Of a stretch of 64,000 nucleotides of DNA, positions 1 to 64,000 are shown in pieces. The position numbers were made by a program, and so were the translations under genes. The notes under the pieces are model-generated. The model saw only the letters and a list, made by a program, of their open reading frames with translations, had not been told where the DNA came from and ran no database searches. The DNA lies in assembly GCA_963681505.1 (NCBI GenBank), contig OY811977.1:4192352-4256351 (forward strand). Reading direction: 5' to 3'. The stretch is from Eunapius fragilis. Lineage: Eukaryota > Porifera > Demospongiae > Spongillida > Spongillidae. Numbering within the stretch: the stretch's first letter is position 1; every line of letters starts with the position of its first letter.

Positions 1-3000
1 CCAGCACTTCCTGCAACACAAGGTTTGGTTGTAACAACATGTACAGGGTTTGCATGACCGAATGTGCCCATCACAATCTGTTTGCAGAAAATAACCACAA
101 AGCCGAAGCAAGAAGCAAGAAGCAAGATTGCTGTATAAAATCTAATAGCTACATGTAAAATCCAAACGATAACTATCGTAATGCTGAGGTACTGAACAGC
201 GTCACATCATACATGGTGTACAGGCATACAAAGCAGATAATAATAACAATAACAAAGAACCGCTTCATTCCCAGGAAGCTGCACTGAAGTCTACCTGACG
301 GACGTTATTTTGTATAAAAAGCAGTGCAAACATGCCTACAGAGAAATATTAATGCAACCAACATGTATTAGACTGAGTATCAAAGGAAGTAAATGTTTAT
401 GTACATGTACCGCACTTAAAAAATAAAAAGCTTTACAGTCCAATGTGTGCAATCCAATGACACACAAGTACATGTACTGTATACATGTACCTCTAATGCA
501 ATTACAACATGTACATGTATGTATGGCATTAATGTACACCAGCACCACCTGTAGATGTACATATATGTACATGTACCTTAGCCTGCACATGCCCACATGC
601 CCAGGTGCAAATACAACAAAAGAAAGAGCCACTACAAAGTGTGCATGTGTACGTGAGTGTACAGGTGTGTACCTTGCAGGAGCATGGTGACCAGTGGTGT
701 TCGCGTGCTCTTTGTGGTCTGGGACACAGCCATTGCTCCTCTGTCGACAATCTCTTGCACCCGAGGCCCCCAGGGAATGATTCCTGTGAACATGAACTAC
801 TTATAAGGTCAGCACTGTAAAGCCACTAACATACACAACCAAAACCACGGCATTTCCTTTTCATACATATGTACTGTACGTGGAACCAACCATACAATTA
901 GTACTTGCAATGATGTACATGTATATGATTTATTTCTATTTTCAATCCCCATGCCCCAAACATGCTAATGTGACTTTTGTGCATGCACATGTACACACTA
1001 TGTAAGCACATACATTGTACATGTACATGTAACAGTACGGACGCGTACATACAGTATGCATACTACGGTATGCAGACATACACATTCAACAGCACAGGCA
1101 CATTATAAAACACTGACCGTTGAACACATAGCTGTTCAGCTGTTTGTCACTGACACCAAATGCCGGCTTGACATCATGCTGGAAGGCAAAGTCAAAGTCT
1201 TCTTTCGTCACCTTGAGTGCCTCTGCCTCTTTGAACCCAACAGACACCTTCTCCGCTGCCTATGTACAGAGCACACATTTTGATACCAATCACATGTACA
1301 TGTACATACAGTGTGTGTACATGCATACAGCATTTTGCCCCTTACATGGTTGAACATAACAAACTTCCATTGAATAAACCATTCAAATGCACATCTGCAC
1401 ATTCTACATATACATGTACATGTAACAGAAGTGAATCCTGTACAATAAAGGTGCAACTACATACTCATACATAAACACATGAAAGTGGCAGTGAACTGTG
1501 AATGTACGGACATTATTACTTATCAAGTACTGTATACACATGTACAGTACGATATTCCAATCCTTTAAAAAGCATACACAACACAGTGTTTGTACACACA
1601 GTACATGTACAAATAAACTGCAATCTGGTTCGACGCATTTCAAAGAAGCAAAACGTACTTTGGCGAGCTTGTTCATTGCAGTGGCCTGGGCACTGCGCAC
1701 CAGACCCTCCAACTCAGCCCCACTGAAGTTCTTGGTCCGTTGGGCCCACAGGGGCAGGTCCACATCGCTCCCAAGCTTGCCGTTCTTAGCCATCAGCTTT
1801 GTGTGGATCTTCAGGATGGCCAGACGACCATCCTCGTCAGGGAGTCCTGCATAGTACAAGGCATTACTGATCCCCTGCAGCCCATGTGCACACTGCAGTA
1901 TACAGTTAATGGTAGTCACTGTTTACTGCATTGATCAACACCTACATGACCATCCTAATTAATGCCCCACCCCTGATTACACCCCTAACTGTAAATGAAA
2001 CTTTTGTAAATTATGTAACATGTACAGCTGGTGGCAATGGGCTATCGGAAGTCTCGCTAGAGACTTCCATATAGGTTTTGACCCCGACTATGAATTTAAT
2101 CAAAATCCCGCGACCCTACCGTAGCTTCGCTCCCAACGATTGGATCGTCTAACTTGTTGCGGCAATCGATCTAGAAGTCAAAACTGAGTAGTTTCGTTTT
2201 TGTTTCACGTCGTAGAACCGCGTGGTTGTCGAGAACGAAAAATACTGCTGTCCTCGTTCCCCTTCCAAAAATAATGGGCGGGTCGTCTGCTTCTGCTTCT
2301 TCTTCTTCTTGGGAACTCATAACTCGGGACAGGAACACTTTTAAGAAATGAAAATTGCACCAATAGCTTTAGAATTTGCTGGAGGACTCGCTTTGATACA
2401 AAAACGCCTAAAAGCCTATATACGGTCTTACCAATTCTAATTAAGCAAAGGTACCTAGAAAATTTTCACAATACGTCTGGATTGAATTAAATCGGTTAAA
2501 TGAAAGGGTGGAAACCTGCGATGCAACAGTGATTTGGGTGTTAAAAAATTAAAGAAACAAGTAAATAAAAACATTCTCTCTGAGAAAGTTGGTGGGATAT
2601 AGGTTTTTCAGGCAAATAGTATACTGGTGTAAAAAGCAAGGAAACAAGTTTCATCAGAAGGGAAAATGTAATAGTCCTATATTTAGCACAGAAACAGCAT
2701 ATGCCTTAGTCGAAGTGTGCTAAATATAGGACTATTACATTTTCCCTTCTGATGAAACTTGTTTCCTTGCTTTTTACACCAGTATACTATTTGCCTGAAA
2801 AACCTATATCCCACCAACTTTCTCAGAGAGAATGTTTTTATTTACTTGTTCCAGTTTAAAATCGTACATAGGTACTGATGACTAATCTGCATACCACCGG
2901 ATAATAGATAGTAATCTAGTGGTTATCCGGAGGTATGCAGAGTATGTCATCAGTACACATGTACGATTTTAAACTGGAATAGCCCAATGCATACTACCGT

Positions 3001-6000
3001 GTATGTACAGTATGGCAACATTTTGCAATGTCAAACACCAGCCAGCACACACCTATCTCCATCTGGACCTCCATACGACCAGGACGGAGGAGAGCTTCAT
3101 CGATCATGTCCTTGCGGTTGGTCATCCCAATGACCAGAATGTTGTTGAGTTGTTCCACACCATCCATCTGGGGGTGGGGGGGGGGGTGGGGGGGTGGAAG
3201 CAAATGTAAGTGGAGTGTCAAGTGATCCCGTGATGGCTGCCATGGTGACTACTACAACAACTACTATTGTGACCACTTCATCTGGCTACATGTACATGTA
3301 CATATGTGGGATACCATCAAGATTCATCACACAGGTAAGTAGCACATGAAGGTACATGTACATTGTAAGACATTGAGCAGCAAATACTTTACTGACTAAA
3401 ATTATCTTGTAAGATCACATAGGTAGGCTAGAATGAATGGTATAGGAACATATTGCCAGTTTATTTGTTTCATCCTACAGTGGACATGTACTCCTAAACA
3501 CAAAGCAATTACTGACACTATTGGTGCACGATGGAATCCAGTACCTTACCTTGGACAGGAGCTGGTTCACCACTGTGTCATGGACACCTGTGCTTCCACT
3601 CTGGAGAGAAAAGGAAACCACTTCATGTCTAAATTAGGTTTGTACCAACATACAATCACACATCCATCCTCCGTAGGTAAACAGTACAACCACCACCAGC
3701 CAATAGTACTACTACCAGCCAACAGTACTACCACCTGACCACCAGCCAACAGTACCACCACCAGCCAACAATACTACCACCAGCCAACAGTACTACCACC
3801 TGACCTCCAGCCAACAGTACCACCACCAACAGTACCACCACCAACAGTACTACCACCAGCCAACACCACCAGCCAACAGTACTACCACCAGCCAACAACA
3901 CTACCGCCTGACCACCAGCCAACAGTACTACCATCTGACCACCAGCCAACAGTACTACCACCTGACCACCAACCAACAGTACTACCACCTGACCTCCAGC
4001 CAACAGTACCACCACCAACAGTACCACCACCAACAGTACTACCACCAGCCAACACCACCAGCCAACAATACTACCACCTACCACCAGCCAACAGTACCAC
4101 CACCAGCCAACAATACTACCACCAGCCAACAGTACTACCACCTGACCTCCAGCCAACAGTACCACCACCAACAGTACCACCACCAACAGTACTACCACCA
4201 GCCAACACCACCAGCCAACAATACTACCACCTACCACCAGCCAACAGTACTACCACCAGCCAACAACACTACCGCCTGACCACCAGCCAACAGTACTACC
4301 ATCTGACCACCAGCCAACAGTACTACCACCTGACCACCAACCAACAGTACTACCACCTGACCTCCAGCCAACAGTACCACCACCAACAGTACCACCACCA
4401 ACAGTACTACCACCAGCCAACACCACCAGCCAACAATACTACCACCTACCACCAACCAACAGTACTACCACCTGACCACCAGCCAACAGTAGTACCACCA
4501 GCCAACAGTAGTACCACCAGCCAACAACACTACCACCAGCCAACAGTACTACCGCCTGACCACCAGCCAACAGTAGTACCACCTGACCACCAACCAACAG
4601 TACTACCACCTGACCACCAGCCAACAGTACTACCACCTGACCACCAACCAACAGTACTACCACCTGACCATCAGCCAACAGTAGTACCACCAGCCAACAG
4701 TAGTACCACCAGCCAACAGTACTACCACCAGGGTCATTCCATGGGCTGTCAGGAATGAATTGGACAGCACCCCTCAGATTTGTGTGCAATTTATCATATT
4801 TGCTTGATCTAATATGGATGTTACTTTAACGCATTAATTTTTAAAATCGCACGAGTGGTTTACGAATTAACACCGTCATGAATAATTAATTGTTTTCCAC
4901 TTTGAAGACTCATAACTCCCTACTCACAGAACGTGTATGGCTATTGTTGGCATCAAATCGAAGCTCTCTTAGTGTACAATCCGACTATAATATGTTTCTG
5001 TGGGAGAGGCGAAAGGGTTAACGAATAAATGTTTATACAGCACGGTTTTCAATATTTAGGTCACTTGCAGGGTGATACTCAAGAATTTTGTTTTTGTTTA
5101 TGAAAACTGTTCATTGTCCTTACATTTTACAAAAATAAAAAGTCTGAGTATCAGCTAGTTCTGGGAACTGCAGAGGGTTAAAGGGAAAGACGCCATTTTT
5201 AATTTCTTCATGGTTGATTTTATCACTAATGAGAAGCAAGTGTTGTTTAGATACGTCTCAAGGGTATTACATAATACTGTCCCCAACTATCACAACAGTA
5301 AGAAAGGGCGTTGGTAATTTAAAAAATGATTTTTAGTACATCGAATTGCGCATTAATTGGAAACCGTTACTAAGCCTTCTCATAATGGGATCGTTGCGTG
5401 CTCGTTATTACTGTCATAAGTGGTTAAAGCTCAACATTTCTTTTGATTGGAAGTAAAAAGGAACAACGAGGTTTAAATGAACCGGCGGTGAGACCTATTC
5501 AACCGGCTCAAGAAGTGGTGGTCCCCCAACCTGTTTATTCTCCGGATGACGGCGTACCGGAGATCCCACCCGCGGCACATCCCCGATCCCCGGTACGCCG
5601 TCATCCGGCGTATAAACAGGTTGAGGGACCACCACTTCTTGAGCCGGTTGAATAGGTCTCACCGCCGGTTCATTTAAACCTCGTTGTTCCTTTTTACTTC
5701 CAATCAAAAGAAATGTTGAGCTTTAACCACTTATGACAGTAATAACGAGCACGCAACGATCCCATTATGAGAAGGCTTAGTAACGGTTTCCAATTAATGC
5801 GCAATTCGATGTACTAAAAATCATTTTTTAAATTACCAACGCCCTTTCTTACTGTTGTGATAGTTGGGGACAGTATTATGTAATACCCTTGAGACGTATC
5901 TAAACAACACTTGCTTCTCATTAGTGATAAAATCAACCATGAAGAAATTAAAAATGGCGTCTTGCCCTTTAACCCTCTGCAGTTCCCAGAACTAGCTGAT

Positions 6001-7369
6001 ACTCAGACTTTTTATTTTTGTAAAATGTAAGGACAATGAACAGTTTTCATAAACAAAAACAAAATTCTTGAGTATCACCCTGCAAGTGACCTAAATATTG
6101 AAAACCGTGCTGTATAAACATTTATTCGTTAACCCTTTCGCCTCTCCCACAGAAACATATTATAGTCGGATTGTACACTAAGAGAGCTTCGATTTGATGC
6201 CAACAATAGCCATACACGTTCTGTGAGTAGGGAGTTATGAGTCTTCAAAGTGGAAAACAATTAATTATTCATGACGGTGTTAATTCGTAAACCACTCGTG
6301 CGATTTTAAAAATTAATGCGTTAAAGTAACATCCATATTAGATCAAGCAAATATGATAAATTGCACACAAATCTGAGGGGTGCTGTCCAATTCATTCCTG
6401 ACAGCCCAAGGAATGACCCACCAGCCAACAGTAGTACCACCAGCCAACAGTACTACCACCAGCCAACAGTACTACCACCTGACCACCAGCCAACAGCACT
6501 CTCAATAGCTCACCAAGGACCCACGCTGGCGACATATGGCATCTATCTCATCAAAGATGATGATATGAAGAGGGCTGTTGATGCCTAGCTTCTTCTCATC
6601 TACTTCAGCTTCAGTAAACAAGTTCCTACATGTAGTTGATAAGCATAATAACAAGCCCTTAAATGCCCTTTACACGTACATCTACATTATATGTGCATAC
6701 ACGACCATGTGAACATACATGTATGCAAAACTACATGTAGTAACATAATTACACACAACCTTGGATTTTTGCAAGTGGTATACTATTCATGTTGAAATTG
6801 TAAGCTGTGGGTACAATCACTTAAAACCCTTTAAGCCCGACATGCCTTGTTTAGCAATGTGTACGTGTGTGAGGGATCACCGTGCATACAAAGCATACAA
6901 CAGTCGGGGAAGGAGGGTACATCCGGACACAAATGATTGAGTGGATGTAAAAAAATAAGAAGTGTCTAACATCACGGGAAATACGCACTACTGGACATGG
7001 GTGGAGGACTCACCTCACATTGGCTTCTGACTCTCCAACATACTTATTGAGGATCTCTGAATATGAAAAACAACACTGACTTGAAATAAAATCAGCAAAT
7101 TTATGGACATGTACATGTAGCCCAGAATTTACCCTCAAAACAAGAGCCTGGTTTACAAGTGTGTCTAGACAAGAACTACATGTACTGTCAGATAGGACCA
7201 TACATGACCATGTACACTCAAATAAATGGGCACTCCTGCACATGTGTTATAGTAAACAATAACACAGCGTACATACATACATACATACATACATACATAC
7301 ATACATACATACATACATACATACATACATACATACATACATACATACATACATACATACATACATACA

Positions 7370-7400
<31 letters not shown>

Positions 7401-9729
7401 GTACATGTACATGTAGATAGGCACTGCTTGTTTACTGGCACATTATCACATACTGCATCACACAAACAGGGCACAACACATGTGGCCTCCTCTAACCCAC
7501 CTGGTCCGTTTATAATCTTTGGCTCCCTGGCATGCAGCATCTTTCCAATCTGCCTGGCCATCAAGGTCTTCCCACAGCCTGTAGATCACACAATTCACAG
7601 CCACACATATCTCCCCCTCCCTGCTAACAGGTAGATGTGTTGGATTTTTTTGTACATGTACAGTGTAGTTACGCAACTAATTGTTATGCTGCGTATACAT
7701 GTACATATGTAAGCACAGCTTGAGCACGTACAAAATGTATGACATGTACACTAGAATCTAAATGATTCTCTACGCATACATACATGTATGTGTTGTTATG
7801 GTGACATGTGCACATTGTACATATATGGTACCTATTGCTACATATACATACATCATTTACATGTACATGTACATGTAAATACATGCCATCATTGGATGGG
7901 GGGGGTCATAGCTTAGTGTACAGTACATGCAATGTGCATGTACTTAGCTGACTACTGTATATAACAAGTAATATACAGGGACTCAACAGCAGATACAGTA
8001 ATACATACATGTATGTACATGTACACATGTACCTGCAACTGGCACATACCTGGGGGTCCATACATAAGAATGCCACGAACGTGCTTCATTCCTGGCGACG
8101 TTGGAACATACAAACATACAAAGCATTAACACAAAAGAAGAGGGGAGAGGGGGTGGGGCACTTTGCCATAAATCTTTTTTTTTAAATATATACATTAGCT
8201 CAGACTAGAGCAACATGATGATCTAATCATATTGCTTGTATTTTATCATGTCATAGCTGTCCAATACATTACACATGCATCCGGTAAGGTTCTGTATACA
8301 GTGGGTGAGGTTATCATGACATGATCGACTTGATTTGCACAAGATCAAATATTGATTTTTTTAAAAAATTATTAATTATTATGAATTAATTATTAATTAT
8401 TTTAATTATTATAACTACTCCATTAAGAGTTAGCAGAACAGTTCATTGAGCCTCAGGCCTCATTGTATGAGCAAGTTAATGATGGGGTTAGTTGTAGGGT
8501 CACATGCTATCATATAATGGATGACGCACGAAGAATTCATTGAAAGGTGCGGTAGGGGGGCCAATGTTACCTTAATTTTAGACCCACCCTCACCCATCCA
8601 CTAACAAAATCAACTGTCACTGCAGGTACATGCACACACACATGCACACACACATACACACATACACACACATACACACAGTTGTCAACCAATTAAGTAC
8701 ATGTACTTCCTTACCCATCTGCTCAACGATTTCAGGAGGAAATATTCGAGATGAAAATGCACGTCTGAATATATCAGCAAACTCCTGTATTGCAACAGAA
8801 CAAAAGAGATGTCACAACACAAGAACCAACCATTTTGTATTTGGTTAAGACCTTGTCAAGACCTCCAATTCCCATATCAATAAATTTCCAGTCTGGAGAA
8901 ATCAGGGCTATCTGAGCAGAGTCTCTGTAGAAATAATAGTCAAGAACACAAACCAGCAACGTGTATGGAACACAGACCCTTTGCGTCTTCCTATTAGCTG
9001 CAAGCTGGAGTCCTAGGGACGGAGGAGTAAGGCACTACTGGTACACCGGCCTATGCATCACTTGTGGGTACTTACAGCTGTCTTCTCAAAGGTGATTACT
9101 GTCGAAGGGTTAAGAACTCCATACTTCAGCTGAAGGGAGACATCAAAGAGCAGTAACAATGGCCGACAAGTGAGGTGATGAGTGGAGTGTGGTGTGGAGA
9201 TACATGTAGGTACTCTACTGCTGTACAGTGTAGTGTGTGTATGTGTAGTTACGGTGTGTGTATAGTGTACGAGTAGTTATGGTGTTGGATGGTCTTGAGT
9301 GGGGGTGATGTGAGGTGTAGACGGTGAGGGTTAACAGGGGACATACCGCTAATTTTTCAAAATTCTTGCCATCCTTAGTGCTATTTCCTAATCAGATGTA
9401 CATGTACATGTACATGAAAGCATCATCATGTGAATATCTAACCAATCACATGGACATGCTGTACCTGTGACCTTGAGTACTTTAGCCTTCAGCAGAACAA
9501 TGCCATCACCACCAGCAATCAGCTAGATGTATGAAGGGAGCAAACAATAACAACAATCCTTGCTGCTTATAATCAATCTTGATAACAGTAGCACCATTAT
9601 AATCAAGACTTGCAGCAAGACACATTTCATACATGAGCATGTGTATCACATGTACTTTCAACACACAAACCCACACATGAATACACACATACATGTACAT
9701 GAACATACACATACACATGAACACACATG

Positions 9730-9771
<42 letters not shown>

Positions 9772-12700
9772 TGGGACTCCTGGGAAAAGTTCAAGACACA
9801 ACACTGCCATTTTTATAGTCAAGGAAAATTAACAGCCTTGTGCACATGTGTTAGCTATTACCCAGATTCTGGGTACAGTGTACTAGTATACAGTACATGC
9901 ACATGTATTTTAGTACACGTAAAGTGTAATTGTGACTTGTAGAATTTTGTAACAGAATATCTCTGTCGTTAAAGTGGAGTGCATGTAACTGAACCAAGCT
10001 GTTTATGATTTTCTGAAATGGTCAAGGGGAGCAATTGTTCTGGGAATTAGTATACGGAAAGTGTACAAAGTATATGCCTACATGTAGCCTAGCACATGGG
10101 AACAAGACCCTAGCAGTGTCCTCCATGTCATTTTAAATCCTAAATTCAACAGTAAAATGGCCACGGGACAAAGCTAATTCAGAACATACTTCTTATTTTC
10201 CCTCGCGCTACATGTGCATGTACATGTACATGGATAGGAGGATCATGTGCTTACCAGTTGGTCTTGGCAGAATACGTTGCTGGTGTACTTATCCACAAAC
10301 TTGGAGGCTAATTCATCTGTATTGATGGCAGGTTGTGGCTTCCTACAGATTAATAAGGGCGGTTCAAAATACACATGTATCTAGTGTCAGATACAAAATG
10401 GTGCCATCCCATCATGGCACGTACATGTATACATGTACAATAAACCCTCCAATCCTAGCATGTTGGGTACACCAATGGTCCAGAACAAAGGAACAGGGGT
10501 GAAACTTGGGGGAAGTGTAAAATACGAAAGATCCGCTGACGATAATTTTTTAGTTTTTGACACATGATTTCATTACCACAACCATTGAGACAACAAACGG
10601 TGCTTTCAGCGTGAGAACCAACGGTTGGCTTGAAGCTGCAGGACACTGCCTTGCAGGAGGGTCCAAAGAACCCTCCGTTTTAACCTTTTTTTTTTTTTGT
10701 TTGCTTAGAAATTGTGATATTTGCTGTGCGCACTTGTTTAGTGTTTTTTTTAATACACGTAACCAATTCATAATATGATAATGTGTTGCTGCATATTTAT
10801 ATAAGCACATGCGTACAACAGACTTTTTTGTTGTCAATAACCTTGACATCTTTGGTTGCCCAAGATATTATTAGACAGAATAAACATAACTGCTTCAAGG
10901 GCTAGACCATCACACAGACCTTGTGATATAGCTCAGATGCATTAGGAATGGTCAGCTTCCATCTGTTCAGTGATCTCTTCTTTGCCTGGTCTATGGAAGG
11001 CCTAAAGTGATGACACCATCCACTTTCAAAGCATCTATTCGCGTGGCCTGGAATTTATTTACAAGGATTGCCCGAGCAACACGACCTTGGATAGATCGCT
11101 TCGCTGTTGGTTGATGATTGCTTAAGCGGACCCAGTTGTCCAGTCACCCGAGCAATTGCCACTGCTGGCTCTATGGCACTGCACGCGCATCAACATCCAT
11201 ATCTCTTGCAACTACTACCACACAATACACACAATCTGACTTTGCATTTCGATTGTTCATTACCTTACATGTACATTATATGTACAAGGTTATTCCAATT
11301 AATGAGGACAATTAGTTAACTTTCAATGTCCTTCGTGTGGCTATTGCACTTCAAGTTAGGCACGAAAGGCGGTGATCTTAATAATGGTACAAGTTTCTAA
11401 AGAAGTAGATTAATAAAAAGGTATGGTCTTAGCTCGCATTGTCTATTATAATCCAATTTTTTCATGCTGTCCAGAGTACCGAACTGATGTATTAAAAGCA
11501 TGTACATCTAGCCCTGAAAAGGTGCTTTTTATAAAACTAAACTGTTGTGTGATACACCATAGGTCGCTGTACTCAATCGACAACTGAAAACTGTTAGAGT
11601 ATTGCTAGCGGACCTTTTGGTTTATTAGTTTCCCCCAATCCTCATCCAGTTCATGGTGCAAACAAAGTGCGACAGAAGACAGAAGATAACTGTATTCGGA
11701 GGTAGATACATTGTATCTACAGACATAACACAAAAATAATGTCGGAACAAGTGTGGACACACTCAACTTGCACAAGCAACACTAGTTACAAGTAATTCAC
11801 ATGGTATGTAAACGTCCACCATTTACATGTATATGTAGTGAAGTATATTATAAGTATAAGTATATTAGATGACACTGAGTGCGCGTATGCGAGTGGGGGG
11901 ATGAGTAACCCCCGCCCCCCCCGCCCCCCCGCCCCGCCCCCCAAGCGCCATTGTAAAAAATCAGCACTGAAAAATGCAATAAGTGGTGCTGCTGTGCTAA
12001 TAAATGACATAACACCATGGTTTGGTTTCAAAATTACATCTACATCTACATGTATGTAGACATTAACTCCTTCCTCCCTCTTCCCCAAAACAGTAACCGA
12101 CCAACATTTATAACGCACACAGTGTGCAGGTGATACTCTACATGCAGGCAACGCGCTCACTTGGACTTGACAAAGAAATCTAGCTCCAGGACCAACTCGA
12201 CGATCTGATTCATTGTCTCCCTTGTTGGCTTGACTACGGGACAGATAACGTGGGTATATGCATGCATCACATCCCTGTTCAGCAGGACAGCTGTTAGCCC
12301 ACGGCGTACACCACACCACATATCCCTCAACACACTCTGCTTACCCTGAAGTCTTAACGTGACATCCGTCTTCAACCACTCCCTCTGCAAGAAAACATGT
12401 AAGGCTGCGTCCTTTGGTGAACATCATCTTCACACTACCATCTAACCTGGACTCCACTCAGTCCTATCTTGCCTTTGGAGGTCTTACTGCTGGGTTCCAT
12501 GGTGAGATATGCATTTGAAATCGACACCGTCTGGGTTGTGCTTACAACGGATAACACCACCTGCATATACTTGTATCTAGATGAACGGCAAAAGGTCCAT
12601 TCCATTGGACTGAGGTTTTCAAGCAGATTAGCCCTACAGCAGCTTACCCTTGGACAACTACATCCTCTTTGTCATTGACAATGGCTCTATTCAGTAGAGA

Positions 12701-13022
12701 GAACTGGTCAGATGGAGATTTGTCCACTTCCAGTATAATGTCTAATTGCTTATCAGCCATCTGTGCATAGATATTATACTCTTCTTAACAGCACATCAAC
12801 AGCACAGGTGTTCTGGAGGCAACACACATGCACTCCTCCACACATATCCAAGCACATGTACATTCATTCACTCTGCTGATGGTTTAGTCACTCCCCACAC
12901 ATGTCCACTATCTCCATACACATACCCCCACACACTCAACATACAGAAACCCCTACTACTTATAAACAGTGGTGCATAGAACCACGAAAACATACCTGCG
13001 GAGGTACTTTTGAAGCCGCCAT
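1..13022 (-). CDS. NSF: N-ethylmaleimide-sensitive factor (vesicle-fusing AAA+ ATPase), partial, 21 exons
   Basis: Cytosolic AAA+ hexamer that disassembles SNARE complexes after membrane fusion. Exons with consistent GT-AG sites and phase: 12996-13022, 12648-12760, 12447-12540, 12345-12384, 12161-12233, 10255-10342, 9465-9522, 9347-9387, 9076-9129, 8852-8911, 8715-8784, 8050-8091, 7501-7578, 7014-7056, 6514-6625, 3550-3600, 3053-3167, 1659-1846, 1118-1259, 673-783, 1-10. They encode 536 codons plus 2 nt, close to the position of the D2 Walker A in animal NSF. Visible: N-domain start (MAASKVPPQ then [20 protein letters not shown]), GIGGLDKEF, D1 Walker A GPPGCGKT split across exons, Walker [27 protein letters not shown], and [12 protein letters not shown]. 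The last 10 nt start the D2 P-loop. The start lies in CAAGATGGCGGC, a common ubiquitous-promoter context. Four exon boundaries (12540, 12233, 8911, 9076) were chosen because only they keep frame; the N-D1 linker is shorter than in vertebrates. Identity is very sure; small exon edges less so. Confidence 0.95.
2044..2848 (+). mobile_element. Hairpin-segment-palindrome unit, copy A (NSF intron)
   Basis: This non-coding unit has three parts. It begins ATC plus a 22-nt hairpin (GGAAGTC..GACTTCC, 2047-2068). A ~300-bp conserved segment follows, carrying ACCCCGACTATGAATTTAAT and a TCT/CTT triplet tract. After a spacer comes a ~290-bp palindrome at 2558-2848 bounded by CAAGTAAATAAA and TTTATTTACTTG. 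The same three-part order occurs at 17443, 31855, 35724 (reversed) and 59670 (reversed). No transposase is encoded here. Confidence 0.8.
2849..2979. mobile_element. 131-bp foldback MITE
   Basis: Inverted arms TTCCAGTTTAAAATCGTAC and its complement enclose a shorter inner inverted repeat (GCATACC..CCGGATAA). It abuts unit A directly. The outer flanks of the pair (CAATGGGCTAT left of 2046, ATAGCCCAATG right of 2979) are themselves inverted copies of one another. Confidence 0.7.
3676..4730. repeat. Minisatellite with higher-order structure, left block
   Basis: Tandem array of about 15-20 bp units of the type CCAGCCAACAGTACTACCAC with interspersed TGACC spacers. A longer block beginning CCTGACCTCCAGCCAACAG recurs near 3800, 3990, 4140 and 4360, so the array grew by duplicating multi-unit segments. 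It lies in the NSF intron between the exons at 3550-3600 and 6514-6625. Long valine/leucine/tryptophan-rich readings of it are artefacts. Confidence 0.9.
4731..6419. mobile_element. 1.69-kb near-perfect palindrome (foldback element)
   Basis: Starts GGGTCATTCC and ends GGAATGACCC. Two arms of about 840 bp are inverted copies with only scattered differences (for example around 5190 and 5960), meeting near 5575 with a non-paired core of roughly 20 bp. It sits inside the minisatellite, whose units resume at 6420. ACCA flanks both ends and may be a 4-bp target duplication, but the repetitive target makes that uncertain. No transposase is present; it may be two head-to-head copies of one transposon end. 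Confidence 0.85.
5443..5655 (+). CDS. Mirror-image 70-codon reading frames across the palindrome centre
   Basis: The palindrome gives a 70-codon frame on the plus strand here and its twin on the minus strand at 5707-5495. Both begin [14 protein letters not shown] and end GPPLLEPVE, and differ only in the middle ([11 protein letters not shown] versus [11 protein letters not shown]). Each reads through the hairpin tip. It may be the N-terminus of a lost transposon protein duplicated with the arm. I recognise no domain, and translation is doubtful. Confidence 0.3.
   Translation: MIGSKKEQRGLNEPAVRPIQPAQEVVVPQPVYSPDDGVPEIPPAAHPRSPVRRHPAYKQVEGPPLLEPVE
6420..6500. repeat. Minisatellite, right block
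   Basis: A few more CCAGCCAACAGTACTACCAC-type units continue the array after the palindrome, showing that the palindrome inserted into it. The array stops just before the NSF exon at 6514. Confidence 0.85.
7268..7398. repeat. (ACAT)n microsatellite
   Basis: Uninterrupted tetranucleotide array of about 130 bp in an NSF intron. It runs into ACATGTAC motifs at its right end, so it may have grown from that motif. Confidence 0.97.
9728..9769. repeat. (CA)n microsatellite
   Basis: Dinucleotide run of about 40 bp in an NSF intron. Confidence 0.95.
10343..12160. other. NSF intron, no gene recognised
   Basis: The largest NSF intron without a recognised transposon. It holds a C-rich tract at 11908-11944 and a few ACATGTAC motifs. 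Six-frame reading shows no protein I recognise. Confidence 0.6.
11908..11944 (-). other. Potential G-quadruplex tract
   Basis: The plus strand reads CCCCCGCCCCCCCCGCCCCCCC followed by GCCCCGCCCCCC, so the minus strand, which is the NSF sense strand, has at least five runs of four or more G separated by single C bases. This would be in the NSF pre-mRNA intron. Confidence 0.6.
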
Positions 13023-13439
13023 CTTGTTTTATTCTCTGTGAAGCCACATAATAAATAAGCGCCCTTTTTTTTTTTCTAAGTGACCTTCCCCGCCCACCGT
13101 GTTACAAGAAAGGAGGTGCATAGAAGTGTGTGGGCATGGGAAAAGGTACTAAGCTTTGCCCTACAACGCAGTGACAACGCAACCCCCGGCATAGTGCACG
13201 TACGAGCTGTTACAACAAACACCCACCCTTCATCCTAGGGTAAGTTGTGCCTTGACGGTGACGAACGTTAGTAGCGGTAATCCAAACAGAATTTTCTAAC
13301 ACACGTGAAATCAAAAGCCGGATACACACTTACATGTACAGAAGCAGGGTTGGTTTGCTGGTGGGGCAGAAAATTGTTTCCGCGTAATTAGCTAATCGTC
13401 ATTGCGGCATACATTTATACACACCCTGAAATATTGAAT

Positions 13440-13965
13440 AGTTACCATTAGCAACGCAGAGGAATTCGAGGCTGTGCACGTACACACCACCTTTATACAA
13501 AGAGACAAGTCTATACCGTCATTACAGCCTATTTTGAATGAGGTTCTGCACTACAAAACAGCTAACACAGATGACGGTGCCAGAGTCGATGTTGCTGCTA
13601 CAAACTTCTGGGCAAAGATTGACAGTGATCTTTCCCTGATGTAAGAGTTTTTAATCCCTTTGCACGGAATTACGTCAACTCTTCTCTACCTCAATGTTAC
13701 CGTAAACATGAATTGGAAAAACGCCGAGCATGTGATGAACGAGTTCGAGAAATCGAACACGACTCGTTTTCTCCACTTGTTTTTTCAGCCTCAGGTGGTA
13801 TGGGCCCCACTGCTACCATCGTCTATAAGAGACTAGCCTCATTCCTTGCCGAGAAATATGTTAAACCCTATTTTCAGGCCATTCACTGGCTTAGATGCCG
13901 TCTGAACTTCTCCCTACTTCGTTCAGCAATATGTGTATTCGGGGGAACATATCTATGGCGCTAAA
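13440..13965 (+). pseudogene. Retroelement C-terminal fragment, frameshifted
   Basis: Split over frames: LQPILNEVLHYKTANTDDG then ARVDVAATNFWAK, then VRVFNPFARNYVNSSLPQCY and HELEKRRACDERVREIEHDS, then FSPLVFSASGGMGPTATIVY followed by SFLAEK and HWLRCRLNFSLLRSAI. From memory this string (DVRVFNP, VREIEHGSF.PLVFS..GGM, W.RCRL.FSLLRS) is the C-terminal part of a widespread invertebrate transposable-element protein of unknown biochemical role. The upstream polymerase part is absent. At least one frameshift lies near 13640, where a stop follows SDLSLM. Confidence 0.65.
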
Positions 13966-14080
13966 TGCAGGCTTTTCATTAGGAGATACAATCGCGCTGG
14001 CATGTTCCAGGGCGAGAGTAGACATTGAGCATGTCTAATTTCTACTCAATTATTATACAATCATGTATTTGCAATATACA

Positions 14081-14971
14081 CAGCAAAAAAACGCAATTCT
14101 TGATTTTCAATTGATTTGTCAATTACATTCTGGTACATATTGTTAACAGTTTGTACCAGGTATGTAAACATTTTGTACCAGAATGCAAGGCCGTAGACAA
14201 GGGGGGGCTTGGGGGGGCTTGAGCCCCCCCCAAAATTTCCCTAGAGAGAAAATATTAAAATGTTAACCGTATCTCGTATAATTAGAATTAACTACTTACA
14301 GCTGTAATCATTGATAGCGGTCGATCGTGAGTAGAGTATAGTCCACAGCATGGACTCTATCTCTGCAGAAAGCATCATCCGAACAATAGAAGACATTTTG
14401 CTGAGATTATCCCTTTCACTTCAGTGGACAGTGCTACGATGGGGCTAGTTCAATGGCAGGCTGTATAACAGGTGTATCAACTACTATACTTCGAAAAGAG
14501 CATAGAGCTTTGTATACTCATTGTTATGGCCATACTCTGAACTTAGCTGCAAATGTAATCCCGGCCTTCGTGATACATTAGACACTATCGAAGAAATGAC
14601 AAAGCTGATCAAAAAATCTCCGCGGCGGCAAGTGATATTTGACAATGTCAACTAACTTAAATATATAGCAATAGCATTCATTGCTATACCGTGATAGAGC
14701 TGGGTCAATTTCTGCATTTAATGTTAAGTTTTTGCTAACAACAAATAAGGAAAAGGTTAAAGCGGCTGGGGCTTCGCCCCAGACCCCATTGGGGGAGCTT
14801 ACAGCGCTCCCCCAAACCCCCTATCTGGGGGCAGGAGGGGGCACGCCCACTACTGCACCCACCCCCAGTCATTATAGCCCCCCCAAACTTTGAAAGTTGT
14901 CTACGGCCATGGAATGTAAGTGGTAAATCAATTGAAAATCAAGAATTGATTCGACGCGTTTTTTTTGCTAG
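14081..14971. mobile_element. Foldback MITE split by a nested hAT derivative
   Basis: The left end GCAAAAAAACGCAATTCTTG (14083 on) continues GATTTTCAATTGATTT. It is matched in inverse by AAATCAATTGAAAATCAAG and GCGTTTTTTTTGC at 14924-14968. The arms flank the element at 14188-14910, indicating nesting. No coding sequence of its own. Confidence 0.65.
14188..14910 (+). mobile_element. hAT-type (ZMYM1-like) transposon remnant with transposase fragment
   Basis: Terminal inverted sequences AGGCCGTAGACAAG and TTGTCTACGGCC bound a 0.7-kb remnant. It is rich in GGGGGGGCTTG and CCCCCCCAAA near the ends. At about 14430-14560 the plus strand reads GQCYDGASSMAGCITG and RALYTHCYGHTLNLAANV, the conserved core of hAT transposases of the DUF4371/ZMYM1 group. 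A stop follows at once and the rest is lost. An internally deleted, dead copy. Confidence 0.75.
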
Positions 14972-15542
14972 CAATGGGAAGAGAAAAAAAGTCTATACAA
15001 TAAAATTGTCACCATGTAATTATTGATCACGCGCGTGTCCCTGCTACGTTTCCCGATGGAGTACAGCGCCCGCGCTGCGTGCAAAAAAAAAAGTAATAAA
15101 GAACAAGTAGGGACAAGTAGGGCCTAGAACGGGCTACAAGTAATGCTTATGTACGTTTGGGTCTGGGTGCGGATTACTATCAGTTTTAGCATAGATACTT
15201 TAGAGATTAGGGTTAGGTTGTCTACGGTTTTAGGCAACTCACTAGCTGATCTGAGTTGCGAGTCCGGTCCACCCCCTTTGGATCCGTCACTGCCTTTAGC
15301 TTCCACCATTGGTCGTCTCTACCATTATATTGGTTATAGCGACTAGGCATTGCTCATTCCGTGTATTCATTCTAGTTTCCCTATACATACGAAGAGCTGT
15401 ATATCAAGTCAGATTATCCTACTAGCTAGAATATATATTGGCTGGACAGATGAATTAGTGTCCCGGCGTGTACGTGTTAGCTTGAATCTTGTTTCCGCTA
15501 TCAGGACCTACGATCGTTTTGTCATCGTTATAAACATGTTAA

Positions 15543-16270
15543 TCTTTATTCTCCAATCGTCCTTATTTAAGTCCATTGTCCTTAAATAAGGACGAAATTC
15601 AAGTTCCATAAAAATCAGGTAAGATTGGTGGTTTAAAATATAGTACATTTAAACTGCATGCAGAATCTAGTTATTAATAGGTATTTATCAGTAAAATCTG
15701 GCCAAACAAGGGTGATTTTTAAATGGCGAAGCAGTCAATAAAGGCGGGTTCGCGTGTAGTAGGTAGGCTCAAAACGACAATGGGAAAGAAAGGAACGGTA
15801 TTGCAGGTATGTGGAAGTGGGCATAGGAAGAGGTATGTTTCATCAAGTTAAACTGTTCTGTAAAATGTTGCTAAGCACGGATGAGAGCAAGAATAAAGCA
15901 AATAAACTGCAATATTATAAAAGTTTATTGCAAATATTTATATATTTTCTAAATGTGAATTGCTTCAGGTTTCTGAAAATTAATACATCCCAAATAGGAG
16001 ACAACTAGATTTTAACTTATAGATAACTGAATGTAAACCGCTTGATTCTCGATGTCAAACTTATGAGTCTGCCATCAAACCTATTACATTTTCAACTGTA
16101 CTACTCAGCTACGTAATAGGTAGGTACACAAAATTTGTGTTTTAATGCAATCAAGGATAAATGCAGCATGAAAAAACGTCTTTACTTGCTAAAATACAGA
16201 TCAGTCATTTTAAAAACATAGTGTGACAAAAAGCGGTCTTAAATAAGGACGATTAGCGGGAGAATAAAGG
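15543..16270. mobile_element. TTAA-flanked MITE (piggyBac-like)
   Basis: TTAA at 15539-15542 and 16271-16274 flanks inverted ends TCTTTATTCTCC..CGTCCTTATTTAAG and CTTAAATAAGGACG..GGAGAATAAAGG. TTAA duplication is the hallmark of piggyBac (and Kolobok) transposition. The 728 bp interior has no transposase. Confidence 0.7.
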
Positions 16271-16620
16271 TTAACATTTTTTCAGCTTGAGAATGATGAT
16301 TTAGGTTTGGTGATTGGCTAAGAGATATTGCAATATACTTATAGGTATTTTTAAAACGATCCTTCTAGTAATTATTCACATGCAATTCCTCCCACTCTTC
16401 AAAATTCCATAGCTTGTTTGTTGCTGTTATTGTGCTCCAGACTCACTTTGCTAGCTATCATTCATACCAATTAATTCGATAAATATTGCAGCCAATGCAT
16501 GTGCCAGGGTTGCTTGGCAAACTCATTGCCAATTAATGGTTGTAACTTGTAAGGTCATGCTTGTCTGTTTCATCTTTGTGTACATGCAGTATCATGCACC
16601 AGTTTAGACTTGGTCTGTGA

Positions 16621-16893
16621 CTGGTAGTATGTGGACATCCCACCTGGTCAAGTGAGGAGGAACCACTCACATACCAAGAGAACAAGAAAAAAAAAGATGA
16701 TGATGATGGTGGGAATACCGAGGAGATACTAGATGATGATGAGCCCACAGGAGAGACCTCTGACGACAGCTCAGAACCCAAAACAATCAAGACTGGAAAA
16801 GTGCCTAACACCATTCGGAGCCCTATCATGACTAGAACTCGAACTGGAAATAGAATCAAGCCACAAATCATTACTGAGAAAGGGGAGATGTGA
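16621..16893 (+). pseudogene. Ty3/gypsy-type pol C-terminal tail
   Basis: The frame reads YVDIPPGQVRRNHSHTKR, then a D/E/S-rich stretch, then VPNTIRSPIMTRTRTG and a stop at 16891. Basic TRxG tails followed by a purine tract (AGAAAGGGGAGA) and then TG are typical of the end of pol before the 3' LTR in Ty3/gypsy elements. Nothing of the integrase core is left upstream. Confidence 0.5.
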
Positions 16894-17124
16894 CATAATG
16901 TAGACATTTGTAATAACTGTGAGTACTAATATGTGATCACGTGATTTGTCTCGATATATTTATTTCTGTGTGTTTTTAAAGAGAGAGATATCATTTGCCA
17001 TCCGTCAAATTCTATAGAGCACACAACTGTACGTGTTTTACTGAAAATCTATTTAACTTGACATTAAACATAGACAGTGAATTGTATACCCTACCCAGAA
17101 ACATGGACATAACAGTCCGTGATA
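16889..17124 (+). mobile_element. LTR fragment
   Basis: Begins TGTGACATAATG immediately after the purine-rich tract and runs until it meets the mariner-like element at 17125. No second LTR is seen in the window, so the LTR end and length are unknown. Confidence 0.4.
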
Positions 17125-17440
17125 CAGGCTGTTTGCGAATAAATGCAACGCTTTAAAACTCCTGTAACTTAGGATTGAAATTAATTAATGGCTTGATTTC
17201 TTTAACATATGTTGCAGTGGTCAGGCAAATACAAATACTCCAATTAGATTTCAATTATTGTAAGCGGTTAAGTAACTGTATCAAATCCCTCAAAATATTC
17301 AAAGCCCTCTATTAACAAAGTTATTCAAGATTGTGGTTTGCGATAATTGATTTTAATAACTAATAATAAGTAACACACGATCTGGATATGCCGGGGAACA
17401 GTACTGATTTCAAGTTCCTTGGTTCAATAGTGAGTTATAT
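17125..17440 (+). mobile_element. mariner-like MITE, 3'-truncated copy
   Basis: Starts CAGGCTGTTTGCGAA after TA and aligns over about 315 bp with the full element at 20194. The similarity stops at GGTTCAATAGTGAG, where copy B of the hairpin-palindrome unit begins. Confidence 0.75.
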
Positions 17441-17442
17441 AT

Positions 17443-18174
17443 ATCGGAAGTCTCGCTAGAGACTTTTGACCCCGACTATGAATTTAATTAAAATCCCGCG
17501 ACCCTACCATACTGACAGCTTCGCTCCCGACGATCGGATCGTCTAACTTGTTGCGGCAATCGATCTAGAAGTCAAAACTGAGTAATTTCGTTTTTGTTTC
17601 ACATCGTAGAACCGCGTGTTTGTCGAGAACGAAAAATACTGCTGTCCTCGTTCCCCTTCCAAAAATAATGGGCGGGTCGTCTGCTTCTGCTTCTGCTTCT
17701 TCTTGGGAACTCATAACTCGGGACAGGAACACTTTTAAGCAATGAAAATTGCACCAATAGCTTTAGAATTTGCTGGAGGACTCGCCTTAGTCGACGTTAG
17801 GCTTTGATACACAAAAGCCTAAAAGCCTATATACGGTCTTATCAATTCTAATTAAGCAAAGGTACCTAGAACAATACGTCTGGATTGAATTAAATCGGTT
17901 AAATAAAAGGGGGAAACCTGCGATGCAACAGTGATTTGGGTGTTAAAAAATTAAGGAAACAAGTAAATAAAAACATTCTCTCTGAGAAAGTTGGTGGGAT
18001 ATAGGTTTTGCAGGCAAATAGTGTACTGGTGTAAAAAGCAAGGAAATAAGTTTTATCAGAAGGGAAAATGTAATAGTCCTATATTTAGCACAGAAACAGC
18101 ATATGCCTTAGTCGAATTGTGCTAAATATAGGACTATTACATTTTCCCTTCTGTTTCCTTGCTTTTTACACCAG
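17443..18174 (+). mobile_element. Hairpin-segment-palindrome unit, copy B (truncated)
   Basis: Close relative of copy A: ATC plus hairpin GGAAGTCTCGCTAGAGACTT, the ACCCCGACTATGAATTTAAT segment, then CAAGTAAATAAAAACATT and the palindrome. The right arm has lost an internal piece and ends abruptly at TTTTTACACCAG, abutting the hAT remnant. The hairpin has also lost its last bases and the adjoining ATATAGG block. Confidence 0.8.
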
Positions 18175-19940
18175 GTTCTAGACTGCCAATCGCTTCCAAG
18201 CACACAAGTGGTGACTCATACATAACACTTAAGTCTTGGATGGTGTTGTGCTTCTCAACCCATCTGGTTTCACAAAATAATTTAATTTTTACTTTTGAAT
18301 CATGGCCTGTATCATCCCTCTGCTGATTGATTTCATTAAAAGCAGCCTCTAATCGCCTGGGGGAATAATGAAAGCAAATTCCCAGATGTTTTACTGTGTC
18401 CAGCATTAGATGAATTTCTTTCACGTCGCATCTTTTGCACAGACCCCAAATTCAAATCATGGTTGGAATAGTATTGATCGATGTATTGCCTTCGTGGATT
18501 GCTTCCGAAGGTGGGCAGCAAATCCCAAATATTATCCTGACATATATTTTCTGCTCCATCGATGGTTTGGATCGGCACAACTTGACGTCAAGCCCAACTC
18601 CGCTCAATGGTGTGGCATAGTGCTTCACCAGTTGTGCAATCACACGGAATAAACTCCAGTAGACGACATTTCACTGGTTTATTACCTTATACATAACATA
18701 ATACCAGACCAATGCAAGTTGTTCCCAGTTGCTGCTGTCGGTTACTTCATCACACTGGATACCATAGTATCATCCTATCATCTGTTCCTTTATTTCTTGC
18801 ACAATCTTACTTTGTAAGAATTCCTTAACACAAAGTAATAGCACATATTGAGTTTTTTTAGATGTGTAAGTTGCACTTCGTGCACAAGACACTAAATGGT
18901 GCTCAAGGCCTTTGTCACCAGCATCAACTCGAAGCAACGCTTTGAAGTTACCTTTATTAAAGCTGGTGCTAGTATCATCATCCCTGTGACCTCGCAATGC
19001 TATACCCTGTCTTCCACAGAACTCAAGGCATTTTAACAGCGATCTCAGTACTTCATGAAAAGTCCTTGAGCTTTTCTCAGCAATTGTTAAATCAATTCTA
19101 TAAGCATAATTTTCATATGTCCACATTTTTGCCATGGAATTGTTATGATATTTGCAGGATGCATGATTCTTGAGATCTTCTAGTGCATCCTTCCAGTTTT
19201 CATTTGGCTCTGAGATCAGTTTTTTTTGGGCGATGGTGTGATGAGTCAGGGAAAAAACCACACCCTAAGCAATACAGACCAGCCATTGTCTTTGAGTAGC
19301 ATATATAGTCAAACTTTTTCAACCAGTCTTTTTTACAAAACCTTTTCAAGTATCCCCTCTGATATTGTTTATCCTTGCATTGTCTGAAGGGAAACTTGAA
19401 ATTAGGATCTGGTTCCCTATTCTAGATAACATTGAATTTTGTTTCATCACTACAAAACTTGCTAGTGTAGTCACTGATATCTCTAGAAGTGCAGGTATTT
19501 GAACTACAAGATGGTTTTTGCTGATCACCATCTGCATGTTGGGTGCTTGATTAATTAATATATAAAGTATTGAAGTACATGCACAATTGGCTTTGCTGTA
19601 AAATAATGTTTTATAGTAAAAATTATTCTACATGAATGTGTTACTGTGTCATGGATATTGTGCTATAATGCTGTTAATTCTTTCTGCACAAGATACATGT
19701 ATACATATGGTAAAGGGTATTACACTTGTATATACTTTGCATGTAATTACCTGTGCCCCATCAACACTCCTCAGAGTTTCAATAGCGTCCTGACTGCCAC
19801 TACATCTAGTTTGCACATCAGGATTGTCACTGTCCAGCATTGATATGCTGTTCAATAGCTGGCTCATCAAGTTGCTCAATGGCTTGCTCATTGTGTACAT
19901 CACCTTCATCTTTGTTATTAGCCACATACTTCTCCTTCAC
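18175..19940 (-). pseudogene. hAT (ZMYM1/DUF4371-like) transposase, decayed
   Basis: Read 3' to 5' on the minus strand: a TTF-type N-terminal block (FPFRQCKDKQYQRGYLKRFC), GLYCLGC, then NWKDALEDLKNHASCKYH, KCLEFCGRQGIALRGHRDDD, NFKALLRVDAGDKGLEHH, ATYTSKKTQYVLL, YYGIQCDEVTDSS, and further down the cysteine/tryptophan motif KLFCETRWVEKHNTIQDL. These are the conserved blocks of ZMYM1-like hAT transposases in the correct order. The frame changes several times and stops intervene, and the C-terminal dimerisation domain is missing where copy B abuts. Possible N-terminal sequence extends toward 20090. Confidence 0.75.
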
Positions 19941-20193
19941 TTCACCACTACTACTGCAAACATTTAAGATCACCTCCTCCCTTGTTTCCACTGTATCCTT
20001 TTCACTGTCAGCTTCAGTCTGTTTTGCTAGATGTTTCCTACTATTTTATGAGCATAGTAAATTTCTGTCCGTATATGTGTCCTGATTTCATGTGTTGTAC
20101 ATGTATGTGTATAAAATAAAATACAGTGCATGGCGACTGCCACACTCATGGTGCGTGCAAATCACTCATGTGCAGGTGTTCATACATTGTATA

Positions 20194-21002
20194 CAGGGTG
20201 TTTGCGAAAGAACGCAACACTTTGAAATCACTATAACTCAGGATTAAAATTAATAAACAGCTTCATTACTTTCACATATGTTGCAGTAGTGAGCCAAATA
20301 CTAACAATCCATTTCAATTTTAAGTGGTTAAGTAATTGTATCAAAACCTTCATAAATCAACATATTCAGAGCCCTTTAGTAACACAGCTAATCATTTATG
20401 GTTATGGATAATTGATTTTAATAACTATTAAAAAGTAACGCAAGATATAAGTATGCAGTGAAATAGCACTTATTTCAAGTTACTACTAAGTTCAATAGTG
20501 TGCACAATTAAGATCATGCCTATTTTGCTTTATAGTTGCATGTATTAAGTTTAAAGCAGTTATGGGATAACTATTCTTAATAACCACCAATAATTAGACC
20601 ACTATTAAATGAAGTGAATAATACTACATGTATTTGATGGTAATGAATTATGATTATGTAATGGTGAGTTCAGTGAATTAAAATTGTAGTGGTCGTTTAG
20701 CTTTTTCAAGTTTAATTTGTTGTTTTCAATATTAACTAGTAAAACGCCAATCAATATCATACTTTTTCTAACTGTCATCAAAGCCATTCTGAAGTTTATT
20801 AATCATGTCATTAGTTAACATGCCATACATGTACATTATTGTGTCAAATTAGCTAATTGGAAGATATTTGATTTTATCTTTTGAACTGTTTGTGGATAAT
20901 GGAATTGTAACAATGTATTTGACATAACATGGTTATTTTACATTCATAAAATTATTTAGATTCACAATTCTATTAAGGAATTATTCTTTTGCAAACACCC
21001 TG
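20194..21002. mobile_element. mariner-like MITE, full length
   Basis: CAGGGTGTTTGCGAAAGAA at the left and TTCTTTTGCAAACACCCTG at the right are near-perfect terminal inverted repeats. Both flanks are TA (20192-20193, 21003-21004), as in Tc1/mariner insertion. The 809-bp interior is AT-rich without a transposase. Confidence 0.8.
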
Positions 21003-21194
21003 TATTATACATGCTGGATAAGGGTTGATGGTGAGAGGAAGACGTGGGTTAGCTGACTGTGTTGTGGAAACATTCTTTGCACTGCCAGGTTATTTTATTT
21101 CCAATAGTTTCTATCTCCCATTCATGACCTTCCTCCTCCCCATTCCTTACTGTATGTTCCACACATCACCTTCCTCCTTCCCATTCCACACAAG

Positions 21195-21368
21195 CTTGCT
21201 CTCACCCTCGGCAGTGGTCGCCAGAGAGTTGGGTCTGCCACGATAGTAGGCGTGTCAGGTGGACTGCTGAAGAGGCTGAAGACAGGGTTGAGAGTCCGCA
21301 TGGATGGGACCAAGGGTACGGTCACCATCGTAGGTCAGGACCAGGGGGTGGATGGTGAAATGAAGTGA
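21195..21368 (+). CDS. Possible terminal exon of an unidentified gene
   Basis: A strong pyrimidine tract (ACCTTCCTCCTTCCCATTCC) leads to CACACAAG and then 57 open codons ending in TGA: LALTLGSGRQRVGSATIVGV, followed by a basic stretch and ending GQDQGVDGEMK. GC content and codon quality exceed the flanks. I do not recognise the family and found no convincing upstream exon; the mariner-like element lies just upstream. Confidence 0.3.
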   Translation, partial: LALTLGSGRQRVGSATIVGVSGGLLKRLKTGLRVRMDGTKGTVTIVGQDQGVDGEMK

Positions 21369-22841
21369 TGGAGCTCTTTGGTCCTCTACAATGACATTAT
21401 CCGCTCACTGCAGCTGGAATATATGTTTGAATTGAGTCTTTATAATCCGACATTTCAGTGGATATGCAGGTTTCTTGAATTTAAACGTCCTGTATTGATA
21501 GAAGTAGTGGTCGCCCACACACATAATTATTCTGCATATCACAGGGCTCAACAGTGCAAGAGGATATCTCTTGCTTATTACACCAGAGATAATGTACATA
21601 TTATCTCTGCCCGACACAAACCTGCCTGCTCTGCAAACCTAAAATCTAGCCGTACAGAATGGCAACAAATGATATATTATGCACCTCAGTGGCCAGGAAC
21701 AAATTAAGGGTGTTAATACTCAAGTTTTAATCAATTTATAAATTTTGTGTCAAAATTCTCTTGTGTACTAACTCAGCAAAGCATTGGCATATTACTGCAC
21801 AGAACAGATTGGCCTCTTGGTCCCTACCTTGATGACAGTGTTTCTGCTTCAATCAACTGACAGTCTTTTCCCTGCACCCCTGTCATCAGTTGTGACTCAC
21901 TAGTTCAGAAATAGCTGTTAAATGGTTTGCATGCAGACACTGATATTCACAACATTACGAAAGGATTCTGTAGATGATGATGAAGATGAGGAGATTGAGT
22001 GCAGCAGTGGTCCTTCTGATGTGCTCACTTTAACCAATACGTATATGTTTGTGCTGAGATAATATAACTGTTTCACTACCATACGACCTTTTCTTGTCGT
22101 ATGCAACCTTCAGCAATGTATATACATGTACGTATTGATTTAAAGGTGCACTGTCTGGTGTTGGAATATATAATAAGTAATTATATGATATCATGTGACA
22201 CATGCATGCACTCCCACACTTTTGAACCCGGCGATCATATGCAGAATAAATATGGAATTATGTACGCCACACAGGTCAGGACCCTTCCACAGCCCTTGGC
22301 AGCCCTCTGACCAGCCATGCAGGCTCAGAGATATGGATACTGTAACAAAATACAGATCGGTCTATCAATTCCCCGGTTGGTTTTCAGGTTTTCATAGACT
22401 GCACGTACACAGTTGCGCTGTCAACAAGAAAATGAATTCAGGCCTGAAGGCTAGTGTAACTGTAGCCTTCCATTCATCAAGAATGGCAATGACGCGCGCC
22501 TCTAATCAGCGCCATATGCACGGCTGTTGCGGCCCATTCAATGTTGGACATTAAGACCTACGCCCCGAAATATTGAAACGATGACATCATGCATCATGAC
22601 CTAACCAAGCACTTTGTATTTTCGAGCTATACTTGTTGCACCGACATGTAACAACCATTTTAGTACAGACATATACCATTTATCTATCCATCATATAAAT
22701 TTTGTGCCACAACTCTGTAGCGCCCGCTATCTAGAGCGCTCTCAAGCCGAGTACCTCAATCGGATATCCTCCACAAAGAACTGAACAGACTTTTGGGACG
22801 CTCGGAACAAGTGCGTCGTTCTTATTTCCCAGCCACTTTCC
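21369..22841. other. No gene recognised
   Basis: AT-rich sequence with short open frames on both strands, none resembling a known protein or showing paired splice sites. Confidence 0.5.
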
Positions 22842-22901
22842 ACGTAGCGGTGATGTAATCCACCCGCAGCTGTTGGGAATCTGGGTCTGGGGACGAGACT
22901 A
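22842..22901. mobile_element. TAGTCTC-family MITE, half copy
   Basis: Contains GCGGTGATGTAATCCACCCG, CAGCTGTTGGGAATCTGGG and ends GACGAGACTA, matching the right half of the element at 29807-29934. The left arm is missing. Confidence 0.65.
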
Positions 22902-23790
22902 GGAGGGCGTAGCCTGTAATGAAGTTAAATTCGTCGAGAGAATAGAAGGTGAATCGGTGGGCTGCCCGTGCGAAGTTTGGAGCAGAGCAATGAGCACGCA
23001 GAGAAACGTAAGGAAGATGCAAGTTCGTGCATCCGAGTTTGAAGGGGCGGCCATCATCTATATATAAGTCTATATGTAAGTCAGACGAAAACACACGCAC
23101 GCACGCGTACGCACACGCACGCACACGCAGCGCTTGCAATGAAACACACACAAGCGCGCACACACACACACACACACATGCACATACACAACGCTTATAA
23201 TTTCCCCATACCGTACGAGCGTCTTTATAGTCTGAGCACTGCTAGTGTCACTATTCCGAATCGAACTCTTGCCGTGGCGCGGGTCCTTTTGTATTCCAGG
23301 TTTCAACTTCCTGTTCAGTTTAATAATTAAGTACAAGTCGCAATTCAGTTTGAATCAAGATCACGTGCATGACATTTGGTTGAGGCGATTTACCAAACCA
23401 ATACAGGGTCATTTGCTTTCAATTGTTGAGATATTTAAACTGCTTACACAGAACGGTATGATATGTCTCAAAGAAATGTTGCCAGTATTCTATAAAGCTC
23501 AATTAAGGCTGCATGGTGTAGCGCGGAAAACACCGCACTGCTTAATATCAGTGCATGGCATACACTTTCGTACAGCATATAACCCTCTGTGATATTCAAC
23601 CAACCGTACATATAGTAAGGATTATGTATCAATGCACGTTACTATACAGGCAGCTCCATGCAAGTGCTTGACTCAAAATTTAATAACAAAAATTAATATA
23701 AAGATGATGCTCCGATGCACTTCAAAGCCGGAATGAGTGTCGAACAGCAGCACTTATGTCTGATCGAAAACTATAAATCCATCATTTACC
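22902..23790. other. No gene recognised
   Basis: Contains a CACG/CACACA-rich stretch at 23091-23190 but no supportable gene. Confidence 0.5.
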
Positions 23791-23939
<149 letters not shown>

Positions 23940-24258
23940 TTATCATAGACACATTACTATAGTTGTTTACGTCAGTGAAACTACACGTAATGGTCTAATA
24001 GCCAACGTGCACACTAGCATTGCTGCGGAATGAAACCATATAGGTGTAATAACAATCTCCTGTGATGTGAATGAAGCCTCTATAATAGTAATCACGCCCT
24101 TTCCCTTAAAGGCCCGAGGAATGCAATTGAAATTAACCGTCATGTCGCAAATGCATACGTCTTGTTTTGATTATTAAGGTGGCCGAGTTGCATGGAAAAA
24201 AAGAAAAAACACCTTGCCACGTCACTGTGTCGTATTCACATGTGCACTCATCCCAATA

Positions 24259-24452
24259 TGTGGTGGTGGTGGTGGTGGTGGTATTGGTGGTGGTGGTGGT
24301 GGTGGTGGTGGTGGTGGTGGTGGTGGTGGTGGTGTGGTGGTGGTGGTGGGGGTGGTGGTGGTGGTGGTGGTGGTGGTGGTGGTGGTGGTGGTGGTGGTGG
24401 TGGTGGTGGTGGTGGTGGTGGTGGTGTGTGGTGGTGTTGGTGGTGGTGGTGG
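24259..24452. repeat. (GGT)n microsatellite
   Basis: About 190 bp of GGT triplets with few interruptions. All three frames stay open (poly-Trp, poly-Gly, poly-Val) but this is simple repeat, not coding. Confidence 0.97.
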
Positions 24453-27400
24453 TGTGTGTGTGTATGTGACCATTTTCTGCACTGTTTATACTAATTTTGT
24501 TGCAGAGTGACTGGCCATCGACACCTTACCTGCTTATTAAAACACTGTGGTTGAATTCCTTTGCTTAACATTACACTTCAAAATGTATCAAAATGTAGCT
24601 TGACCTTTTAACATTCCGTTTGAAACTACCAACTCTTGTAGCAATTGATGAGTTTAACATACAGACCATCTATAGTTGAGATGGGAGTAAAAGAAAGCTA
24701 CTCAATTTAAGGAAAATGCATCTATAAAGGCCTAATAAACAGGCTATTATTTATGCATATAGTCCGCTCTCTCCATTGGAGGCAATTTTACAAATGATGC
24801 ATTTGGGCATTGGCAGTAAACACTGTACATATGATGCAGTACATGTTACCACATGGGAGTACATGTGCTCATCACTTGATGAAACCATGCAATTCGTGCC
24901 TGCTCACCCGCTTGTCTCTTTCAATGGTTGTTTGTAGTTTTGCTGAGGAGGCAGTTCAGAAAGGAAATTGTTTCGGTGCCATGGCAGGTCCTAGGGCTGG
25001 TTACAAATTGCTAGAATTGTGAAAACACTATATATATGAGGGGCAGACCATTAACATACTTAATATATATGTGGTTTGATAAGAATGTCTCCAATGGTCA
25101 CCAGTTACAAACCACATTATCCTGTGTTGAAGCCCTAGCCCTGTAATGGACACATGCTAAAAATTGTTATAGCTCAGAATGCACGGCTGTTTGCGGCTGG
25201 ACATTTAGTTTGATAATTAGAGCGTATCGGTATATGGTGTAGAAATCATGGCGGCTAGCCTCATTATCGACACCGTTCAACGATCTGCCTCGCAAGATGC
25301 TTACATCTGGTGTTATTATAAGCATATGCAGCTTCAAGACACACATCTGAAACGATAGATTACGCTTTCCAATCAATACAAGTGCCACGTTTGCATAAGC
25401 ATATGAGGTACGGCACGATCGAATAGGTATGAAAGATGCGCGAATTGCATGTAGCTGCCAATTTTCCCACATATACGTTTGACATACAGGCAATTTGAAA
25501 GCTTCAAGTAGTTAGTTTATGTCATCCACTAAGCGCGGCCGGCTGTTTTTGGCCTGAACGGGTTTCTATGAATAATCATGATCGACACGTACAATGGGGT
25601 ACCATTGCCAACAGGTTCAGCTGCATTGCAGAGTGTGAAAAACCCATGTTTTATAAGAGAGCAAGCAAAAAGGACACCATTTACAAGTATTCAGGCCTTG
25701 AATGGTGTGGCATTTCACTCTGAGAAGGATGCAGCCATGTATCCCCAAAGCTCAGCTAATAGTGTAGCTCCTGCAAGCAATGACTTCAAATGCTAGTATT
25801 AAATGGGTTGTCTTACTTCATTAAGCTAAAACATAAGAGTAGGATGTTAATGCATGCATACTAATTAATTTTCATTGACCAATAAATATGATGCTATGCT
25901 TATACACGGGTTCTGTAACACTTCATGTCCACAACTGAAGCATGCCAGTAGAAAAGGAATGGTTCACAAGGCTAGCTAATTAATTAAGGGTGTGCTATTA
26001 AGCCTTAAAAGTACATTAATTTCAGACACCCCACCATTGTCAATCTGCACGATGCACTCACATGCATTGTGCAGGTGACACTCTTTCATGTCAATTCTAT
26101 GGACGGTATTTGTTGTGACCTCTCTTTGCTTATGTTTATAGAGAGGTAGGCAGCCTAGAGTGAATGTTCCAGAAACATCAAGGCTTGAATCAGTTATAGA
26201 TGTTCTGATTATGTATATGGCATCTGAGACCCTAGATGTTTTCCAATATCGACAATGACACAAACCTCAGTAGTCAAAAAATAGCTTGACTCTTCCTTAC
26301 ATGCATGTCTGTGAGGAAACATCCACAAACCTTAGCAACCACATCAGTCAGCATGACAACACTGTAATGAAGGTCTCCAGAGTGAACCTTGTGCATAACT
26401 TAGTACTAACTACCTGAGAATTAAATGACGATCAAAATAGAAAGCATTCATTGGTGGAGTCAGGGATTACAGTGAGTGCAGAACAAGAATCACAGCTGAC
26501 CTAGCAATCACTTGGCAGTAGCTGTGCAAAACCTAAAAAAAATCAACTACTAAAACAACTTTGCTCTTATTTAATGTAAATGGCACGTAAGGCTTCTACT
26601 ACAAACTATATCTCCTAAGAGAGGTTAAAGGTAAGGAACCTCAAAGGGGGGTTGAGATAGCCTTTTGTTCTGGCAGAAAGGAGATACAAGAAGACATATA
26701 TGTTCCATGGTAATCAGGCACTATGCATGCATGTACTCCAAAACATTGGAATATCAAAACACCATGCATTTCCATAGTTGTCAACCTACAAGGTTTCACA
26801 CCTGACACCTTGAAATATTATGCACTCACTGTAAAACGTTAGTTATCGAATAATACATCTGATTCAACAGCATTGAATCTTACTGCCTTAACAACATCAG
26901 CTGAACATTGAATGCCATGCAGAATAAATGCTGCATGACTTTAGCTCTTAATGCCATTGTCCTAGTTAACATAATCTTCATCACATGCATGAGGCTTGTA
27001 AAAAGGTGGCAGGATTCAGTCAGTCTCCTTCCGGCATGTAGAACAAGGAGTCAAATCCATGTGTATGCATACCATGCATGCATAATTGCACAGAATAACA
27101 CTATGCCTATACGTAATTAAAAGAGATGCAGTTGCAGAACTACTATGCAGTATGTGACGACGGAGCACCTTATTAAAATTGTGGCACAAGATGTTATGGC
27201 AGCAATACCACAATCTGCAAAGATTGAACGTTCAGGACTATAACTATTTAATTTTTAGGCTTGACACGGCATTAAAAACTCTTGTAAAATCAGCGATATT
27301 GGATGATCTGTAGCGCCATCATTTCAGCCGGCTGCACTTAGTCTATACGCTATCTAGGTAGTCTTAACCCTCTGCTACATAATCACGCTTAGCTTTTTCC

Positions 27401-27612
27401 TCGGAAAATTGATCCAATTCACAGGAAAAAGTTATAAACGTCCAGCCTGGATTTTTAGGCTGGTTTTTAACAAAAACCCATCTTGGAATGGAGCAAATAG
27501 CGTAAAAACCATCCTGAGATTGAGCGTCCAAGGTGGGAATAGTGAAAAAAACCATCCTGGGATTGAGCATCCAGGGTGGGAATAGATATGGTTCTACACT
27601 GGTTCTGTCGAA
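24453..27612. other. 3-kb stretch without a recognised gene
   Basis: Only short frames are open. Around 27470-27590 a block of the type AAACCATCCTGGGATTGAGC plus GGTGGGAATAG is repeated about three times, which looks like transposon debris. A longer minus frame at 26263-25976 has no recognisable domain. Confidence 0.5.
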
Positions 27613-28401
27613 CCATAGATCGAAGAATACCTGGATTCGAAACGCATCACGTGATCCATTGAATTACCAATTGTAGGCGGCGGACCCTTTGAAGCGAACT
27701 GTGTTTCGATTAACCCTACTCCCACTTGTATTACTTTCCAGGTTAGTGACTATTGTTCATGCAATTCATTAAGCGTACTCTACGTAGGTACCGTATCTGT
27801 CATTTCAGCTCGTCGGAACATATATCACAACTTAGAAAAGTTTCCAACCATTCATTTCTATAAGCAATACATTGCATTATTCCCTCTGTGGAACGAACCT
27901 ATATATCTGTTGTAAGGGGCTTCAGCGTGTGGGTACAACTGCTTGGTGAACACGTAGCGGACCAATCGTGTTTGGAATCATAGTGTGTGAGTTAGACACA
28001 CGCAGCAAAGTCCAATTTTGCTTTTTAATCTTAAGAATGAGTTTATGTGTGAAACGCGTACTGTCAAAGGTAGACCAAAGTTACGCGTTATGTGCAAATG
28101 TATTTTTGTTTTGTGGGTTATATTCATTTAACCGTCCGCGGACCGGATATATGTTTCGGTAACTCTTGTGCACGGAAAAGGCAAGCTAAATAGCATTTAG
28201 ACACATCTACGCAGTTACTATGATCAGTTGAAGGGAACGCACGTACATGTATAGTGATTAAAGTTGTATTTAAGGTTTTGATACTTTCGTATTAACTTGG
28301 TATCGCCCTCGGTATCGCGAACACCAAATGTGTCACGTGCCGAAACGCGGATCATTTCTATTATCTCCGCGTTTCATATCCAGGTATTCTTCTATCTATG
28401 G
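27613..28401. mobile_element. 789-bp inverted-repeat element
   Basis: The left end CCATAGATCGAAGAATACCT continues into GGATTCGAAACGC; the right end has GCGTTTCATATCC, then AGGTATTCTTC and TATCTATGG. The arms match in inverse over about 35 bp. No transposase and no clear target duplication. Confidence 0.65.
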
Positions 28402-28482
28402 TCTAAAACTATGTTGAGGTAATAATGATTTCATACTTCATGTGTTTTGTTCGACAAAACCATTCTATATCAACAGTTTCAC

Positions 28483-28618
<136 letters not shown>

Positions 28619-29379
28619 TTTATTTCCTCGTCCTTGGATGTTTATCAAAAGCTGCACTAGTCAATTTCAGGGCCATTACAAGGGTTATTATAAGCTGAAA
28701 GGTTCAATTTCAGTAACTTTATAGCTGAAAATGAAACGAAACACGAATGTATGAGCAAAAAAACAACTGATAGGAAGCAACACAAGCAAACAAGAATGTG
28801 ACATGGATACATAAATGTGTGTACATTATTAATATTAATGATGTTAGTGTATTCCCGTATAGTCTATTTTGATCAATGTGTGCATTTGTATGCACACACA
28901 AAGGGTATGTGCATCGTTATATAGCTGTAATTGCATACTTATCCCACTATGTCTCCATCACTCAGTAATTTCTTGTAAGAAAATCACTTTTTACTGTGCC
29001 GGGTCGGGTCACGATGGTTCTATTTCAATCAAAGATACACATATACATGCATGCACATCTATACAGATGTATTCGTTGCTTTTGAACACTGCTGCCTGTG
29101 AAAGGAGGATTACATGTTGGATTATATACTACACGGATTATATGCTGCACGAATAGCAATAGCATTTAATTCGTGCATATACGTGGTACATTTTGCACAC
29201 TTGAGCTGGTTTCATAAACATATGACTGCCTGCATGTATGTGGAATTACGGCCGCCTACTGGAATCTGCCAGAAAATCAGACTGTATCTACAAAGTATCC
29301 TATCTCAACAGCCATTGGGTGCGTTTGGGACCTACGCTCAGATTCAGGTGAAGAGAATGGCGGGGATTAAGAGGTGGGA

Positions 29380-29402
29380 GGGGGGGGGGGGGGGGGGGGG
29401 GG
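29380..29402. repeat. Poly-G tract
   Basis: Run of about 23 G. Similar G or C homopolymers recur at 36059, 45967, 49976 and 57526. Confidence 0.95.
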
Positions 29403-29806
29403 AGGTAAAACAATAATGTCATAATGTTACAAATATATGCACTGATATAAGTAGGCCTACATACGATCGCTACGACCGTACGGCACAGTCTGATTGTCTG
29501 GCACATGCATAATGTCGATATATTTTGTCCATATGCATTTATAACTCGAATGTGAATAATAGTACGGTTATAGGTTCATGTGTTCGTACAAAGTGGAAGA
29601 TGAGGCAAGCGGACCACACTATGCTTTCTGACTTAGTGAAATAGAGCGTTTCACTATATTTGGAAGTTGTTTAATATTGATCGCATATAAAGTTTCTTGC
29701 AATTTGTTTCAGTTGCGACAATTATCAGTACTGTAGTTACACTTTTGCCGTTCATTGTATCGTATATATCAAAGAATGGTCCCTGTTCTGGAACCCAGTA
29801 TTATAT

Positions 29807-29934
29807 TAGTCTCGTACACCCAAATTCCCAACAGCTGCGAAAGATAACATCTCCGCTTCGTGGAACGTGGCGGTGATGTAATCCACCCGCAGCTGTTGGG
29901 AATCTGGGTCTGGGTACGAGACTATTATTATACA
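29807..29934. mobile_element. TAGTCTC-family MITE, 128 bp
   Basis: Ends TAGTCTCGTACAC and GGGTACGAGACTA. Flanking 9-mers GTATTATAT and TTATTATAC agree at 7 of 9 positions, as expected for an aged 9-bp target duplication. Confidence 0.75.
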
Positions 29935-30199
29935 TTGTATATGTGTGTGTATTATCACATATTTGACAAAACCAGTTACCAATTCCAAGAGAGTCGCCTG
30001 GCCGCTACAGATTTTTTACTGCACTAATCAGCTGAGTCGATCTTCCATGAAAGATCCGCAGCAACTTCTCTATAACAGAGCTAACCGCATTTTAAGATCT
30101 AGAATTTAATATCCCAGCCCGACGAGGTATCCGGAAATGACGTCACGTGGGCGTTTCTTACAAACAAAAATAATCACCATGTCGGACGAAGTTAGGGGT

Positions 30200-31006
30200 T
30201 AGTCTCGTACCCAGACCCACCATGACGTAAGCGTTTATCGCTTACAGTATAAACACTACGACAGGTGGGTCTGGGAATATCGTCAAACATTTTTGTTCCA
30301 GCGTCCCTGATTTTTGAGGACGGAAGTTTACATCTAAATTTAGATATACGTAATGCGCAATGCCGGTCCGTGATTAAGCCACCCCACCTTCCTCCCCACC
30401 TTCCCTACGCAAGCCACCCCACCTTCCTACGCTAGCCTCCCTACCTTCCCTACGCTAGCCTCCCCACCTTCCTACGCTAGCCTCTCAACCTTCCCTACGC
30501 TAGCCTCCCCACCTTCCTACGCTAGCCTCTCAACCTTCCCTACGCTAGCCTCCCCACCTTCCCTACGCTAGCCTCCCCACCTTTCCTACACTAGGAGGCT
30601 AGCGTAAGGAAGGTGGGGAGGCTAGCGTAGGGAAGGTGGGGAGGCTAGCGTAGGGAAGGTGGAGAGGCTAGAGTAGGGAAGGTGGGGAGGCTAGCGTAGG
30701 GAAGGTGGGGAGGCTAGCGTAGGAAGGTGGGGAGGCTAGCGTAGGGAAGGTAGGGAGGCTATAGCGTAGGAAGGTGGGGTGGCTTGCGTAGGGAAGGTGG
30801 GGAGGCTAGCGTAGGAAGGTGGGGTGGCTTAATCACGGACCGGCATTGCGCATTACGTATATCTAAATTTAGATGTAAACTTCCGTCCTCAAAAATCAGG
30901 GACGCTGGAACAAAAATGTTTGACGATATTCCCAGACCCACCTGTCGTAGTGTTTATACTGTAAGCGATAAACGCTTACGTCATGGTGGGTCTGGGTACG
31001 AGACTA
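30200..31006. mobile_element. TAGTCTC-family palindromic MITE inserted in the methyltransferase gene
   Basis: Ends TAGTCTCGTACCC and GGGTACGAGACTA. A perfect 9-bp target duplication GTTAGGGGT lies at 30191-30199 and 31007-31015. The arms carry GACGTAAGCGTTTATCGC, as in the 60-kb copy. The inner part is a tandem array of about 23-bp units (GCTAGCCTCCCCACCTTCCC) on the left arm, with the inverted array on the right, so the element is both tandem-repetitive and palindromic. Confidence 0.93.
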
Positions 31007-31783
31007 GTTAGGGGTAACTATGATCTCTTCGACTCACAAGAGTACCTGCTTAAACTGTTCAGTGATATCACCATTTTTCAAGACGTGGACACATATGTGA
31101 ATTTCTTTTCCCAATTTCCGGACAACAGCCTCGCCATGTTGGACTACGGAGGAGGGCCTAACGTGTTTCCCCTGATCGTGGGAGCAGAAAAGGTCGTACG
31201 TTACGTTCATTCTGACTACGCCAAGAACAACCGAGACGAAGTGGAGCGATGGCAGAAGATGGACTCTCGAGCGTTCAACTGGAAAGGGAATATTAGGCGA
31301 TGCCTGCAGGTGGAGGGCAAAGTCGGCACAGACGAGGAGGTATCAAGGCGGGAAGAGCGCATGCGCACCGTGCTAGACGCTGTCGTGTACTGCGACGCTA
31401 AGTCGGACAAAGTCGTAGCCGAAGGCTTCGAAGGGCCGTACGACATCGTCACGTGCTCATTATGCCTTGAGTGTGTGTTCGAGTCTGTCGAGGCCATCAC
31501 CGAGGCTATAGGAAGGATATCTACCTTGGTAAAACCAGGAGGCTACTTCCTACTAACCGTCTCAGCGGTCATCGACGACAACCTAAACCCTTGTTTCTAC
31601 GACCAGATTCCTATAGCTGGATTCAAATACGCTGGATTGCTGTTAGCCCCTGCCCGCTGTTACGTCGACGCATTAAAGGCAAATGGTTATGCGATAACCC
31701 ATCAGGTCGTGCGGCGCTACCACCATCCGACCCTGGACATTGATGACTCGGTAGCCATTACTTTTGGCAAAAAAATGCATTGA
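30983..31783 (+). CDS. NNMT/PNMT/TEMT-family methyltransferase with MITE-derived start
   Basis: SAM-dependent small-molecule N-methyltransferase, 266 aa as read. Visible blocks: NYDLFDSQEYLLKLFSD, SAM motif I LDYGGGP, acidic-strand HSDYAKNN, VVYCDAK, DIVTCSLCLECVFESVEA, and LVKPGGYFLL near the C-terminus, the usual order for this family; length is normal. The ancestral start is probably ATG at 30179 (MSDEVRG), because those codons join perfectly to NYDLF across the 9-bp duplication. With the MITE in place that frame ends at once, since the element's first three bases are TAG. The present frame opens at ATG 30983 inside the MITE's right end (MVGLGTRL) and regains VRGNYDLF. Whether this allele is expressed depends on a promoter in or before the MITE. 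The substrate cannot be told. The 3' end is followed by unit C about 70 bp later. Confidence 0.85.
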   Translation: MVGLGTRLVRGNYDLFDSQEYLLKLFSDITIFQDVDTYVNFFSQFPDNSLAMLDYGGGPNVFPLIVGAEKVVRYVHSDYAKNNRDEVERWQKMDSRAFNWKGNIRRCLQVEGKVGTDEEVSRREERMRTVLDAVVYCDAKSDKVVAEGFEGPYDIVTCSLCLECVFESVEAITEAIGRISTLVKPGGYFLLTVSAVIDDNLNPCFYDQIPIAGFKYAGLLLAPARCYVDALKANGYAITHQVVRRYHHPTLDIDDSVAITFGKKMH

Positions 31784-31854
31784 CCCATTTGTTATCACAG
31801 TGTTCATTGGCTGCATTTTAAAGAACGAAGCTGGGTTGTGTGCAGAAATAATAG

Positions 31855-32534
31855 ATCTGAACCTGCGGCAGCATGTTCAATATAGAATTGATTGATTGAG
31901 GGTTGATGAATGCCATTAATAAAACTTCACTAGCGTCTGGAGGGACAACGGAGAAACGGATCGCTTATCTCTTTATCGCGATGGAATGAGAGCACAACGA
32001 TCTACAGTTCTACTTTGGTTCTGTGTCACAAAACGGTGTGGTAGAGAAACAATTTCCTGTTTCTCGTGCCCAGTCCTAAAATAATTCTCCATCGTCGTCG
32101 TCGTCGTCTTCTTCTTAGGAAGGTATAACTCGAGCTAGGAACGGTTTAGAAGGACGGGATAGTATCAATCGCTTCGAAATTTACCGGCACGTTATCCTTA
32201 CATGTCATATAGACACATATCAAATTCTATTTAATAAGGTATATAACAAGTAAATAAAAACATTCTCTAACGAGAGAGTTGTTGGTATATAGGATTGACC
32301 AATGGTGGTGTAAAAAGCATGGAAACAAGAGTGACAGAAATATTATTGGAAAATTGAAATAGGGTTATATTTAGCCCATTATTCAGGCATGTGTGTTGTA
32401 TTGTGTGCTAAATATAGGCCTATTTCAATTTCCAATAATATTTCTGTCACTCTTGTTTCCATGCTTTTTACACCACCATTGGTCAATCCTATATACCAAC
32501 AACTCTCTCGTTAGAGAATGTTTTTATTTACTTG
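31855..32534 (+). mobile_element. Hairpin-segment-palindrome unit, copy C
   Basis: AT(C)TGAACCTGCGGCAG starts the hairpin end. The conserved segment follows with a GTC/CTT triplet tract (TCGTCGTCGTCGTCTTCTTC), then the palindrome at 32247-32534 bounded by CAAGTAAATAAA/TTTATTTACTTG. The hairpin-plus-segment is duplicated in inverse at 34427-34827. Confidence 0.8.
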
Positions 32535-32613
32535 TTTCATAAGTTTTTTTTCACCCTGTCATAGCAGTATCATAGTCAATAATCAAATGTAGGAAGAGGA
32601 TGGATGATCCCCT

Positions 32614-32883
32614 TTATCTCTTAATGCAAGAACAAATAACTTTAATAGTACTGATGGTGGTGGGGGCAGCAATGATGGTGCAGGCAGGAGCGCCAGTGGG
32701 GGCAGCGCTGGTGGTGCCGGTGGGAGTAGCTGCTGATAGTGGTGTGGGCAGTGCTGCTGGTGGTGGTGGCAGAAGCGGGGCTTCTGGAGGTGGCGGGGTG
32801 AAGGGGAGAGGAGTTGGAGGATGAATGTACTCTTCCTCCTCCGACCCCTCATTGGTGAAAAACCCGCGAAGGTCGTCAGCCAT
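32614..32883 (-). CDS. Acidic/proline-rich mobile-element protein (89 aa)
   Basis: Begins MADDLRGFFTNEGSEEEE, followed by a long proline-, alanine- and threonine-rich tail, and ends CSCIKR. It has no recognisable domain or signal peptide. An inverted, frameshifted copy lies at 37072-37380, and the shared flank continues for several hundred bp upstream of both start codons, so it belongs to the repeat family. Conservation of the start (DLRGFF.NEGSEEEE) argues it was once translated. Function unknown. Confidence 0.45.
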   Translation of the reverse strand: MADDLRGFFTNEGSEEEEYIHPPTPLPFTPPPPEAPLLPPPPAALPTPLSAATPTGTTSAAPTGAPACTIIAAPTTISTIKVICSCIKR

Positions 32884-33716
32884 CTACATATACGTAACAG
32901 AGAGTATGATTAAATTTTTACTTCTTTATTTAGTGCAGAGCCTTTACACATCTACATAGAGTATTATTAAATTTTTACCTCTTTTTGCTAGCGGATGAGT
33001 GGCTTTTATACCTGCAAAGCCTTAACACGTGTGCAGACTGTGCTATAATTATATTAGTCCAATTCCATCATATTAATGACAGGGAGGGAAGGTGTATGCG
33101 TGTCAGTTGTGCTAAAATTCTATTGGTCAAATTTGATCCAGTAAAAATGGTCCCATCTAAACATGGAGGTGTAGCCTACATGCAGTTAAGTTGTATAGAT
33201 GGGTAGTGTGGGAACTAAGGAAGTGAACTACATGGCAGTACATGGCAGCATGTAGATCGATCGATAAGGATATGTTCTCAGGTGAGGTCCTATCTGTGGA
33301 CAGGGTCTGCAGCTTTATAAGTGTGGGCAGAAGGTCTGTTTTTATTTCATTACATAAATGTGAGTGTGCTGCTAGAAGTACCTGATGGTGGCTTATCTTA
33401 CTTACTGCTGCACAGACAGATCACTACCCCTAAGAATAGCTTTTTCAAGACCACCATTATACTCCATTGGTGCATGAGATTTGGGTTTATACAAGGAGTA
33501 GCTATATGGGAAAAGGATATAGTTGCAGCTATTTAGTTCTCAGCCCTTGCAACTGTAACTATATTCATACAGTTGCAACATTCACGGCTAGACAAGGAAG
33601 TCTTCAGATAAGGAAGCTTTATCAGATTAAAACAATAGACACTACTGTACACACAGTTGAGTCACCATGCATGCTTTACATGTAAAGTGAATGGTTTTGT
33701 GCAGATCCGTGCTGTA

Positions 33717-33797
33717 CATAGTCGGGCGGGCCCTACTACCCACAGGTAGTAGGGTGACAAACCCGACCAAACGCGGTAGTAGGGCCGCCCGACTATG
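33717..33797. mobile_element. 81-bp hairpin element (CATAGTCGGGCGG)
   Basis: CATAGTCGGGCGGGCCCTAC pairs with GTAGGGCCGCCCGACTATG around an inner inverted repeat CTACTACC/GGTAGTAG. A related element is at 35486-35564 in the inverted copy of this region. Confidence 0.65.
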
Positions 33798-33854
33798 CTG
33801 TACAAATGCTGCATGCACAGCTTTTTAATGTTAATACAACATGCCATAACATAC

Positions 33855-34331
33855 CTTTGGGTGGTAGTGGTAGTTCTGTGACCCCTGCGATACCGCGTCC
33901 TCTCGGCAGCACATTTAGCCAATCAGACAGCGGGATCATTTCAATACCGTCTCCTTTCAGATGCTTTAATGGTAGCTGATATTTCTCCCTATTAGCAGCG
34001 CGATTTCCCTCGAGGTCCTCTTCATATCGCCGCCTTTAGTTTTAGCAGCACGGTTCTCCTCGAGGTTCTTCATATCGCCGCCTTTGAGCAGCACGGTTCT
34101 CCTTGGGGTCCTCTTCTTATCGCCACCTTTTAGCAGATCGCTTAGATTCAATATCGGCCTTGTAGCTGTCGCGTACAGAGGCCTTCTTCATTTCGGGATC
34201 GGCCTTGTAGCTGTCGCATACAGAGGCCTTCTTTTTTTTGGGATTGGCCTTGTAGAGCGCTCGGGCTTTAGCTTTGTTCTCGTATTGCTTTGGAGGTATT
34301 CCGCTCGTTGCTTAGATCTCTTCTTTTGCAT
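33855..34331 (-). pseudogene. RY-repeat basic protein, first exon, decayed copy
   Basis: The minus strand starts ATG at 34331 (MQKKRSKQRAEYL) and carries repeats of the form RxRYEEDxEENRAAK, changing frame several times. It ends with a donor GTATGT after CACCCAAAG at 33855, the same donor as in the twin copy at 34933-35428. It is the inverted partner of that copy, the two being head to head around the segment at 34427-34827. Confidence 0.55.
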
Positions 34332-34426
34332 TTTTAGAAAAAGAACTTCACTATTAGCCAACGTAACAACGAATATATTAAACTGGATAAATTTAGTGCA
34401 GGTTAGAGTATTTATAACTGCCTAAA

Positions 34427-34827
34427 ATTATTAATAAATAGAACTTGATATATGTATGTCTATATGACATGTAAGGATAACGTGCCGGTAAATTTCGAAG
34501 CGATTGGTACTATTCCCGTCCTCCAAAACCGTTCCTAGCTCGAGTTATACCTTCCTAAGAAGAAGAAGAAGACGACGACGACGACGATGGAGAATTATTT
34601 TGGGACTGGGCACGAGAAACAGGAAATTGTTTGTTTCTCTATAACCACACCGTTTTATGACACGGAACAAACGTAGAACTGTAGATCGTTGTGCTCTCAT
34701 TCCATCGCGATAAAGAGATAAGCGATCCGTTTCTCCGTTGTCCCTCCAGACGCTAGTGAAGTTTTATTAATGACATTCATCAACCCTCAATCAATCCTAT
34801 ATTGAACCTGCTGCCGCAGGTTCAGAT
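34427..34827 (-). mobile_element. Hairpin-segment copy without palindrome (P-prime)
   Basis: Inverted copy of the 31855-32240 segment, ending in hairpin GAACCTGCTGCCGCAGGTTC then AGAT. It lies exactly between two divergent copies of the RY-repeat ORF; both its flanks carry GCAGTTATAAATACTCTAACC-like sequence in inverse, likely the old promoter (TATAAATA) of that ORF. Six bases ATAGAT occur outside both 31857 and 34825. Confidence 0.7.
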
Positions 34828-34932
34828 AGATAATTTTAGGCAGTATAAATACTCTAACCTGCACTAAATATATTTGGTGTTCCTATCGCCAGTTTAGTTG
34901 TAACTTTGGCTAGTGATGTTGTTTTTCTAAAA

Positions 34933-35428
34933 ATGCCTTCGCGTAATCAAATGAAGAGATCTAAGCAAAGAGCGGAATACCTCCAAAAGCAAGACGAGAA
35001 CAAAGCTAAAGCCCGAGCGTTCTACAAGGCCGATCCCGAAAAGAAGAAGGCCTCTGTACGCGACAGTTACAACGCAGATATTGAATCTAAGCGATCTGCT
35101 AAAAGGCAGCGATATGAAGAGGACCCGAGGAGAACCATGCTGCTAAAAGGCGGAGATATGAAGAGGACCTTGAGGAGAACCGTGCTGCTAAAAGGCGGCG
35201 ATATGAAGAGGACCTCGAGGAGAACCATGCTGTTAAAAGGCGGCGATATGAAGAGGACCTCGAGGGAAACCGCGCTGCTAATAGGCAGAAATACGAGGAC
35301 AATTCAGCTGCCATTAAAGCATCTAAAAGGAGTCGGTATTGGAATGACCCCGCTGTCCGATTGGCTAAATGTGCTTCCGAGAGGACGCGGTACCGTAAGG
35401 GTCACAGAACTACCACTACCACCCAAAG
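34933..35428 (+). pseudogene. RY-repeat basic protein, first exon, frameshifted
   Basis: Starts MPSRNQMKRSKQRAEYLQKQ and continues with FYKADPEKKKASVRDSYNAD. Four copies of a ~21-residue unit RRYEEDLEENRAAK follow, then NRQKYEDNSAAIKASK and RSRYWNDPAVRLAKCASE. A one-base deletion at about 35126 (GACCCGAGG against GACCTTGAGG in sister repeats) breaks the frame. A good donor GTATGT follows CCAAAG at 35428, so more exons once existed. From memory such Arg/Tyr repeats occur at the start of large invertebrate transposon proteins; no helicase or nuclease is visible here. Confidence 0.55.
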
Positions 35429-35485
35429 GTATGTTACGGCATGTTGTATTAACATTAAAAAGCTGTGCATGCAACATTTGTAGAG

Positions 35486-35564
35486 CATAGTCGGGCGGTG
35501 TTTGGTCGGGCTTGTCACCCTACTACCTGACCAAACGCGGTAGTATAGGGCCCCCCCGACTATG
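35486..35564. mobile_element. 79-bp hairpin element (CATAGTCGGGCGG), second copy
   Basis: CATAGTCGGGCGG and CCCCCCCGACTATG ends, with TTGGTCGGGCTTGTCACCCT inside. Partner of 33717-33797. Confidence 0.6.
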
Positions 35565-35723
35565 TACAGTACGGATCTGCACAAAACCATTCACTTCACA
35601 TGTAAAGCATGCATGGTGTGTACAGTAGTGTCTATTGTTTTAATCTGATGTATAAAAAGGCTTCCTTATTTGAAGGCTTCCTTACCATGTACATGTACAA
35701 TGTATGTTGCAACTATATGAATA

Positions 35724-36658
35724 CAAGTAAAGAAAAACATTCTCTAACGAGAAAGTTGGTGGGATATAGGAATTGGAGGCAATGGTGGTGTAAAAAGGAG
35801 GGGAACAAGGTTTTGAGAAAAGGGTAAATGAGATAAAAATCCTATATTTAGCACTTCTTTTGGTTGTTGCATGTACATGTGCTAAATAAAGGATTTTTAT
35901 CTCATTTACCCTTTTCTCAAAACCCTGTTCCCCTCCTTTTTACACCACCATTGCCTCCAATTCCTATATCCCACCAACTTTCTCGTTAGAGAATGTTTTT
36001 CTTTACTTGTTTCCTCTATTTTTTAATTATCAAATATTAATACTGGCAAGTGCGCCCCTCCCCCCCCCCCCCCCCCTCCGCTTCAATTACCTTCACGAGC
36101 AGACGCCCGCTTTTGTTTGGAATCACTGTAAGGAACGCGGGAGAATTCTAACACGTCGTCTCTCGCGTCGTCTGCTCTCCTCTTTTGTTTGCACAATTCT
36201 AAATATACGAAATGTCGCCATGGGAACGCTTCTATTTACCACTACGCATTACGTAATGATTACGTATGTCAGTTTTATGCTTTATTCATACATCTGATAC
36301 TTGAAGATGGCCTTCCAGGAGATTCTAAAGCGATTGGTATAATTGGCGCTCTTTAAAACCATTCCTATCCGGAGTTATACTCACCCGAGAAGAAGAAGAA
36401 AACGACGACGACGACGACGACGGAGAAGATTTGGCCTGGGGACGAGGTAAAACACGAACGTTTTTGTTCTCTTAAAGGAAACAGTTTGAAGACTGGAACA
36501 AAACATTAAAATGAAAGTCTTTGCCTTCTGGTTCGATAGGAACAAAGAGCTAAACTATCCGTTTCTTAGTACGCGAGTTATACGCGGGTCGCGTTTTTTT
36601 AATGATATTCACGACCCGGGTCAATTCCTATATAGGAACTACTATCGTAGTTCCTGAT
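35724..36658 (-). mobile_element. Hairpin-segment-palindrome unit, copy D
   Basis: Reversed relative to A: palindrome at 35724-36009 (CAAGTAAAGAAA..TTTCTTTACTTG), spacer with a C-run, conserved segment with GAC triplets at 36398-36420, and hairpin AGGAACTACTATCGTAGTTCCT followed by GAT. It separates two blocks that are contiguous in the sister region at 33.3 kb, so it behaves as a discrete insert of about 935 bp. Confidence 0.8.
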
Positions 36659-37071
36659 AACTCAAAAGGTTGTTACTAGATCTGCCAGTGCCCACAGATA
36701 TAAACATATCCTTATTAATCTTCATGGTGCCATGTTATCCCAGATCTACATGCTGTCATGTAGTTCACTTCCTGTGTTCCCACACTATCCATCTTTACTG
36801 CATGGTAGGCTACATTTCCAAGTTTAGATTGAAGCATTTTCAAATTTGACTAATAATATTTTAGCACATGCCGTTAATATGGTGGAATTGGACCAATAGA
36901 ATTATAGCACAGTCTGCACACGTGTTAAGGTATAAAAGTCAGTCATGCACCCGCTGAATTATAGTGCACTTTGCAAAAAGAGGTAAAAATTTTAATAATG
37001 CTCTGTGTGGATTCACGTGTAAACTTGCTTGAAAAAAGAAAAACATCATACTCTCTGTCACGTACATGTAG

Positions 37072-37380
37072 ATGGTAGCTGAAGACCTTCGTGGTTTTTT
37101 ATTAATAATGAGGGGTCGGAGGAGGAAGAGGATGACATTCATCCTCCGACTCCTCTCCCCTTCACCCCGCGAGAAGAAGCCCCGCTGCCCACACCACCAC
37201 CAGCAGCGATACCCCCGCCGCCACCACCAGCTGCGCTCCCGCCGGTACCATCGCTGCCTGTGCTCCCTCCCTGGCCTGCATGGCCACTGCCACCCAGGCT
37301 CAACCCAGCATGGCGGGGAGGTCGGGGAGGAGGACGTCCCAGCAGGAGACGAGGGCGCGGGCGGGGACAAATCGTTATAA
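37072..37380 (+). pseudogene. Acidic/proline-rich mobile-element protein, frameshifted copy
   Basis: The start MVAEDLRGF matches the ORF at 32883-32614, but extra bases in TTTTTTATTAATAATGAG shift the frame. In the correct frame it reads NEGSEEEEDDIHPPTPLPFT, then proline-rich. The flank upstream (36680-37060) is an inverted copy of 32900-33300. Confidence 0.55.
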
Positions 37381-37528
37381 ATACTACTAATTCGTACTAT
37401 TATAATTATTATTAAAGTTATTTGTTATTGTACTAAGAGATAAAGGGGATCGTCCAAATTCTATATGCTCTTCCTACATTTCATTGACTACAATACTGCT
37501 ATGACAGGGTGAAAAAAAACCTATGAAA

Positions 37529-39428
37529 CAAGTAAATAAAAACATTCTCTAACGAGAGAGTTGTTGGTATATAGGATTGACCAATGGTGGTGTAAAAAGC
37601 ACGGAAACGAGAGTGACAGAAATTTTACTTGAAATTGAAATAGGCCTATATTTAGCACACTCACAATATAACAGCGCCTGCCTGAGTAATGGGCTAAATA
37701 TAGTCCTATTTCGATTTTGAGACAATCCATGGTGTAGCGCATCACAACTTTTGCCACAACATTTTTTTATTTTTCAGTAATCTAATAGGGCTTATAGTCA
37801 TTAGTTATTATGCAGAGTTTCACTTTCTGATTCACTTCGGTTAATTGGCAATATTTCCTCAACTTTGTAGATGCCATGAAATTATGTGATTACTATCAAT
37901 GTTTTGCAAAGCTGCAGTAATGTGTCAAAATAGTTTTAATTGAAACTGTTTATAACACTACAATGCACTCACCTCATGGGTGTACACACATGTGAGATAA
38001 CCTTAATAGATTTAATATTATGACTAGTTGTTTTACATTTGTCTAATCATCTCAAAACACCATAATTCATTTTTATATATCAATTTTACCACGTGACGAG
38101 ATAGGTTGTGAGGTAGTTAATTCATTAAAATTAATTTTGGGTATCCGTTCCGCTGGTAAGTTATAAATGGATTTATGTCAAAAACTTGATGTTTCTTTGA
38201 ACTGCCGCTTGACCACAAAGTTTACGTTTACACAGACGTAACGATGCTATTAATGTCTAATGTCCTGGGCGTGCTCCGCGGTGCACGTTTGTACATCGCG
38301 GGGTACGCAAAAACAAAGGTTTTTGCATTCCGCCGTTTCAGCATGCTAGTGAAGTTTGACTGTTATGCCACGTTGTATAATTCCTTATCTGCTTGGGCTG
38401 AAGCTTTGAAAGCCTAGTACCTTTCGCTGCTGATACAACAAGTCGCCACAGCGGAGGTACACTTTACGGCGAGTGTACGCGGTAATTGAAAAATAATAAC
38501 AACGTACGTACCGGAAATTTCGCGTACCTCCGCTGTGACAAGTTGCTGTAAGAGCAGCGAAAGGTACTATAGGCTTTTAAAGCTTCAGCCCAAGTAGATA
38601 AGGACTTACACAATGTGGCAAAACAGTCAAACTTCACTAGAATGCTGAAACGGCGGAATGCAAAAAACTTTGTTTTGCGTACCCCGCGGTGTACAAACGT
38701 GCACCGCGAAGCGCGCCCAGGACATTAGACATTAAAGCAATGGAACTACGCTAAAAGGGCGTAGCCCAAGTTGCGAAGGATGTGCGCTAAGCTTCGTACG
38801 CCTATAAACATGCATGACGCTTCGATTCCGATACAACCTCTAAGCGTAGTACGTGCTAATATTTATTTAAACATATACATGTGCACAAAAGATCACACCA
38901 TGTGAAAGATAAACGTGGTATTGCTTTTTTTTAAAGCAATATTACGTACATGGTGTCGTGTAAATGGTTTTGAGATAATTAGACAAGTGTAAAACAACTA
39001 GTCATAATATTAAACCTATTAAGGTTATCTCACAATACATACATGTGTGTACACCCATGAGGTGAGTGCATTGTAGTGTTATAAACAGTTTCAATTATAA
39101 CTATTTTGACACATTACTACAGCTTTGCACAACAGGAATAGTAATCACATAATTTCATGGCATCTACAAAGTTGATGAAATATTGCCAATTAACCGAAGT
39201 GAATCAGAAAGTGAAACTCTGCATAATAACTAATCTCTATAAGCCCTATTAGGTTAATGAACAATAAAAAAGATTTCAGAATGTTGTGGCAAAAGTTGTG
39301 ATGCTCTACCATGGATTGTCTCTTTTCCAGTAAAATTTCTGTCACTCTTGTTTCCGTGCTTTTACACCACTATTGGTCAATCCTATATACCAACAACTCT
39401 CTCATTAGAGAATGTTTTTATTTACTTG
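37529..39428. mobile_element. Palindrome E of the CAAGTAAAT family, split by an insertion
   Basis: Ends CAAGTAAATAAA and TTTATTTACTTG. The left part continues to CTATTTCGATTTT at 37718, and the right arm resumes at TTTTCCAGTAAAATTTC (39323). With one TTTT removed the two halves rebuild the normal ~290-bp palindrome. Confidence 0.85.
37719..39322. mobile_element. 1.6-kb palindromic element nested in palindrome E
   Basis: Begins GAGACAATCCATGG and ends CCATGGATTGTCTC, with TTTT duplicated at 37715-37718 and 39323-39326. The arms (for example TTGGCAATATTTCCTCAAC versus GTTGATGAAATATTGCCAA) are inverted copies with moderate divergence, meeting near 38480. No long ORF, so non-autonomous. Confidence 0.88.
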
Positions 39429-41173
39429 TATTATTTGCCTTTGTCCAATTAACTTTGGCCTGAATAATTATTACTATAATTTGACAACTTGGCAAGAGCA
39501 TACATGTATGTGCGGCTTTATTCAACTAATTGCAAGGTGAAACAATAGGAATCTTGTACTTTCGTATTCATGATATATGAAACACAGAATCTGTACGTGT
39601 GCACTCCTTTGAATCAATATTTACACGACATGTAGTTGCTTTTGTCTAGTAGTCGGTGTTTTCTTGCAGCTGAGCAAGGCAACTTTGTGATTCTGCACTG
39701 TTTTGACGTGAATGCACGCACATCCATGTCATTGTTGATATCCATTTTTTACCCTTTGTTCCTTTAGTCATTTTCTGGTATTACGCTTCTGACATCAATA
39801 TCTTCCATTGTGCTTAGGACTGATTTATTTTTCGTTGTGAGTACCCTATACATTCCATATGCATCTCACTGAACCCATCTTCACTGCAACCTTTATGGAT
39901 ATATCATTTGTGGCATTTCGATTCCCCACTAAAAAAAAGTCTTGTTTACTGCATGCCTCTTCTTGGTTATCTCTCCTGAAAACGTCTTGATCACTGCATC
40001 TCTCTTATTATATGTGAAATCCACACACCACTTTGCTTGGTCATAATCACTTGTTTGGAGAATATTCAGCAACCATTGGCATTCATTGGCTACACTGTCG
40101 TCTTCACCAGATACCTGCATTACAGGTTTCTTCATGCCCTCTATCCGATCCAATAAACAACAAAGTGACCATCATCATGATATCCTTAACCACTTCTTCA
40201 ACCACACTTGCGCCTATCACTCCTATAATAGAAAAATTCCTTATCATGGTATTTGACCAATCTTAAGTTCATATGGTGTGAGGTTTATGGTACCATTCAC
40301 AGTTGTAATGCACAGTAGTATATATTGGCCTGCATCAAAGACAATTTCCGTAATTAACTTTCACATATGTAAATTAGACTTTCACTGAACAAATGGCACC
40401 AGCTCAGGTTGTCTGTACCCTTCATGTGAGTAGAGACAATGTTCAGTTAGTTCCTTTAATTGCTCAATAAGATCCTCAGCAATTTACATTCATCACTTCC
40501 CCCTGGGCTTCCACCAGCCTCCCCTGGCCATCCTGTCACAATGCTTCAGTATCATGGCGATTATCTGATTGCAAGATTTTTGGGGTACACTTGTACAAAG
40601 TTAGCAAACATTTAGTTGACAATGCAATGGCAACTTCGGCTGCCAAAATTTTGCACCAATGTTGGAACAATACATGAATTTTTGCCCCATAGTCTATATC
40701 CAATCAACTTGCAGTGTCTGACAGGCTTAGGCCTCATATCAATCTAAAAATCCAAACAATAAGCTACACAAAAAAATCGTTTTCTACCCTGACCTCTAAT
40801 GATGATACAATTGGTCTCAGTGAGACTGTGGCTTTCTTGCATGCATCACAAATAAGACACAGTTGTACAAACTAACATACGCACCACTATAAACACGTAG
40901 ATCATGACTAAAGTGCAGCCGAAATATTGGGCTGCTTCAAAACTACAATTATACATGATTTTCAATTGGTTCATATTGAAAGGTCACATAACTATAATCA
41001 TTTATATGAACTTTGTTCAGTTTATTCCAATCACTTCATAGCAGTCCTGTCCATCTGATTTCACCTCACCATATGCATCACATGTCTTCATGGCAATTTC
41101 ATCACTGAGGAATAAGTATGTGTGTTCAAACTTTGGATGAATGCATGTAATTGTTCAAAATTTTTACCAGTTG
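39429..41173. other. No gene recognised
   Basis: AT-rich sequence. A 74-codon minus frame at 40153-39929 (MDRIEGMKKPVMQVSGEDDS start) is the only notable one; I do not recognise it. Confidence 0.5.
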
Positions 41174-44100
41174 TTAGAATGGATGCTCTTTGGCCTCACA
41201 GTTAAACCCCTGCTGTGATTTGTGATGTCTTAAATACATAGATTGATAATGGTGACTACACCTTTGTTTCCGCCTACAGCATTTCATCACAGTGATAACT
41301 ATCACCATGGCAACCACAAGGATTACAAGCTCAGCTATTAGTGATCCAGCAAGCACTCCCCAAGGGTATATGTTGCATGTAATGGCTGGGGTACCTTCAA
41401 AATCAAATGCCATTTGTAGTTTGTGAACCACATGAGATGCCCCTAACCTGGGAAGTTGGTGGGTGAATATGCCAAAGACGTGATCTCTCCGCCATACACC
41501 TTTCCTAGAATAGTCACCATGACAACCACACTGAACTGGTAAACTTCATTAGGATTGAGGTTGGAAATGTCACCCCAGGTGGTGGTTGGTGGGAAGGTCT
41601 GACCCACGTACCAACCAGACTGCCTCTTTGGAGTATTGGAAATGAAACGATAATAAACAGTGTACCCCATAAGTATGCCATCTGGAGGGAGCTGGACAGC
41701 CAGCCAGAACACTCTGGCATATGTTGCATTGATAGTTACTGCCCACACCCCTGTCACATTAGCTGAAGGGTACAAAACATTAAATCTTCATGCAGGCATA
41801 TGATAGCTGTACACTCACGTATAGCTGCAGGAGCAGTCTGTAGCCATCGTGGTGTCCCTGGCCCTGCGATGGTGTGACCGACGACAGAGAAGGTGTAGGA
41901 GATCTTTGGCACAAGTCCATGTATTGTCACTAAGGGTGTGGTTGTGTTGCAGGTATTCACTCTTCCATTGGCGGAGTAGATCACCTGATACAAGATGATC
42001 ACCCCATTGGGGGTAGGAGGAGGTAGCCATGCGAGTGTGATGGTTGTGAAGGTACTGTTGAAATCTTGTAGTCCGCTCACTGGGCCAGGTGCTGCGTGTG
42101 AGGGGGACCGAAGAAATAATCCACAACTTTCCATATTCATCAACCTGGACACGTACTACTTTGCTCTGTCACGGCATGGAGAGGGGAGCTGTAAGGACCC
42201 ATGGCTCCATTGCTGTTGACTGCTGACACCTGAATGGCGTAAGCTGTATAAGGAGCCAGCCCAGTCAAAGTCAATGCCCTCCCAGAGGTGGTCGTTATTT
42301 CTCTCACACCAGTGGTTACAGGTCCATAGAGAACATTATACCCCACTATCACACTGTTCTGGTCCAGACACGGGACTTCCCCCCAACTGATGGCAATAGT
42401 GGAGGAGGTCTCTTTCACTACAATGAGGCTGTTAGGAGGCACAGAGGGAGCTGTAGAGGGAGAGAGTCATCCATTTCAATTGGTTATATGAGATCATCCA
42501 TCATACCTGATGCGGAGGTGCTGACCATCACCACAGCTGGAGGGCTGCTCCAACCACCATCGAAGGCAGTGATAGTGATGGTGTAGGGACTATACTCCTG
42601 CAGTCCAGTGATAGTGTACTGGGTAACAGTGCCAATGGACACACTCCTACCACGAAACCACATAGCACAACGTCCCTTGTAGGTGTATGAGAGAGTGTAG
42701 GTGGTGCCCATTTTTGCAGCAGTCTGCGACAACCACATGACAGTGATTGATGTTGATGTGACCTGTGTCACGACGGATGAGGGGGTTATTGGTACTGGGG
42801 AGGAGGGAGAAGGCAATGGCTAAGTACTATAACTGTAAGATGAAAACTCACTCTGGTTCAGTACCACGCCAGCACTCTGAGATGGCATATAAATGCCAAC
42901 AGCTATGACAGAGATATTGTATTGAACTCCAGCTTTGAGATTGGTAAGGATGTAAAAAATAGACGTGGTTGAGCCACTGTACGTGGTAGGGACTCCATCA
43001 GACACATAGTAGATATCATATCTGCTCAATGGACCACCTGAAGGTGGAGTTTTCCAAGAGACATTGACCGAGTCGGGACCAGACTGCACAATACTGACAC
43101 CAGTGGGTGGGGCAGGGGGTGCTGTAGAAAATATTCGTAAGTTACGACACACTCTTCATAGGCAGTACTCACCTGAAACATTGAGAGAGGAGGTAGTGGA
43201 TCTTGGATTGAGCGTAAACCCAGTAGCACCACACACTGGTGAGCATGTAGTAGTGACAGTGCATGCGTATATCCCAGGTGCTCTCCCAGTCACAGTCAGG
43301 GTGTTGTTATAAGTAGACGTCAATTGATCTGACACTGTCTGAGAGTAAGTATAGTTACCACCATACACAGGAGCTCCATTCATGGTCCACTGCACAGTTG
43401 TTGGAGGAGAACTAGTGCTGGTGCAGGTTAACTGGAACATTGCAGGATCAGCATTTGTGGGTGTCAATAGCTGAAACTGGATGCCTCCTGTGATGTTAGG
43501 ACCATCTGTGGGAGAACCAACACTTCCGTTATCACATGTGATGTACTTTCCTCTCTACTTACAAGTGGCTGCTACAGAGAGAGCATAGCCAGTTGTGGCT
43601 GACGTAGCTATGCCTGATGATGCCGCTAGTGTGAGATCAGTGTACATTCCAACACAGAGTGTGATGGTGGTATTGGTACAACATTGAACACCATGTGGGA
43701 AGTCATAAGGAGTTCCACGATACAGCTCTGCTCCAACTGACACATTTCGTTGACCCAAACCGCCAGGAGTGTTTGCAGGGTCGGGTGTTGCTAGAGGAAA
43801 CTGGGCTCCATTTGGTTGATACCACTGTCCACCTGCTATTCCCTCACACACTAGGGGAAATTGTGATCCTGATACCGCACTCACTCTATTTTGGACTACT
43901 GAGAGGGTCACCAGACTGTTGTTGGCAACTGTTATGCCATTCCATGTGATCTCAGCAGCCTGACCTGTGTGTTTGGCTATCAAATATTTACAATGGACAG
44001 CATTTTACATGTACTGCAGTGTAGCATATAGCATAAAGACATTGATTGATGCATACCTCCAACTACTAACAAACACTCCCCACTAGAATGAATAAGCAAT

Positions 44101-44919
44101 CACTGGTTTTTGGTTTGGCCTAGCTTGCATGACCACAGTTGAAATCACTATGCTAATGATATGTCTGGATACCAGGCATTTAAGGATTTGTACCAGACAA
44201 CTGGGACGGAGGGTCTACAACAACTATTAGAGGCATACACATACATGCATGCACAAAGAGGCACGCATGTACAAGCATTCGTTCAATTCACTCTAGTGAT
44301 GTAGGAACCAGCCTGCCTCAAACATTGCATGGTGCGAATAGAACGGTAAACCGGTAAGAGCTATATAGCTATAGCTTTGCAAAGCAAAATCTCCGTATAA
44401 CGGATGAAGTAAAAATGAACGAATAGAAAAGATTTCAATAGCTCTAGATCTAGACTCGTCCACGTACAAACAGATTTGGGAGCGACTTGAGAGATTGATA
44501 AGGCGGTTTTGAACTCCACAATGACAAGGAAATAGTGCAAGACTAGTACTTCTACGTCGATAGGAAAATGCTGAGGAGCGAAATTGAAGTGAATAGCTAT
44601 AGGTTTAATGGTTCGGAAGTTATAGCGATTAAAGCGCAACTGTAGGTTCTGACCTGCATTGAACGGAGGTTATGCTACCTTTAAATTTTGACTTTAAGGC
44701 AGTAAAATGAGCCATGGGCGTCAATTACGCAATTTTTATGACATTTTCACGACAAGAAAAGTTTTATCTTATTTAATATGTACTTGCATGGGTTGCTGCT
44801 ATACGTCCATGAGATCGAATAATTATTTTCATCGATTGCATCCACAGGTACGTACCTGTCACTTGGTCCAGAACCACTAGCAATAGCAGTGACAGAGCAG
44901 ATATCGCCTCCATGTGCAT
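41174..44919 (-). CDS. Ig/FN3 type I transmembrane receptor, 9 exons, 818 aa
   Basis: Cell-surface protein. Exons: 44856-44919, 43563-43964, 43173-43505, 42852-43121, 42507-42794, 42160-42450, 41819-42091, 41448-41762, 41174-41394, total 2457 nt. Exon 1 is a signal peptide (MHMEAISALSLLLLVVLDQV). Exon 2 encodes a cysteine-containing, probably Ig-like module. Exon 3 is a clearer Ig-like domain (QLTCTSTSSPPTTVQW..GIYACTV). Exons 4-8 are one FN3 each, with the usual tryptophan (VNVSWKTP, ITVMWLSQ, IAISWGEV, ITLAWLPP) and the tyrosine corner. Exon 9 has a transmembrane helix (LAGSLIAELVILVVAMVIVI), a CCRRKQR stop-transfer and a ~30-residue tail with YQSMY. Every intron is phase 1 and every domain exon is a multiple of three. 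Ligand unknown; adhesion or axon-guidance-type receptors look alike. A second ATG (44913) is possible. Confidence 0.9.
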
Positions 44920-46413
44920 CTCTGAGACAGGCCGGTCAGTATATTATTTACCACATAAGGTTTTAAGGGCTGGTGCACGGAAATCAATTAATAGTGCATT
45001 GTATATGTCGACTCGTCAGCGACCTGAGTTTTCATTAGTTGTCTGCCGGTACTTATTGCGAACAATTTAATTAAAGGGGTTCATGCATTGCAGTATCATT
45101 GGCGTAAATACAACTATGTGCATACATATGCATAGTATACTATCAACGAATTTACGGCTAAAATGTTGCACTAGCTTTGTATAATGCATATTAATTTATA
45201 ATGCATGCGGTTAAGGTATACCAACCGGCGGATACTTATAAATAATAACAAGCACACACGCGAAGTGTTGCAATAAAATGGGTAGACGTATTGAAGGTTA
45301 GAGGACAGGTAGTGCAGCTTGAGTAGTAGCCACTAACGCGCGCAAAGCCGGACAGAAGTGCAAAGGAGGTACCATGCTTGCATGTATATATATATATTAT
45401 AATTATGTATACATCTCCTTTCATCCTTGAAAAGCTGCAGTTTTACTTTCAATATGCGTCCATGTATCATATGGCGTACGGCATGCATGCATGTATTCAA
45501 TTAACCATCAGACTAGGTACAGCAGACTTCTTTGTGTAAAGTAGTTAAGTTTAAGATACAGCGTGCATGCAGTGACCCAGTTGTGACTGACTAAAACTAA
45601 ATTAATAAGATTATTGTGTCACATGAATGGGAGGGGACAAAGGGTTCTAGGATGCGAGTCTCTGTACACGGCTGTACAGAGATACATAACAGTGAGACCG
45701 GCCGCTCAGAGGAACGTCGATATATACAAGGGCTGGTTAAATTCAATAATCATTGTCTCTGGTTAAAAATGTATTTATAATACATAATAACTTTGGCTTC
45801 TTAGTATCACCGTTTGTTAAACCATGCATGATGACGTAACAACTCACAAGTATTATGTAGTATGTTTATCAAATACTCCTCACGCCATGTATTAGAACTG
45901 AAAAGAAACAGTAGTCATGCAACAGTAATGCAACAGTAATCATGCAACAGTAATGCAACTATCATTATGAGACACCCCCCCCCCCCCCCCTATCGTCCCT
46001 GGGCTAGGTCGGATCGACAATATACCAGCAAAACACAGTATATCTGTATATTAGTCTTCAAACGAGAATCTCGCAAACTGAAGCAAAGGAAATGGCACAA
46101 TGATATGCATGACGCACTCAAATTAATTTTTAAAATAAAATTATAAATTCACCGTTTCAGGAAATCAACTAACAGTGTAAATAGATGGCGTCGTGTGCTC
46201 TCCTGCCAATGAGTGTCTTTATCAGTATTAATAGACAAATGAAATAGCCAACATAAAATAGTGATCGAACGGAATAAATTACGATTCTTTAATTTTGTAT
46301 GCGCGTTATTAATTATACGTCACGGGCAACTTGGGCACATTTAAAATAGAAATCTCAATTGCAAAAATACGCTAAATGCACACATTGACTGCTGTATCCA
46401 TTGTGTTCTGACT
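44920..46413. other. No gene recognised; receptor promoter side
   Basis: Upstream of the receptor. Contains a C-homopolymer near 45967 and a tandem CAACAGTAATG repeat near 45920. From 46013 it belongs to the segmental duplication. Confidence 0.5.
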
Positions 46414-46971
46414 TTATCTCAACGGCCAGTTAACGTATGGCAGAACGTAACATGCGACTCCTTCGTACTTATAACCGTATCTGCCGTACTCTCCGTGAAC
46501 GATCGTTTTAATTTCGTCAATATTGGTCGTATAGAAGTGATCCACAAGGTTGCAGTAGCGATAGAGAGGCACAGTGTCCTCTTCTCTCCTCCTGTAGCAA
46601 TACCCTGATATGTACTCGTACCTATATCCGTACCTTCCTATCGCTCCTGGTTGTGTCGTTCCGATCTCGTCTTCATCGGTTGTATTAAAGTGATCTTCAT
46701 GCCCATAAAATAACGGAATAGCGGAATAACGTCGCTTCTCGGCTCTGTTTTAAGGATCGATGCACTGAACTCCTTCAGCTTTGTAACTGAAGTTCCCGAT
46801 CTGTCCGTATAAGGCGATGCCAATCTCGAAGAAATTAATAGTGTACAAGTGATCGACTCCGTTGTAGTATCTGTAGAAAGGCACGTAGTTTGGTATCGCA
46901 AATGTGCAGCTTGGCGTAAAGCAAGTAGCCACCAACAACAAACATAGAAATGCCTTCAAAACTGCTGCCAT
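46414..46971 (-). pseudogene. DUF5648-like secreted protein, frameshifted duplicate
   Basis: Same start as the intact gene at 57021 (MAAVLKAFLCLLLVAT). It carries a 4-bp insertion at about 46756 (GGATCGATGC against GGATGC), giving a stop after GVQCIDP. Further indels lie near 46695. The TATAAATA box at about 47008 is kept, so loss of function is probably recent. Confidence 0.88.
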
Positions 46972-47018
46972 TACCTGTACATTGTTACTAATTTTCCTGC
47001 GACGCAGTATTTATAGTC

Positions 47019-49254
47019 TCACAGCAATTCGGCCGTCCGTACACGGGTGATTGCAAAATCCATTCAGTCATGCATCCGTGTATATCACAAAGCGCGCACT
47101 CACGGTTATCGTAGTCCCATTATATTTAAAACCCCACCGCCCAATCCTGAACGGGAATATAATTAAACGGCCTTTTAACCCTCTCCTCATGCACGTATGA
47201 TTGAATTTGAATTCGAATACCTCTTTACACACGCGGAGGCTACATGCAGCTGCAGTAGACGACAGGTCGCATTGCACGCACGAATTTTAATTAAGGTATG
47301 TGAGGTCAAAATAGCTAGTTCTCTAATGCCTGAAACCGAAAACAATGTGCACGTAAAACACATCGTTGTCACTCAGGGGTCACACCAAGGCTAGTTGTGT
47401 GTACTACACATTGGTCTGAGGCGACACAAGGTTTGTCCAGTAAGCTTCACATTGGTATGAGACTTCACCCCAATGGTCTTCTAAGAGTTACGTTGAAGGG
47501 TGTGGCTATCTCAGATGAGTCGTTTGTCTCTAGTAATGCTACATATAGATACATATATGTGTATCAGTACATTTTAGTCACAGTTTGTGCAGTATGCTTC
47601 AATTTGGCCTGAGGCCTCACCCCATTGGTCTTCTAAGGATAAGTTGACTATGCAGCACTCACTGGAAATGCATCAAGAATCTTTTCACCTATCATGTTTA
47701 TGGATTGTTTTTCATATTGTTGACTTGGTTATTATTATTTGTTGTAAAGAAATGCATTATTTTATCTATTTCCTGACGATGGTATATGCTTCAGCTTGCC
47801 CTGGAGACTATATTTTATTTAGGTTCTGTTGCATGATGTTACTTATTATATGCATCGTATAAAGAGGCGGGGCGCGCTAACAATTTATCGTATCGCTAGA
47901 ATGTACCTCGTTCTCTCTGTGTCTGCTTTGGGGCCGTCCATAAATTACGTCACGCCGAAGGGTCCCCAGCATGCAGGGTGGTATCACGATCGATGTGCAT
48001 ACATCTGTATGGGAGGGATCCATAATGGTCACAAATAGGTGACGTAATTCATGAACGGCAGCTTGTCATATCAAATATACAAAAGCTCAGGATGCCAACT
48101 CCAACCTCCCATTATGGAAATGCTTTCAGAATGCCTCACGCTCTCAGCAGGCGAGGTCTGCGATCGCCATGTCATTAGTAAAACATTAGTAAAACATGAC
48201 GATGCATGCGCTATGGTATTATTCACGTGATGATTTTTTTCGTCTTGCGTCGTAAGAATGGCTCACAGAATGTTTTTTTGAAAGGATGTATGACCCCTGT
48301 GGAACACTACATCTTTCACTGTTAGTCAACTGTTAGTCAAAGAGGTGCCATTTTATACCAATAACGTCAAACGAAAGCCAGGTGAGTGACCTTAGCCTAC
48401 ACTCGTTTTGAATTGAAAGCTTTGCTTGTCAGGAAATAGTGTATTGGGACAACGTTCTGCGAAGCAGTTCAGGCAGGTTGTTGGTTAGTAAGAACGGCCG
48501 GCTACGCTACACAGCGAGGTGAGCTGTCAATTACGTGTTTTGTGTGGCACCTTGTTTGCTTCCAAGGCGTAACATCGGGAACAGAATAATGGTGTTCTCT
48601 ACTGCATTATGGCAGAAATGTTGGATTCCTTGATCTACCTGCAACATCGTGGCTGAATAAGAGCGCTAAAACGTACGTGATGTAACAGTACATCGTTATT
48701 GTTACCCGCTCAAATGGCGATATATTCTACGTGCATTCAGGTTGACAGCAGTGAACTATTCTAAAGAAAGGTTGTTGTGGAAGTCAGATGTTGCAACGTC
48801 TCCGTCAACTGCTGGGAGATAAGGCCATGTATTAGTCAAATTGTTGTTTCAGTTATGCTTTCTTTCTACGAACAGGTTTGTTCTCTATCAACTTTCTAAA
48901 TATAATATTTGTAAACTTGAAACATTAAATTTTTGTAACCTTAACTATGCGATCAATGACCTGAGAAACAATGACAGTATTAACTAGTACTTTTAACTTC
49001 CCTTACGTCATACGATAATCAATTGCGCGTATATGGTAGGTTCCTCGGTTACGTACAAAATCGCACGTTCGCGCGCGACGTTGCTCTCGAATTGCCGTGC
49101 GCATACAAATAATCCTCCGAGACCGAGAAATCATTCGTATGAAATAGGTCCACTCACGATTTCGAGAGCACGTGGCGCGCAAAATTCGGAAGCACGCTCA
49201 TCCGGGTGATATTGCGTGCTGTCACGGGCCCGGAATCAAAGCCCTCAATTGCTT
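47019..49254. other. Insert between the two halves of the duplication
   Basis: Not present in the right copy. It holds a MITE at 47930-48060 and a diverged direct repeat (TTCACCCCAATGGTCTTCTA near 47465, CTCACCCCATTGGTCTTCTA near 47615). No gene recognised. Confidence 0.5.
47930..48060. mobile_element. Small MITE, GGCCGTCCATAAATTACGTC ends
   Basis: GGGGCCGTCCATAAATTACG at the left and GTGACGTAATTCATGAACGG at the right are inverted with a few mismatches. Ends of this type are common in animal MITEs. Confidence 0.65.
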
Positions 49255-50285
49255 TGTCTATAGCGGTTTGCTTGTGTATGTCTGCCATAACCCGTTGGCT
49301 GTAGAATTAGTGTGGGAAAGCTTAGTTTGGTTGGACACAATCTGAACCTTGGTGGGCAAAAAGTTTCACAAATTATACTTGTACAAAAGTCAGGGTCACC
49401 TTCTGAAAATAACACCATTTGCAGAATCAAGTTGCATGCATATTTGGCTGAAAATTCGAATTATAATTTTTTTTCTCTGCATGCAATGCTCATACGTGTA
49501 TGGGAATGACAGGTATGCCTCTGGTTGGCAAACACATCATTGACCTCGATCAATGCAATAACGTTATATAGCCCTGTCCACACAATTCTTTCGCTTCCTC
49601 CCAACTTTTTGTTAGAGTCTCCTATTCAATTCACATCCCACTGTTCTCCATGGCTAAATGAAGAGGGCTTTTACTTATGTTTTATAGGAGATTAAGATCC
49701 TATAGATCCCTGGGTTCGCCTCTGTATTGGCTTGCAGTGGGATCACGGGTAATGTCGGAGACGGAAGCCAGACGCTGCTTCTAGACAAAACCTGTTACGG
49801 AATGGCGCTTTGATGCCTCAGCCTCCAAATGATCAGCTAGTCACTTGTTACAGGCACTGGATGGGTCAAACCATGAACAATGGGATTCGAATCATGAAAC
49901 ATCATCTACAGGGTACATGTTTTTCAGCAAACGTTATCTTTTCCTAAATAGTTTGGAGACGCCCCCGTGCTAGCTCCCCCCCCCCCCCCCCACCCCTCAC
50001 CAAATACCACTTCTATTACCATGCTTTTGATTTCGCGTGTTAGAAAAATCTGTATACATATACCGTTACTGATGTTCGTCACCGTCAATGTACAATTCAC
50101 CTTGTCGTATAGAGGGAGGGTGGGTGTTTGTTGAAACACCTCTAACGTGCACTGTGCAGGGGGTTGCGTTGTAGGGCAAAGCTTAATGCCTTTTCCCATG
50201 CCCACACACAGAGTTTCTGGTAGAGGTGGACAGATGAAATGCTGCAACATTAATGCCTATTATTCAGCTTTACATCTGACCAGGC

Positions 50286-50400
50286 TAGTCTCATAACCAG
50301 ACACACACCCGTAGCTGCGGATGGATTACATCACCGCTATATGTAACCACTCGCGTAGAGGTGATTGAATCCATCCGCAGCTGCGAATTCTGGGTATTCT
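50286..50400. mobile_element. TAGTCTC-family MITE, old copy
   Basis: TAGTCTCATAACCAGAC start, then GTAGCTGCGGATGGATTACA paired with ATTGAATCCATCCGCAGCTG. The right end has decayed (TTCTGGGTATTC). Confidence 0.6.
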
Positions 50401-50676
50401 GGGTATTCACTATAAGTTCAGAGTGGGGGGAGATGCAGTTGAGTTAAAACCACAGCTGAGCTGAAAAGCAACACTTCATTTGTGTTGGAATTTATTCTCT
50501 GAAAGCACAGATGCACCATATTTCAGTATTTTTATCTGCATGTAACACCCCTTGCAGCTGCATGCGCGCACACAAACAACCACACACACACACACACACA
50601 TGCACACACATACACCACATACACACCACATTGTTCTGTGTCTCATAACCTCCAGTACATGGTTCTGTATCTGCAC

Positions 50677-50758
<82 letters not shown>

Positions 50759-52462
50759 ATACATCTGCAAGGGGGTGCAACATGCAAATAAAACATGTTA
50801 AAGAATGGTGGGGAGTTCATATATCTGTGTGAGTAAGTCCCAACTAAAATGAAAGGTTGCTTTCAACAAAGCAGTCATTTTAACTCGGCCACTCTGAACA
50901 TGGGCCCATGTGCCCTAGCTTCCACCCACCCCTTAAAATAAACTATCCATTGCAGTTATTTTTAATGACGAAACATCACAATTGCAAAGGCATATGTTGC
51001 CAGCCTCTGACCCTGATGGGGAGACCTCACTCACACTTTCCCCCTCCCAAATCCGGAATCCACCCCTCTACACATGCTTGTGCCTCATAGCTTCCACTAC
51101 TTGCTCATGTGACCATGACCCTTCTTTATGTGCTCGAGTTCGTAGTGGGGGAGGCGTGGTCAAGTTAAAGCCACTTTTGGGCTGAAAATCACAGATGCAT
51201 AAACCACTCACCATATGTATTTACATTTCAGCATGTTTTAAAACTGCATGTCCCACCTTCATACACACACAGGCAAACAAACCGTGCATGCTTTGCTTCA
51301 TAGCCTCCACTGCACACACAAACAAACACATACACATGCACACTTTAGTAGATAGGATCATGTAGTGAATGGCATGAGACAAGGGCATGAAGTGGAAGGC
51401 TATGAGACACAACCATGTAGTGAAGGCTGTATGACACGTCTCATAGCCTCCACTACATGCTCAAGCCCCATGCCTTTTCTTCAGAGTGGGGAGAGGTGTG
51501 GTCAAGTTAAAACCACAGCAGGGCTGAAAGCAACCCTTCTTCTTTTTCGCTGGGATTTACGCTCTGCATGCACAGATGTATTAACCCCACCATACATTAC
51601 AATTTCATCTGCATGTCACACCCCTTGCAGTTTGCTGATACATGTAAACACACACACATTAATACACATACAGACATACACAAACTCACATGCTCGTGTC
51701 TCACCACATGTCAGGACTATTTATTACATGTCACATATCCTCCACTAAATGCCCAAGTCTCCTAGTTCCCACTACACAGTACCAGACCCGGGGTGGAGGA
51801 GGGGAGGGGCACAATGGGCCTGTGCCTCCCTCCTCCCCCACCTCTTATATTAAATAGTATCTATTGCAGTTTGCTATGTTTTATACCGAGATGCCGCAAT
51901 GCAAAGGCATATGGGGTAGAGCCTCACTAGATGGGCGAGCTTAGAGCGTACCCCCACCCACCCCCCGCCCACCACCCACCCCCATCCCCTAACTACAGTG
52001 GGCGTGGACCTCTCCACACATTGTGCCCTCTCCCCTCCCAAATTCTGAATCTGCCACTTCTACATGCCTGTGTCTCATCACCTCCACTACAAGCTCATGT
52101 GAACATGCCCTTGCTGTGCTCAAGTTCAGTGTGTGTGCGTGTGTGTGTGCATGCGTGTGCGTGTGTGCATGTGTGATATGCATGCACAAATGTGATGTAA
52201 CACTTTTCATTGGTACCATTCCACATGGTCCCTTTCTAAAAGGTGATATTTACTGTTCTAGGCAGCAATTGATTGCAGGCAAGACTAGACTACTTCTCTA
52301 TAATGAAAGCCTTTCACGACCATAATATCCTTTTAGTGACTGAATATTATTTGGGCACTGTGAAGTTTATATAGACAAGCTCCCTGAATAGTATTCAAAC
52401 TCAACAGCATTCTTTTATTTCAAAGCATCTGTAGAAATGGCATTTGTACACACACACACACA

Positions 52463-52495
<33 letters not shown>

Positions 52496-53050
52496 CACAC
52501 ACACATCACAATGCAGTTTAGTAGTTGAAGCACTGCCAACAGGGAAAAGGCAAACATGTAGTGGACAGGACCACACGAGCATGCTGTGGAGGCTATGAAA
52601 CACAAACATGTAGTGTAGGTGGAGCCTATGTGACACGACCATGTAGCGAAAGGCATGAGACAAGGGTGTGCAGTGGAAGATATGAGACATGAGCATGTAG
52701 TGCAGGCATGAAATAAGAACATATAGTGGAGGCTATGAAGCACAAGCATGCATGTCTATCTCAGTATGTGCGAAGATTTGACTTGACATGCAGTTGAAAC
52801 AAAAACGCTAATAAAAAATATAAGTATGGTGTGTGGTTAATACATCTGTGTGTGCAGAGCATAAATCAAAAAAAAAAGAGTTGTTATCAGCTCAGGTGTG
52901 ACTTTAACTCGACCACACCTTCCCCACTCTGAACTTGAGCACATAGTGAAGGGCATGGTCACATGAGCATTTAGTGGAGGTGATGAGAAACAAGCAAGTA
53001 GCAGTGGCAGATTCAGGATTTGGGATGGGTCCACACCCACTAGAGTTGCT
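50400..53050. repeat. Decayed repeat field with direct and inverted copies
   Basis: Blocks such as GGTCAAGTTAAAACCACAGC followed by CACAGATGTATTAACC recur at 50430, 51150 and 51490, and inverted at 52855-52940. A ~25-bp unit CATGTAGTGGAGGCTATGAG is tandem on the plus strand at 52555-52750 and in inverse at 51090-51460. Long (CA)n/(TG)n tracts lie at 50580, 50683-50756 and 52447-52503. No gene recognised. Confidence 0.65.
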
Positions 53051-53116
53051 AAGAACTTATTATGCAAGCAATGCATAGACCTTCACATACAAAGATAGAG
53101 CACATGTGATTCTTAC

Positions 53117-54420
53117 TTGTGCTGCCAGATCAACCCACATTTTTGAGTAGCTAGTCAAGTGCAGATGCTCATACTTTAAATTTGGAACCAATGATAGACC
53201 AACATCATCTCCATGTGATCGATTCTTCATGTACAGTTCTTTCAGATGGTCCCATGAGATATCCATTCCATTGCGCTATACGATGAATAATAATGCAAGA
53301 TGAATGTGTTGCAGAAAAATCTTAAATAGCCCATAACTTTCATTTGGGGTTTGCCCAGCAATTTCCTGTGGTCTTCAATAGGTGAGGAGGATCCGACAGA
53401 AAGAAGATGAAGCATCTTTCACCATAAGGGTTTATAACTTTGTTGACAGGTGCTTTTGAACCTGTGTGATGAAGACAAAAACTTCGAGGACTAACCATCG
53501 CAATAAAGAGCCAGGACTATAAACCCCAGGTTCTCAAGGCGAAACATGGCATTCCATATGAGTAATAATAGTAATAAAATAATGCATGTCAAATACCAGA
53601 TTACTGAAGTATGAGTTACATGAGTGCTTGTCAAATGTAAGGCCTTGACGTATATGCATCTCATCAAAAATGATGATGACACACTTGTCTCTCTCCACAC
53701 ATGATGGTAGCTTAGCAACAGTGAACAGGTACTGGTCAAATTGAGTAGAAAACCCTACTACTGCTTTGGTGTGATGGGTGTAGTCCCTTAGCATTCGTTG
53801 GGATGGGAGTTTGATTATATCCGATTCCCTTATCATTGCATATGCCAAGCTGGACAGATGACGAAGGTAGAGGCACCACTGCACCATGACGGGATCCCAT
53901 CGCATCTGCCGTGCATCATTCAAAGAAGCAGCCTGCATCTGTGTCTTCCAAAACACACGTCCAAAAGTACCAGGTGAATGACTGCCTCAGTATTGCATTG
54001 CATGCATAATCTGCAATTAACAGATCATCATGAAGAGACTACTGTCCACAGAAATGCCACTTTCCTCAGTCATTGCTTGCAATTTCATTTGGAGATTGGT
54101 TATTTGACATTGGCAGGCTACTCATAGCTTATGTGCTTGAGGCAACGGATACACTTATCGGGACTACTTAAGTGTGAGAATGATGCATTACTGCTAGGGT
54201 CAGTGTAGCTAGTATCAGCGTCAAGTTTCACATGACAGCTTAGTAAGGCCCTTAGGGTGCTCCGATATGATGTACACCGGTTGCAGCGCTGGTCACTGTT
54301 TTCATCTGACATGACTAGGAGCTCACACACAGCATGGCAAATGGTAGAATGTATAATATCCAGATATGCAACACACTCTGTGCCAGTATATAATGCATAT
54401 GGATCACCCCAATACATATT
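53117..54420 (-). pseudogene. P-element/THAP9-like transposase remnant
   Basis: Minus-strand blocks in transposase order. About 54420-54120 gives HAVCELLVMSDENSDQRCNR then CTSYRSTLRAL and LSSPDKCIRCL. Exon 53938-53620 gives MQAASLNDARQMRWDPVM, SQRMLRDYTHH and VIIIFDEMHIRQGLTFDKHS with donor GTAACT. Exon 53275-53117 gives GMDISWDHLKELYMKN, GLSLVPNLKYEHLHLTSYSK and LAAQ with donor GTAAGA. These match, from family memory, the catalytic-core start and GTP-insertion-like region of P-element/THAP9-type transposases. The part joining the second and third blocks and the C-terminus are absent. Possible upstream exons at 54830-54990 and 55250-55490 are unproven. Confidence 0.6.
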
Positions 54421-55924
54421 TCAACCATAACAAAACTCCACAGTACCTCTAGAACTCATTATCCTTCCATCCTTTGACAAAATATAACCCATGAACCTCT
54501 CAGCGCCATTACCACAACATGGATGACAGCTGTGGTACTAGGTCCAGACGATTCCGCATGTACGGTACTAAGGGACTGGCTGAAAGTATCCGCTGATGAC
54601 ATCAGTTTCATGCAATCCACCTGCATAAAAATTAGAGATATTCAACCTGCAGTGTTATGACTTGTGCACAACGTACCTGAACTAGCCACTGCATGGTGTC
54701 ATCAATGGGAATACATTGAGACAACTTCAAAATCTTTTACCACCTTGGCAATTTCCAAATCTCCTAATTTGGACCATCCTACATAGAGACAGCTTCTTTT
54801 TTTTTAAGTATACCTTAATAACGTACCTGGAGGAAGAAGTGTCTGGACAACAGTAACTTGACTCAGTGGCTGCTGTAGATGGGGCCTCATGGCTTTCATC
54901 CAGATGTCAATGTCAATGGAGACAGCCAGGGTGGTGCATTGGCGAGTTTGCATTTCACACTTGGGCAACATCCCTCGTCGAAACATTTCCTAGACCTAAA
55001 CATTTGTTGCTCACATATCGGGGGCTGTAAATTAGCAATCACTAAGTATAGAAAACTTCCAATCCTTCCACACACCCCATACACCTTCCTTCTTCTTGTA
55101 AAACTACTTTTGAGGCCGATTCCTTGAATCGTACAGAACGACTGTCAAAAGGCGGGAGGTATTGTAGGCGTAGTTATGCGTTTGAAGCTATTACGACTAT
55201 AAGACTGGTTATCTTGAAACCATCCTTTCATTCACTGTGCTTGCTCTGACGCTAGTGTTCGTTGCCTGACCATACTGCCTGTTGCCACACCGATTGACGA
55301 AAAAATTGCACTTCGCTTTCGCAACGCTGATCGCACACTTTAGCATCAATACACCCAAAGTTTAAGAGATAGTTGAAAAGAACAAACCATGAGGTTAGGA
55401 AACCTTCTAAAAAGTTTTGGAAATCATCATCTGATCTCTTTACCTTGTGATCCCTCTGCTTTGAATTTTTTTCTTTACTGCCTCTCAAAAGATAGCCCGC
55501 ACTTAATGATTATGGGTATTGCGTTTCCAATCCCGTACCGTTCCTATTATTAATCTATAATCATTCGATAATCTATCCGCGGAGGGCTGGATGCCTTAAT
55601 TGGCCACGCCAACTTTTGACCCAGTACGTCGGTCTGACGTTACATTCGACCGCTTATCATCGAGAACCACATTTATAATACTGCACATATGGTACAGAAG
55701 AATATACGCACTTACTCTCCGTATCACGTTCACAATGCATATTTAAGCATTCACCATTGAAAGAAATAAATTGCATGGATCAGTTATGTCATTAATATAG
55801 CAAAGCGAAGCATACATAAGGTACCAATATGGTGCTTTGGTTTGAAGTAAGTGGGGCAGGCGTAATCGTGTAATCGTACCGAAATCGCAAATTGGATTTT
55901 ATTTTATGAACAGTCTAACCAGCG

Positions 55925-55936
55925 CGCGCGCACACA

Positions 55937-56010
<74 letters not shown>

Positions 56011-56032
56011 CACACACACGCATGCACACACA
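55925..56032. repeat. (CA)n microsatellite
   Basis: About 105 bp of CA dinucleotides with a few CG interruptions, just left of the right duplication copy. Confidence 0.95.
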
Positions 56033-56091
56033 CATGTACGCAACACACATATGCTTTACAGTTACTTCTTTTGCAGACTATGCATACCTTC

Positions 56092-58115
56092 ACGACAATA
56101 TACCAGCTAAACACAGTATATCTGCATATTAGTCTTCAAACGAGTATCTCGCAAACTGAAGCAAAGGGAATGGCACTATGATATGACGCACTCAAATTAA
56201 TTTTTAAAATAAAATTAAAAATTCATTGGAAGTTCCGTTTCAGGAAATCAACTAACAGTGTAAATAGATGGCGTCGTGTGCAATGAGTGTGCTTTATCAG
56301 TATTAATAGTAATGGTCGAACGGAAATTGATTTTTAAATTTTGAAAAACGTATACGCGTTATTCATTATTACTTCACGGGCAACTTGGGCACATTTAAAA
56401 TACAAATCTCAATTGCTGAAAATACGATAAATACACACATTGACTGCTGTATCCATTATGTTCTAGACTTTATCCCAACGGCCAGTTAACGTATGGCAGA
56501 ACGTAACATGCGACTCCTTCGTACTTATAACCGTATCTGCCGTACTCTCCGTGAACGATCGTTCTAATTTCGTCAATATTGGTCGTATAGAAGTGATCCA
56601 CAAGGTTGCAGTAGCGATAGAGAGGCACAGTGTCCTCTTCTCTCCTCCTGTAGCAATACCCTGATATGTACTCGTACCTATATGCGTACCTTCCTATCGC
56701 TCCTGGTTGTGTCGTTCCGATCTCGTCTTCATCGGTTGTATAAAAGTGGTCTTGCCCATTAAAGTAACGGAATAGCGGAATAACGTCGCTTCTCGGCTCT
56801 GTTTTAAGGATGCACTGAACTCCTTCAGCTTTGTAACTGAAGTTCCCGATCTGTCCGTATAAGGCGGTGCCAATCTCGAAGAAATTAGTAGTGTACAAAT
56901 GATCGACTCCGTTGTAGTATCTGTAGAAAGGCACGTAGTTTGGTATCGCAAATGTGCAGCTTGGCGTAAAGAAAGTAGCCACCAACAATAAACATAGAAA
57001 TGCCTTTAAAACTGCTGCCATTACTTGTAGATTGTTGCTAATCTTCCTACGATGAAGTATTTATAGTCTATAGCGGTTTGCATGTGTATGTCTGCCATAA
57101 CCCATTGGCTGTAGAATTAGTGTGGGAAAGCTTAGTTTGGTTGGACACAATCTGGAAATTGGTGTGCAAAACCTTTCACAAATTATAATTGAACAAAAGT
57201 CAATGTATGAAGTGGTGTTATGGTCAGCCTCTGACCATTTGCAGAATCAAGTTGCATATTTGGCTGAAACTTAGAATTATAATTTGTTCTCTGCATGCAA
57301 TGCTATACGGGAATGACAGGTATGACTCTGGTTGGCAAACACATCATTGACCTTGATCAATAACGTTATATAGTACTGTCACACAATTCTTTCACTTCCT
57401 CTCATCTTTTGGTTAGAGTCTCCTAATCAATTCCCATCCCACTTTTTAATGGCCTACCCTGTTACCTTAAAAAATTGCTCACAGTCCTATATTTCTGAAC
57501 ATCACACGGATGGATACGGGGGAGGGGGGGGGGGGGGGGGTTTCAACACGAATTATAAGTACAAAAGGGGGAGGGTGCAGGAAGTGGTTTGGAAGCTCGG
57601 GCACTGTATATGCTCACCCATCAGGTGCCCCACATGCCAGCAATTTCAATTCGTGAAAAGGGTTTTAAATTGTTCATTACATGTGATTTAAAGGGGGAGA
57701 CTCAGACCGTATAGTTCCTTGGATTCACCACTGTATTGGCTTACAGTGGGATCACGGGTGATGTAGGAGACAGAAGCCAGACGCTACTTCTAGTCAAAAT
57801 CCGTTTTGGAATGACGCTTTGAAGCCTCAGCCTCCAAATGATCAGCTAGTCACTTGTTGCAAACACTCGATGGGTCAAACCCTGACCAATGGGATTCGAA
57901 TCATGAATCATCATCTACAGGGTACTTGTTTTTCAGCAAACGGCTAATAGTTTTTGTGCTTCAGGTTAAAGAAATTCCTAACCCCACCAGAACTTTGAAA
58001 AGTAAGAGATAAAATCTCGCTCAATTACATTTATGTTTAAACTGTGCCAATCCATTACATTGTTGCTAGCTGCCCCCACCTCCCACCCCCCAATACCACT
58101 TCTATTGCAATTAAT
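56092..58115. repeat. Segmental duplication, right copy
   Basis: Colinear with 46013-47017 and 49256-50030. It carries the intact small secreted gene. Duplicated non-coding parts include TCTATAGCGGTTTGC and TAGAATTAGTGTGGGAAAGC. Confidence 0.85.
56470..57021 (-). CDS. Secreted protein with three DUF5648-like repeats, 183 aa
   Basis: Single-exon gene. An N-terminal signal peptide (about residues 1-25, MAAVLKAFLCLLLVAT) is followed by three repeats of about 45 residues with the pattern P-[LF]-[YF]-R-Y-x-N-x-x-D-H-[FL]-Y-T-T: VPFYRYYNGVDHLYTTNFFE, IPLFRYFNGQDHFYTTDEDE and VPLYRYCNLVDHFYTTNIDE. Each is followed by a G-x-[FY]-x-Y[KR]xE turn. This matches the repeat family DUF5648, often extracellular; its biochemical role is unknown. 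A TATAAATA box lies 37 bp before the ATG (57058-57065). A frameshifted duplicate is at 46414-46971. Confident as a gene; function not inferred. Confidence 0.88.
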   Translation of the reverse strand: MAAVLKAFLCLLLVATFFTPSCTFAIPNYVPFYRYYNGVDHLYTTNFFEIGTALYGQIGNFSYKAEGVQCILKTEPRSDVIPLFRYFNGQDHFYTTDEDEIGTTQPGAIGRYAYRYEYISGYCYRRREEDTVPLYRYCNLVDHFYTTNIDEIRTIVHGEYGRYGYKYEGVACYVLPYVNWPLG

Positions 58116-59511
58116 AATATGTATAGCCACTCCTATTGCAGCATTGCTGATCCCTCCCAAATAGTCACTCTCCTTACATCATGTACTGTCTAGGTAACAT
58201 GCATGTTGCCTGCAAAAGTAATAGCAGCAACCCGACAAGTATGTTGAGACCCCAGCACGATAGTAGACATTCCCCTGTGAACAGGAAGCAGGATCGAGGT
58301 TGAGTGGAAGAAAGGGGGAAATGTGTTAGGGAGAGGGGGAGGACGAGTTTACGTGTATAAATGGTTATCAGTATTAGTGCAGGGAGAGCGCTGTACATAT
58401 GGATGTTTAGTTATTACCATAAAGTATTCAGTCAGCATTGATTCGTCAGTTGTGCATCATTAGATCTATCAATAATCCACTCCTCCATAATACTCTATAC
58501 ATTGAGACCAGATGGGCTTGTACAGTCATTTAGAGACATGCTGCAAGCCGAGTTATGCATCTCCTGGCCACACCAATCTATACACGATGCAGATAATTAT
58601 TGATGTTACATCACATCAGGGATGCACTGAATGTAACTAGATGGGTTAGCATTACATTTTAGAGATTTGGAGAGGGTATAGTTATTATAATAGGGAAAGT
58701 GTTCTCAAAGGGTGCATGTAATGAGACTCAGCACTCGAAAAGCAAAGCAGTGCTGTACATAAACGTTATTGTGTGCATGAAGGATTTTCAGCCATATGCT
58801 GTGGTGTTAATTAAGGTGTAGGTCCATCCTGAAAGGTAACACAATAAACAATAGACCATTTGGTTCGTTTCATTCATCTGGCACTTTTATGCCTGTGGAA
58901 GCACTAAGTGCATGACATGAATGGGCTAGATCAGCATGACATCAGTTCCAAATGCATGCAGTACATATGGCTGAAAACCAGCTGCAAGGGTACGTCTACT
59001 ACGTACTACAATGACCATAACAGATTAGAAGGCCAGCTCCACCTGAGTTGATCTAAAATAAAACCAATGCCAGTATTTGTGTTTTTGTTTTTAGCGGTAT
59101 TTGCTTGAAACTTGCGATTTATAATTGCATACAACCAGTAGTATAAGCAATTAACAAAGGTACATGCCTGGTGGAGGTAACACCAGGCCTTTGAACAAAA
59201 CAAGGATAATGGGAGCATGGAGCAAAGAAGCCCAAGAGGCTAGCTTGGCCACCAGACGGAACGAACCAAAGCCAAAGGTGTTTGCCGGACTTTACGGCCG
59301 CCTCCTCAATTAACCTGACCCAGGTACGCTGCAACGCAAGGGTTCTCCGTAAAACTGATTTGTGGCTATTATACATAAGTAGTTATTCATGTATGTGTAC
59401 GTGTATATGGAACTTTTAATAGATTTAACAAGGTGTTTAGTATGGGGAGTGTACAAGTTGCTAATGGCAGCCGCTGGTTATGTCAAAGGTTTTGAGCAAA
59501 TCAGTTAACAA
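58116..59511. other. No gene recognised
   Basis: A plus-strand frame near 59160-59310 (MPGGGNTRPLNKTRIMGAWS start) and its minus shadow are open but unrecognised. The remainder is AT-rich. Confidence 0.5.
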
Positions 59512-59669
59512 TGGTTTTCGGTACTACAGTGTAGATGAGACTACAGAGACAGAGAAATTTGTAGCCATGTTTGACAAATTCTTTGATTGTCTTAATGTCT
59601 GAAGTATTACAAAACACTTAGCTAAACGTAAGCCAGATTTACAACCTTATCATTCAATTTCAAATGCAA

Positions 59670-60523
59670 CAAGTAAATAAAAACATTCTCTACGAGAAAG
59701 TTGGTGGGATATAGGATTTGATTATGACATTGGTGGTGTAAAAAGCAAGGAAACAAGGTCTTATCAGAAGGGAAAATGTCATAGTCCTATATTTAGCACA
59801 TTTCTAGGACATGTGTTGTTTGTGTGCTAAATATAGGACTATGACATTTTCCCTTCTGATAAGACCTTGTTTCCTTGCTTTTTACACCACCAATGTCATA
59901 ATCAAATCCTATATCCCACCAACTTTCTCGTAGAGAATGTTTTTATTTACTTGTTTTCTTTATTTTTTTTCATACCCATTTAATTATACAAGACATTAGT
60001 CTCGTACCCAGACCGTCTATGACGTAAGCGATTATCGCTGTAAACAGTATAATCACTACGTCCATACGTATGGACGTAGTGTTTACAGCGATAATCGCTT
60101 ACGTCATAGACGGTCTGGGTACGAGACTAACAAGACATAGGAGGCTGATAGTCGATTGTTTATCAAAGTATTATATTATATAAAAGCGAGTCCTCCAGCC
60201 GATTCTGAAGCTATTGGTGAAATTTTCATCGCTTAGAAATGTTCCTGTCCTGAGTTATGCGGGGGCAAGAAGGAGAAGACGACCCGCCCCTTGTTCCGAG
60301 ACTGGGTACGAGGACGGGCAGTACACTCTTGTTCTCAACAACCACGCGGTTCAGCGACATGAAACAAAAACGAAACTACTCATTTTTGACTTCTAGATCG
60401 ATTGCTAAAACAAGCTACACGACCCGATCGTCGGGAGTGTTGTTACAGACGGGTCGCGTTTTTTTAATGACATTCATAGTCGGGGTCAAATCCTATATGG
60501 AAGTTTCTAACGAAACTTCCGAT
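59670..60523 (-). mobile_element. Hairpin-segment-palindrome unit, copy F
   Basis: Palindrome at 59670-59953 (CAAGTAAATAAA..TTTATTTACTTG), spacer carrying a nested MITE, the conserved segment (TCCTCCAGCCGATTCTGAAG on), and the end hairpin GGAAGTTTCTAACGAAACTTCC then GAT. Same order as copy D, reverse of A. It lies inside the P-like transposase remnant. Confidence 0.82.
59997..60129. mobile_element. TAGTCTC-family MITE, 133 bp, recent
   Basis: Almost perfect palindrome from TAGTCTCGTACCCAGACC to GGTCTGGGTACGAGACTA. A perfect 9-bp target duplication ACAAGACAT lies at 59988-59996 and 60130-60138. It is nested in the spacer of copy F, so it is younger than F. Confidence 0.95.
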
Positions 60524-61292
60524 TAACACTCAAGGTATTTATGATTGCATACACAATGTATATCAGGACTGCATTACAGTTTTATTTATAGTTCTGTATT
60601 CCTGTCCATTTTAACAGTGGTTGAAGGAAGAATTTCTATGGTATCTAAGCACATGGGAAAAGGAAGTTGAGCAACAAGCAGGTTTACTCGTTCCATGAAA
60701 ATCAATGTTGAAGCACGCAAAGGATTAAAGATGACAGGTATTACACATATTATTTTTAGGTTTTCATTTTTACTTTAGTTCAAGTTAACTCATTTGTTGT
60801 GTTAACTACCTGTCTACATCAAAATAAAAGCCTGGAGTGAAATTAAAGTGAAATTTTTTGTCAGGATCCTCTTGAGGCTTTCTTTGGAAAGCAAAGATAC
60901 AAAGGTGGTCGAAATGACAACCCATCCACTAAAGAATATTTGGACAACAGTCACCTTAAGGGTACAGCCTCACATGCACTAGATCCAGTTCGAGGATACA
61001 GTCCTAGGAAGAGAAAACACACCACTGAAGAAATTTTAGATAGGGATGCATTATATTTACCAAAGTGCAAAAGGTGTGCAAAACGATAAATGTCATTTTT
61101 AATACACTGAGTCTGTGTCATATACACAAAGTCAATAAAGTGTTATTCTGTATCAATGGTAATTTATATTGCATTCACATTTGCAAACACAATCATAAAT
61201 AAATTATGCCTACTGGTGGAAATGAGTTAATACAATTGTTAAAAGGATTGTGTAGTTGTTTCAGTGATGTATGTAATGACTTCAGTGGTTGT

Positions 61293-61560
61293 CTAATGCT
61301 TGCACTGCTTATAAATTTCAAGCCAGGCACCAGCGATGGAATGTCCTCTTATTGCAATCCACATATCTACAATTTCTCTCAAAAGCTCATCACAATGTTC
61401 CTGTTTGCAAATATCTGCAGATGGCATGCTCCAGTACAAGTGAACATTTTCAGCTTCTAACACAGAATGAAAAATATCATCCTTCACCTGTACATCATTC
61501 ATGTGATGTTGTGTTGAGGATTGCAGAGCAAATTTTAACTTATTCTGTACAATAAGTTCA
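61293..61560 (-). CDS. Fragment of an unidentified mobile-element-like protein
   Basis: The minus strand reads MNDVQVKDDIFHSV, ENVHLYWSMPSADICKQEHC and DELLREIVDMWIAIRGHSIA, ending at a stop after IYKQCKH. The block LL..IV..W..IRG.S.A..W.E.YK resembles, from memory, a C-terminal motif of zinc-finger transposon proteins in invertebrates. A start and upstream exons are not certain. Confidence 0.35.
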
Positions 61561-63700
61561 ACCTGTAGGAAAAATAGAAACGTACTGTCACTAATTTCAA
61601 ATAGATTGCCTCTATTTATTAGTTTAGTCTAAGTTACAGTGTATTGCAATAAGCTTGTTTCATCTCCTCTAACTACCGTTTTGATGAGGGACTCCACAAA
61701 ATTTGCTGACTTAACAGAATCACTTTTATTATGCTTTTTCAGAAGCTTATGTGGTACGTACCCTGCTGCATATTGAACTATATTCAGTTCATCTTCACTA
61801 CGAATAGTCCTTGGCTGTGGTTGTGCTTCTTGATAGGGGTGGCAACGACCTTGAAATCAAGCTTTCATACAATTTTTGGTTTACTCGTTGGTGTATAAAG
61901 GAAGAGAGATTTTCTTTGATTGAACTCGATCCAAATCGATACCAAACTTGTTGATCGTATGGAATGAAAGTTCACCCACAACTTTTGACGCTGAAAAGTT
62001 GGTGCACTACAAGTACTACCGGTAGGAACATAAATATTATACTTAGAGGGATTCGAAACAAACCCTAACAACACTAGTTAACACCTACACTCCGCACATT
62101 CGGGCACTATTTAGAATTCTGAACGATGGCTTGTGAAGATATCCTATAGACGACGGTAAGTAAACTTAGTTCGCATGCAACTCAAAAAGTGGTGTGTTTT
62201 CCTTAGCGGTACAGAATTTCATTGAAGCTGTTGACGCGATTTTAGTGGAGGAAAGCTACCAATTTCCATCTCCAGTGGCTTCCAATTGTTTAACGGCAGC
62301 TAATGTATTGAATATTTGGATGAAAAAGCCGGAGAACAACAGCATGCACTTATTAGTTAGTCAAATGCATGTGTACGTCTAATGAATTATAGGGATGAGG
62401 TAAATCCGAAAATGTAACTCTGGACAGGCCAGGTGTGGGTGTTGGCTATGTGTATTAGTAGAAAGATCTCAGTGGGAGAAATATGAACAAATAGGATATT
62501 TTACAAGTGATTGGATGCATGTGTATCAGAAATCTCTGACTTACAGAAATCGTTGATATTAATATATGCAGAAATTAATGATGCGGAAAACCGGTAGTAC
62601 TTTGAAATTTTATATAAAATTTCCCATAGTAGCACCACGATAGAAAATCAGACGTTGCTGTGTAAAAATCTATGCTCTATCTGGCAGTGGTATTGTATCA
62701 TTGTTAAATACAAACGTGACTACGTTATACCCGCAAGTTCTAATACGTGTTTAAAAAGCTGTTTTAATCAAATCGCGCTGTTACTAACGAGCAAACTATG
62801 TAAAACCTATGCGTTGCTGTGTAGAAACGCGACCACTATCCGATTTACTTTTTAAAAAAGGACTACAAGTTATCTAAAAGGCCGTAACACCCGCAAGTTT
62901 GACACTGGAAGCTACGCGCGAAGATAATTGTATCTCTTCTTCTGTACGTCGTCCAAAAAAACTTTAAACGTTGCCGAAATCTACACGCAATAAAGAATCC
63001 AGACACGTACCTTGTTTTGACGTAGCTAAAAAATAAAAATAAAAATCCAAAGGGGGAGGATAGCCAGTCACTCAATTAACAAGTGCGCGGATGGTAAATT
63101 CTTGCATGTACAGGGTTCAATGGCTCACGTGCGCCGTTTCCAATCCCTCTAAGTATAATATCTATGGTACCAGGAGTAGTTCTTTCTTCACGAGTAGTAG
63201 CGCCACCAAGCGCTTTAATTTCTCCAGTGCCCCCATAATCCCCATTACCGAAATAGCCAAATTCACTACTTTGTTCCTGACGTGTAGTGAAGAGGCGTGG
63301 TTATAAGTCACGTGATAGTGCTATCGCATGTGATACTGAGGCTGCGTGCGGCGATCGGCAGCTTGATCAATAGTCCGAGAAATCCAACGCGAGTTCTAGA
63401 GGTGAGCCCAATTAGTATTAATACTTAGTTGAAGCTTGTATTGTACACGGTCGCCATGATGGGATACACGTAATCTCGGGGCAGCCTACAATACCGCTAG
63501 CGGGAAGGGGCTGTGGCTGTGGTCGATGTTGGGTGTGCCCACGAGCTGGTTTGCTCATTATGTGGTTCTGTCACTGGACTTTTGGTCTCGAAATATTTGG
63601 TCCCGGTGTCGGAGCGGTGCGTGACTCCCTGGGATGAATGACTCCCCGGTCATTGATACCTTAGGCTCACGTGAGTCCCCCCTGACGCAATTGACTCCCC
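61561..63700. other. Fragments, no intact gene
   Basis: Includes an inverted pair of about 70 bp at 62005-62075 and 63120-63190. A 62-codon plus frame at 62194-62382 (NFIEAVDAILVEESYQFPSP) is unassigned. Otherwise nothing recognised. Confidence 0.45.
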
Positions 63701-63718
63701 ATGTGCTACAATAGAAAA

Positions 63719-63960
63719 ATGGAAGATTTTAGCAAAGAGCTAGGTATCGTAGAGAAATATTTGTTGCGCGGAGAGTATCCTGTTGGATTGACAAAAGCAG
63801 ACAAAGCAAATCTGAGAAGAAATGCCGCAATAACTTCAAGACAGAAGATGGGGTTTGTATTATCGAAAAAATGTGGAGACAGGTGACAAACAAGAGGATT
63901 CATTGTGGAGAATATGTGTTAGAACGTGTGAAGATAAAATGCGCATTCTCGAGTCCTGTC
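63719..63960 (+). pseudogene. Integrase-linked N-terminal region (KRBA2/GIN1-like), frameshifted, partial
   Basis: MEDFSKELGIVEKYLLRGEY and PVGLTKADKANLRR, then two frame changes (NNFKTEDGV, LYYRKNVETG, SLWRICVRTCEDKMRILESC) to CHAGLAG at a GTAATG donor-like site. The order YP.GLTK.....R, DGVLYYRK, RI..CH..  is what precedes the HHCC zinc-binding domain of Ty3/gypsy-derived integrases. The catalytic part would lie beyond the window. Two frameshifts indicate a pseudogene. Confidence 0.5.
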
Positions 63961-64000
63961 ATGCGGGTTTGGCAGGTAATGAAATGATGGAAAGGTGTGT

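Follow-up and report, generated by a model that had tools for sequence, protein, structure and literature searches.

Recurrent units and Helitron relics in the window

The sequence analysed here (the window) is a 64-kb stretch of the Eunapius fragilis genome containing recurrent units that run from a short hairpin to a long palindrome. The initial annotation had listed five copies sharing one order of parts. This holds for c1, c4 and c5, in which 5'-TC and the hairpin are followed by a conserved leader, which includes a CTT/GTC triplet tract, and then by a palindrome of 286-293 bp (host T counted in). It does not hold for c2, which is damaged (the last hairpin bases and ATATAGG are lost and the 3' arm is truncated), nor for c3, a composite of two nested elements. 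The hairpin and leader of c3 (31856-32237) belong to a forward-strand relic, and its palindrome is the 3' end of a reverse-strand relic nested within the first. The features are as follows.

2045..2848, forward strand: c1, complete copy read as a non-autonomous Helitron, 5'-TC ... CTTG-3', with exact ends and an empty site; host A before, host T after
2047..2068, forward strand: 5' hairpin of c1, GGAAGTCTC-GCTA-GAGACTTCC, adjoining the 5'-TC (from the sequence and from covariation over 27 5' ends)
2069..2400, forward strand: ATATAGG repeat of c1 and leader with CTT triplet tract
2558..2848, forward strand: 3' palindrome of c1 (2557-2849 with host T counted), arms 130/130 identical, ending in CTTG at the putative 3' nick site
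17444..18174, forward strand: c2, damaged copy
31856..39428, forward strand: Helitron relic of the TGAACCTGC family, with 5' hairpin, leader, ORF0, 3' UTR pieces and an interrupted 3' palindrome; contains three nested insertions
32247..34826, reverse strand: nested Helitron relic, with 5' hairpin at 34826, leader, ORF0 remnant and palindrome (32247-32535)
34858..35490, forward strand: ORF0 (MPSRNQMKRSKQRAEYLQ...) of the forward-strand relic, a relative of ORF0 in a full-length element (L062:1580-2227)
35724..36657, reverse strand: c4, complete copy read as non-autonomous, hairpin AGGAACTAC-GATA-GTAGTTCCT
37528..39429, forward strand: 3' palindrome of the forward-strand relic, host T included; its loop holds a 1.6-kb inverted-repeat element (37719-39322)
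59670..60522, reverse strand: c5, complete copy read as non-autonomous
59670..59953, reverse strand: 3' palindrome of c5, arms 130/130 identical

Relatives of the ATATAGG/leader segment of c1 sit upstream of ORF0 in full-length Helitrons. At least 40 near-full matches to c5 at 97% identity or above, c5 itself included, were found among the 40 scored of 3196 first-look candidates. No Rfam family reached the gathering threshold within the window, and the DNA of c5 had no match in phages.

Unit ends, full-length elements and insertion sites

Sequence comparison gave the ends 5'-TC-[9-bp hairpin]-ATATAGG ... hairpin-CTTG-3', common to the non-autonomous units and to full-length Helitrons. The 5'-TC is present in the full-length element, c1 and the L065 copy, and was itself a requirement in some of the end scans. 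At the 3' end, c1, c4, c5, L065, L066 and L068 read CTTG instead of CTRR. An inverted repeat of 11-13 nt (ATATAGG) joins both ends. It starts 24 nt from the end, past the hairpin, and it changes in step at the two ends in four lineages. Folding predicts hairpins at both ends, with energies of -8.1 to -9.0 kcal/mol for the three 5' hairpins folded and -3.6 kcal/mol for the local 3' hairpin of c5. The GAT previously noted outward of the hairpin is there, and reads as the reverse complement of host A plus the TC of the element.

The genome was scanned with patterns for the ends and the palindrome centre. The 5' pattern TC-N9-GNNA-N9-ATATAGG returned 3358 matches (75 for the reversed control), the 3' pattern 4663 (control, 0) and the palindrome-centre pattern 3226 on each strand (control, 4); these counts are far beyond chance. 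The claim that pairing in the 5' hairpin is kept as its sequence changes was borne out: in 27 distinct 5' ends, chosen by eye among 100 listed places, all nine base pairs have changed on both sides. Cells paired at 88.5%, against 65.2% in shuffles and 31-48% when slid, a contrast made less certain by kinship, as the shuffling treats the ends as unrelated. The 18 pair types observed were no more than in shuffles (18.4), and singly mispaired members exist among the 27 ends.

A full-length element of 10.5 kb carrying both ends was assembled from two loci (L062 from 1046, L066 to 1966). Its 1977-aa ORF in L062 encodes an HUH-Y2 Rep/Pif1 helicase (Pfam PF14214, 93.5 bits; PF05970, 72 bits) with the motifs PHYHVLLW (HUH) and YVTGY (YxxxY). 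No endonuclease domain was among the eight Pfam families of this one scanned protein. Ephydatia muelleri has RepHel genes of 90% identity. A further full-length element, L064, was read short of its 3' end. In genome contigs, 15 stretches matched a pattern for relatives of the Rep region, none of which was confirmed, and no relatives were found in viral contigs.

Empty sites define the insertion precisely. Copy c1 interrupts one arm of an inverted repeat, and the opposite arm still shows the uninterrupted site, GGGCTA^TTCCAG; the element went in between A and T, with an exact junction and no target duplication. The L065 copy lies inside a Helitron ORF at GGCTTTA^TAAAAA, again with an exact junction when set against the intact ORF of L062. 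Three other copies were tested. The best alignment for L028 gave the site CTGCCTA^TATATAAC with an exact junction, and a clean A^T insertion was not seen in three weaker L028 alignments; the remaining two sites were imperfect, that of L021 being close and that of L026 not showing the insertion cleanly. The empty sites of c1, L065 and L028 did not reveal terminal inverted repeats with a target duplication. The unit is genuine, and it transposes as a whole.

Since the same ends bound the 10.5-kb RepHel element, we read the units as non-autonomous Helitrons. The earlier suggestion of a rolling-circle rather than a cut-and-paste mechanism is well supported by RepHel elements with these ends and by clean A^T insertion without target duplication. 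To the whole explanation taken jointly, namely that the units are non-autonomous Helitrons, that they are mobilised by the RepHel of full-length Helitrons in the same genome and that their 3' palindrome is arm-correcting, we assign a probability of about 0.8.

Arms and loop of the 3' palindrome

The 3' palindrome is ~290 bp long and folds at -155.7 kcal/mol (shuffles, -23.3); all observations on it come from the genome of one species. In most copies 127-130 of 130 arm positions are identical: 130/130 in c1, c5, L065mite, L066auto, L068auto and L007b, 128/130 in c4, 127/130 in L065host and 127/131 in c3. Between copies, palindromes are 0.57-0.94 identical, the closest pair being c1 and L007b (0.99). 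Inherited changes occur in both arms together. Differences in both arms and in one arm numbered 20 and 0 for c1-c5, 31 and 0 for c5-L066, 7 and 0 for L065mite-L066, and 59 and 0 for c5-L068, the last pair also having shared indels. Pairs with L075, which has 18 mismatched columns between its arms, differ at 3-5 positions in both arms and at 12-14 in one. The arms of the decayed copy L018b match at 81/119 positions and are no more alike than either is to c4. The many one-arm differences in older inserted copies would fit decay after insertion. Among 29 young c5 copies there were 12 private one-arm variants, none shared, and one symmetric change, which is a single event within one young family. 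Because one-arm variants persist in these young copies, inserted copies are not continually corrected. From this pattern we infer that, in the course of transposition, the two arms are matched anew when the element exists as a single-stranded hairpin, and their homogenisation is likely the trace of a passage through single-stranded DNA.

In the proposed mechanism, three steps are taken from the Helitron literature: the Rep domain would nick at A|TC, a single strand would be displaced in the 5' to 3' direction, and the 3' terminus would be recognised and nicked at CTTG|T. To these we add that the unwound 3' palindrome would fold into a ~130-bp stem with its foot exactly at the 3' nick site, acting as a strong stop and cleavage signal. 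Mismatch repair acting on the stem, or template switching, would remove mismatches between the arms, such that each successful transposition would re-perfect the palindrome and the loop would invert now and then.

Replication template switching and gene conversion are known in general for imperfect palindromes, and the arms might be corrected in this way in the chromosome, independently of transposition. Loop inversion would be expected here too. We nevertheless regard such correction as unlikely to explain the data, given the persistence of one-arm variants after insertion and the mismatched columns of L075 described above.

The central loop is indeed inverted in several lineages. Relative to the 5' hairpin, c4 and L077 carry it in the opposite orientation to L072 and L075, as do the host and nested relics of the window and L074 to L065host. 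The loops of L074 (C1:634292) and C1:2814428 match at 35/37 nt once one is inverted, and c5-type and GAGAGTTAC-type loops align only if inverted. The two orientations did not occur in comparable numbers within each family: young families were uniform as sampled, and the c4 and TGAACCTGC families were mixed. Orientation was uniform in 29/29 c5 copies, in a selection by best score that disfavours flipped copies, and in 6/6 GAGAGTTAC and 3/3 GGAAGTCTC/T copies by nearest-hairpin assignment. Six of seven c5-type loops assigned to GGAAGTTTC hairpins agree, the seventh (1207012) being reversed or mis-assigned. Assignment covered 51 of 52 listed palindrome centres (2294456 was left out) and gave 30 a hairpin; the nearest-hairpin rule goes wrong where elements are crowded, as with the GAGAGTTAC-type loops 363776, 1431222 and 1749936 (given GGAAGTTTC hairpins) and the TGAACCTGC-type loop 980066 (given a AGGAACTAA hairpin).

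These loops bear on whether the palindrome takes part in hairpin-end replication. It may be a self-templating end, in which the 3'-OH left by the nick, paired at the foot of the 130-bp hairpin, is extended or repaired on itself, although we hold this to be improbable. If true, this Helitron lineage would use hairpin-end replication beside or instead of simple circle formation, with arm identity as its product and loop inversion as an occasional by-product. Also improbable is a rolling-hairpin end, in which the 3'-OH of the folded palindrome would prime synthesis and the hairpin would be transferred and re-copied each cycle as in parvovirus. The palindrome is flush with the 3' terminus, the loop occurs in both orientations in several lineages, and c4-family copies of either orientation have the same leader-palindrome junction (92-94% identity), all of which would suit such an end. 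Obligatory flipping, however, predicts a mixture in every family and is rejected by the uniform orientation in the young c5, GAGAGTTAC and GGAAGTCTC/T copies; moreover, hairpin transfer swaps the arms and does not alone make them identical. The shared c4-family junction also led us to reject, for that family, use of the palindrome as a 3' end from either side, a reading that could likewise account for inverted loops.

Selection alone, with arms kept complementary by compensatory mutation and no copying, is possible for the 5' hairpin given its singly mispaired members. For the palindrome we consider it very improbable, as a 130-bp stem should tolerate single mismatches, yet L065mite-L066 and c5-L068 have no one-arm differences and the latter pair shares its indels.

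The initial annotation had also asked whether hairpin segment and palindrome move separately. Nothing of this kind was found, with one exception: 11 of the 35 paired palindromes in C1:0-4.0 Mb (a count that omits 30 further single arms) have no exact, correctly oriented 5' hairpin within 13 kb. Similarly, 21 of 51 palindrome centres have no hairpin within 4.5 kb. Conversely, for 17 of the 35 a hairpin in the correct orientation is found within 1.5 kb (0.58 expected; maximum 4 in 500 shuffles), and in fetched DNA, for which 30 loci came from a whole-element query, the leader lies within 1.5 kb of 44 of 51 palindrome stretches. The other seven are full-length ends (two), halves of one interrupted palindrome (two) or stretches no more than 600 bp from the edge of a locus (three). 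The L062/L066 element and the L065 host Helitron terminate in a long palindrome, another follows the L063 ORF, and c1 and the L065 copy each entered as one unit; it is therefore hardly credible that the palindrome represents a separate fold-back or MITE element beside the hairpin segment by chance, and this reading was rejected as contradicted by the c1 empty site.

Relation to known Helitrons

To our knowledge, experiments on how Helitrons end a round and on whether natural copies pass through single-stranded DNA have mainly used one reconstructed bat element. If palindromes are re-perfected in mobile lineages and decay once inserted, they would form a natural, genome-scale record of the single-stranded stage, which could then be tested by comparing, in copies of known age, how many changes affect two arms and how many affect one. 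The long 3' palindrome would also be a sharp end signature by which such Helitrons could be sought elsewhere.

According to the initial annotation, these paired ends match no described family known to it. That was too strong, since Helitron2 has hairpins at both ends; it is for the long palindromic 3' end that we found no description in the open-licence literature searched. In the excerpted account of Helitron2 (Bao and Jurka 2013, PMC3627910), both ends have hairpins, the inverted repeats are asymmetric and their 3' copy precedes the 3' hairpin, the 5' hairpin shows compensatory changes, a RepHel protein is encoded and some families lack a target duplication. With their two hairpins and short inverted repeat, the sponge elements resemble Helitron2, a likeness drawn from the ends. 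The Helitron2 repeats, in contrast, are 8-15 nt long and the 5' one starts 0-2 nt from the end, within the hairpin, whereas the sponge repeat begins after it; the Helitron2 target follows TTTT, not A^T; and only the sponge 3' repeat and hairpin are placed inside a ~290-bp palindrome.

Canonical Helitrons (Helitron1) such as Helraiser share the 5'-TC, the A^T target, a short 3' subterminal hairpin and an HUH Rep plus helicase, judging from the portion of the source used (PMC4778049). Helitron1 is defined by having neither a 5' hairpin nor a terminal inverted repeat, both of which are present here, and the sponge CTTG replaces CTRR; the Helraiser palindrome is 19 bp and lies 11 nt from the end, unlike the long sponge palindrome. 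Helentrons, HINE and DINE-1 have subterminal inverted repeats, and each end carries a palindrome; some of their non-autonomous copies contain micro- or minisatellites, and OTU proteins are reported in this group, all of which count among the shared features in our comparison (PMC4067079). The Helentron target is TT, and L062 differs from Helentrons in having no endonuclease domain.

FoHeli1/2 of Fusarium come close: they start with TC and a 5' hairpin, carry inverted repeats, have a hairpin at each end and use an AT-type target. They differ in a 3' end of ATTTT and a short 3' hairpin, and the extract consulted mentions no long 3' palindrome; in Chaetomium, imperfect palindromes overlap the repeats (PMC5148889). 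Parvoviruses, as partly covered by PMC1185569, likewise have a terminal palindrome on which a replication nuclease acts, and two loop orientations at one end, whereas the sponge elements have the long palindrome at one end only, in an orientation nearly fixed within each young family.

Copies, termini and insertion sites

BLAST within the window revealed one kind of segment common to all five places that the initial annotation had listed as copies of one unit. Three of these proved to be complete copies; c2 and c3 were not.

Copies and relics in the window
c1, 2045-2848: complete copy; sits within one arm of an inverted repeat
c2, 17444-18174: damaged at both ends
c3, 31855-32534: composite, with hairpin and leader (the conserved segment after the 5' hairpin) from the plus-strand relic and palindrome from the minus-strand relic
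c4, 35724-36657: complete copy
c5, 59670-60522: complete copy
31856-39428, plus strand: Helitron relic (W host)
32247-34826, minus strand: Helitron relic (W nested)

Judging by order and homology, the minus-strand relic appears to be nested inside the plus-strand one; its flank matches the uninterrupted leader inexactly, with approximately 13 extra nucleotides in the host. When the 219 Mb genome (24 contigs) was searched, 40 near-full matches to c5 of at least 97% identity were obtained, c5 itself counted; scoring covered just the best 40 of 3196 candidates. The 5' end pattern occurred 3358 times, against 75 for a reversed control; this pattern demanded a GNNA loop, so its matches are no evidence for that loop.

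Oriented hairpin first, the element has TC as its 5' terminus; a stem of 9 bp with a loop of 4 nt comes immediately after, and then ATATAGG. The 3' terminus of c1 and c5 is GAGAATGTTTTTATTTACTTG. Host A precedes the element and host T follows it; a scan demanding these flanking bases recognised both ends in 29 of 30 loci, and in 21 of those 29 the host A is itself preceded by T.

Empty sites were found for several copies. The inverted-repeat element into which c1 inserted spans approximately 2020-3000, its arms carrying GGGCTATTCCAGTTTAAAATCGTACAT; the arm without c1 reads TGGGCTATTCCAGTTTAAAATCGTACAT, identical to the joined c1 flanks over 28 nt. A 1404-bp non-autonomous copy at locus L065 lies in the ORF of another Helitron, splitting GGCTTTA^TAAAAA where the intact ORF of L062 reads GGCTTTATAAAAA. 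Among the 29 c5 copies tested, three gave junction-crossing matches in the DNA examined (six alignments altogether): the best for L028 was exact at the junction and that for L021 close, while L026 and three weaker L028 alignments were gapped or did not keep the T. The initial annotation had named, as refuting its interpretation, separate movement of the two ends, or standard terminal inverted repeats with a fixed target duplication bounding a larger element. From the c1, L065 and L028 empty sites we conclude, therefore, that the hairpin end and the palindrome end moved together, without target duplication.

Paired changes at both ends

The proposal that the hairpin sequence differs between copies with pairing kept was borne out. 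Across 27 distinct 5' ends, a set that keeps three rows resembling chance matches, all nine stem positions vary on both sides and the covariation score is 0.668, compared with 0.254 for shuffled and at most 0.190 for slid alignments; the number of pair types (18) is not above that of shuffles (18.4). A GNNA loop closed by C-G was present in 6/6 lineages identified by means that did not require it (c1, GCTA; c3/L067, GGCA; c4, GATA; c5, GTTA; L062, GCGA; L064, GTTA). In DNA, loops of the C-GNNA-G form are probably of unusual stability. An inverted repeat follows the 5' hairpin and recurs, inverted, before the 3' hairpin (ATATAGGATTTGA in c5, ATATAGGTTTT in c1, ATATAGGAATTG in c4 and ATATAGGAATC in the L062/L066 element); letters past ATATAGG vary among lineages, yet match between both ends within one lineage.

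The arms of the 3' palindrome terminate flush with CTTG. The two arms of one copy are identical (130/130) in c1, c5, L007b, the L065 non-autonomous copy and the full-length-element palindromes at L066 and L068; identity is lower in c4 (128/130), c3 (127/131), the Helitron hosting the L065 copy (L065host, 127/130) and L018b (81/119). Between copies, arm identity is 57-94%, and 99% for c1 and L007b, which belong to the same family.

Alignment columns that differ on both arms / on a single arm, all 16 pairs compared
c1-c5: 20/0
c5-c4: 25/2
c5-L066: 31/0
c5-L074: 32/0
c5-L068: 59/0
L065 non-autonomous copy-L066: 7/0
c1-L007b: 1/0
c3-L074: 11/3
L065host-L074: 10/3
c3-L065host: 4/6
six c4-family pairs: 3-6/3-14, highest with L075

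In an arm tree, each copy's two arms cluster together, the exception being one L065host arm, which falls beside c3. The 29 c5 copies (L017, a duplicate of L016, excluded) carry 12 private one-arm variants and a single symmetric one, and no one-arm variant is shared; at one position of the loop, 10 of these copies vary. The simplest reading of these sequences is that inherited changes become symmetric and that changes arising after insertion stay one-sided.

Loop orientation is mixed in some families. The c4 family has the loop one way in c4 and L077 and the opposite way in L072 and L075, with the same upstream junction in the two orientations (92-94% identity). In the TGAACCTGC family the L065host loop is opposite to those of W host, W nested and L074; the loop at C1:2814428 is likewise opposite to L074, with 35/37 nucleotides identical once inverted. 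Loops of c5 type and GAGAGTTAC type align only with one inverted, at a score reached by 0/2000 shuffles. In the young families, as sampled, orientation is uniform in 29/29 c5 copies and, among palindrome centres to which a hairpin was assigned (30 of 51, some known to be mis-assigned), in 6/6 GAGAGTTAC and 3/3 GGAAGTCTC/T loops; by the same assignment, 6/7 c5-type loops on contig C1 agree. The loop hence inverts, but not in every cycle.

Full-length Helitrons and classification

A Pfam search gave 91 Helitron_like_N matches in the genome, and the Rep region of the Helitron proteins is 90% identical to Ephydatia muelleri proteins, which makes a freshwater sponge, or a close relative of one, the probable host. 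The autonomous copies that the initial annotation proposed seeking are represented by L062. It has the same 5' end (at 1046, TCGGAACCTACGCGAGTAGGTTCCATATAGG), the leader, an ORF0 resembling the one in the window (34858-35490), and an ORF of 1977 aa in which Helitron_like_N and PIF1 domains were recognised (OTU below cut-off, 21.0 versus 23.3 bits). Its 3' end is taken as the next downstream palindrome, L066 1683-1967, a hairpin scan revealing no further such 5' end between the two. HUH and YxxxY motifs are common to this ORF and its relatives. In the small units, the conserved central segment is a relative of the leader that precedes ORF0. L064 and L067 have 5' ends of the same form. The L063 ORF shares approximately 66% DNA identity with that of L057; the hairpin scan found no 5' end for L063, and the palindrome after it (L068 1046-1348) likewise ends with CTTG before T.

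By its end features, we file the element as a Helitron with Helitron2-like ends and as a possible member of the Helitron2 clade. The A^T target and 5'-TC are features of Helitron1. The two hairpins and the compensation in the 5' one are described for Helitron2 (PMC3627910), as is an inverted repeat, although here it starts 24 nt from the end, outside the hairpin. The initial view that no described family has these ends may hold for the form of the 3' end, which we file as new, but not for the other features.

The element inserts as a unit at A^T, has ends in common with RepHel (Rep and helicase) elements, and evolves with its structure conserved. One account of Helraiser has its 3' hairpin acting as a termination signal (PMC4778049); the long 3' palindrome may be an enlarged version of such a signal, and would be re-perfected during a single-stranded stage.

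Additional observations

In the full-length element, a possible further ORF, seen by eye, follows the RepHel ORF and precedes the 3' palindrome (L066, approximately 970-1500); it has an acidic start and proline-rich tandem repeats. Downstream of the L064 RepHel ORF is a minisatellite of approximately 2 kb (L069, reverse strand, approximately 790-2700). A second, distant Helitron lineage (L061, C9:2926300-2936200; Helitron_like_N 220 bits, 1277-aa frame) showed none of these ends in motif scans of its 9.9 kb.

Other features of the window
4731-6419: very large near-perfect palindrome, with a 19-nt gap separating two arms of 835 nt (99% complementary), adjoining a CCACCAGCCAACAGTACTA tandem array
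30200-31006: element bounded by terminal inverted repeats of 194 nt (100% complementary), with internal tandem units of approximately 23 nt; the small palindrome within c5 is similar to its ends
37719-39322: 1.6-kb element that has inserted into a Helitron 3' palindrome, within its loop; the element contains an inner palindrome and inverted repeats of approximately 340 bp (90%)
59996-60130: palindromic MITE-like insert (approximately 135 bp) within c5, matched inside c5-family copies (c5 query 421-555); its ATGTCTTG flanks are, by eye, a possible 8-bp target duplication
53534-53986, minus strand: 150-aa frame (FDEMHIRQGLTFDKHSC), which we take to resemble THAP/P-element-type transposases
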